From: an uncultured Clostridia bacterium
GTDB taxonomy: Bacteria > Bacillota > Clostridia > Oscillospirales > Ruminococcaceae
Length of the DNA: 39,781 nt
Reading direction: 5' to 3'
Assembly: GCA_947629785.1 (NCBI GenBank)
Contig: CANRFB010000022.1
Location: 1-39,781 of the forward strand
Position 1 is the first letter of the stretch, and each line of letters opens with the position of its first letter. The position numbers were made by a program, and so were the translations under genes. Below the pieces are notes generated by a model that saw only the letters and a program-made list of their open reading frames with translations, did not search any database and had not been told where the DNA came from. Positions 1-39,781 of this stretch are shown here, one piece after another.

Positions 1-13
1 TATGCTCTCTATA

Positions 14-54
14 TATAAAAACGGTTCAGAAAGGTAAAATTACGTCATATTTTT
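14..54 (-). promoter_or_regulatory. Promoter-like repeat, copy A (candidate ECF sigma target)
   Basis: Read on the minus strand this shares a bipartite block with positions 770-813: TGACGTA, 13 bases, TGAACCG, then TTTTTATA. Spacing between the two boxes is the same in both copies. Copy B lies just upstream of the secreted-protein gene, so copy A probably drives a gene to the left of the window. That the adjacent sigma factor recognises it is inference. Confidence 0.45.
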
Positions 55-140
55 CCGATTATTTTAAAATTTAGCACTCTTAAACAATTTTGCGTATGGA
101 AAATTGTGCGTATTTACAATTAAATACATATACAAATTCA

Positions 141-157
141 ATTCCCCATTGGGGAAT
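141..157. repeat. Palindromic repeat, intergenic copy 1
   Basis: The core TTCCCCATTGGGGAA, flanked by A and T, has 7-bp arms around one central base. It belongs to the family found at nine further sites in the window, but this copy lies in the AT-rich left flank outside the ICE-like region. Its central base is the reverse orientation of most other copies. Confidence 0.85.
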
Positions 158-166
158 ATAATAAAA

Positions 167-199
167 TTAAGCGCGGATATTTTAAAAATCCGCGCTTAA
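167..199 (-). terminator. Strong hairpin, probable bidirectional terminator
   Basis: A 12-bp perfect stem (TTAAGCGCGGAT at 167-178 pairing with 188-199) surrounds a 9-base AT loop. Minus-strand reading ends in a T-rich tract, so it can terminate the leftward transcript from the secreted-protein gene; plus-strand reading is followed by GGTTTTT. The rest of 1-333 holds the palindrome, the promoter-like repeat and no gene I can support. Confidence 0.65.
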
Positions 200-333
200 A
201 ATGGTTTTTGTAGTTTTAAAAGTAACAGCATATCATAACCAAGTTACAAAGCAACATGTTTGATATTATCATTTTGCATTTCATAACTGTTATATTATGC
301 CATTAACGTAAGTAGAGGCAGTATACAATATTT

Positions 334-735
334 TTATTTTTTCGGACAAGTACCCGGTTTCTTGTCGGAAACGTATTCGCTGTTTCCGTTTCTATTGACA
401 TATGCAGAAAAATACAATGTATATGTTTCTCCTTTTGTCAACCCCGAAACGGATTTTGTAACTACAAGCTTTGAGTTGCTTGATTTTAAGTCTGTCCACT
501 CACCTACTACTGTTCCATAACTGTCTTTCAATGTAAGATGACCGTCTGTAATGCTGTCAGTATTACTTGCTCCTGTTAAATTGACAGTGCAGTATGCTGT
601 TGTACCTGAAAACGTAAGAATAATATCCAATGTATCTGTATCAGAATATCTGGGTTCAGCTGCCGTGACAATTGAAGCTGTCCCAATCATTACGGCAAGT
701 GACAAAAGAACTGAAATTAAGCGTTTAATTTTCAT
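334..735 (-). CDS. Small secreted protein of unknown function
   Basis: A 133-residue protein with a classic signal peptide: basic start (MKIKRL), hydrophobic core to about residue 23, and a likely cleavage after TAA at about residue 26. The mature part is rich in Thr, Ser and Tyr and in alternating hydrophobic positions, and contains GETYTLYFSAYVN, which suggests a small beta-sandwich domain; I do not recognise the family. GGGAGG sits about 9 bases upstream of the ATG. The promoter-like repeat copy B lies upstream, between this gene and the DUF4367-type gene, so it may be a target of the sigma factor encoded at 1488-2039 (inference). Envelope or extracellular location is likely. Confidence 0.75.
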   Translation of the reverse strand: MKIKRLISVLLSLAVMIGTASIVTAAEPRYSDTDTLDIILTFSGTTAYCTVNLTGASNTDSITDGHLTLKDSYGTVVGEWTDLKSSNSKLVVTKSVSGLTKGETYTLYFSAYVNRNGNSEYVSDKKPGTCPKK

Positions 736-769
736 AGTATAAATCCTCCCATAGTCATACTGCCTCTAT

Positions 770-813
770 TATAAAAACGGTTCAGAGAGGAAAAAATACG
801 TCATTATATTTTT
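770..813 (-). promoter_or_regulatory. Promoter-like repeat, copy B, upstream of secreted protein
   Basis: On the minus strand it carries TGACGTA, 13 bases, TGAACCG and TTTTTATAAT, nearly identical to copy A at 14-54. It ends about 35 bases before the ATG at 735. The conservation of two separate boxes with fixed spacing fits an alternative sigma promoter. A TATAAT at 768-773 could also act as a vegetative -10. Confidence 0.5.
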
Positions 814-1504
814 ATTTTTCAATATTTTCAGCGATTTTAACAAATTCTTCTTTAGATATATGTGCTTTTAGACCAAAAGAATATCCGCTATAATACCATA
901 AAAGATTATCATAAAAATCATTATCGTTGCTTCTGTAATAATAATACTCTATACTATCAACAGTAAACGTTTCAAATGAATTATGTTCATTATCATAATT
1001 TCTTAACATACTATCAGCAATGCCATAATTAAATTCTATTATTTCATTTTCATTTTCATAAGTTAGTATAACATATCCAGGGGAATAAATGCCATTTGAT
1101 AATAAATATCCGTCAGGCACATAACCCAATCTAAAACTATCGTCAAAGCTTTCAACTGTTATTTCGTCACCAACATATTCATATTTATCATACTTATCAA
1201 AAACGCTTCTGAATACATTTTTAACTGCCGCAAAAACCTCCGGCTGGGTAAGCAGACAGCCAAATACAAGACCGAAGGCAGCCGCAATGGATACGACAGA
1301 CCTTACGGCAATACGTTTGTATATTTTTATTCTGTCTTTTCTGCCAACAGAATTTGTTATTTTACGCATTTTTCTCTTATATTCCTCTGAAAATTCGTGC
1401 GGCTTATTTAATTCATCATATTTTTTGAGTTCCTCATCAAGGCATTCTTCGAGAGCGTCAGCTAATATAAGGTCAAATATTTTATTCTTAGTTGCAACAT
1501 TCAT
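812..1504 (-). CDS. DUF4367-type membrane protein, probable anti-sigma partner
   Basis: A 230-residue single-pass protein. Residues 1-62 are charged and cytoplasmic (start MNVATKNKIFDLILADALEE). A membrane segment spans about 66-88 (VRSVVSIAAAFGLVFGCLL), and the C-terminal 140 residues, with the pattern DDSFRLGYVPDGYLL, resemble DUF4367 domains. Such proteins sit next to ECF sigma genes in Firmicutes and are thought to control them. The start overlaps the end of the sigma gene by 17 bases, which implies translational coupling and a shared operon. Family assignment is from remembered pattern, not a search. An anti-sigma role is inference. Confidence 0.7.
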   Translation of the reverse strand: MNVATKNKIFDLILADALEECLDEELKKYDELNKPHEFSEEYKRKMRKITNSVGRKDRIKIYKRIAVRSVVSIAAAFGLVFGCLLTQPEVFAAVKNVFRSVFDKYDKYEYVGDEITVESFDDSFRLGYVPDGYLLSNGIYSPGYVILTYENENEIIEFNYGIADSMLRNYDNEHNSFETFTVDSIEYYYYRSNDNDFYDNLLWYYSGYSFGLKAHISKEEFVKIAENIEK

Positions 1505-2039
1505 TTAATATTCCCTCCAGTTTCTCTATTAATATTCTCCTACCTCGGAAAATACGTGTTTCAACCGTTCTTAAAGGTATACACAAAATTTCAGATATTT
1601 CTTTTGCAGTATGTTCATATATAAATCTCAAGCTAAGAATATCTCTGTATGTATCATCAAGTTTTTTTATTTCTTGCACAAGCTGATTATACCCGACTTG
1701 AGATGAAATGTCACTTATTAATTGATCGGATACGAAGTCATCATCTTCTTGAATGTACTCTGTCCTATCGTAATGCTCCTTATCAAGATTATCAAATGCT
1801 TTATTTTTCACCATAATTGACAGCATTGCCTTTGTTTCCTTACTTTTTACATCACCAACTCTTTCAAATTCCTCGGCAATTTTTAAAAAACAGTCCTGTA
1901 CTGTTTCATCAGCAAGGGCTTCACTGTTTAAAATTGACATGGCAATATTGAACATATATTCCTCATATGTATTATGTAACTGTACAAATCGTTCTCTATC
2001 ACTCGGATCGTCAATTAATGTAAGGCAAATTCCAAGCAT
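1488..2039 (-). CDS. ECF-type RNA polymerase sigma factor
   Basis: A 183-residue sigma-70 family protein. Region 2 is in the N-terminal half (YEEYMFNIAMSIL followed by ALADETVQDCFLKI). Region 4 is C-terminal (LDDTYRDILSLRFIYEHTAKEISEILCIPLRTVETRIFRGRR), a clear helix-turn-helix for the -35 element. It should direct RNA polymerase to a small regulon, possibly including the secreted protein at 334-735. The frame extends upstream to 2129, but ATG 2039 is preferred because GAGGAAGTGA precedes it at good spacing and the extra 30 residues are hydrophobic and atypical. The gene overlaps the downstream DUF4367-type gene by 17 bases. Confidence 0.88.
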   Translation of the reverse strand: MLGICLTLIDDPSDRERFVQLHNTYEEYMFNIAMSILNSEALADETVQDCFLKIAEEFERVGDVKSKETKAMLSIMVKNKAFDNLDKEHYDRTEYIQEDDDFVSDQLISDISSQVGYNQLVQEIKKLDDTYRDILSLRFIYEHTAKEISEILCIPLRTVETRIFRGRRILIEKLEGILNECCN

Positions 2040-2075
2040 TATATTCACTTCCTCATAATGATATGTATTTAAAAC

Positions 2076-2104
2076 ATTATACAACATTATAATAAAAAAT
2101 ACAA
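2076..2104 (-). promoter_or_regulatory. SigA-type promoter for the sigma-factor operon
   Basis: On the minus strand, -35 TTGTAT (2099-2104), a 17-base spacer and -10 TATAAT (2076-2081). It lies 37 bases upstream of the chosen ATG at 2039, which also supports that start over the longer frame. Confidence 0.65.
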
Positions 2105-2402
2105 TGCTTTTCCAAAAATTTCTTGACAAGTGTTCAAAATTTTACGGTAACGAAATTATAAATCCTTTAATAATTCTCAGATTTGTGATAAAGAATTTTC
2201 CTATAAGATAAAAACAAAAATATACAATAAAAAGTCACCTCAATCCATTTATAAAATACAAAATACTTTGTAAACAATTTTATTATAACACTACTGTTTA
2301 ATAAAGTCAACACGTATAGATAATAAAAAATATCACTAACAGATAATAGTAAATTTATCCTATAGCTTTAAAAAATATTATAGAATTATAATATACTATA
2401 AT
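2105..2402. other. AT-rich intergenic region without a gene
   Basis: About 300 very AT-rich bases separate the leftward sigma operon from the rightward XRE gene. I see no supported gene here. TATAAT-like boxes just before 2403 probably include the XRE promoter, but I cannot choose a -35. This is a plausible zone for the change from chromosome to mobile element; no attachment repeat could be identified. Confidence 0.4.
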
Positions 2403-2416
2403 GGAGGTGTAAACGC

Positions 2417-2725
2417 ATGATTTACGGACTGCCCCAAAAGCTATGTGATTTAAGGGAAAGAAGCGGAATGTCGCAGAATGACATTGCCAAACGAATAAAT
2501 GTCGTAGCTTCAAATGTTTCGGGATACGAACGCGGAGAGCGCACTCCAAGCGTTCCGACACTATTAAGTTTGTCATATGTATATAATTGCAGTGTTGATT
2601 ATCTGCTGGGAAAGAAGCAGGAGGACGCGACCCGTGTTACGGTCGATATATCGGAAGTGCCAAGAGAGCACCGTAAAATAATATATGATATGGTGGACGC
2701 ATTAAAGCGGGGCAAAATTGAATAA
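2417..2725 (+). CDS. XRE-family (Cro/CI-type) transcriptional regulator
   Basis: A 102-residue protein with an HTH_3/XRE domain at about residues 8-65: LRERSGMSQNDIAKRINV, VVASNVSGYERGERTPSVPTL and YNCSVDYLLG are typical of helices 2-5. The remaining 35 residues (VPREHRKIIYDMVDAL) form a helical tail that may dimerise. GGAGGTG lies 8 bases before the ATG. The gene is monocistronic, ended by the hairpin at 2736-2765, and sits directly before the transfer operon, the usual place for an ICE repressor. Control of the operon at 2978 is inference. Base composition is closer to the ICE than to the left flank. Confidence 0.88.
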   Translation: MIYGLPQKLCDLRERSGMSQNDIAKRINVVASNVSGYERGERTPSVPTLLSLSYVYNCSVDYLLGKKQEDATRVTVDISEVPREHRKIIYDMVDALKRGKIE

Positions 2726-2735
2726 TACAGATGTA

Positions 2736-2765
2736 ATAAGCGGACAGCACGTCCGCTTATTTTTT
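2736..2765 (+). terminator. Rho-independent terminator after the XRE gene
   Basis: A 10-bp perfect stem, ATAAGCGGAC with GTCCGCTTAT, a 5-base loop AGCAC and a following T tract. It isolates the regulator gene from the transfer operon. Confidence 0.88.
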
Positions 2766-2831
2766 CGCTCCTATCGTTCACAAATAATTTACAAAATGTT
2801 TTAGCACGTTCCATATTTAAAGAAATTATTA

Positions 2832-2867
2832 AGCTGAACGTAACGCACGGAAAGGATATGTTCAGCT
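2832..2867. repeat. Inverted repeat upstream of the transfer operon
   Basis: AGCTGAAC (2832-2839) and GTTCAGCT (2860-2867) are perfect 8-bp arms around a 20-base spacer. It lies 110 bases before the lipoprotein gene. It could be a repressor operator, a leader hairpin or part of an oriT; the sequence alone does not decide. Confidence 0.45.
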
Positions 2868-2937
2868 ATGTCTACATAATAAATAAAATAGATAAAATTG
2901 CCGTTTTTCGCTACAATTTTCAAAAAATCAAATATGA

Positions 2938-2943
2938 TATAAT
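2938..2943 (+). promoter_or_regulatory. Possible -10 element of the transfer operon
   Basis: TATAAT lies 35 bases before the ATG at 2978. Only a weak -35 (TTTTCA, 15-base spacing) is visible, which would fit a regulated promoter. AAAGGAG at about 2963 is the ribosome binding site. Confidence 0.4.
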
Positions 2944-2977
2944 GTAATTACCGAATAAAAACAAAGGAGCGGAAACA

Positions 2978-3853
2978 ATGTGCAAAAAAATCATAACAGC
3001 AATTTTACTCACAGCGGCAGTCGCAATGACAGGCTGTACAAAACAGGCGGCAGAGGAAACCGTAGTTTTAAGTCAGCAGGAAAAGGAGATCGCCGCAGTA
3101 GCCGAATGGTTCTCCGAGAGTATGACGGACGGGGAAGATTTTCCAGACATAAAAGACTATCAGTATTACGCCCGCGCTGTAGGACTTGACAAGGACGCAT
3201 TCTTATCGGCTGATATGTGGGAAGTGTTTTACAGCGAAAGCGTAAACATAAACCGAGATGTGGACGGTAAGGCGATATACCTCATAAGGCTTGACCCCTA
3301 CAAGCTGCTGGAGATATACGCCGCCAATAATAACAGCACGGTCGAAAGGGTATGCGAGAGCCTGTCCCTCACATCGGAACAGCTTTACTATAACTGGGGA
3401 TATACCGCCGCCGCAGTAAACTATACAAAAAATCACAAGGACGGCAAGGCGGCGTATTCCGAAAAGGAGCAGAAGATTTTCGGCATAGACAACGGCGAGG
3501 ACAGGCAAAGCGTTATGTCAACGCATTTCCTCACAGTTGATATTGCAAACGGCAACACGATCCGATACTCAAACTCAATACCCGAACTGGAGATAAAACA
3601 GAGGGATAATCTCCGCAGTACCACTAAAATGACATATAACTATGCGGAATATACAGAGGACGAAAAAAATCCCGCACTCACAGTCAACGGTATAGGAGTT
3701 AGACGCGTCCTGCCCCTTACCGTCCCCAACGGTTGGAAAGCGGCAGAGGATAAAGATACAACGGTAATGTTCAACGCTTCTCCGTTCTCATACGGCTGCA
3801 CCGACAGGGATAAAATCACATTTCCCGAAAAGGAAAGCGAGGTGTCCGAATAA
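2978..3853 (+). CDS. Putative lipoprotein, first gene of the transfer operon
   Basis: A 291-residue protein. The N-terminus MCKKIITAILLTAAVAMTGC is a lipoprotein signal with lipobox MTGC; Cys20 would be lipidated and the protein held on the outer face of the membrane. The rest is hydrophilic with no motif I can name. AAAGGAG precedes the ATG. The stop overlaps the next start as TAATG, so the two genes are translationally coupled. Lipoproteins at the head of such ICE operons may take part in mating-pair contact or the channel, but no specific role is visible here. Confidence 0.8.
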   Translation: MCKKIITAILLTAAVAMTGCTKQAAEETVVLSQQEKEIAAVAEWFSESMTDGEDFPDIKDYQYYARAVGLDKDAFLSADMWEVFYSESVNINRDVDGKAIYLIRLDPYKLLEIYAANNNSTVERVCESLSLTSEQLYYNWGYTAAAVNYTKNHKDGKAAYSEKEQKIFGIDNGEDRQSVMSTHFLTVDIANGNTIRYSNSIPELEIKQRDNLRSTTKMTYNYAEYTEDEKNPALTVNGIGVRRVLPLTVPNGWKAAEDKDTTVMFNASPFSYGCTDRDKITFPEKESEVSE

Positions 3854-6063
3854 TGGTAGGCGACGACGCTAATATCGTATTTATAGAATTTTTGAAACAA
3901 CTGCTTGAAATCATCAAGATACTCAGCAGCGGCAAAGGCGGCATACCAAAGGATAAAACCAAAACACCGAAACAGCCTAAAATAAAGTTTGGAAATCTTA
4001 CCAAAAAGGATTTTGACAAGCTTAAAAAGGCGGGTATTGATTTTAAGTATATAACCGTACCGAAAGAAAAGTTAGAGGAGCTTAAAATGACGGCAAAGGA
4101 TATAGGCGGCTCTTTTTTCTCGACACAGCTTGTTGACGGCAATAACGCTGTAATAGCAGTACCGTCACAGCTTATGGATGCGGTGGACGCCGCAGTACAG
4201 CATATTACCGCCGAGCTTATGAAGAACGATCCCTCGTCCCTTATTGTCAAGGACGGAAACAGCAAGATTGACGAAAATGATATGAAGCTGACAACGGACG
4301 TTCTGAGAAGTCACGACATACCCGTATATTCCTTTAAATCGAATGACGGTAAGTATATGAATGTTGTACCGAGGGAATTTGACGGACAATATGAAGCGGC
4401 GGTAAATGAAGCCAAGGCGATAAAGAAACAGCTTGACGGAATAGAAGTCACAAGGTATGAACAGACTGCTCCCCTTGACAGTCTTGACTTTATCGCCGAT
4501 ACCCTCACCGCCGAAGAAGCGCAGGAGCTTTACAAAGCCGTATCATTGTACGGTTCGGACGTTAAATTCTGCCGTACCGACAGCGGAACTGCCGTATTTT
4601 ACCCGAAAGAAATCTCGGAAACGGTCCAAAGGGCAAGAGAGGAATATCGGGCAAGCCTTGAAGAAAGCGAAAAGTACCTCATAGATGTGACGGACGATAC
4701 CGTGACAATGGACGTGGAAAAACTCGTTATTGAGGAAGATAACAACTCATACTTTGTGAGAGTGCCGAATACTGCCGCCCTCGATTATCTCCGTTTGGAT
4801 AAATCGGAAGTGGAACTGACAAACGGCGGTAAAACCCTGTCAATGAAGCTTGATATGGAGAGAGAATATTATGTTTTCGATGAAAATAAAATGTTCAAAT
4901 CCACACGCAAGGGCGCGGAACTTGCCAAATGCTATAACACCAAGCATGAACGCGCCAATAAGGACACACAAATCTATCAGTCGGGAAACAATTTCCGCAG
5001 GATAGATTTGTACAGCGCAGAGCAAAACCGCCTTATCAGTTTGGGGTTAAATAAGGCAAGCGAAATAAAAACGGAGCTTTTAAAGCAGGGTATTTCCCCG
5101 AAAGCCGTCAGCAAGCTGCTCAAAGACATTGACAATAAGCTGCCCGACAATTACAAGGAGATTTTTGCGTACTCCGCAGAAAAGACGGAGATAGTCTATG
5201 CTGATGTTCCCAATATAGGCGAGTACCTTGCACAGTCGCAGTTATCGGAGCAGGTCGTGGGAAAGGCGGTATGCTTTGATGAACTGCCAAAGGACAACGG
5301 CGGCAAGTGCCTTGTATTTGACAAATCCGAAAATGTATATACCGTTCTGCCCATACTCCCCCGCCTTGAAGTTATGAATAAACTGTCCGAAATGGGCTAC
5401 AGCGAGCTTGCGGCAAAGGAAATCGCGGACAAGGTCATAGGAAGTTACCGTGATACAGATAAACAAAAGATTGAAGATGTAAAACAGGAGAAATCCGATA
5501 TAATCACAAATTCTATTGACAGCAAAAACCCCGAACTTGCAAATTTTACATATTACTGTACGGAAAACAGCGCGGTAGTTGTTCAGGAAAGCACAGACAG
5601 CTATAAATATATGGAGATTGACAAGGGTATGCCAATAGCTGACGTAGAAGCGGCGGTTATGAAAAATTTTGATATTAAGGACAGCATTTCAGCCGCCGAG
5701 ATTATGAAACAGCTTGCAGGAGAAAAAATAATCGAGGCAGGAAAGCCGATAAAGGCGGGAGAAGTGACAGTAACGCCGCTTTCGTCCTCCTGCATAGAAA
5801 TAAGCAAGGACGGAAATTCCGCGATAATGCCGAAAGACAGGATAGACGGCGGGAGACTGACGGCAATGGGAGTAACCGACAAGGAAAAGACAGTTATAAT
5901 AAATTCCTTTGAGAAATCCGAAAAAGCCGCCAAGCACCCCGAACGTCAGACCCTGCAAACTATCAAAAACTATGCGGCAGAGGCAAGAGAAAAAATAAAC
6001 GCCGTAAAGGACAAGGCAAAGGAGATCGCAAAGTCCGCGGCGGCAAAGGGACAGGACAGGTGA
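3853..6063 (+). CDS. PcfB/DUF3801-like conjugation protein, enlarged
   Basis: A 736-residue soluble protein. Residues about 35-120 (KIKFGNLTKKDFDKLKKAGIDF and following) have the pattern of DUF3801/PcfB proteins, relaxosome accessory factors encoded directly before VirD4-type coupling proteins; here too the coupling-protein gene follows after 4 bases. Related alpha/beta units seem to recur at about 140-195 (DVLRSHDIPVYSF) and 210-275 (LTAEEAQELYKAVSLYGSDVKF). The C-terminus is Lys/Ala rich and helical. PcfB proteins are usually far shorter, so most of this protein is unassigned. The start overlaps the lipoprotein stop (TAATG). The PcfB link rests on pattern and position only. Confidence 0.6.
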   Translation: MVGDDANIVFIEFLKQLLEIIKILSSGKGGIPKDKTKTPKQPKIKFGNLTKKDFDKLKKAGIDFKYITVPKEKLEELKMTAKDIGGSFFSTQLVDGNNAVIAVPSQLMDAVDAAVQHITAELMKNDPSSLIVKDGNSKIDENDMKLTTDVLRSHDIPVYSFKSNDGKYMNVVPREFDGQYEAAVNEAKAIKKQLDGIEVTRYEQTAPLDSLDFIADTLTAEEAQELYKAVSLYGSDVKFCRTDSGTAVFYPKEISETVQRAREEYRASLEESEKYLIDVTDDTVTMDVEKLVIEEDNNSYFVRVPNTAALDYLRLDKSEVELTNGGKTLSMKLDMEREYYVFDENKMFKSTRKGAELAKCYNTKHERANKDTQIYQSGNNFRRIDLYSAEQNRLISLGLNKASEIKTELLKQGISPKAVSKLLKDIDNKLPDNYKEIFAYSAEKTEIVYADVPNIGEYLAQSQLSEQVVGKAVCFDELPKDNGGKCLVFDKSENVYTVLPILPRLEVMNKLSEMGYSELAAKEIADKVIGSYRDTDKQKIEDVKQEKSDIITNSIDSKNPELANFTYYCTENSAVVVQESTDSYKYMEIDKGMPIADVEAAVMKNFDIKDSISAAEIMKQLAGEKIIEAGKPIKAGEVTVTPLSSSCIEISKDGNSAIMPKDRIDGGRLTAMGVTDKEKTVIINSFEKSEKAAKHPERQTLQTIKNYAAEAREKINAVKDKAKEIAKSAAAKGQDR

Positions 6064-6067
6064 TATT

Positions 6068-8632
6068 ATGGCAAGTAATTTTGGAGAGCAGAAAAAGAAA
6101 AGCGGGTATGAATTTCTGTTTTTTGCCGCCGCTGCTGTTCTTGTAATAATTATTGCAACGTGGTTCGGATATATCCTTGAAGATACGGCGACGAAAAAGG
6201 GCATACAATGGCTTACCGCCTTAAACTCAATATCCGACTACGCAAACCCCGCCGCCTTTATAAAGGCTTTCGGAGCGGTTTTAACGGGAACTGGAATTGC
6301 CAAAAAAGGAATGGTGTTCGGATTTTTGGGCGGTATGCTCATTATATTGTGGAAATTTGCGGGCAGCGGAAAGCGTTACCACCGTAAAGGCGAGGAACAC
6401 GGCTCGGCACGTTGGGGCAACAGGCAGGAAAAAGATATAATTGCCGATACCAATGATTTTTACAACAATGTCATAGCCGCTTCTGACGTATTTTTAGTGC
6501 TTGACCGCAAAAAACGCGATACCAACTCTATGACCGAAAAAGAGAAAAAGGCAAAGGCACGTTCCGACAGGAAAAAGGAAAAGAACGAAAAGAAGCGCAT
6601 TGACAAGCTGACAGAGAAAGCTCAGGAAAATTCCCCAATGGGGAACTCCGCAGAGGCAGAGATATTTGAAACGGATAAAAATACCCTTGTAAGATACAAC
6701 GGCAGCGATACGGAAGTGACCGTACCCGATAATATAAACAAGATCGGCGAGTTTGCATTTGCATTGTCGGAGGTAAAATCCGTAACAATGTTGTCGGTTA
6801 CAGACGTTGAGAAAGGCGCATTTTTCGGTTGTGAAAAACTGGAGCATATAGAAATGGAGAAAGCCGAAAACATAGGCACTTCGGCGTTTGAAAGGTGCTA
6901 TGCTCTCTCCGATATTTATGTGGGAGATAAATTCAAGAAAGCCGATACAACGTCATTCAGGCAATGCTTAAATGCCGTTGTACACTCACCCACAGGAGGT
7001 TACGCAGAACAGTACGCCAATCAGAACGATATGACATTTGAAATAAGCGGCGGCTGTACGGATAACGAAGTCATATCTATACGCAAAATAGCGGAAATGC
7101 GAAAGGCAGCCGCCAAGATAAAGCCTATGCTTAATCTTAATATGATTATTCTCGGCGGTTCGGGTACTGGCAAATCCCGATTTTACGTTAAACCTAATAT
7201 TATGCAGTGCAACACGTCATTTGTTGTGACAGATCCGTCGGGAGAACTTTTGCAGTCCTGCGGGAAAATGCTGGAGCGCAAGGGATATAAGATAAAGGTG
7301 TTCAATATAAACGATATGAAGCACTCGTCAAATTACAATCCCTTTCACTACCTCAAAGACAATGACGGAAACATCAACAGCAACAATGTTATAAAAATGA
7401 TAAACACCTTTATGCTTAACACAAAAGAGGAGGGCGCGGGAGGCGGCGACCAGTTTTGGACGGACGCTACAAGACTGCTGTTATCATCGCTTTGTTTCCT
7501 GCTTGTGGAAACCGCAAGCGAGGAGGAGCAAAATTTTGCGGGTGTTCTTGACCTTATCCACAAGGCGAAAGTCATTGAGGGCAAAGAGGAGGAAAAATCT
7601 GACCTTGACTTGATGTTTGATAAGCGAAAAGAGGCAGAGCCTAATGCTCTGTCGGTGCAGTATTATGAGGAATTTAAACAAGCGGCGGGAAAAACAATGC
7701 AGTCTATCCTTATTTCCACCACCACCAAACTCCAATGCTTTAAGCTGGAGGACGTTCGCAATCTCACCTTTGCCGACAATATACACCTTGAAACTATGGG
7801 AGACGAATTGACGGCGTTATTTATCATAATACCGTCCACCGACACCACATATAACTTTTTGGCGGCAATGATGTACACGCAGTTATTTGACGCATTATAC
7901 AACAGAGCAATAACCTTTTATCACGGCAGACTTAAATATCACGTCAGATGTCTGCTTGACGAGTTTGCAAACTGCGGAAAAATTCCCGAATTTGACAAGG
8001 TACTGGCAACGTGCCGTAAGTTTGAAATTTCGGCGGTTATAATCTTACAAAATCTCTCGCAATTAAAGCGGCTCTACGAGAAATCGTGGGAGGAACTTCC
8101 CGGCAACTGTGATACAATGATTTATCTCGGCGGTAAAGACCAGTTTACTAACGAGTATCTGTCAAAAGAGCTTGGCAAGGAAACTATAGACCAGCAGAGT
8201 ATAAATCAGACTAAAGGCAAGCAAGGCAGCTCGTCATACAATAACGCCATTTTAGGCAGGGAGCTTGCCACCATTGACGAGTTATCCACAATGGATAACA
8301 ACGACTGTATTGTAATGGTGAGAGGTCTGCACCCTTTTATGACGGCAAAGTTTGATATAATCAATCACCCCCGATATAATATGCTTGACGAGGCAAACAA
8401 GGCTAAGAATACATATTATCTGGAGGACAACATAAAGACAATGCCCGAAACGGAATATGTTGATTTTTCACGTCTTTACGATAACGGATCGGCAGACCCC
8501 GACAATACTATTGAAATAGGGTATGTTACAAGCGATAACGAAATAATTAAATCAGCCGCCGACCTTATGTCAGATATTCCGCAGGATATACGGAATATAT
8601 TTTCAGATATTGAGGGCGTATATGCGGCGTAG
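6068..8632 (+). CDS. virD4: VirD4/TraG coupling protein with inserted BspA-type LRR domain
   Basis: An 854-residue T4SS coupling ATPase that delivers relaxase-bound DNA to the channel. Membrane segments lie at about 16-36 and 80-97, followed by the usual GEEHGSARWG. Walker A GGSGTGKS is at about 363-370 (followed by RFYVKPNIMQCN) and Walker B CLLDEFANCGKIPEF at about 631. Residues about 150-340 are extra: a basic stretch, the palindrome peptide NSPMGNS (188-194), then a BspA-like LRR_5 domain (about 205-328) with IGEFAF, GAFFGCEKLEHIEM, TSAFERCYALSDIYV and the cap SPTGGYAEQYANQNDMTFE. In the relatives I know, this interval is a short linker. ATPase residues look intact, so it is probably functional. 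Confidence 0.93.
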   Translation: MASNFGEQKKKSGYEFLFFAAAAVLVIIIATWFGYILEDTATKKGIQWLTALNSISDYANPAAFIKAFGAVLTGTGIAKKGMVFGFLGGMLIILWKFAGSGKRYHRKGEEHGSARWGNRQEKDIIADTNDFYNNVIAASDVFLVLDRKKRDTNSMTEKEKKAKARSDRKKEKNEKKRIDKLTEKAQENSPMGNSAEAEIFETDKNTLVRYNGSDTEVTVPDNINKIGEFAFALSEVKSVTMLSVTDVEKGAFFGCEKLEHIEMEKAENIGTSAFERCYALSDIYVGDKFKKADTTSFRQCLNAVVHSPTGGYAEQYANQNDMTFEISGGCTDNEVISIRKIAEMRKAAAKIKPMLNLNMIILGGSGTGKSRFYVKPNIMQCNTSFVVTDPSGELLQSCGKMLERKGYKIKVFNINDMKHSSNYNPFHYLKDNDGNINSNNVIKMINTFMLNTKEEGAGGGDQFWTDATRLLLSSLCFLLVETASEEEQNFAGVLDLIHKAKVIEGKEEEKSDLDLMFDKRKEAEPNALSVQYYEEFKQAAGKTMQSILISTTTKLQCFKLEDVRNLTFADNIHLETMGDELTALFIIIPSTDTTYNFLAAMMYTQLFDALYNRAITFYHGRLKYHVRCLLDEFANCGKIPEFDKVLATCRKFEISAVIILQNLSQLKRLYEKSWEELPGNCDTMIYLGGKDQFTNEYLSKELGKETIDQQSINQTKGKQGSSSYNNAILGRELATIDELSTMDNNDCIVMVRGLHPFMTAKFDIINHPRYNMLDEANKAKNTYYLEDNIKTMPETEYVDFSRLYDNGSADPDNTIEIGYVTSDNEIIKSAADLMSDIPQDIRNIFSDIEGVYAA
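6631..6645. repeat. Palindromic repeat, copy 2 (in the coupling protein)
   Basis: TTCCCCAATGGGGAA in frame within virD4, read as NSPMGNS at residues 188-194, between a Lys-rich helix and the LRR domain. No frameshift results. Confidence 0.9.
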
Positions 8633-8648
8633 GAAAGGATTTGATATT

Positions 8649-8831
8649 TTGCTTGACGCAGAAGAAATCGAAATAATAAACAGAAATCTTAAAAATGGCT
8701 TTGACGTTGAAATACAGCACAGAAAAAACGGAATTGCAATTTTAAGAGAAAAGAAAGAAGTTTGTAAAAAGAGCAATTCCCCAATGGGGAACGGGAGGGA
8801 TAAAACGTGTTTGGAAACGCAGAAGAAATAA
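8649..8831 (+). CDS. Small hypothetical protein ending in the palindrome peptide
   Basis: About 60 residues if it starts at TTG 8649, which follows AGGAAAGGA at a spacing of about 10; an alternative ATG at 8622 lies inside the end of virD4. The core (LDAEEIEIINRNLKNGFDVEIQHR...) resembles the next protein in style, with an acidic helix followed by beta strands. The in-frame palindrome then gives NSPMGN (43-48), and a short tail runs past the next gene's start, overlapping it by 25 bases. The original C-terminus may have been replaced when the palindrome arrived (inference). Function unknown. Confidence 0.5.
   Translation: MLDAEEIEIINRNLKNGFDVEIQHRKNGIAILREKKEVCKKSNSPMGNGRDKTCLETQKK
8777..8791. 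repeat. Palindromic repeat, copy 3 (small ORF, before next RBS)
   Basis: TTCCCCAATGGGGAA lies in the 3' part of the small ORF and immediately before GGGAGGG, the ribosome binding site of the following gene, so a hairpin here could affect its translation. Confidence 0.9.
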
Positions 8832-9061
8832 TATTGAATAATCTTCCCGAAGTTACAGCCGATGAATATAAGAAAGTGAAAGTAATATTTAAACACGGTT
8901 GTGAAATAGTCATTAAATGCAAGAATTTCTCCATTACCAAAATAAACGGCGATGTATACGGATATGAAATAAACGGAATTTGCGGAGATTATCCACTATA
9001 CATTAACAGGGAAGAAATTGCCGCAATCATATATTTGGAAGAACTCGGACAGAAAGAATAA
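8807..9061 (+). CDS. Small hypothetical protein
   Basis: An 84-residue protein starting at GTG 8807, with GGGAGGG about 8 bases upstream. It begins with an acidic helical stretch (FGNAEEIILNNLPEV). A beta-rich part follows (KKVKVIFKHGCEIVIKCKNFSITKINGDVYGYEI) and a closing INREEIAAIIYLEEL. It may be a distant relative of the preceding small protein, which also has an EE-I-I motif before a strand-rich core. No known family recognised. It lies between the coupling-protein gene and the terminator at 9125, so it ends the first transcription unit of the transfer region. Confidence 0.65.
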   Translation: MFGNAEEIILNNLPEVTADEYKKVKVIFKHGCEIVIKCKNFSITKINGDVYGYEINGICGDYPLYINREEIAAIIYLEELGQKE

Positions 9062-9124
9062 ACATTTTAATCAGAAAACTGTAATTAAATAAATGCCGCT
9101 CTTAAAGAGTAGAGCGGAACGGCT

Positions 9125-9175
9125 AAAGAGAGCTATAGTGTACAAAAAATGTACGCTTTGGCTCTCTCTTTTTTT
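9125..9175 (+). terminator. Terminator splitting the transfer operon
   Basis: AAAGAGAGC (9125-9133) pairs with GCTCTCTCT (9161-9169), with an inner stem GTGTAC/GTACGC and loop AAAAAAT, followed by a run of T. It separates the coupling-protein unit from the pilin unit. Confidence 0.8.
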
Positions 9176-9188
9176 GTTGTTATCACAG

Positions 9189-9254
9189 CAAACCGCCCTG
9201 CCCCTCGGCAGAAAATAATTTACTTGTGCGCGGAAGTCGGCGAGGCGGTTTTGC
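9189..9254 (+). promoter_or_regulatory. Structured leader before the pilin-like gene
   Basis: GCAAACCGCC (9189-9198) can pair with GGCGGTTTTGC (9244-9254) with one bulged base, enclosing GC-rich sequence in an otherwise AT-rich gap. There is no long T tract, so it may be a 5' leader structure or processing site rather than a terminator. The gap 9062-9293 holds this and the preceding hairpin but no gene. Confidence 0.45.
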
Positions 9255-9293
9255 TTTGATATATATTAAATTTTTTTAAGGAGGTTCACTAAG

Positions 9294-9707
9294 ATGAACA
9301 GATTTACACAGGCGATTGACAAGGTGCAGGACACAGTAACGGAGATCGGAGCAAGAACAATGCTTGCAACGGTCAACACAGCGGGAAAGGTTATGAAAAC
9401 AAGGCTCGGCAAGGCTGTATTTGCCGTACCCGCGGCAATGGCAGCTTGTACGGTAACAGCTTCGGCGGCAGGAGAGGGCGGCGACGCTACAGCGCAGGGA
9501 ATGATTGACGGCATTATGGGTATTCTCGGTCCCGGCGTTATCGGTCTGGGTACGCTTGTAGCCATTGTCGGCGGTATTCAGACAGGCGTAGGCTTTAAGG
9601 ACGATAACGCAGACGGTAAGACAAGAGGCTTTCAGACCCTTATCGGCGGCGCGATCATTGCCGCAGTCGGCGCGCTTGTTCCCGACAGCATTTCTCTCGG
9701 CGGCTGA
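9294..9707 (+). CDS. Maff2-family small membrane protein, probable T4SS pilin-like subunit
   Basis: A 137-residue protein that fits the Maff2 family of Firmicute conjugative elements. The N-terminal 40 residues are amphipathic. A first hydrophobic segment covers about 41-57 (AVFAVPAAMAACTVTASA), a second about 73-98 (GIMGILGPGVIGLGTLVAIVGGIQTGVGF) and a third about 112-130 (TLIGGAIIAAVGALVP). Two glycine-rich hydrophobic helices recall VirB2-type pilins, and an equivalent role is inferred from size and position before the VirB6-like gene. The strong site AAGGAGG, its own upstream terminator and a downstream hairpin suggest high, separately controlled expression. Confidence 0.85.
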   Translation: MNRFTQAIDKVQDTVTEIGARTMLATVNTAGKVMKTRLGKAVFAVPAAMAACTVTASAAGEGGDATAQGMIDGIMGILGPGVIGLGTLVAIVGGIQTGVGFKDDNADGKTRGFQTLIGGAIIAAVGALVPDSISLGG

Positions 9708-9732
9708 TGTCCGTATATCAAAACAATATCCG

Positions 9733-9764
9733 AACAGGCGGTATACGTCAGATTGCCGCCTGTT
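9733..9764 (+). other. Intergenic hairpin between pilin-like and TrbL-like genes
   Basis: AACAGGCGG (9733-9741) and CCGCCTGTT (9756-9764) form a perfect 9-bp stem with a 14-base loop. No T tract follows, so it is more likely a 3' mRNA stabiliser or partial attenuator than a full terminator. Confidence 0.6.
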
Positions 9765-9791
9765 GCGGTAATGCGAAAGGAGATGTAAAAA

Positions 9792-10631
9792 ATGGGAGAG
9801 CCGAGTATTTGGCAGAAAGCCTTTGAAGAAGCAACAGAAATTATCCAAAAAGAAGCGGACGGCTTTTCACAAGTTCTTGACGTACTTGTCAACTTTGATG
9901 TTGTCAGCGAGTGCGGCACGGCGATTGACGTTTTTACAGCCGCGGGAACGGCGTTAATGGCTTTGTTTTTCTGTATGGAGGCGTTTACGTATTGTGCTGC
10001 CGTTGATTTTAACGGCGGTATCGAGGGCGCACTCAGGATTGCAATGAAGCTCATAGTAAGCGAGATAATCATACAGAACACAGGGAATATTGTCGGAGCA
10101 ATATCGGAAATATTCCGATCGGTATCGCTGACATCATACAACGAGGCGTTTTCAGGCATAAGTAACTCTTTTACGGCTGCCACAACGGCAAACGGCGGAG
10201 TAGACGGAGGCTTGCTTGATCTTAATTACATTTGTCTCGCTTTTTTGTTGTTTATCATAGCCGCCGTACTTTTCATTTTGTTTTCAATGATCGTCATAAC
10301 AATGTTGGGCGTAGTCTTTGAAACAGGCATTTTAGTAGCAATATCCCCTGTTGCGCTTTCGACTCTTGTAAATTCACAGGCGCGTTCGGCGGGAGTAGCT
10401 TTTATCAAAAACTTTGCCGCTGTATCTATGCAGTGGGGAGTATTGTCAATATGTTTTCTTGCCTACACAAAAATAAGTACGGGCTTAACGCTTTCGTTTA
10501 TTGATAACTGCGATACGGGCGGCTTGCTGGTTCATATTATGCAGTTTGCGACGCCGCTGCTTTGCGTGATACTGCTTGCTGTTACAGTTTCAAAGGCAAG
10601 CGAAATAACAAAACGTGCATTGGGAGGCTGA
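9792..10631 (+). CDS. VirB6/TrbL-like polytopic membrane protein
   Basis: A 279-residue protein with several membrane segments: about 50-75 (TAAGTALMALFFCMEAFTYC), 145-185 (CLAFLLFIIAAVLFILFSMIVI then TMLGVVFETGILVAISPVA), 205-230 and 245-268. The topology and the position between the pilin-like and PrgI-like genes match the TrbL/VirB6-like proteins of Tn1549-type elements, which form the inner-membrane part of the secretion channel. GAAAGGAGATG precedes the ATG. The stop overlaps the next ORF's first ATG (TGATG). Confidence 0.82.
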   Translation: MGEPSIWQKAFEEATEIIQKEADGFSQVLDVLVNFDVVSECGTAIDVFTAAGTALMALFFCMEAFTYCAAVDFNGGIEGALRIAMKLIVSEIIIQNTGNIVGAISEIFRSVSLTSYNEAFSGISNSFTAATTANGGVDGGLLDLNYICLAFLLFIIAAVLFILFSMIVITMLGVVFETGILVAISPVALSTLVNSQARSAGVAFIKNFAAVSMQWGVLSICFLAYTKISTGLTLSFIDNCDTGGLLVHIMQFATPLLCVILLAVTVSKASEITKRALGG

Positions 10632-11071
10632 TGAAAATGATTAGAGCAGACGTACCGCAGGACGTTACAGAGTACAAGGAACAGTTTTTCCTCGGAATGA
10701 CAGGCAGACAGCTTGTGTGCGTGGTGTTAATGCTGATACTTGCGGTTGGGACGTTTCTGCTGGGCAGAAATTTTGTGACGTCGGATATTCTCGTATATCT
10801 GATAATTCTTGAAGTCGCACCCATTGCCGCCGTGGGATTTTTGAAATACAACGGTATGGGCATAGAAAAAATAGCCGTAAAGGTAATGGATTTTTATTTC
10901 GGCTGCCAGCGGAGAAAAATGAAATATCTTCCTCCCGAAACTGAAATACACGATTTTGTCAGGGAGATATACATTGCCGAAATCGAAAAGGAGCGCAAAG
11001 CGGAAATAAAGGAACAAAAAAGAAACTCCAAGTCAGCCTTAAAAGCTGAGAAAAACAAAGGAAAGAAGTGA
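10631..11071 (+). CDS. PrgI-family (VirB3-like) T4SS protein
   Basis: About 146 residues. It opens with the PrgI signature MIRADVPQDVTEYKEQFFLGMTGRQL, followed by two membrane segments (about 30-50 and 55-75) and a Lys/Glu-rich tail. PrgI proteins correspond to VirB3 and act with VirB4, whose gene follows directly. Two starts compete: ATG 10631 overlapping the previous stop, and ATG 10637, which has better spacing (9 bases) from GGGAGG; the difference is two residues. Confidence 0.88.
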   Translation: MKMIRADVPQDVTEYKEQFFLGMTGRQLVCVVLMLILAVGTFLLGRNFVTSDILVYLIILEVAPIAAVGFLKYNGMGIEKIAVKVMDFYFGCQRRKMKYLPPETEIHDFVREIYIAEIEKERKAEIKEQKRNSKSALKAEKNKGKK

Positions 11072-11076
11072 TATAA

Positions 11077-14007
11077 ATGTCCGAAAATAACACAGTAACA
11101 ACAGAAATAGACGTAGAGGCGGCAATTTCAGAAATAGCCGAAATGGAAGTATCTAAGGCTTTGGAAAGCGTCGCGGAACTGACGGAAACAACCGTACCCG
11201 AAAGTGAGACGCTTGACGATGAAAGCCGCACCGACACGGAAATTACCGAAACAGAAACGGGGGAAACCGTTGTCGCTGATATTTCCGAATATGCGGAGGA
11301 AAATACAGTGACCGTTTCCGAAGAAACCTTTATCGTTCAGGCAGAGGACAACATATCGGCGCTGCCCCCCGAAACAACGGCGGCAATAACCGAAACCGAG
11401 GAAGTGACTTCGGCGGTCGTTACCGAGGAAAGCGTAAGCATTACCAAGTCGGAGCTTACGGTAAATCAAATCTTAATGCCTGTCATTATTGCCGTTCTTG
11501 CATTGACCGCCTTTATTATGAAAAAGTCGGGCGGCAAAAAGAAAAACAGCGGCAGGAAATACGCAAAGGACAGGGACGTGGAGAGGCTTAATGCCGATAA
11601 ACCCGCAAAATCAAAGAAAAAGGAAAAGCGGGATAAATCGGAAAAGGAAAAGCGGAATTTGTCAAAGAAAACTCTTGACACCATTCCTTACAAGAAAATT
11701 TTACCCTACAACATATGGTATCTGGGTAAAAATATGTACTCAAAGGCGTACACCTTTGACGATATTAACTTTAACCTTGCGGACGAGGAACAGCAGTATG
11801 CCTACCTTGACAAGTATATTGAGTTTATGAATATCCTTGACGACACGGTAGACTGTCAGGTTTGTTTGTGGAACAGTATGGTGAACGTGGACGAATACCG
11901 TCACCGTATTCTGATGAAGCAGACAGCGGACGAGTTTTTCAATCTCCGCTTTGAGTACAATAACCGTGTGCTGGAGGAAAATATCAAGAAAGGTCAGAAC
12001 GCTATCCAAAAGCATATGTACGTTACTCTTACCATAAAGGCAGCGGACGAGGAAACCGCAAGGAGAAAATTCAAGTCCCTTGATATTGCCGCCATTAATT
12101 CCTTTAACCGCATAGGCAATACAAACCTCCGAGAGCTTACCTCGCAGGAGCGTGTGGAAATGCTCAAAGACTTTTATATCGGAGCAAACGAAAGTCAGGT
12201 ACCCGAACTTACCGAGGAAAATTTCAAACGCGGCGAGGATAAACTCTACTGCTCCCCCGATTACTTTGATTTTAAAAAGGACTATTTTATGTTCAATGAT
12301 ACCTACGCAAAGGTCGTGTACATAAGAGATTATCCCGCAACGGCAACAAGCGAGATTTTTACCGATCTGCTGAAAACAGGTATAGAGATAATGATAACCA
12401 CCAATATCGAAACCTACGACAGCGCGGCGGCGCGAAAGCTGGTACAGCGGCAGATAACCGCAATTGATACCGATATGGCAAAGCGTGAAGTTGCAGCGGC
12501 GCAGCACGGTAATTTCTCAACGCAAATGCCGCAGAGAATAAAAAATCAGCGGGACAGTATGGTTGCGGTTTACGACAAGATAACTATGCAGGATCAGAAG
12601 CTGTTTTTAACCAATATTCAGATTTTGATTAAAGCAAAGTCCTATGAGGAACTGATGAACAATGCGGAGATCGTCGAAAGCACCTTGAAGCGTTCGGGCT
12701 GCGTAAAGGGGGAAATGGCGTGGGAGCAGGAGGACGGAATGTGTGACTGTCTGCCTTGCGGTTATCAGCGTAAATTCGGTTGGCTTCGTACAATGCCCTC
12801 GGAGGCTGTAGCAATTTTTATGCCCTTTAACGTAAAGGAAATGCAAATGCCGAACGCCGTGTATTACGGTCTGAACGTTCTGTCCCACAATGTCATAACC
12901 TTTGACCGTATGGCAGGACTTGTAAATCCCGCGGGATTTGTGCTTGCCTGTCCCGGTGCAGGAAAATCTTTTTTTGTAAAGCGGGAGCTTATAGACGTTT
13001 TCCTCCGAAACAAAAACGCTGACATTATCGTAATCGACCCCGAAAGAGAGTATTGGAAACTTGCGGAGGCGTTTAACGGTACTGTTGTCAGATTTGCAAA
13101 CGGTTCAAAGAACTACATCAATCCCTTTGATTTTGACTTCCGTCTGCTCGATGATGACGAGATAGACATTATCGCCGACAAGTGCCAGCTTATAACGTCC
13201 TTTATCTCTTGTATGGACGCCAAGCACCCCCTTAACGCACAGGAAAAATCCTTTGTAGACAGGTGCGTCCGCAAAGCGTACATCAAGTCAAAGGTGCTTG
13301 AAACCCTTGACCCCGCAGATATGCCCACTCTCGGAACATTCCTCGAATGTATGAAAGAGGAAAAGGAAAACGTCAACAAGGAAATGCGTGACAAGCTGAT
13401 AGTTACGGTAGATATGTACGTCAACGGCTCTGCAAAGTATTTTGACAATCAGACAAACGTTGATACGGAAAACCGCTTTATCTCTTATGATATTCGCGAT
13501 CTGAACGGAAACTTAAAAACGCAGTCAATGCTCCTTATCCTTGATTACATTTGGAACAGATTGTCCCGAAACAGAGATTTGGGCAGGGCGACATACATCT
13601 ATTTTGACGAGGCGCACTTGCTTTTCGCTGACGAATATTGCCTTGACTATCTTAAAATGCTTTGGAAACGTGCAAGAAAGTACGGCGGCGTTCTCACGGG
13701 TATTACACAGAATGTTGAGGACTTGTTAAAGGACGAAAAATCCCGCTCTATGCTTTCCAACTCGGAATTTCTTGCGCTTTTAAAGCAAAACTCCACCGAC
13801 GCCGCCAAATTGCAGGATATTCTGCACTTTACCGACAGCGAGATACGGTATGTCAAGGACACTCCCGCAGGACACGGCATTCTGGTACTGGGCGGCAAGG
13901 ATAAAATACCGTTCTTTGACGAATTTCCGAAAGATACCGAATTGTATGAAAAGATGTCAACCAATTTCAGCGAGACTGCAAAAATGCTTGCCGAAGAAAA
14001 TGAATAA
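11077..14007 (+). CDS. virB4: VirB4/TraE-type T4SS ATPase with membrane-anchored N-terminal extension
   Basis: A 976-residue ATPase that powers channel assembly and transfer. The VirB4 body begins near residue 203 (IPYKKILPYNIWYLGKNMY). Walker A CPGAGKSF is at about 625, followed by IDPEREYWKLAEAF, and Walker B YFDEAHLLFADEY is at about 842; GITQNVEDLL follows as in the family. The first 200 residues are unusual: about 125 acidic Glu/Thr/Val-rich residues, one membrane segment at about 130-148 (ILMPVIIAVLALTAFIM), then a very basic linker (KKSGGKKK). By the positive-inside rule the acidic part would be outside the cell. It lies directly after the PrgI-like gene. Confidence 0.93.
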   Translation: MSENNTVTTEIDVEAAISEIAEMEVSKALESVAELTETTVPESETLDDESRTDTEITETETGETVVADISEYAEENTVTVSEETFIVQAEDNISALPPETTAAITETEEVTSAVVTEESVSITKSELTVNQILMPVIIAVLALTAFIMKKSGGKKKNSGRKYAKDRDVERLNADKPAKSKKKEKRDKSEKEKRNLSKKTLDTIPYKKILPYNIWYLGKNMYSKAYTFDDINFNLADEEQQYAYLDKYIEFMNILDDTVDCQVCLWNSMVNVDEYRHRILMKQTADEFFNLRFEYNNRVLEENIKKGQNAIQKHMYVTLTIKAADEETARRKFKSLDIAAINSFNRIGNTNLRELTSQERVEMLKDFYIGANESQVPELTEENFKRGEDKLYCSPDYFDFKKDYFMFNDTYAKVVYIRDYPATATSEIFTDLLKTGIEIMITTNIETYDSAAARKLVQRQITAIDTDMAKREVAAAQHGNFSTQMPQRIKNQRDSMVAVYDKITMQDQKLFLTNIQILIKAKSYEELMNNAEIVESTLKRSGCVKGEMAWEQEDGMCDCLPCGYQRKFGWLRTMPSEAVAIFMPFNVKEMQMPNAVYYGLNVLSHNVITFDRMAGLVNPAGFVLACPGAGKSFFVKRELIDVFLRNKNADIIVIDPEREYWKLAEAFNGTVVRFANGSKNYINPFDFDFRLLDDDEIDIIADKCQLITSFISCMDAKHPLNAQEKSFVDRCVRKAYIKSKVLETLDPADMPTLGTFLECMKEEKENVNKEMRDKLIVTVDMYVNGSAKYFDNQTNVDTENRFISYDIRDLNGNLKTQSMLLILDYIWNRLSRNRDLGRATYIYFDEAHLLFADEYCLDYLKMLWKRARKYGGVLTGITQNVEDLLKDEKSRSMLSNSEFLALLKQNSTDAAKLQDILHFTDSEIRYVKDTPAGHGILVLGGKDKIPFFDEFPKDTELYEKMSTNFSETAKMLAEENE

Positions 14008-14030
14008 CCGTAAGAAAGAGTGATGTAAAT

Positions 14031-16511
14031 ATGTCAAGAAAAAAGCACAGAGGAAAGGGCGGCAGTCCTCATTCGGACGGCAGCGGAACGGTCCGCAGAC
14101 AAAAAGCCGCCAAATTTGCCGAAAGAAACCTTAAACCCACCTCGGATAATTCCCCATTGGGGAACTCCGAGAGTGAGGATTTTTTGGAAAATACGCCGCT
14201 TGAAAATTCAGCGGATAAACCGCACGGAAGTAACCGAAAAAGGAAAAAGCAGTATGACGACGAAAATACTGTTGCGGATAATACGGAAAGTCCGCAGGAC
14301 GAAAAGCGGCAGAAAAAAGCGGCGGCAGTACGTCAGGCGGCAGAACGGAGCATTGCGGACAGCAGAAAAGCCGATATTGAGGAAACCGAGGAAAAGCCGA
14401 AAGAGGACGTTATTTCTGAAAGCTCCAAGGAAGAAGCGCCGCCGCAGGACAACTCATTGTCAGAGATTGACGATACTCAAACGGAAGAAAAATCCGTTGA
14501 CCCGCAGACGGCAAAGCGGCTGAAAAAGGCGGCATACATCAAGCAGATGAATGAAGCCGAAATTGCAGAGGAAACAAGTCTTGAGGACGGGGAGGAAAAT
14601 ACCGAGGAAACCGCGGAGGCGCAGGAGCAGACGGAGGAAGTATCTGAAAATGAAGAATTTCCCGAAGCCGAAACATCGGAAGATGATACGGAGGACGGCG
14701 AGATCGACGCGGACGAATTAAAAGAGGCGTATATAAAGGAATTTGCTGCCGACCAATATCAGGACCGCAAAAATAATAAAAGCAATATACCCGCGGGAAT
14801 GATACTTGAAGCCGCAAAGGACACGGCGGATTTTGTTTCTGCCGTTCAGAGCGGAGACGCTACTAAGGTTGCCGCACTTCCCATAAAGAAAATTATCGAA
14901 AAAAGGTATGGGGAAAACAAGACGTTACGAAAGGCTAAAATTGTTTCCTCCGCAGTAAAAAACTCCGACAGCGTAGGCGGGGCGGCGGCAGGGATCGGAA
15001 CGGCAATTGCCGCCGATAAAGTCAAGCAATACGCACATGGACTTGTTTTCGGACAAAACGGTAAAAAGCGCAGACAGCGGGAAGTCAAAAAGTACAGGCA
15101 TATCAAAAGAGAAAAGGCTGTTAATGCGGAAAATACCGAAAAAACCGCCAAAGTCCAGCGGTACAAGGTAAAGTCGGTTGAAAGGAACGCCGCCGCAAAG
15201 AAAAACTTACAGCGCAAATTTTATTTGAAGCAAAACAAGGACGTTCTGACCTATGTTCCGAAAGCGGACGTAGGGCGCAGTATCAAGAAAAAAATATTTG
15301 CAAAGCTGTTAGCCTTTGCCGCACCTATGTTAATTCCGATATTTATTATCCTTATCGTTGTAATGCTCATATCCTCGCTTTTCTCGTGGTTAAATCCCTT
15401 TAAATTTACCTTTGCGGGAAGTAACGATGAAACCTCCGCGGAAAAAAGCGATGAAATACTGGACACTTACACTCTGATGATACAAAACTATATGGATATT
15501 GCACAGGCATACTACTACCTCGAATACGGCGACTGGTACGGCGGTACATATGATTATCCAAGCGCAGAACAGAGCCTAAGTTTTTCAGCTTTTTATGCTT
15601 CTAAGTGCGAATACATCATTGCTAATATTCGGGAACAGTTTGCGGACGCGCTTGCCAATGCTCCCAATGAACAGGCAAGAGCAAATATAAGCCGTGCAAT
15701 GGGCGAAGCAATATCCAACGCTTTAAGTCAGGCACAGGCGGGAGCAGCCGAGGAATATCAGTCACTCATTGACGGTCTGAACGACTGTATGACCGCGGAG
15801 GAAAAACGTCAACACTACGAAGTTGTAAACAACGGCGGCGCAAACGGTACTGCCGACGCAGACGAATTTAACGGCAAGCCGATAGAGGGTACAAACTTCT
15901 TTGACAATGTTGAAATTGAAAGCGATCTGTCCGCGGAAGAGCTTATGGCTATGACGTCCTTGTATAAAACGTTACTGCTGATACAAAGCGACGGCAAGAC
16001 CGAGGACGGCACAGATTATGAATACAACATTACTCCCGAAGATATAATGACGTTATTTGAAGATACGGAGTATATCCCGATAACCGCCGAAATTACACAC
16101 AACAATGCGTGTGCGGGGCAGAATTGCCGCCGCCGACTTGTGGGCGACTACGAAAACGGCTACTCGTGGGAATACTACTGCCTTGCGGATCACGATAATT
16201 TAAACGGCAATATTGACCCTTGTATCAGCAGGGACGAGCTTCTGGAGAAAATTATGGAGCTGACCGAGGCGGAAGAAAACGGCTTTGATAAAGACCAATG
16301 CGAGGAAATGATTGACGAATACATTAAAAACATCAATGACGAGCTTGATATTGACGAGGACGATTACAGACAATTCGGCTCTGCCGATAACGAACGCGCA
16401 AAGGATTTTTACGAAACACTTATAGACCCGACGGCGGAGGGTATACCCAACAACATATGGGACGTGCCGCTGCCAGTTGTTGGAGAAAGCGAGGAAAACG
16501 AAAATGAATAA
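14031..16511 (+). CDS. Large membrane-anchored ICE protein (CD1107/CD1108-like position), no hydrolase domain seen
   Basis: An 826-residue protein. Residues 1-230 are highly charged and low complexity, rich in Lys/Arg then Glu/Asp, and carry the palindrome peptide NSPLGNS at 40-46. About 245-410 is basic and helical (ILEAAKDTADFVSAVQSGDATK). One strong membrane segment lies at about 425-452 (LLAFAAPMLIPIFIILIVVM and following). The outer 375 residues contain Cys pairs (NNACAGQNCRRRL and CLADHDNLNGNIDPC) and acidic helices. In related elements this locus encodes a protein ending in a peptidoglycan hydrolase (NlpC/P60, CHAP or lysozyme-like); I see none here before the stop. Probable role in the outer T4SS. 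Confidence 0.7.
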   Translation: MSRKKHRGKGGSPHSDGSGTVRRQKAAKFAERNLKPTSDNSPLGNSESEDFLENTPLENSADKPHGSNRKRKKQYDDENTVADNTESPQDEKRQKKAAAVRQAAERSIADSRKADIEETEEKPKEDVISESSKEEAPPQDNSLSEIDDTQTEEKSVDPQTAKRLKKAAYIKQMNEAEIAEETSLEDGEENTEETAEAQEQTEEVSENEEFPEAETSEDDTEDGEIDADELKEAYIKEFAADQYQDRKNNKSNIPAGMILEAAKDTADFVSAVQSGDATKVAALPIKKIIEKRYGENKTLRKAKIVSSAVKNSDSVGGAAAGIGTAIAADKVKQYAHGLVFGQNGKKRRQREVKKYRHIKREKAVNAENTEKTAKVQRYKVKSVERNAAAKKNLQRKFYLKQNKDVLTYVPKADVGRSIKKKIFAKLLAFAAPMLIPIFIILIVVMLISSLFSWLNPFKFTFAGSNDETSAEKSDEILDTYTLMIQNYMDIAQAYYYLEYGDWYGGTYDYPSAEQSLSFSAFYASKCEYIIANIREQFADALANAPNEQARANISRAMGEAISNALSQAQAGAAEEYQSLIDGLNDCMTAEEKRQHYEVVNNGGANGTADADEFNGKPIEGTNFFDNVEIESDLSAEELMAMTSLYKTLLLIQSDGKTEDGTDYEYNITPEDIMTLFEDTEYIPITAEITHNNACAGQNCRRRLVGDYENGYSWEYYCLADHDNLNGNIDPCISRDELLEKIMELTEAEENGFDKDQCEEMIDEYIKNINDELDIDEDDYRQFGSADNERAKDFYETLIDPTAEGIPNNIWDVPLPVVGESEENENE
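14150..14164. repeat. Palindromic repeat, copy 4 (in the large membrane protein)
   Basis: TTCCCCATTGGGGAA, reversed in its central base, in frame as NSPLGNS in the disordered charged N-terminal region. Confidence 0.9.
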
Positions 16512-16812
16512 ATTAAAAAAATGGTACAGCGAAAACAAGGACAAGCCGCTTTTTAAGGCAAAACTATTGCTTGTCGTACTCATCATTTTAGCCATAGGAG
16601 TACAGATATACGCAAATTACCGTGATGAAAAAGACCTTGAAAAAACAGAAACCTCCGTAACCGAAACGGTAACGGAGGAAACCGGCGAGCAGGACGCTCT
16701 ATTGACATTCTGGAATAACAGCAGGGCGCACGTTGTTGCTTTTCTCGGTGTTACCGCCGCGCTTGCGGTCGTGAAGCACAGGCAGAAACAGAAAATCAAG
16801 GAAAGCGGGTAA
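16504..16812 (+). CDS. Small membrane protein of the transfer operon
   Basis: A 102-residue protein starting at ATG 16504, which overlaps the previous stop by 8 bases. Two membrane segments at about 18-36 (AKLLLVVLIILAIGVQIYA) and 75-90 (AHVVAFLGVTAALAVV) flank an acidic Glu/Thr stretch (KTETSVTETVTEETGEQD). That stretch resembles the acidic extension of the VirB4 protein in this same operon. With both termini basic, the acidic loop should be outside. No family recognised. It is the last plus-strand gene before the inverted PIN cassette. Confidence 0.7.
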   Translation: MNKLKKWYSENKDKPLFKAKLLLVVLIILAIGVQIYANYRDEKDLEKTETSVTETVTEETGEQDALLTFWNNSRAHVVAFLGVTAALAVVKHRQKQKIKESG

Positions 16813-16827
16813 AAGTACACCTAAATT

Positions 16828-17043
16828 TCAGTCGTTGGAATGAAGCTTTGCGCTGTATTCGGCGGCGGCTTTGCCCAATTCCTCCAGCGACATATCTTCA
16901 AATTTGTCTTTGCGCCATTCGGTATAGTCGAAAGGTTCACGAAGAATATTTGAAATGAAAATCTCTGTTTTGATAACTCCGAGATTTTTTAAAAGACAAT
17001 CCATTGCTTCACTCATCACTACATTTGTATTGTAATCAGACAT
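16828..17043 (-). CDS. Small protein paired with PIN protein, probable antitoxin
   Basis: A 71-residue acidic protein (MSDYNTNVVMSEAMDCLLKNLGVIKTEIF...). A C-terminal SLEELGKAAAEYSAKLH helix follows a DYTEWRK segment. ATG 17043 has GGAGGTG upstream; a GTG at 17049 is also possible. It starts within 6 bases of the PIN gene's stop, which means coupled translation. Small acidic partners of PIN proteins usually neutralise the toxin; here the partner is the second gene, the reverse of the common order. No DNA-binding motif is obvious. Assignment as antitoxin is by context only. Confidence 0.6.
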   Translation of the reverse strand: MSDYNTNVVMSEAMDCLLKNLGVIKTEIFISNILREPFDYTEWRKDKFEDMSLEELGKAAAEYSAKLHSND

Positions 17044-17045
17044 AA

Positions 17046-17483
17046 TCACACCTCCACAATGCGAACAAAATCAAGCGGGTTCATTATTTGAATTTTTTCG
17101 GTTGAGTATTTCAACACTCTTTTATCGGTTGTGAGGAAATAATCTGCTTTACCTATAATTGCCGAAGCAACGTGATAGGCGTCCATTTTTTTAACGCCTG
17201 TTGCCGTAATTTCGGCGGCAAGAGCAGTTACCTCTGCTAAATGTGAACTGTCAACAAAGACTGCGGCATTTTTGAAAAAGTCAAAAATTGATGATTTGCG
17301 GACGCTATGAGGGTTGTTGTTATTTTCAAATTCGGAAATAAAGGAATAAACCAAATTCAGCTTTTTATCGGTAATCATTCTTTGAACATACATTTTTGCT
17401 TCTGCTTCAAGGTGAACTCTAAGCTGATTTTGGTCGTCATAGGGACGGTTGTAGCAACAGTTGTCAAGATAAACACTTATCAT
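17046..17483 (-). CDS. PIN-domain protein, probable VapC-like toxin
   Basis: A 145-residue PIN-fold ribonuclease candidate. The N-terminal strand and first acidic residue are in MISVYLDNCCYNRPYDD. The later acidic motif is KKMDAYHVASAIIGKADYFLTTDKRVLK, where Asp residues would bind the metal. ATG 17483 is chosen over the longer frame because AGGAG lies just upstream and the PIN strand begins there. It is encoded against the direction of the transfer operon, with its own promoter at 17515-17543. PIN toxins cleave RNA, and such cassettes help keep mobile elements in their host (family knowledge). The target is unknown. Confidence 0.82.
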   Translation of the reverse strand: MISVYLDNCCYNRPYDDQNQLRVHLEAEAKMYVQRMITDKKLNLVYSFISEFENNNNPHSVRKSSIFDFFKNAAVFVDSSHLAEVTALAAEITATGVKKMDAYHVASAIIGKADYFLTTDKRVLKYSTEKIQIMNPLDFVRIVEV

Positions 17484-17514
17484 ATGCGAACTCCTAATAA
17501 ATCTTATTATAAAC

Positions 17515-17543
17515 ATTATACGACAAATAAAACACAAAGTCAA
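17515..17543 (-). promoter_or_regulatory. SigA-type promoter of the PIN cassette
   Basis: On the minus strand, -35 TTGACT (17538-17543), a 17-base spacer and a perfect -10 TATAAT (17515-17520), 32 bases before the ATG at 17483. Confidence 0.85.
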
Positions 17544-17558
17544 TAACATTTTATTGAC
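17539..17558. promoter_or_regulatory. Palindrome over the PIN promoter -35, candidate operator
   Basis: GTCAATAA-CATT-TTATTGAC is a perfect inverted repeat with 8-bp arms. It overlaps the -35 of the minus-strand PIN promoter and ends 14 bases before topB. Binding here could autoregulate the cassette. Confidence 0.6.
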
Positions 17559-17572
17559 GGAAAGGAAAAATT

Positions 17573-19924
17573 ATGAAATTGATAATCAGCGAAAAACCAA
17601 GCACAGCACAGACCATAGCTCACGCCGTGGGAGCAAGAGAGAAAATCTACGGAGAGGGAAAGGAGTATTGCTACAAAGGCAGCGACTATTACGTTGTGAA
17701 CGCAAGAGGGCATTTGTACGGTCTGGGACTGCCGCAGGATTACGGCTACAGCAAGTCATACAAGCTGGAGGAGCTCCCTATATTCCCCGACTTTAAGATT
17801 TTTCCCGAAAACGAAACCGCCGAAAATCTCCGTACCCTTATCTCACAGCTTATGACACTTGACGAGGTTGACGAGATAATATGCGCCACCGACGCAGGAC
17901 GGGAGGGCGAGCTCATATTTCGTCATATCTATGCCGCAAACGGCTGTAAAAAGCCTGTCAAGCGGTTATGGACTAACTCTATGACGGACGAGGCTATCAC
18001 GGAATGTATGAAAAACCTCCCGCCCGACAGCGATTTTGACGGCGAGTATTATGCCGCTCTCGCAAGAGAAAAGGCAGACTGGATAATCGGTATGAATTTA
18101 TCGAGACTGTACGGCGTACTGGACGGTTATCCTCACAGGATAGGACGGGTAAAAACTCCCGTACTTGCCATTGTTGCGGAACGGGACAGCGAAATTGCCA
18201 AATTTGAAAAATCGGTTACATACCGTCTTGAAATGGAAAACGGAGCAATTTCACAGCAGTTTTGGAATACTCCCGAAGAAGCGGCAGGGGCAAGAGTTAT
18301 CAGCATAGACAAAACAGCTAATGTGCTTTCAGCTAAGTCCGAGGAAAAGAAAATAAACCGTCCGCTGCTCCACTGTTTGACAACGCTTCAGCAGGAGGCA
18401 AACCGTGTGTACGGTCTCACCGCCAAGCAGACACTTGACGCGGCGCAGAGCCTTTACGAAAAAAAGCTTACCACATATCCGAGAACGGATTGTAACTACA
18501 TCTCCGAGGATATGAGGGAAAAGGTCAGCCGAGTTCTTGACGTTCTGGAGGACAGAGCAGAATACAGAGAACGCATTGAATACCTCAAATCCGCGGGAAT
18601 AAGGCTTGACAGCCGCATTGTCAACAACAAAAAAATGGACGGACACGACCACCACGCCATTATTCCCGAAGCGAATATCACAGAGATAAACGGTCTGTCC
18701 GATAACGAACGCAAGGTTTACGGACTTGTTGTTAATCGTCTGCTTTGCGCTGTAGACGCCGAGTACAAGTACCTTGAAACCAATTTTGAATTTTGGTGCG
18801 AGGACGTTATCTACACTCTCAAAACCGTGAAGCCGCTTGTGTTCGGTTGGAAAAAATATGATACAGCCAAGGAGGATAATTCAAGTGCCTTGTCATATTG
18901 CGAATATGCAGAGGGAGCAAGCTTTACTCCAAAGGAAATAACGGTCAGAGAATGTGTTACACGACCCAAAAAGCATTTTACGGACGATACGCTTCTGTCG
19001 GTGATGAACAACATTGACAACCGCATTGAGGACAAGGAACTAAAAGCGGCGGTCAGCGGCAGAGGGATAGGAACGGAAGCCACAAGAGCAGAGGTTATCG
19101 AGCAGCTCATATCCGCGGGATATTTGGAAAGACAAGGTAAAAGCATAATTGCAACGGATTTCGGACGCGCGTTCATACGGTCCCTGCCCGACAATATTAA
19201 GTCGCTGGAGCGAACAGCGGAATGGGAACAGGTATTTACAAACATCAAGTCTGATAAAACGGCAGCGGAGAAGCTGTTGGAGGAAGTCAAGGAATTTGTG
19301 AAGTCGGTTATCGACTATGAAAAAAGTCCCTCACGGCACAGAACGCCTGTTGAATGCGAAAATCCCTACAGCAGAAAGGTTATAGGCGTATGCCCTCGGT
19401 GCGGCAGAAATATTTATGAGGGCAAGAAAAACTATTACTGCGAAAGCGGCAAGGACGGATGCGGTTTTACCCTTTGGAAAGACCAGATCACCATTAAGGG
19501 CAGCGTTACTCCCGACAGGGCAGAGCGGCTTTTAAAAGGCGAAGCAGTACCTTTTAAAACGCTCTCAAAAGAGGGCAACGCCTATACAGCGGATTTTGTT
19601 TTGGAGGACACGGGAAAATATATAAATCTCAAAAGGATAAAATCCGAGAAAAAACCTCTCGGTAAATGCCCTCGGTGTGGCAAGGCGGTTTTTGAGGGAA
19701 ATAAAAGCTACTACTGCGAAAGCGGAAAGGACGGCTGCGGCTTTAACGTTTGGAAAGAGGACAAGCACAACGGCATTAATGTTACCGCCGCCAATATGAC
19801 CGATCTTTTAAACGGCAAGGCAATTTACAAGCAGAAGAAAAAGCTGAACGGCGAGACGGAGCGGACAAAGTACACAATGGCTGACACGGGTACATATGTC
19901 AATATCCGAGCCGAAAAGGAGTGA
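17573..19924 (+). CDS. topB: DNA topoisomerase III (type IA)
   Basis: A 783-residue type IA topoisomerase. The Toprim domain is N-terminal (MKLIISEKPSTAQTIAHAVG, with E7 and the later CATDAGREGELIF). The catalytic Tyr302 is in TTYPRTDCNYI. ALAREKADWIIGMNLSRLY and DGHDHHAIIP are typical of the family. The C-terminus has two zinc-ribbon-like repeats, each with CPRCG followed by YYCESGKDGCGF (about 604-640 and 700-735). ICE-encoded TopB probably resolves or relaxes the transferred strand. GGAAAGG precedes the ATG. The last bases overlap the GTG of the next gene, which implies coupling. Confidence 0.96.
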   Translation: MKLIISEKPSTAQTIAHAVGAREKIYGEGKEYCYKGSDYYVVNARGHLYGLGLPQDYGYSKSYKLEELPIFPDFKIFPENETAENLRTLISQLMTLDEVDEIICATDAGREGELIFRHIYAANGCKKPVKRLWTNSMTDEAITECMKNLPPDSDFDGEYYAALAREKADWIIGMNLSRLYGVLDGYPHRIGRVKTPVLAIVAERDSEIAKFEKSVTYRLEMENGAISQQFWNTPEEAAGARVISIDKTANVLSAKSEEKKINRPLLHCLTTLQQEANRVYGLTAKQTLDAAQSLYEKKLTTYPRTDCNYISEDMREKVSRVLDVLEDRAEYRERIEYLKSAGIRLDSRIVNNKKMDGHDHHAIIPEANITEINGLSDNERKVYGLVVNRLLCAVDAEYKYLETNFEFWCEDVIYTLKTVKPLVFGWKKYDTAKEDNSSALSYCEYAEGASFTPKEITVRECVTRPKKHFTDDTLLSVMNNIDNRIEDKELKAAVSGRGIGTEATRAEVIEQLISAGYLERQGKSIIATDFGRAFIRSLPDNIKSLERTAEWEQVFTNIKSDKTAAEKLLEEVKEFVKSVIDYEKSPSRHRTPVECENPYSRKVIGVCPRCGRNIYEGKKNYYCESGKDGCGFTLWKDQITIKGSVTPDRAERLLKGEAVPFKTLSKEGNAYTADFVLEDTGKYINLKRIKSEKKPLGKCPRCGKAVFEGNKSYYCESGKDGCGFNVWKEDKHNGINVTAANMTDLLNGKAIYKQKKKLNGETERTKYTMADTGTYVNIRAEKE

Positions 19925-21348
19925 GTACCATTAACGCATATAAGTACGCGGGAAAATCGGATAAAATAAATCCTATGATTTTTCGGTATGCCGTCATATC
20001 GTCCGTCTGGGGAATGGAGATACCGAAAGATATAGATTTAAAGCGGTTTTCCGATGAAGCGGTAAACGTTTTGAAAGCCGAAAGCCACAGCGAACTTACC
20101 GACCGCCTTATATTCCTTTTCGGCGCGGGAGTTATATCGGAGGAAACGGCGGTAAGCCTTATAAAAGCTAACAAAGCGGATTTTTGCGAGGACATTATCG
20201 CCGCCGAAGAAGCCGTAATATCGGGCATTAACGAAAATGCGGAAGATACCTTGCCATACGGTCAGATAGAAAATATCCTGCTTTGCGCCGCAAATTCAAA
20301 AAAATATCCCGAAATCCAGCCTGTCAGCTTTGCGGAGGCTCAAAGCATAGCGGGACTTCCCCATATCGTTCTTATGAACGGTTTTGCAAAAATCAAGGAC
20401 AGAGATTTTTACGAATTTCTTGTTAAATTCGGAGAGGCGTTCGGAACGGTAACAAAAGATGATACTGTCCGAATTGAGGACGTCCCCGAAAATCTGCTTG
20501 AATGTGAAGATGTCAAAAATGGGGAGATAAATTCCGTATATTACCCATTTGCGGTAAATCTGCGGAAAATTATGCGATACGCCGCCGTGTTTGATAAATT
20601 ATACGGACGTGAGTTTATCTTGTTTGCAAAGGAAAATTCTCTGCCTGTTGATGAAAAATTTGAAAGCAGATACGAAGAATACGTTAAAAAATTCAAGCTT
20701 CATTTTACGGTAAAAAGCTACAGCCGAAAGCGGTACATTTGCGGTGACAAAACAAACTGGTTTGACTACGCCGTAACCTCCGAGGCTAACGTTTCCGACA
20801 ATATTCCCGCCGATTACATAAAAGAGATCGACATAGAAATATCGGAAAAATGCTCCGATGAGGAACTTGTGAATAAGGCAGTAGAGAAATTCCGCGGCAT
20901 TGTCGCTCTTCCCGAAAACGCTGTTATCGAGGTTTTTCACGGCACGAAAAAATATTTGTACATTTTGAAAAATTCGGAACTTACTGTACTTGACAACGAT
21001 AAATTTCATACTCTGCTTTTTAATTTTAACAAAATTTGGAGCATTATTCAGCTTTGCTCCCGAAGCAGACAGATAAAGGTCGTTGACGGTAAAATGACGA
21101 TACCCGAAACGCTTATGAACGAGATCGCTCAAAACGAGCGCGAATATGCGGAAAGGATAATCAAGGAACAGTACACCCGAATGATAGAGCAGCGCAAGAA
21201 TAATAAGCTGATACAGACCCTATCAGAGATAAAGGCAGCCGCCGAGGCTGAACGTGCGAAAATGAACGAACAGCAGGCAACAGAAGCAAAAAAGAAGAAA
21301 GAAATTGCAGACAAAAAAGCGGGCAGAGGCTCAGGAACGGAGGATTGA
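19921..21348 (+). CDS. Hypothetical ICE protein
   Basis: A 475-residue soluble protein that I do not recognise. It begins at GTG 19921, inside the topB stop (GTGA), with AAAAGGA upstream. The first 150 residues are mixed helical (INPMIFRYAVISSVWGMEI). The middle has repeated aromatic and Lys-rich segments (VKKFKLHFTVKSYSRKRYICGDKTNWFDYAV). The C-terminal 80 residues form a long charged helix or coiled coil (YAERIIKEQYTRMIEQRKNN). No membrane segment or nucleotide-binding motif is visible. Its place after topB suggests DNA processing or cargo, but no function can be given. Confidence 0.7.
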   Translation: MSTINAYKYAGKSDKINPMIFRYAVISSVWGMEIPKDIDLKRFSDEAVNVLKAESHSELTDRLIFLFGAGVISEETAVSLIKANKADFCEDIIAAEEAVISGINENAEDTLPYGQIENILLCAANSKKYPEIQPVSFAEAQSIAGLPHIVLMNGFAKIKDRDFYEFLVKFGEAFGTVTKDDTVRIEDVPENLLECEDVKNGEINSVYYPFAVNLRKIMRYAAVFDKLYGREFILFAKENSLPVDEKFESRYEEYVKKFKLHFTVKSYSRKRYICGDKTNWFDYAVTSEANVSDNIPADYIKEIDIEISEKCSDEELVNKAVEKFRGIVALPENAVIEVFHGTKKYLYILKNSELTVLDNDKFHTLLFNFNKIWSIIQLCSRSRQIKVVDGKMTIPETLMNEIAQNEREYAERIIKEQYTRMIEQRKNNKLIQTLSEIKAAAEAERAKMNEQQATEAKKKKEIADKKAGRGSGTED

Positions 21349-21354
21349 TTTAAA

Positions 21355-21666
21355 ATGAAAGTTTTTGTAAGAGAATACTGCCGCGATGTGACCGTAAGAA
21401 TTTACGGCATTGACGGCGAAGAACGGACAAAAGAATTTTTTAAAAAATACTTTGCGGACGTTGAGGGAGTATATGAAACCACAGACGAGGAAAGAGAGGA
21501 CTACAATTCCGAAGCGGTCTACACGATCACTAAGGCAGAATATTATAACTTCCTCGCACAGCATATCGACAATATCCAAAAGGGCATTGACGAGATAGCC
21601 GAGGCTGAATTTCGCAGGGAAACGCCGCAGGATTACACATTTGAAAACTGCTGCTATGTAATATGA
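21355..21666 (+). CDS. Small hypothetical protein
   Basis: A 103-residue acidic protein (MKVFVREYCRDVTVRIYGIDGEERTKEFF...). Alternating strands come first, then a helix (KAEYYNFLAQHIDNIQKGIDEIAEAEF) and a Cys-containing end (FENCCYVI). It lies 6 bases after the previous gene and is followed by the tandem palindromes at 21669-21702. No family recognised and no membrane segment. Confidence 0.6.
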   Translation: MKVFVREYCRDVTVRIYGIDGEERTKEFFKKYFADVEGVYETTDEEREDYNSEAVYTITKAEYYNFLAQHIDNIQKGIDEIAEAEFRRETPQDYTFENCCYVI

Positions 21667-21668
21667 AA

Positions 21669-21683
21669 TTCCCCAATGGGGAA
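21669..21683. repeat. Palindromic repeat, intergenic copy 5
   Basis: TTCCCCAATGGGGAA, starting 2 bases after the stop of the preceding gene. Confidence 0.9.
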
Positions 21684-21702
21684 AAGTTTTCCAATGGAAA
21701 AC
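21684..21702. repeat. Variant palindrome adjacent to copy 5
   Basis: AGTTTTCCAATGGAAAACT has the same CCAATGG centre but different, longer arms (9 bp around one base). Placed directly after copy 5, it makes two tandem hairpins just before the GGDEF gene's ribosome binding site. Confidence 0.85.
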
Positions 21703-21724
21703 TAAAGGAAAGGACTTGAAAAAT

Positions 21725-23710
21725 ATGAATGAACAGGAAATAAAGGAAATGCTTGACCGCATAGCCGCTCTTGAAAGTAAAAATGCGGCACTGGAGAACA
21801 AATTTATCGCTCTTGAAAAACAGGTCGATACAATAAATAAATTTGTTTCGGCTATCACCGAAAGCCAGTCAATCGAAACGACTATGAATGAAATTGAAAG
21901 TGTTGCAAAACAGCTTACAGACTGCGACAAAGCAACATTTTACTGCTATGACAATGCGGGAGATAAATTTTTCTCTCACGGCGATTATCGGAACTGGCAG
22001 GACACACAGTCGGCTGACGAACTTAAAAAGGTTTTTGTAGGACAAAAAATTCAGAATAAGCAGAAAGAAGCTGTTATCCCGCTTGTTACGTCCAAAGGAA
22101 AATCCGTCGGCGTAATTGTGGCAGAAAAGGAAAAGGGCTTTAAAAAAAGCGATTTTGAGGGCTTTAAAAAGGGCAGTCAAATGATGAATACCGTTGAACT
22201 TGCTTTGAAAAAGGAATTTGAACATCAGGGACGAATTACTGACGAGCTCACCAATCTGAAAAACAGACAGGGACTTAACGAGTATCTTAAAAATACTCTC
22301 TGCGGAAATCTCAATGACGGGCAGCCTGCCAATATCGTTATGTGCGATATAGACCACTTTAAGGCGGTAAACGATACATACGGACACGAAGCGGGAGATA
22401 CGATACTCAAAGGAGTTGCCGCCGTTCTTAATGACGGAACAAGGGACGGAGCGGACTGCGCTTTCCGAATGGGCGGCGAAGAAATGGTGCTCATATTAAA
22501 CTGCGCTCCCGAAAAGGCTGTTGATATTGCAGAGCGGCTTAGGGTGCAGATAGAAAATACCGTACATACGGTAATGCAGGGAGATACCCCGACAGAAGTC
22601 AAAGTAACCGTATCAATGGGGGTATGCGACATTCGTCCTAATATTAACATTGAAATTACTCCCGACAATATCAGAGAGGTATTTGACGGGGAACTGTGTG
22701 CGGCGGATCAAGCGGCGTACAGAGCGAAAAATAACGGACGTAATCAAGTTGTTTCTTATGACGAACGGGTAAATAAGGCGTACCTTACATATAAAGCGGC
22801 TGAAATCCTTTGCGGCGGTAATTCCGAAACAATACCGAAAATAAAGGACAGCATAGTAACTTGCCTTGAAAGCAAAAACTATGAAATGTTTTACAGTGCG
22901 ATAGACGCATTGCAGGACTATGCCGCTAAAAATCCGCAAGTTTCCAAAGCGGCAGATATTCTTATATCGAAAATATGCAGTGCATACGGCTACGATACAC
23001 CCGAAGCAGAACACACCGAACCGACTTTTGATAAAGCGGAGCGGACTGCCGAAAGCAAGTCGGAGGTCAAATATTATAACAAAGACGAATACGGAAAAAT
23101 AGAAAATAAATTTTTCCTTAACGTTACGGCGGCTGCGGCGTACAAGATCGCTCAAAAGGCACAGGCAGAGGGTATTCAGTTTTCCGTTAAATATAACGGC
23201 GATAAATCTGTTGTGACGCTTGACGGAGAAAGGGACAAGCCTTTTATAGACAGCGTAAAAAAGGAATTTGCGCCCCCAAAACCCGAACAGCCCGCTTTTA
23301 CAGTAGAAGATGATTTTCCTGCATACGACGTTCCTACAGAAGAAAATACGGTTGACGATATTCCCCCATATATTCCCCCAAATGTTTCTGCCGAGCAGAA
23401 ACAGCAACCCGAAAGGAAAAAAGCCACCTTTTACAACAGGGAAGAATACAAGGATATTCAGAATAAAACCTTTATCGGAACTGACGCAAAGACGGCATAC
23501 GATATTTCCAAGTTTGCCGAAAAAAGCGGAGTACAGTTTTCCGCAAAGTTTGACGGAAAAAATTCCGCTGTAACCGTTGACGGAGTTAAAAGCAAGGGCT
23601 TTATAGAAACCGTAAGAAGCATTTCAGCGTGGTCTGACAAGGTGCAGATAAAGGCGGCTAAGTCCAAGGAGCAGCTAACGCCCTCTAAAAATACGAACAG
23701 GGGGCGGTAA
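21725..23710 (+). CDS. GGDEF-domain protein (probable diguanylate cyclase) with duplicated C-terminal module
   Basis: A 661-residue soluble protein from ATG 21725 (AAAGGA upstream; TTG 21716 is possible but too close). Residues 1-45 form a coiled coil, about 45-170 a GAF-like sensor (ATFYCYDNAGDKFF, AVIPLVTSKGKSVGVIVAEKE) and about 175-345 a GGDEF domain with DIDHFKAVNDTYGHEAGD and the active site GGEEM at 250-254. The product-inhibition RxxD motif is not at its usual position. Two related modules end the protein, at about 449-514 (YYNKDEYGKIENKFF) and 568-634 (TFYNREEYKDIQNKTF). Making c-di-GMP would let the ICE alter host adhesion or motility (inference). It lacks membrane segments. Confidence 0.88.
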   Translation: MNEQEIKEMLDRIAALESKNAALENKFIALEKQVDTINKFVSAITESQSIETTMNEIESVAKQLTDCDKATFYCYDNAGDKFFSHGDYRNWQDTQSADELKKVFVGQKIQNKQKEAVIPLVTSKGKSVGVIVAEKEKGFKKSDFEGFKKGSQMMNTVELALKKEFEHQGRITDELTNLKNRQGLNEYLKNTLCGNLNDGQPANIVMCDIDHFKAVNDTYGHEAGDTILKGVAAVLNDGTRDGADCAFRMGGEEMVLILNCAPEKAVDIAERLRVQIENTVHTVMQGDTPTEVKVTVSMGVCDIRPNINIEITPDNIREVFDGELCAADQAAYRAKNNGRNQVVSYDERVNKAYLTYKAAEILCGGNSETIPKIKDSIVTCLESKNYEMFYSAIDALQDYAAKNPQVSKAADILISKICSAYGYDTPEAEHTEPTFDKAERTAESKSEVKYYNKDEYGKIENKFFLNVTAAAAYKIAQKAQAEGIQFSVKYNGDKSVVTLDGERDKPFIDSVKKEFAPPKPEQPAFTVEDDFPAYDVPTEENTVDDIPPYIPPNVSAEQKQQPERKKATFYNREEYKDIQNKTFIGTDAKTAYDISKFAEKSGVQFSAKFDGKNSAVTVDGVKSKGFIETVRSISAWSDKVQIKAAKSKEQLTPSKNTNRGR

Positions 23711-23712
23711 AT

Positions 23713-24513
23713 ATGGAGAAATACAGAGTAGTATCATTTTCGGGCGGCAAGGACAGTACGGCTATGCTCCTGCGGCTTATGGAGCTGGGAGAGCCGATAG
23801 ACGAGGTTATCTGGTGCGATACATACAAGGAATTTCCCGCAATGTACAGACACGTTGGGAAAATAAAGTCAGTCGTTGAAGCCGCGGGAATTAAGTTTAC
23901 CGAGCTTAAAAGTGATGTCAGCTTTGATTATTATATGTTTGAAAAGCCTGTTAAGAGAAAACGGAAGTATATAAACGAAAAATATAATAATCCTCTCGGC
24001 TTTTCGTGGGCAGGTCCGCTTATGCGCTGGTGTACAAGAGCATTGAAAATTGATGTTATCAACAAATATTTATCTCGTTTATATAAGCGGTTTGATGTAA
24101 TTCAGTACACGGGTATTGCCGCCGATGAACAATATCGGCTTGAAAGAAAAAACAACGAGGAGCATATACACCCTCTTGTAACGTGGGGCTGGACGGAGCA
24201 GATGTGCCTTGAATACTGCTACAGCAAAGGTTATGACTGGGAGGGACTGTATAAGCTGTTTGACCGTGTTTCCTGCTGGTGCTGTCCCTTGCAGAGCCTT
24301 GAAAATCTTCGTACCCTGCGAAAAAACTTTCCCGACTTGTGGGAAGAACTCCGACAAATGGACAAGCGGACGTGGCGCAATTTCCGCGCCGACTACACGG
24401 TAGAACGGCTTGAAAAGCGTTTCGCTCTTGAAGATGAACGCACAGCGCAGGGCTTAACTATAAATCCGAGAAGCAAGGAATTTAGGGCGGCATTAAAAAG
24501 TGTGGGAGGTTAA
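23713..24513 (+). CDS. PAPS reductase-like PP-loop protein
   Basis: A 266-residue adenine-nucleotide alpha-hydrolase family enzyme. The PP-loop SGGKDSTAMLL is at about residues 10-20. WCDTYKEFPAMYRHV gives the family's second strand, and conserved Cys occur in MRWCTRALK and in a cluster VSCWCCPLQ, which could hold a metal or iron-sulfur centre. The C-terminus is helical and basic (LWEELRQMDKRTWRNFRADYTVERLEKRF). True sulfate assimilation is unlikely in this context; phage and ICE members of the family have been linked to nucleic-acid modification. It begins 3 bases after the GGDEF gene, so it is in the same operon. Confidence 0.85.
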   Translation: MEKYRVVSFSGGKDSTAMLLRLMELGEPIDEVIWCDTYKEFPAMYRHVGKIKSVVEAAGIKFTELKSDVSFDYYMFEKPVKRKRKYINEKYNNPLGFSWAGPLMRWCTRALKIDVINKYLSRLYKRFDVIQYTGIAADEQYRLERKNNEEHIHPLVTWGWTEQMCLEYCYSKGYDWEGLYKLFDRVSCWCCPLQSLENLRTLRKNFPDLWEELRQMDKRTWRNFRADYTVERLEKRFALEDERTAQGLTINPRSKEFRAALKSVGG

Positions 24514-24521
24514 GATAAGCT

Positions 24522-25802
24522 ATGTTATATTCCGATGAACAAATACAACGTGCCAACGATCAGAGCATTACCGATTTTTTTCGCAGTATGGGATATTCTG
24601 CCGATTATGAAAGCGGAGAAATGCACATACACGGTTTTGGCGGCTTAAAGGTTGACGAGGAAAGAAAGCTGTTTCACATACATTCCCGTCAGGTGGGCGG
24701 TTACGGACTTGTGTACTGTTTGCAAACCGCACTCGGTATGAGTTACCCCGAAGCAATAAAAACGGCATTAAACGGCGAAATGCCTAACTCCAACACCAAA
24801 GATTTTAGTTATACAAAACGGCAATTCCCCAATGGGGAATTGCCCCCCAAGCGGGAAAAACCCGTGAAAGAATTTATTATGCCGCAAAGAGATAAAAACA
24901 ACAGGCGTATTTTTTCCTATCTCACACAGGAAAGGCGCATATCTCCGCAAGTGGTAAACGAGCTTATAAACACAGGCTTGCTTTTTCAGGACGTAAAAGG
25001 AAACGCGATTTTTCTTGATATAAAAGACGGAGTACCCTGCGGAGCGGAATTTCACGGCACGGGCAGAAAGAAATACACCATAGGCAAAACAAAATATGCA
25101 GAGATCGAAAATCGAACGGTTATCAAAACAGAACCGTACATAGCCTATCAGGTCGGTGAGATACTGAAAGACGAAAAGGATATGAAGTTTGTCGGCTACA
25201 TTTACGAAAACGAGGCTAACATAGCCGCAAATGAACAGGACGCAAAGCTGATAACCGACATCATAGAAGCAGTCCGAAATTCGGACATAGACAAGGAAAT
25301 GCTTGAAAGCACCGTAAAACAAAAACTAAAGTCCTTTAACGGCGTAGCAGAGGGAACAGCGGGCAATTTCTTTGAATATGTCAAATTTCCAAATCCGCAG
25401 GGAGCATATGTGTTTGAAAGCGCAATAGATATGATGAGTTTTATGCACCTGCACCCCAACGCTCAAAACTGCGAGTTTGTATCAATGGGCGGTTTAAAGC
25501 CAAGCGTAGTCGAAACGCTTTTACAGCGAGGTTTAAAGGTTGCCCTTTGTGTTGACAACGATGAAAAAGGAAAATATTTTTGTGAAAGCTTCGGCGACAG
25601 GTGTACGGTTTTTACCGAATGTCACAAGCACGGCGTAAAGGACTTTAACGAGCTTTTACAGAAACTAAACCCTAAAAAAAACTTTACCGATACGGTAAAA
25701 AGAATATCGGAGTGGTCTTACCGAGTGCAGGAAAAAGCGGCAGCGGCAAAGGAGGCTTTGTATGAAAACAATAAACCCCTTAAAACGCAATATGTCCGCT
25801 GA
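24522..25802 (+). CDS. DUF3991/Toprim-domain protein (primase-like)
   Basis: A 426-residue protein. The N-terminal region (SITDFFRSMGYSADYESGEMHIHGFGGLKV) is the DUF3991-associated start seen in ICE proteins. The in-frame palindrome gives FPNGEL at 102-107. A DUF3991-like part follows (YLTQERRISPQVVNELINTGLLFQD). The Toprim domain has its Glu in YVFESAIDMMSF (about 303) and the acidic motif in LCVDNDEKGKYF (about 345). About 75 residues between FHGTGRKK and FNGVAEGT appear to be an extra insert compared with the family. Possible role: priming or processing transferred single strands. RBS is GGGAGG upstream. Confidence 0.85.
   Translation: MLYSDEQIQRANDQSITDFFRSMGYSADYESGEMHIHGFGGLKVDEERKLFHIHSRQVGGYGLVYCLQTALGMSYPEAIKTALNGEMPNSNTKDFSYTKRQFPNGELPPKREKPVKEFIMPQRDKNNRRIFSYLTQERRISPQVVNELINTGLLFQDVKGNAIFLDIKDGVPCGAEFHGTGRKKYTIGKTKYAEIENRTVIKTEPYIAYQVGEILKDEKDMKFVGYIYENEANIAANEQDAKLITDIIEAVRNSDIDKEMLESTVKQKLKSFNGVAEGTAGNFFEYVKFPNPQGAYVFESAIDMMSFMHLHPNAQNCEFVSMGGLKPSVVETLLQRGLKVALCVDNDEKGKYFCESFGDRCTVFTECHKHGVKDFNELLQKLNPKKNFTDTVKRISEWSYRVQEKAAAAKEALYENNKPLKTQYVR
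24825..24839. repeat. Palindromic repeat, copy 6 (in the Toprim protein)
   Basis: TTCCCCAATGGGGAA; the pairing extends through GCAA and TTGC on either side to 23 bases in total. It is read in the alternative frame as FPNGEL. Confidence 0.92.
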
Positions 25803-25956
25803 CAGACAAATCGAGGAACTGAATAAACGCAAATCGGAGTATGTTCGGGAACGGTCCGAAAAACAACTTGAACTTGACGTTATTAACTCCGATATTTCCT
25901 TGATTGAGGCGCAAATAGCAAATATTTTGATGATGAAAGGGAGGAAACATAAGTGA
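25762..25956 (+). CDS. Small coiled-coil protein
   Basis: A 64-residue, almost wholly helical protein (ADRQIEELNKRKSEYVRERSE..., then SLIEAQIANILMMKG). It starts inside the end of the Toprim gene, overlapping by 41 bases, and has its own GGAGG 8 bases before the ATG. Its stop overlaps the GTG of the next gene. Such short helical proteins are common between the Toprim and methyltransferase genes of these ICEs. No function known to me. Confidence 0.65.
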   Translation: MKTINPLKRNMSADRQIEELNKRKSEYVRERSEKQLELDVINSDISLIEAQIANILMMKGRKHK

Positions 25957-26342
25957 ATAATGAAAACGAGAAAAAGGAAACTGCCGAAACAACACAGCTT
26001 TTGCATGTCCCCGAAAAGGCAGTCAATAAACCCGACAACAAGGTTATTTCAAAGTCGGAGCGGCTTAACGAGAAGCTGAAACAGCTTTGTGAAAAAAGAG
26101 AAAAGGCGTTTACGGCACAGTCGGCTGCCGAAAAAAAGACAAAGGAAATTGACGAGCAGATAAACAAGATACGGACGGAGCTTCATAATGATGAAATCCG
26201 AACACTTGACAATCTCTGCAAGTCAAAAAATCTGTCCGTGAAAATTCTCATTGATTTTTTCACGGCATTGACGGATAAAATGCCGCTGTCCGAGGCGGCG
26301 GCATTGCTTGAAATAAAGATAGGAAGTGATGATAATGTGTAA
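25953..26342 (+). CDS. DUF4315-like helical protein
   Basis: A 129-residue protein beginning at GTG 25953, with GGGAGG upstream. The first 40 residues are disordered. A coiled coil follows (SERLNEKLKQLCEKREKAF to TKEIDEQINKIRTEL), and the end (DNLCKSKNLSVKILIDFFTAL) matches the DUF4315 pattern of Tn1549-type elements, although those proteins are usually shorter. The role in the family is unknown. It overlaps the start of the cytosine methyltransferase gene. Confidence 0.7.
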   Translation: MNNENEKKETAETTQLLHVPEKAVNKPDNKVISKSERLNEKLKQLCEKREKAFTAQSAAEKKTKEIDEQINKIRTELHNDEIRTLDNLCKSKNLSVKILIDFFTALTDKMPLSEAAALLEIKIGSDDNV

Positions 26343-28386
26343 ACCTCTTACACTCGGCAGTCTGTTTGACGGCAGCGGCGGTTTTCCTCTTGCGGGAATA
26401 TTATGCGGCATAACGCCTGTATGGGCAAGCGAGATAGACCCGTTCTGTATTTCGGTTACATCTAAGCGTATACCGAGTATGCGGCATTTGGGCGATTTAA
26501 CGAAGATCAACGGCGCGGAAATCCCGCCTGTCGATATTATAACCTTTGGCAGTCCTTGCCAAGACCTCTCTGTCGCAGGCCGACGTGCAGGTCTTGACGG
26601 AGAACGGTCGGGACTTTTTATAGAAGCAGTAAGAATAATTAAAGAAATGAGAGGTGTTACAAATGGAGAATATCCAAAATACATTGTCTGGGAAAACGTC
26701 CCCGGCGCATTCAGCAGCAACAAAGGAGAGGACTTCCGAACAGTCATTGAGGAAATCATCAAAATCAAAGATACCAACGTTTCTATACCTCAACCTCCAA
26801 GGGGAAAATGGCAAACCGCAGGCTGCATTATGGGAAACGGCTACAGCCTTGCATGGAGAGTGCTGGACGCCCAATTTTGGGGCGTCCCCCAAAGAAGAAA
26901 GCGTGTCTTTCTTGTCGGAAGTTTTGGAAACCAATGTGCCGCAGAAATATTATTTAAGCGAGAGGGCTTGCGAGGGGATTTTAAGGAGAGCCGCAAGGCG
27001 TGGAAAGGACTTGCCCCCGATACTGAAAACGATACTTACTTACCAAGCGGAGAATTTACGCCAAAAACCTTAAAGATACGCTGCGGCTGCGAGGGTGGCG
27101 GCAAAGGCGCACTAATACAAGAAAACAAATCCGCAACGCTTTCCTGCAACAACGACCAAGTTTTATTTAGTCAAAATATATCAAGTTATACGGCGGGATT
27201 TAAAGGCAAGGCAGGAAGTAAGGCGGGAAGTGTGGGATATTCCGAAGATGTAAGTCCCACACTCCAAGCGGAGCAGGAGGCGCATTGCTTATATGATACC
27301 GTTGTTTTTGACAGAGGACAGATAACGTCCAAAACAAACCGCAGTTATCCTAAGATAAATGATCCTTGCCACACTTTGGCGGCAACAAGCGGCAGTCCTG
27401 TTTTATGTGCCAGTTTTTACCCGCAGATGAAAGCGGAAAGCCAATGCTTTAAGGAAAATGTTGCAAATACCCTTGTGAATGGTACAAACGCGGGATTTCA
27501 AAATGCTGTTCTTGCACCCGAAATTGTACTTAACGATCAGGGCGGTAATTCAATATCAGCCAAAAATGATGTTGTACCAACGCTGAGAGCAGAAGCACAC
27601 GGCAACGAACCCTGCGTACTGCAACAAGAGGTTATGTGCATAGATCAGGGCGGCGGGAAAAGTCAATGTTCTATCAGCAAAGATTTTTCGCCGACCATTA
27701 CTTGTACTCACGGCGGCGAGCCTTGTGTGGTATATGACGGCAGGGGCAACGGAAACGGTCAGATAGCTCCCACTATAGCGGGAGATCATTTCGGACGTTC
27801 TGGAGACTTTTCGGCGGTCTGCATTGCAGGAAACACCATTGATAGGCAGCCGCAGAACGGCGGCAATGGCAAAGGCGTTATTACGGAGCAGTCTTACACC
27901 CTAAATACCATTGACCGACACGCTGTTATGTCGCCCATTTACAGCCTTGACAGAGCGGCGTTCAATCAGGGAGAGAACGCACAGTATAACATTTCTGTTG
28001 ATGAAGATACGGTGCAGACCTTAACGGCTAAAGGTCCCTCGGCAGTTTGCTGTAATGCGGAACAGAGTATGTACGAAAATCACGGAATGGACGGGAGATA
28101 TAACGGTCCTCTTGACGTTGCACCGACCGTTCAGGAGGCTTACGGTATGGGCGGCAACACAACACCTTTTGTAACGGAAAAACCTATTGATTTGAGTACA
28201 TATGTCGTTCGCAGGATAACACCTTTAGAGTGCTGCCGCTTGCAGGGCTTTCCCGACTGGTGGTGTTCGGATATTCCTCACAAGGACACTCCCGAATACC
28301 GTATGTGGGGCAACGGCGTTGCGCTCCCTTGCGTTTTGTATGTGCTGGAGGGAATATCAGAAGTTTTAAGGGGGGAACAGATGTGA
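26335..28386 (+). CDS. DNA (cytosine-5) methyltransferase with expanded recognition region
   Basis: About 683 residues from ATG 26335 (AGGAAG 9 bases upstream; GTG 26326 and ATG 26329 also in frame). All main C5 motifs are present: I (LGSLFDGSGGFPLAG), IV (FGSPCQDLSVAGRR, catalytic Cys), VI (WENVPGAF), VIII (QRRKRVFLVGSF), IX (VRRITPLECCRLQGFPD) and X (WGNGVALPCVLYVLEGI). Between VIII and IX lie about 380 residues with at least eight degenerate SPTLxA-like repeats, e.g. VSPTLQAEQEAHCLY, VVPTLRAEAHGNEPC and FSPTITCTHGGEPC. This makes it much larger than ordinary C5 enzymes. No cognate nuclease is visible, so it is probably a protective modification enzyme. Confidence 0.93.
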   Translation: MCKPLTLGSLFDGSGGFPLAGILCGITPVWASEIDPFCISVTSKRIPSMRHLGDLTKINGAEIPPVDIITFGSPCQDLSVAGRRAGLDGERSGLFIEAVRIIKEMRGVTNGEYPKYIVWENVPGAFSSNKGEDFRTVIEEIIKIKDTNVSIPQPPRGKWQTAGCIMGNGYSLAWRVLDAQFWGVPQRRKRVFLVGSFGNQCAAEILFKREGLRGDFKESRKAWKGLAPDTENDTYLPSGEFTPKTLKIRCGCEGGGKGALIQENKSATLSCNNDQVLFSQNISSYTAGFKGKAGSKAGSVGYSEDVSPTLQAEQEAHCLYDTVVFDRGQITSKTNRSYPKINDPCHTLAATSGSPVLCASFYPQMKAESQCFKENVANTLVNGTNAGFQNAVLAPEIVLNDQGGNSISAKNDVVPTLRAEAHGNEPCVLQQEVMCIDQGGGKSQCSISKDFSPTITCTHGGEPCVVYDGRGNGNGQIAPTIAGDHFGRSGDFSAVCIAGNTIDRQPQNGGNGKGVITEQSYTLNTIDRHAVMSPIYSLDRAAFNQGENAQYNISVDEDTVQTLTAKGPSAVCCNAEQSMYENHGMDGRYNGPLDVAPTVQEAYGMGGNTTPFVTEKPIDLSTYVVRRITPLECCRLQGFPDWWCSDIPHKDTPEYRMWGNGVALPCVLYVLEGISEVLRGEQM

Positions 28387-29300
28387 ACAAGGTGTTTTTT
28401 TCATCACAAAATATGTGTTGGTGTACGCCGCAGGACTTTTATGACGAACTCAACAAAGAATTTTCCTTTGTTCTCGATCCTGCGGCAACGGAAAAAACAG
28501 CAAAGTGCAAACACTTTTTTACTCCCGAAACAGACGGTCTGACCCAAAGCTGGGATTTTGGCGGCGCGGTATTCTGCAATCCACCTTACGGACGAGAAAT
28601 CGGCAAGTGGGTAGAAAAAGCCTACAAAGAGTCTTTGGTTATAAAATACCCTATTGTACTGCTTATCCCCGCAAGAACCGATACAACGTACTTTCACAAC
28701 TTTATTTACTGGAAAGCGGAGATACGCTTTATCCGCGGGAGGTTACGTTTTACAGACGAAAACGGAAATCCTGCCGCTTCTGCTCCGTTTCCGTCATTAC
28801 TGGTTATTTACAACAGCAGGGATATTAAACAAATCAAGGAGGCAGATGTCATTATGAAAGCAATACCTATTGAACTTAAAGCGGCAAATGAATTTGTCGC
28901 AAGTCTGCACAGACACCATACGCCTGTTTGCCGTGATAAATTCAGGATCGGCTGCGAGGTCGGCGGTAAACTTGTCGGCGTGATACAGCTTGCACGTCCT
29001 GTTTCAAGGGAACTTGACAACGGAAAAATTATTGAAGCTGTAAGACTTTGTACGGACGGAACGCCTAATGTGTGCAGTTTTCTTTATTCCCGCGCCGCAA
29101 GGATAGCGCGGGAAATGGGGTACGAAAAAATAATTACCTACATACTTGATACCGAGGACGGAACGTCCTTAAAGGCTTGCGGCTGGCACAAAGAAGCAGA
29201 CACAAGCGGCGGCAGTTGGGACACACCGAGCCGTCCGAGAGAAACAAACGCTCCCACTTGCAAAAAACAAAGGTGGGCTATGAACTTGAAAGGAAATTGA
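28383..29300 (+). CDS. Adenine-N6 methyltransferase fused to a XF1762-like GNAT domain
   Basis: A 305-residue protein from GTG 28383, overlapping the previous stop, with GGGGGGA upstream. Residues 1-150 are a phage-type N6-adenine methyltransferase: SSQNMCWCTPQDFYDELNK, FVLDPAA and the catalytic NPPY in FCNPPYGREIGKW. Residues about 158-305 are a GNAT-fold domain of the XF1762 type: ELKAANEFVASLHRHHTPV, GGKLVGVIQLARPVSREL, RLCTDGTPNVCSFLYSRAAR and ACGW. An in-frame ATG at 28854 has AAGGAGG 10 bases upstream, so the GNAT domain (148 residues) may also be made alone. XF1762-type proteins occur in phages; a base-modifying role like that of Mom is inference. Confidence 0.85.
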   Translation: MNKVFFSSQNMCWCTPQDFYDELNKEFSFVLDPAATEKTAKCKHFFTPETDGLTQSWDFGGAVFCNPPYGREIGKWVEKAYKESLVIKYPIVLLIPARTDTTYFHNFIYWKAEIRFIRGRLRFTDENGNPAASAPFPSLLVIYNSRDIKQIKEADVIMKAIPIELKAANEFVASLHRHHTPVCRDKFRIGCEVGGKLVGVIQLARPVSRELDNGKIIEAVRLCTDGTPNVCSFLYSRAARIAREMGYEKIITYILDTEDGTSLKACGWHKEADTSGGSWDTPSRPRETNAPTCKKQRWAMNLKGN

Positions 29301-29302
29301 AT

Positions 29303-29578
29303 ATGGAGCGCAATACATTTATTATCGGCAAAATATCAAATATGCCGCAGATCATAAGGTACGGGGATATTATGCGGATAACTTTTTCTGTAACCGAAAG
29401 AGAAACAGGGAAAATCATTCCTGTTATTGCCGATACGTCAAGAAATTTTTATGACCGTATCAAAAGCGGCAGTACCATAGAAATTATGGGAACTGCCTTT
29501 ACAAGAAAAATGACCGTCAGCGGAAAAGTTAAACATCAGCGTACTGTTTGGGCGCACAGCTTTTCTGTCGAGGAATAA
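29303..29578 (+). CDS. Small OB-fold-like protein, possible ssDNA-binding protein
   Basis: A 91-residue protein starting at ATG 29303, with AAAGGAAA upstream. It is beta-rich: NTFIIGKISNMPQII, MRITFSVTERETGKIIPVIAD, a short helix FYDRIKSG, then STIEIMGTAFTRK and TVWAHSFSVEE. The strand order, a GK start and an STIEIMG-type strand before the end recall SSB-like OB folds. Position directly before the giant helicase gene fits a DNA-processing role. No search was possible and the assignment is tentative; it lies 2 bases after the methyltransferase-GNAT gene. Confidence 0.6.
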   Translation: MERNTFIIGKISNMPQIIRYGDIMRITFSVTERETGKIIPVIADTSRNFYDRIKSGSTIEIMGTAFTRKMTVSGKVKHQRTVWAHSFSVEE

Positions 29579-29591
29579 GGAGGAACTTAAA

Positions 29592-32500
29592 ATGACCGAA
29601 TATATCAATAAGGATTTTTACAAGCAGATACCCGCAAATGAAAGACACTTTATAAAGCTGTCGCAGGAGGCGGCATATGCGGCTGTCAAGGAGCTTGAAG
29701 CTGCAAATATACCCCATTCGGCTACCATAAGCGAATATAGAAGTGTTGTGACCGTAAACAGAGTTGACAGCGTTAATGCGGAAAGAATTGCTGAAAAAGC
29801 CGCAAAGGAATTTCCGAATGTAAAAAAGGTTTTCGGAAATACGGAATATAAGGCTATCCGTGATAGGAAATATATTGACACCGACGCAGATACGGCAAGA
29901 AAAATTGCCGCTCTGCTGTCGGGCAATACCAATAATCGCTTTTCGGGCATTATAAGAGGGGAAAAGGCAACAATAACAGTCAGCGGTGAAAAAAACGCCG
30001 CTGCTGTTCGTGCAATGGTTGAGAACTTAAAGAATATGGATCTGTTGGAGGCTCTCAGGGAGCGCGGCTATGAACGTACAGCAGACACAAACGGCTTTGT
30101 AAATATACGAAATATGCAGACAGGCGAGGTATGCGGTTTTAACGGTATGGCTGCCGTTCGTGATATGTTCGACAATCCCGAAAACGAGTTTTTCTATCCG
30201 CTGTCCCACAGAATTGCCTACCGTGAACACCCCACCAACGGCGATTACTATTACTACATTCAGAAATACAATTCTGCCGACAAATCCTCCGCTAAAGTAT
30301 ATAGAGACGAAAATAACAAACCTGCATTATTTAAAAGCGTTGACGAGGTGTTGTCCTATACGGCAGACAACGGGATAGAAATAACGAATATCGACGAGGA
30401 AATCGCAAACTGGAGAGAGGTTGACAGGGAGCGCGAGGACAACTCAATCATCGAGGAAAACAGAAAGCTCATTGAAAACTTTCCTATAAGCAATGGAGCT
30501 TACATAGACCTTATCAGCTACAATCCAAATACTGATACATTCTCGTGGACATACTATAACCCCGACGGCGATAATGGCAGCGGCGCATTTGTAGATAAAA
30601 CCATAACCAAAGACGATATTTTTGCCGCATACTCTGTAAGAGTTGACGCAGAAAATGAAGAACAGGGACGTAATGCTTTTATAGCATACTTAAACGAAAA
30701 ATGCAAGGAAGATGTAATCGAAATATATTCGGGATATTTTGCCGAGTACGCTGGAGATTATATCAACTATGCTTCAAAAAATTATGCTTATTTTTTCGGC
30801 ATAGCGGAAAACAGTACAGCAACATCATCTATGGATAACTTTATTACCCACCTTGAATTAAATTGTGAGGAAGTAATAAAGGACAAGGAGAGTAAGGAAC
30901 AGCCGCAGGAAATAACGGAAAGAAGTTTCAGAGTTGAGTTTGAGGGCTACTCTGGAGCGTGGAATGTTATAGAAAACGCAGAGATAGACGGCAAAGAACT
31001 GTTTATGCTTGAAAACGATTATTACGGCGACAGCGTGGCATATATCGTTGCCGATAAAGACGGTAACATTGTTGATAACAATGTTTGGGGAGATTTTGAG
31101 GAATACGAAAACACGCTTGTCAAGCGCAGACTTATTGAAGCCGCTGAAAACAGCAAGAACGGGACAACTATGCCCGTTTTAAAAGAATTTGCGGAGGATA
31201 TGAAAAAATACGGCTTTGAGACTTACGAAGCAGACGGTATATTTACTGCAAACAGAGAAGATGTTGCGGGATTTATCCGTATGGATACTATCGGCGAAAT
31301 ACTCTACGATATAAGCGAAAAGTACCGTTTTGAACCCAATGAAGTCGGCAATAATCATTTGCTTGACCTTAACCGTTTTTATGACAGTTACGAATGGAAC
31401 AATTTTTCAACTCTGAAAAATGTAATTGATAATACCGTCATTGCCCTGCGTTCGGGCAATTATGACCCTTTCGATAATTATATCGAACAGGTCAAATCGG
31501 TATGCGAAAATTCAGACGGTAATATGCTGTATGAGGAAAGCAAAATAAAAGAAGCGGAGGAACATTTGGCAAAAGTCAAGGCTGTTTTCGGGGAGAGAAA
31601 CAAATCGGTACTTGGAGCGGAAGAAAAATTCCCCTATGGGGAATTGTCGGACGAGGGCGAAACCGCCGAAATTCCGCAGGAAAGCAATATACATTTCGGC
31701 TATTTCGGCAACGGTGTTTTATGCTATGATACATCAAGACTTGACAAAGAAATAGACGATTATCTTAGTGTAGCACACATATCAAACGAGGGCAATATCC
31801 GCTATTATGTTGATGATTTAACGGAAAGCGACAAACAGCATATCGAAAATCACGCAAAAGGTGTAAAAGACAGATTTACGGTTTACTGGAACGGTCTGTC
31901 CATGCAAACGAGATACGGTATGCTTTATGACAGACTGCTTGAAACAGGAACGTCCGAGCAAATAAAGACCTTTAACGCTGATAAAGGCTCTATGGGAAAG
32001 ACTTCTGATGAAAGAATGGCGGCTTATATAAAGAAATACGAACACAGTCTTATTTTTAAAGACGAGGACTTCCCTTTTGAGAACGCTCCAGCGGTGGATT
32101 TCCAAACAGAAATAAACAATCTTGTATTGGAAAAAAACAGAGAGGCTGTAGAAATGATTGAAGTCGGAAGTGAGATCAGTCTTAATTATATATCCTATGT
32201 TATAAAGTCCATAGACGGCGATCATATGATGAGTATGGGCAAAAAAGGTGACGATAATGATACAAAGCAGTACGTGGGAAACTGGAAAGAACAGCTTTTA
32301 AGCAAGGCGGGTAACGATCCGTTATTTGTATACAGTCCCAAACTTGCTAAAGAACTTGATTTCATAGAAAGTGTAAATGCTGTAGCGGAAAACATAAGCG
32401 CTCCTGCCGATAATGGCGAAATTATATCCGATGATACCTACAGAACAGACAATAATGTAAATTTCCTTACGGATAATATACCTGATTTGGATAATGAAAC

Positions 32501-35500
32501 CGCCGAGAAACTTGTTAATGCTTTTGCCGCTTCTACTTTGAGCGGCTGGGATAAAGGAGATAATCAGGCGAAAATAAACAGGATAAAAAAATCGCTCTAT
32601 GACATTTTATCCGATGAAGATAAAACCGAAAAGGCATATGCGCTTATTTCCAAAAACGTATATAATCACAATTCAGATACTCTTGATTTTCACTTTGGCG
32701 GCAATAACGGCAGTGAGTGGTTTACTGAAAATGAACTGCTTCATAATTTTGTAAAAAGCAACCGCAATATCAGTTTTGCTCTTGCTAACGCCTTAATAGG
32801 CTATCTGGACGAAAAACAGCACGCTGAACGAGAGGTTGACGAGCTTAAAGCTGGTTGGTATGATAAGACCGATTACAAAATTAAAGCAAATATTGACGGA
32901 GAAATATTTGACTATGAGGGCAGATTTGATATAGGCGACGGCAAAGGAACAGGCGGAGGCACGCTTGTAGATCATATCAGACAAAGAAACGAATATATTA
33001 TAAAGTCTGATAAATACCCTTATAACACAAAAGAGGCAAAAGACGAAGCAAGATTAATTCTTGATGTTTTTGTGCCGTTTCTGGAAAAATACTCTGCAAT
33101 GACACCCGAAGAAGAAAAAATCCTTGAAGATTTTAAGGAAAATAATCCTATAAGAACCTCCGCTCACAAAGGCGAATTGAGTAATGATGATTTTGAAATT
33201 TTTCAAGTAAAGAGCGGAGATGAATACCTTTATAAAAGATTTATGGATTTATCCGCACTCGGACAATCACCAAGTATGTCTGATTATGACCGTGTTTATA
33301 AGGGAACACTTTCGGAAATTGACGTTAATGCAGAAAACAAAGACGATATTCTTAATAATATCTATACAAAATTCAACATCAATCACCCCGAAGATTTTAA
33401 GGGACACAGCCTTTCCGTAAGCGATATTGTTGTCCTGCACAAAGACGGAGCTGCCACAGCACATTATGTTGACGATGTTGGTTTTAAGGACGTTCCCGAA
33501 TTTTTACAGGGAAAAGCAAGGGAACAGCATACACTTTCCGAGGGCGATATTGTGACGTTTGCAGACCGCCCTAACGTTTGGAGAGTTAGGACAATAAATG
33601 ACACGCAGATTGATTTTGAAAATACTAACCAAAACTCAATGGATAAAATGTTCTCACACATTGATTTTGGACAGCACAGAGATAATTTGCAGGAAAAGCT
33701 GAAATATACTGTTGTTCCGCAGGATATTTCGGAGCGTGAAAAAATCAGTGAAGGTAAGTCGCTTAATTCCCCAATGGGGAACTCTGATAAGGAAGCGAAT
33801 GAAACTGTAAAGAAACAAAAGCCTAAAAAAATTTCCAACACTATCCCTCACAGAAATTTTAATAAGCTAAAAAAACTTTTTCCCGAACTTATGGAGAAAA
33901 ATCATACATACGAGCATTACGAAAGCGGCTCATATGAACCTCTGTCTGCTGAATGGATAGGCGGCGATATGATCTCGCTTATGCAGACATATGTACAAAA
34001 CGGCGATTTAATGCGCGATCCCGAAGTTGTTATTAAGGTCGATTTTGAAAATGAAACTGTAAACGCTTTTTCTTTTGAAAATTCGGGTTTAGGCATATAT
34101 CGGGAATATTCGGACGGATCAAAGGGACAAAAGGACACTAACAGCTTTGTAGTTGGTTGGCTTAACAATATTGAGTTGCAAAACTTTAAACTCACAAGGT
34201 ATGACGATATTAACGAAAACAGAGTTGATTTAACTCAAAATTCCGAACAATCCGTTCTTTCGGAAGAAAAAGCGTATATTTACTCCGAAATTAAATTTGA
34301 AACGGGCGAGGTATACCTTGTACCCGACAAAATAAGCGACGATAATATTTCCGAAACCGACGCCTACAAGGAAGTTCTTGAACTTTATGCCGACAAGGAT
34401 AATATTGAAAACCTTGACGATATGATACGTGTAAATATACAGAATTATCGTTACGGCAGCGGCGAGGAGAGTATTCCGAACGATACAGAAATGACGTTTA
34501 TACGCGAAAACTCCATTGACATTATGAATAAGTCGGAAGAAATAGGCAATACAGAATTTTTCGCTCACTTTTGGAAAAACGTTGATGATGTTCTGAACGA
34601 TCTTGAAAGCAAGGCGGCAAAACAGCATAAAACGTCTCCAAAGTTTGGGGACGGTTACGAAGAACAGACATATATTTTCCCGACTGATTTTTCCTCCGAT
34701 TATCCCGATTACAACGGAGCGGTTAGGGAAATAATGGTCGGAAAAGAATGGATTGAAACGGAAGAAGCCGTAAAAATAATGAACGTGCAGGGCAATACAG
34801 ATACAGCACAGATAGAGGCTTTACGCGTTCATACCGTTAGCTTTGACGGTATTGAAAGAAGCGAGGTGCTGTCACCCGAAGCGTTTCATATCATACTTGA
34901 CCGTACAATGAAGAATAAGGACAAAATGAAAGAGGCGGCAGAGCTTTACGAAAAAAACGACGGAAATATTATGCCCGTATATACAAAAACTCCGGCAGAG
35001 GCAACAGAAGCGGGAGAAAGGGAGAAATATTTTGCCGATAAACGGGAAAATGAAAGGTGCGCCGCGTCTATACGTTATTCTATTAGCTGCAACAATGACG
35101 GTATGCACTTTAACAGCGACAAGGCGATTTCCGAGCTGTTGGGTACATATTCGATTGACAGAATTGCATTGATAATTGCCGCAAAAGTAAGTAATTCGGG
35201 AGAATGGGACAAGCGGTTTTCACGCGAAAATGTTGAATGGGCGAAAAATTTGTTAAAAGCCTATCCTGTCGAAAAGGTGGTGACAACAAGCCATTTGGGA
35301 CTTAACAGTCACTCCGTTCTTATAAATTCTGCCGCAGACGAACTTAGAAGTAATTTTGAAATGTTCCGCAGTATGCAGAATGAAAAGGAAACGAAAGTAA
35401 CGGCTGATGTTCACGAGCAGCGGAATTTTAATGAAAATATTAAAAATCTCAGTCAACTTAAAAGGACCTTGACTGTCGGTACTGAATTTGTCATTACCGA

Positions 35501-38500
35501 TCACGTCAGAAGTGAATGTGTCGGCGAGCGCAGACGTGTTACAGAGGCGAATACAGCTTGCTTTTATTCGCAGAAAATCAATTCAGACGGCACAGCAGAG
35601 GGCAAGCCGCTGTATATGGAATGGGGAAAGGCGGCAAACTGGAATTTTGAAAACGGTGTATGTACATCTTCTCTTGACAATAAAGAAAAAGTGATGTCAT
35701 TTAAGGTTTTTGAGGAGGATATGTTAAATGTTGAAAATGCTGTACGTTCAGATATAGATGTTACTGATGATAATAATTCCCCAATGGGGAACTCGGAGGA
35801 AGAACGTCATATCTCCGCAGCGGATATAACTATCGGCGATAAGTTTTTATATAAAGGTGAGGAAGTAACTGTATTATCTCTTAAAGGATTTTATCCCGAT
35901 GATGTGGGGATCGGAAAAGTTGAAAGGACAGGACTTATAGATTTTGTGATCACGAGAAATGTGGACAGATTTACTCTTGCAAAAGACGGAGTATATTTAG
36001 GAAACGCCGAAAAAGCCAAGTCAGAGGAAAAATTAGAGTATACGGACGAACCTATAACTCAAAAGGATAATTCCAAGCAATATGACGGTCAGAAAGTCAG
36101 AGCGGCTTTTGATAAGCTGATAGCTAATCACAGCTTTTCAGCCGAAGCAGAAAAATTCCTTAACCGAACTGCCGATCAGCTTATTATTAACAAATATGAC
36201 AGCATAGACCCTAAGATGTTCACCTCTGTTCTGTTCAGGAATAATTACGGCACTATCGGAAGAATAAACGAAAAACTTTTTGACGGAGAGCTTATGCCGA
36301 TCATTGACGAAGTGAACGGCTATATTAACGGGAAAGATGTTGAGTACGTTCAAAAAGAAAATACGGCAGCCGAAAAAAATTCCCCAATGGGGAATTACGC
36401 TCCGCAAATAAATGACGTTATTGAAAATGACGACGGAGTTTACAAGGTTGCAAAAATAAGTGAAAATTTTGTGACGCTCCTTGAAGCGGATACGCTTCTG
36501 CCCGATGAAAAGACCATATCAATGACGGATTTTTATAAATCCAACTTTACATTGCTTGAAAGGGACGAAACCATATCCGAAGCTGTAATCGCGGAAAAAC
36601 CTGTTGAAATTGTGGAAAAGTCCGTTAGTAAGGCGGAAAACTATGCTATTACAGATGAAAATTTGGGCGATGTAGGCGGCGCAAAAAGCAGATATGCGGC
36701 TAATATCGAGGCGATAAAAACCTTGAAAAGCATAGAAAAGGACGGTCGCAACGCAACACCCGCCGAACAGGACATACTTGCAAAATACACAGGCTGGGGA
36801 GCTATCCCTCAGGCGTTTGACAGCACAAATACGAAGTGGAGCAGCGAATACGCAGAACTGAAAGAACTGCTTACTTCCGAAGAATACGAAGCCGCAAGGC
36901 ACAGTACAATGAACGCGCATTACACCTCTCCTACAGTTATCTCCGCAATGTATGACGTACTTAATAACTTAGGCTTTGAAAAAGGCAATATCTTAGAGCC
37001 TGCAATGGGTACGGGAAACTTTTTCGGTATGCTGCCCGAACTTTATAAGGACAGCAATTTGTACGGCGTGGAGCTTGACAGTATAACAGGAAGAATAGCA
37101 CAGCAGTTATACCCAAATGCCGACATTCAGATAAAGGGATATGAAAAGACTTCATTTCCCGATAATTCCTTTGATGTGGCAATCGGTAATGTTCCGTTCG
37201 GGGATTATAAAATCTCGGACAAACGATACAATGACAATAATTTCAACATTCACGATTATTTCTTTGCCAAAACTCTTGACAAGGTACACGCAGGAGGCAT
37301 TATAGCCTTTGTTACCTCTAAGGGTACAATGGATAAGGAAAATGACGAGATACGCAGATATATAGCGCAGAGAGCGGAACTTTTGGGAGCTGTCCGTCTG
37401 CCGAATAATGCTTTTAAGGCGACAGCGGGAACAGAGGTTACTTCCGATATTCTTGTCCTGCAAAAGCGGGAACGTCCTATCGAGATAAATCCCGACAGCA
37501 TAGAATGGCTGAAAAAATCCGAAACAGCAGACGGTCTGTCTGTAAACAATTATTTTGTACAGCACCCCGAAATGGTTTTAGGCAAAATTACAGAGGGCAA
37601 CAAGCTGTACGGAAACAGCACAAAGGATACAAGCTGTACACCGATAGAGGGCGCAGACCTTAAACAACAGCTTGCGGAGGCAATAAAGAACATTAAGGGT
37701 ACATATAGGGCGGCAGATATTGAAATCGAGCCTAAAAATGACGATATTATCCCCGCTCCTGCCAATTCACGGAAATTCAGCTTTTATGAACAGGACGGAA
37801 ATATTTATTACCGTGAAGCCGAAGAAACAATGAAAAAGGTAAATGTATCTAAGGATTTATTTAACCGCGCTGTAGGAATGATAGAACTTCGCGACAGCGT
37901 TCACGAGCTTTTAAACTTGCAGCTTATGAACAGTCAGGGGTATCTTGACAGCGAAGTTGAAGAAAGCAGAAAAAAGCTGAACACACTCTATGACAGCTTT
38001 GTAAAAAAATACGGAAATATTTCAACACCCAAAAATGCAAAAGCGTTTAAGGGGGATAACGGTTATTTTGTTCTCTCCGCACTTGAAAACAAGGACGAAA
38101 ACGGCAAGGTTATAGGAAAAGCCGATATATTTACTAAGAATACAGTCAAGCCGAAAATAATTGCCACTCACGTTGAAACAGCGGAAGAAGCATTGATACT
38201 TTCCGTTTCCGAAAAAGGAAAAGTCGATTTTGACTTTATGACCGAGCTTTGCGGAATGGATAAGGACAGGCTTATTTCCGAGCTTGACGGACAGATATAC
38301 AAGCTGCCGCAGGAAACGGAAAAATATGTCACAGCGGACGAATATTTGTCCGGCAATATCAGAAAGAAAATGCTTGATATTGCAAATTCCGACAACCCGA
38401 ATGAATACGAAAAAAATTATGCTGCCTTGCAAGCGGCTATGCCGCCGAGGGTAGAGGCAAAGGATATTGCCGTAAAACTCGGCTCTCATTGGGTAGACCC

Positions 38501-39781
38501 TAAATATATCCGTCAGTTTATCCTTGAAAAGTTTAAACCCGACGCGCGAACTGAAACTGAACTGAATGTGTCGTACAGCAAGGTTGCAGGCGTTTGGAAA
38601 ATTGAGGGGCAGAGTGCGGCGGCAAAAACAAATCATACTGCAACAGGCACATACGGCACACATAGAAAAAACGCATATGACATTATTGAGGGTATTTTAA
38701 ACAACAGCGATCTTGTTGTCAAAGACAGGCAAAAAGACGAATATGGTGTTGAAATGCGTGATAAAAGCGGTAAGTATATTCTTGTGACAAACGAGAAAGA
38801 AACAAAATCCGTAAGACATTGTGCCAATATAATAAAATCCGAATTTGCGGACTGGATTTTTAAAGACCCCGACCGCAGAAACGACCTTGTGAACAAGTAT
38901 AATGAAATATTCAACTCGTTCAGGTACCGTGAGTATGACGGCTCGCACCTTAATTTCGTGGGTATGAATACGGACATAACACTCAAAGAACATCAAAAGA
39001 ATGCCATAGCAAGGGGACTTTACGGCGGCAATACCCTGCTTGCTCACGCCGTAGGCGCGGGCAAGACATATGAAATGATAGCAATAGCAATGGAGGGTAA
39101 ACGTCTGGGACTGCATAACAAATCTTTATTTGCCGTTCCTAATTCCCTTACAGAGCAGATAGGCAATGATTTCAGAAAGCTGTACCCTAATGCAAATATT
39201 CTCGTTGCTACCAAAAAGGATTTTGAAAAGGACAACAGGGCAACGTTGCTTGCAAAAATGGCAACAAATGATTGGGACGCTGTTATTGTAGGACACTCGC
39301 AGTTTGACCGAATGGGACTGTCACCACAGCGGGAAAGCGAATATCTGTATGAAGAAATAGAAAAGCTCCGCAGTGAACTTGAAAAAATAAATGCCGAAAA
39401 TCCCACAAAGAAAAAGAGTTTTACGGTAAAAAACATTGAAAAATCAATAACAAGCTACACAAAGAGACTTAACGATCTGACAGAAAAGCAAGTCAAAGAC
39501 GATTTCATTGATTTTGAACAACTTGGATTTGACAAAATTTTTGTTGACGAATGTCATATGTACAAAAATCTTGCTACAGCTACTAAAATGCGTAATGTGG
39601 CAGGACTTGGCAGCAGAGGTTCTGCAAGAGCGTTCAATTTGCTGATGAAAGCTAAGTATCTTGACATTCTGACAGACGGTAAAGGGACGGTCTTTGCTTC
39701 AGGCACGCCCAACGCCACACCCTACCAACGATTTTCGATTACCCCGATAAGGCGGAAAACCGCCAATTATCGGGGATTTTA
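29592..39781 (+). CDS. Giant polyvalent ICE protein with N6-methylase-like and SNF2-like helicase domains (partial)
   Basis: The frame is open from ATG 29592 (AAGGAGGA upstream) to the window end, about 3,396 residues without a stop. Residues 1-2300 are a chain of mostly unrecognised modules; about 1796-1890 matches DUF3849 (PVYTKTPAEATEAGE to EWDKRFSRENVEWAKNL). An N6-methylase-like domain is at about 2400-2640 (ILEPAMGTGNFFGMLPEL, then NVPFGDY where NPPY or NPPF is usual). A helicase follows at about 3135: Walker A HAVGAGKTYEM (near 3155), DECHMYKN and SGTP. Such polyvalent proteins are thought to travel with or protect transferred DNA. Four palindromes lie in linkers. After SGTP the sequence leaves the family and runs into a hairpin. 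Confidence 0.88.
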   Translation, partial: MTEYINKDFYKQIPANERHFIKLSQEAAYAAVKELEAANIPHSATISEYRSVVTVNRVDSVNAERIAEKAAKEFPNVKKVFGNTEYKAIRDRKYIDTDADTARKIAALLSGNTNNRFSGIIRGEKATITVSGEKNAAAVRAMVENLKNMDLLEALRERGYERTADTNGFVNIRNMQTGEVCGFNGMAAVRDMFDNPENEFFYPLSHRIAYREHPTNGDYYYYIQKYNSADKSSAKVYRDENNKPALFKSVDEVLSYTADNGIEITNIDEEIANWREVDREREDNSIIEENRKLIENFPISNGAYIDLISYNPNTDTFSWTYYNPDGDNGSGAFVDKTITKDDIFAAYSVRVDAENEEQGRNAFIAYLNEKCKEDVIEIYSGYFAEYAGDYINYASKNYAYFFGIAENSTATSSMDNFITHLELNCEEVIKDKESKEQPQEITERSFRVEFEGYSGAWNVIENAEIDGKELFMLENDYYGDSVAYIVADKDGNIVDNNVWGDFEEYENTLVKRRLIEAAENSKNGTTMPVLKEFAEDMKKYGFETYEADGIFTANREDVAGFIRMDTIGEILYDISEKYRFEPNEVGNNHLLDLNRFYDSYEWNNFSTLKNVIDNTVIALRSGNYDPFDNYIEQVKSVCENSDGNMLYEESKIKEAEEHLAKVKAVFGERNKSVLGAEEKFPYGELSDEGETAEIPQESNIHFGYFGNGVLCYDTSRLDKEIDDYLSVAHISNEGNIRYYVDDLTESDKQHIENHAKGVKDRFTVYWNGLSMQTRYGMLYDRLLETGTSEQIKTFNADKGSMGKTSDERMAAYIKKYEHSLIFKDEDFPFENAPAVDFQTEINNLVLEKNREAVEMIEVGSEISLNYISYVIKSIDGDHMMSMGKKGDDNDTKQYVGNWKEQLLSKAGNDPLFVYSPKLAKELDFIESVNAVAENISAPADNGEIISDDTYRTDNNVNFLTDNIPDLDNETAEKLVNAFAASTLSGWDKGDNQAKINRIKKSLYDILSDEDKTEKAYALISKNVYNHNSDTLDFHFGGNNGSEWFTENELLHNFVKSNRNISFALANALIGYLDEKQHAEREVDELKAGWYDKTDYKIKANIDGEIFDYEGRFDIGDGKGTGGGTLVDHIRQRNEYIIKSDKYPYNTKEAKDEARLILDVFVPFLEKYSAMTPEEEKILEDFKENNPIRTSAHKGELSNDDFEIFQVKSGDEYLYKRFMDLSALGQSPSMSDYDRVYKGTLSEIDVNAENKDDILNNIYTKFNINHPEDFKGHSLSVSDIVVLHKDGAATAHYVDDVGFKDVPEFLQGKAREQHTLSEGDIVTFADRPNVWRVRTINDTQIDFENTNQNSMDKMFSHIDFGQHRDNLQEKLKYTVVPQDISEREKISEGKSLNSPMGNSDKEANETVKKQKPKKISNTIPHRNFNKLKKLFPELMEKNHTYEHYESGSYEPLSAEWIGGDMISLMQTYVQNGDLMRDPEVVIKVDFENETVNAFSFENSGLGIYREYSDGSKGQKDTNSFVVGWLNNIELQNFKLTRYDDINENRVDLTQNSEQSVLSEEKAYIYSEIKFETGEVYLVPDKISDDNISETDAYKEVLELYADKDNIENLDDMIRVNIQNYRYGSGEESIPNDTEMTFIRENSIDIMNKSEEIGNTEFFAHFWKNVDDVLNDLESKAAKQHKTSPKFGDGYEEQTYIFPTDFSSDYPDYNGAVREIMVGKEWIETEEAVKIMNVQGNTDTAQIEALRVHTVSFDGIERSEVLSPEAFHIILDRTMKNKDKMKEAAELYEKNDGNIMPVYTKTPAEATEAGEREKYFADKRENERCAASIRYSISCNNDGMHFNSDKAISELLGTYSIDRIALIIAAKVSNSGEWDKRFSRENVEWAKNLLKAYPVEKVVTTSHLGLNSHSVLINSAADELRSNFEMFRSMQNEKETKVTADVHEQRNFNENIKNLSQLKRTLTVGTEFVITDHVRSECVGERRRVTEANTACFYSQKINSDGTAEGKPLYMEWGKAANWNFENGVCTSSLDNKEKVMSFKVFEEDMLNVENAVRSDIDVTDDNNSPMGNSEEERHISAADITIGDKFLYKGEEVTVLSLKGFYPDDVGIGKVERTGLIDFVITRNVDRFTLAKDGVYLGNAEKAKSEEKLEYTDEPITQKDNSKQYDGQKVRAAFDKLIANHSFSAEAEKFLNRTADQLIINKYDSIDPKMFTSVLFRNNYGTIGRINEKLFDGELMPIIDEVNGYINGKDVEYVQKENTAAEKNSPMGNYAPQINDVIENDDGVYKVAKISENFVTLLEADTLLPDEKTISMTDFYKSNFTLLERDETISEAVIAEKPVEIVEKSVSKAENYAITDENLGDVGGAKSRYAANIEAIKTLKSIEKDGRNATPAEQDILAKYTGWGAIPQAFDSTNTKWSSEYAELKELLTSEEYEAARHSTMNAHYTSPTVISAMYDVLNNLGFEKGNILEPAMGTGNFFGMLPELYKDSNLYGVELDSITGRIAQQLYPNADIQIKGYEKTSFPDNSFDVAIGNVPFGDYKISDKRYNDNNFNIHDYFFAKTLDKVHAGGIIAFVTSKGTMDKENDEIRRYIAQRAELLGAVRLPNNAFKATAGTEVTSDILVLQKRERPIEINPDSIEWLKKSETADGLSVNNYFVQHPEMVLGKITEGNKLYGNSTKDTSCTPIEGADLKQQLAEAIKNIKGTYRAADIEIEPKNDDIIPAPANSRKFSFYEQDGNIYYREAEETMKKVNVSKDLFNRAVGMIELRDSVHELLNLQLMNSQGYLDSEVEESRKKLNTLYDSFVKKYGNISTPKNAKAFKGDNGYFVLSALENKDENGKVIGKADIFTKNTVKPKIIATHVETAEEALILSVSEKGKVDFDFMTELCGMDKDRLISELDGQIYKLPQETEKYVTADEYLSGNIRKKMLDIANSDNPNEYEKNYAALQAAMPPRVEAKDIAVKLGSHWVDPKYIRQFILEKFKPDARTETELNVSYSKVAGVWKIEGQSAAAKTNHTATGTYGTHRKNAYDIIEGILNNSDLVVKDRQKDEYGVEMRDKSGKYILVTNEKETKSVRHCANIIKSEFADWIFKDPDRRNDLVNKYNEIFNSFRYREYDGSHLNFVGMNTDITLKEHQKNAIARGLYGGNTLLAHAVGAGKTYEMIAIAMEGKRLGLHNKSLFAVPNSLTEQIGNDFRKLYPNANILVATKKDFEKDNRATLLAKMATNDWDAVIVGHSQFDRMGLSPQRESEYLYEEIEKLRSELEKINAENPTKKKSFTVKNIEKSITSYTKRLNDLTEKQVKDDFIDFEQLGFDKIFVDECHMYKNLATATKMRNVAGLGSRGSARAFNLLMKAKYLDILTDGKGTVFASGTPNATPYQRFSITPIRRKTANYRGF
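31629..31643. repeat. Palindromic repeat, copy 7 (variant, giant protein)
   Basis: TTCCCCTATGGGGAA, with centre TAT and 6-bp arms, in frame as FPYGEL at residues 680-685. Confidence 0.85.
33767..33781. repeat. Palindromic repeat, copy 8 (giant protein)
   Basis: TTCCCCAATGGGGAA, in frame as NSPMGNS from residue 1392, in a Lys/Glu-rich linker. Confidence 0.9.
35777..35791. repeat. Palindromic repeat, copy 9 (giant protein)
   Basis: TTCCCCAATGGGGAA, in frame as NSPMGNS from residue 2062, between acidic linker sequences. Confidence 0.9.
36380..36394. repeat. Palindromic repeat, copy 10 (giant protein)
   Basis: TTCCCCAATGGGGAA, in frame as NSPMGNY from residue 2263, only about 600 bases after copy 9. 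Confidence 0.9.
39742..39780 (+). terminator. Terminator-like hairpin inside the giant reading frame at the window edge
   Basis: CCCCGATAA (39742-39750) pairs with TTATCGGGG (39767-39775), with an inner stem GGCGG-AAAA-CCGCC and a 2-base bulge, then ATTTT. A hairpin of this type is unexpected in the middle of a helicase gene. It may be an inserted repeat or an assembly junction. Confidence 0.6.

Follow-up and report, generated by a model that had tools for sequence, protein, structure and literature searches.

Conjugation genes and dispersed palindromes in the window

The window analysed here, the whole 39,781-nucleotide stretch of contig C22 from a Clostridia genome, encodes a VirD4-like coupling protein and a VirB4-like conjugation ATPase, and the presence of the latter marks the region as conjugative (Table 1). 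The pattern TTCCCC-NNN-GGGGAA occurs ten times in the window. At nine of these places the sequence is TTCCCCAATGGGGAA in either orientation; the copy at 31629 has the centre TAT. All ten dispersed places listed in the initial annotation are real, with the start of the first corrected from 141 to 142. Allowing up to three mismatches on both strands, the window contained 20 matches, compared with a mean of 0.98 and a maximum of 4 in 100 dinucleotide shuffles.

Table 1. Palindrome copies and element genes (window positions, except for the par genes on locus L206)
Feature	Position	Strand	Details
Palindrome copy, non-coding	142..156	-	only a 31-aa open frame found across the copy
VirD4-like coupling protein	6068..8632	+	NCBIfam CD1115 family; one copy inside
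Palindrome copy in virD4	6631..6645	+	NSPMGN, in linker preceding LRR insert; exact match at equivalent place in G010 (on two contigs) and in G017; G422 and G035 differ from it by one base
Palindrome copy between virD4 and 84-aa ORF (start 8807)	8777..8791	+	equivalent place in G010
VirB4-like conjugation ATPase	11077..14007	+	NCBIfam CD1110 family
Palindrome copy in gene 14031-16511	14150..14164	-	NSPLGN; equivalent place in G010 and G017
Palindrome copy, intergenic	21669..21683	+	2 bp past stop codon, copy followed by second palindrome-like stretch; in G017, too, a copy lies shortly upstream of the orthologous gene
Palindrome copy in gene 24522-25802	24825..24839	+	FPNGEL; G422 orthologue with copy, G017 orthologue without
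Palindrome copy in large gene (from about 29514)	31629..31643	+	FPYGEL, centre TAT; AAT form at equivalent place in G010
Palindrome copy in large gene (from about 29514)	33767..33781	+	NSPMGN; equivalent place in G010
Palindrome copy in large gene (from about 29514)	35777..35791	+	NSPMGN; equivalent place in G010 and G422
Palindrome copy in large gene (from about 29514)	36380..36394	+	NSPMGN; equivalent place in G010 and G422
parB	L206:6592-7602		336 aa; ParB_N
parA ATPase, adjoins parB	L206:7604-8374		AAA_31, 9.1e-56

The genome-wide count of the 15-mer proposed in the initial annotation returned 11 exact copies in the host genome (3.05 Mb, 162 contigs): nine in the window, two on contig C77 and none on any other contig. 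The backwards control sequence had no match, and an additional TAT-centred copy was present on contig C13. Because the centre is mostly A-N-T (70 of 77 copies), the full site can be written as TTCCCCA-N-TGGGGAA. The flanks, described initially as alike, are indeed so but looser than the core; in a symmetrised count over 70 exact copies, drawn from seven element sets, AA in front of the palindrome and TT behind it each stood at 72-76%. Five of the seven sets contained 10-18 occurrences of TTCCCC-N3-GGGGAA and the remaining two contained six, with the G010 set comprising parts of more than one ICE.

Palindromes and ParB proteins

Contig C77 carries a tyrosine integrase gene together with parB and parA. 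The ParB_N domain of ParB was recognized by Pfam (2.8e-16) and by TIGR00180 (62.0 bits, cut-off 58.45), and profile matches included Noc, ParB, Spo0J and KorB chains. These family and PDB profile matches cover the N-terminal part only, and none of them matched a helix-turn-helix. Alignment A1 of ParB displays a conserved stretch past the N-domain, which no family or PDB match spans. One palindrome copy starts directly 3' of the parB stop codon and another lies in the par operon leader. A copy beginning at the first base past the parB stop is found in four elements (G000, G010, G017 and G422), and in G035 and G016 copies are located 243 and 237 bp downstream of parB, respectively. The leader copy occurs in the same context in G000 and G010, and the par promoter spacer is filled by a second palindrome. 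The locus has three features of a ParABS system: a ParB_N-containing ParB, an adjacent ParA and palindromic sites at the par locus.

The copies are on the parB contig in all cases in G016 and G035, in six of seven in G422 and in two of 11 in the host genome itself. Because G422, G016 and G035 hold copies on the parB contig, we infer that C77 and C22 are parts of one ICE, which would place 11 exact copies and one TAT-centred copy on a single conjugative element.

Among 396 sampled genomes of the family, the four with at least seven copies (11, 13, 11 and 7) were also the top four when ParB matches were ranked by E-value (hypergeometric p about 1e-9, a value that ignores kinship). Sixteen genomes contained one copy and two contained three, all outside the best ParB matches, and the backwards control matched four genomes, once each. 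Five contigs (48 kb; G169 C61, C69 and C125, G353 C19, and G001 C37) from genomes with other ParBs encode a VirD4 that is 72-89% identical over the C-terminal part, and on these contigs neither a copy nor a perfect CA-N-TG palindrome was found. Genomes G016 (VirD4 69%) and G035 (VirD4 68%) contained 13 and 11 copies. The presence of the palindrome appears to track ParB type and not the conjugation genes, an argument that rests on whole-genome counts for G169 (1) and G353 (0), because virD4 and parB lie on separate contigs there.

Two genomes, G454 (50 copies) and G449 (7 copies), hold copies without a close ParB. In the copies inspected there (seven of the 50 and four of the seven), the 15-mer lay within longer, different repeats, and inspected copies in G453 likewise lay in longer repeats. 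A pattern scan of sequence collections returned at least 118 genome_contigs stretches and 41 viral ones, mostly with single copies and from unrelated groups. ParB relatives were present in 264 plasmid and 74 phage records; four such loci were chosen solely on their ParB. Two exact copies are present in MT838405, and in NZ_CP154629 a palindrome lies within the parB gene; the other two loci have no palindrome near parB.

Several relatives of the ParB are accompanied by different palindromes. TTCGCCA-N-TGGCGAA is present in four copies in G286 and two in G312, and further 15-bp palindromes, for example TGACGCA-N-TGCGTCA, lie beside or inside parB. Fifteen palindromes fall inside parB, in 15 of 36 genes, compared with 2.85 expected from synonymous shuffling, and at most seven parB genes contained one in any of 100 such shuffles. 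CA-N-TG palindromes numbered 18, with 0.6 expected. A total count of 123 palindromes and its expectation were discarded as inflated by an N run in L256, and L281 and L292, which have short, cut-off reading frames, were omitted from both the inside-parB count and the ParB tree. In this tree of 38 proteins, with palindrome labels assigned by the analyst, the eight TTCCCCA-type ParBs form one clade (support 100/97), whereas the pair with TTCGCCA palindromes is split. About a third of the proteins (12 of 38) have no label; L242, L244 and L303 are among them, yet have a palindrome that was not used as one. These results suggest a partial co-divergence of palindrome sequence and ParB.

Reading frame and silent-site conservation

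Of the ten copies in the window, seven are read in frame, five as NSPxGN and two as FPxGEL; those at 142, 8777 and 21669 are non-coding as judged by ORF lists. The in-frame placement described in the initial annotation is upheld, as are its two FPNGEL/FPYGEL copies, but its totals of at least eight coding copies and six NSPMGN/NSPLGN peptides fall to seven and five. Its observation that the Trp-containing third frame is avoided extends to the relatives: across 31 sites in open frames of at least 400 aa, which include orthologous sites and so are not independent, the three frames were used 25, 6 and 0 times.

Within the palindromes 146 of 172 four-fold sites were identical, versus 5633 of 12066 outside them. 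The pairs behind this count overlap, are taken in both directions and include some partners without the site; pairs of more than 92% identity and within-set pairs were excluded. Conservation of silent bases in the coding copies above the background points to selection on the DNA. An ancestral peptide motif was rejected on the same count, and the recurrence of NSPMGN and FPNGEL in conjugation proteins is better explained by a DNA signal. The VirD4 of G422 retains NSPMGN although its DNA is one base off the site (L266:11563), indicating that the peptide can outlive the exact site.

A predicted ParB site set

Of the possibilities raised in the initial annotation, a protein-binding site is the one favoured by the association of these putative sites with ParB type and their position at the par locus. 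Sequence comparison establishes co-occurrence, partial co-divergence and conservation at the DNA level, and we consider it very probable that the palindromes are a dispersed parS or operator set for the ICE's own ParB. What we infer is the activity of ParB (binding, loading as a CTP clamp, segregation and silencing) and the cause of the frame bias. A ParB dimer would bind each of about a dozen copies spread across the ICE, load as a CTP clamp and spread, and together with ParA could hold the element in its excised or replicating form, or segregate it. Through the leader copy ParB should be able to regulate its own operon, and copies near other genes may provide additional KorB-like silencing. 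Intragenic placements would survive only where the encoded peptide is a tolerated linker (NSP[MLV]GN or FPxGEL), and not in the Trp-containing frame. A more far-reaching reading, possible but somewhat short of probable, is that the element's genes carry about a dozen in-frame ParB clamp-loading sites for coating, segregating and silencing the whole element, and that lineages re-coded their site sets along with ParB specificity, the starting point being one ancestral site within parB.

The palindromes could instead be the operator of another ICE-encoded regulator, an Xre-type or sigma-factor-linked protein, that merely travels with ParB and acts in transcription only. The ICE does encode an Xre-like protein (recognized by eye) and an ECF sigma factor, and copies are found both in the leader of the par operon and at intergenic positions. 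We consider this improbable, as seven of the ten copies in the window are intragenic and the palindrome varies with ParB clade; several relatives have it at the stop codon of parB or within the gene.

A short mobile palindrome inserting in frame was an initial suggestion, made by comparison with Rickettsia palindromic elements, which also lie in frame inside genes but are longer, chromosomal and proliferating. The copies here are dispersed, near-identical and in frame, and their places differ among related ICEs. The comparison proved unhelpful. Exact copies are confined to the ICE contigs C22 and C77, with no host-wide spread, their presence follows ParB, silent site bases are kept across deep divergence, and the clean gain of 15-21 bp that insertion would leave was seen in none of the aligned orthologues. 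Such an element is very unlikely. Equally remote is a hairpin, in mRNA as initially suggested or in single-stranded DNA (for translation control, or as a conjugative primase start site), for although a stem of six pairs closed by a 3-nt loop could form and ICEs have a single-strand stage, every other 6-bp arm is found at most twice in this ICE, and the prevalent A-N-T centre is useless to a loop and is what a 7+1+7 protein site needs.

Returning to the predicted ParB site set, chromosomal ParB/Spo0J-parS and Noc share a related N-terminal domain and palindromic sites with this system. They are chromosomal and not ICE-borne, with another consensus; in B. subtilis a parS lies inside the parB gene. 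KorB of plasmid RK2 (RP4) is described as a CTPase clamp of the ParB family that has twelve operators (OB), each a 13-bp palindrome, and functions in partition and long-range silencing (PMC11790492, PMC10954446). The likeness is in multiple palindromic sites for a ParB-family protein, here predicted, on a conjugative element; in contrast, KorB uses another palindrome on a Gram-negative plasmid, and here the sites belong to a Clostridia ICE and are mostly intragenic, in two of three frames. Most IncC plasmids contain 12-14 palindromic parS copies, one of which sits where the par operon has its promoter, and binding of IncC ParB to parS was demonstrated by EMSA (PMC10954446). IncC plasmids and their SGI1 mimics resemble this ICE in having about a dozen copies of a palindrome, including one at the par operon; their motif is 22 bp with a 14-bp core, and the passages of PMC10954446 consulted describe no in-frame coding series.

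For gut Clostridia, the literature searched yielded no description of an ICE centromere set such as the one predicted here, and the literature library searched contained no mention of the 15-mer (two orientations), NSPMGN or FPNGEL. What is new is the mostly in-frame position of the sites in genes of a Clostridia ICE and their partial co-divergence with ParB. This poses the question of how a dozen dispersed sites change jointly with their protein, and the natural series of ParBs with candidate matched palindromes should be useful for deciphering the ParB-DNA recognition code.

Palindromes and the conjugative element

All ten places listed for the 15-bp palindrome in the initial annotation are present, the first starting at 142 rather than 141. 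Nine carry TTCCCCAATGGGGAA in one or other orientation, and the copy at 31629 has a TAT centre. With up to three mismatches allowed on both strands, the window gave 20 matches versus 0.98 expected. A scan of the host genome found 11 exact copies, nine in the window and two on contig C77, and none on the remaining contigs. According to the ORF lists seven window copies are coding and three non-coding, one coding copy short of the minimum of eight first proposed; FPNGEL/FPYGEL is read twice, as proposed, and NSPMGN/NSPLGN five times instead of six.

The window is a complete contig encoding VirD4 (CD1115 family) and VirB4 (CD1110 family), and is therefore part of a conjugative element. C77 encodes a tyrosine integrase, ParB and ParA. 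Of its two palindromes, one begins with the first base past the parB stop codon and the second is in the par operon leader, 24 bp beyond a promoter-like sequence read by eye (TTGACT-17-TATACT). We infer that both contigs belong to one element (own ICE), supported by genomes G422, G016 and G035, each of which has parB, virD4 and palindromes on a single contig.

Distribution of the motif and of ParB

The motif TTCCCC-NNN-GGGGAA occurred in 22 of 396 family genomes (at least seven copies in four, three in two, one in 16), and the reversed motif, a negative control, matched once in each of four. A ParB search at 1e-20 matched 87 of the 396, the top four by E-value being the four multi-copy genomes. 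G114 and G446 had higher local ParB identity (61% and 58%) over at most half of the protein, and no motif copy. Presence of the motif does not follow the conjugation genes: five contigs with a VirD4 72–89% identical in its C-terminal part carried no copy, whereas G016 and G035 (VirD4 69% and 68%) had 13 and 11; in this comparison, the parB contigs of G169 and G353 are separate from the virD4 contigs. Whole-genome counts were one in G169 and none in G353 and G001.

From motif-bearing loci we reached 20 genomes, five with at least 10 copies, among the matches listed. Four of these had a ParB match of 2.6e-46 or better but, judged by coordinates, coincide with G017, G010, G020 and G035. No ParB match was obtained for the fifth, the Cytophagales genome G454 (50 copies); in the seven copies examined there the 15-mer is part of one longer repeat, and these were rejected as sites of the same kind. 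Copies examined in G449 likewise lie within a longer repeat. Longer, unrelated-looking repeats contain the 15-mer at L081, L087, L105 and others (G454) and at L078 and L080, the genomes being the Cytophagales one and some Clostridia-like ones. Four copies occur in G450, whose ParB is 52% identical; two of them flank parB on one contig.

Consensus, selection and co-divergence

Across seven element sets we counted 77 copies, 70 with an A-N-T centre; the site is a 7+1+7 palindrome, TTCCCCA-N-TGGGGAA, flanked by AA and TT (72–76% each). Own ICE holds 11 exact copies and a single one-mismatch copy, and nothing at two or three mismatches. This gap between exact and random matches is compatible with selection for the exact sequence. 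Recent spread by itself would also produce it, but silent sites speak against that explanation: at orthologue-shared residues, four-fold third bases were the same in 146 of 172 cases within palindromes versus 5,633 of 12,066 outside (pairs overlap, each counted in both directions). Between distant ICEs the sites appear and vanish, and the aligned orthologues showed no clean insertion. The proposed linker location held, the linkers being variable in the alignments made, as did the absence from the third frame (25, 6 and 0 among 31 sites in frames of at least 400 aa). This bias suggests that the linker peptide is tolerated and the Trp frame avoided.

De novo palindrome counts were made in 29 sets. 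In all seven close sets the commonest was TTCCCC-N3-GGGGAA or its inward-shifted reading TCCCCA-N1-TGGGGA; G286 and G312 gave TTCGCCA-N-TGGCGAA. G362, with a ParB at 46%, carries four imperfect copies around TCCCCACTGGGG (outer ACTTC/ACCTC and GAAGT). A 15-bp palindrome lies within parB in 15 of 36 genes, some of them near-copies, at codons 148–184 in 13 cases (arms TGACGCA, TGCTCCA, TCCCCCA, TCGCCAA, TGGAAGT, TGGCACT and others). Synonymous-codon shuffling predicted 2.85 palindromes, with at most seven genes in any of 100 shuffles. In a 38-row ParB tree, with palindrome labels assigned by the author and 12 rows unlabelled, the eight TTCCCCA rows form a single clade (100/97) adjoining the TTCGCCA row G312; the two TTCGCCA rows do not group. 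Among four outside loci chosen by ParB only, MT838405 (ParB 50.6%) has two exact copies, NZ_CP154629 (37.6%) has TGGCCTA-A-TAGGCCA within parB, and MT836308 and MT836946 have no palindrome near parB.

Candidate function and neighbouring features

KorB of RK2 is described as a sliding CTPase clamp that reaches promoters as far as 1.5 kb away and, with KorA, silences them (PMC11790492), and IncC ParB as binding dispersed sites, 12–14 on most IncC plasmids (PMC10954446). By analogy, the ICE's ParB would load at about a dozen sites, coat the element, act with ParA after excision of the element, and repress the operon that encodes it. Of the two roles, partition is more probably the main one and silencing a possible one. 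This kind of system is already known; as far as could be found, what is new is the group of hosts, the placement of sites in frame within an ICE's genes, and the ParB series with candidate matched palindromes. The literature search, with most subscription papers beyond its reach, found no description of such sites.

Coordinates of accompanying features
Feature	Location	Remark
VirD4	window 6068-8632	BspA-type LRR_5 domain inserted at residues 215-302, shortly past palindrome
Palindrome copy with second palindrome TTTTCCAATGGAAAA	window 21669-21705	second directly after first, upstream of GGDEF-domain gene
Reverse transcriptase and group II maturase domain	L206:56-2836 (C77)	past integrase; N-terminal endonuclease/exonuclease/phosphatase domain fused
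Palindrome CACTATNNATAGTG	L206:9367; L200:6247 and 6314	fills spacer of par promoter-like sequence
Single TTCCCCTATGGGGAA	L207:9551 (C13:29551)	~90 bp after open frame of distant VirD4 relative (33% identical)

The spacer palindrome of the par promoter-like sequence, with TACTGTNNACAGTA as its counterpart in G020 and G016, may be the operator of another regulator. The 20-kb locus around the lone C13 copy has no ParB match; that copy might be chance, or a site borrowing ParB from the ICE, in the manner of SGI1 with IncC. The LRR_5 insert is present in the G010 and G035 VirD4 orthologues and missing from those of G017, G422 and G169. Host contig C53 (L303) encodes a second ParB, 39% identical, with TGTTCC-N3-GGAACA three times in the surrounding 16.8 kb.
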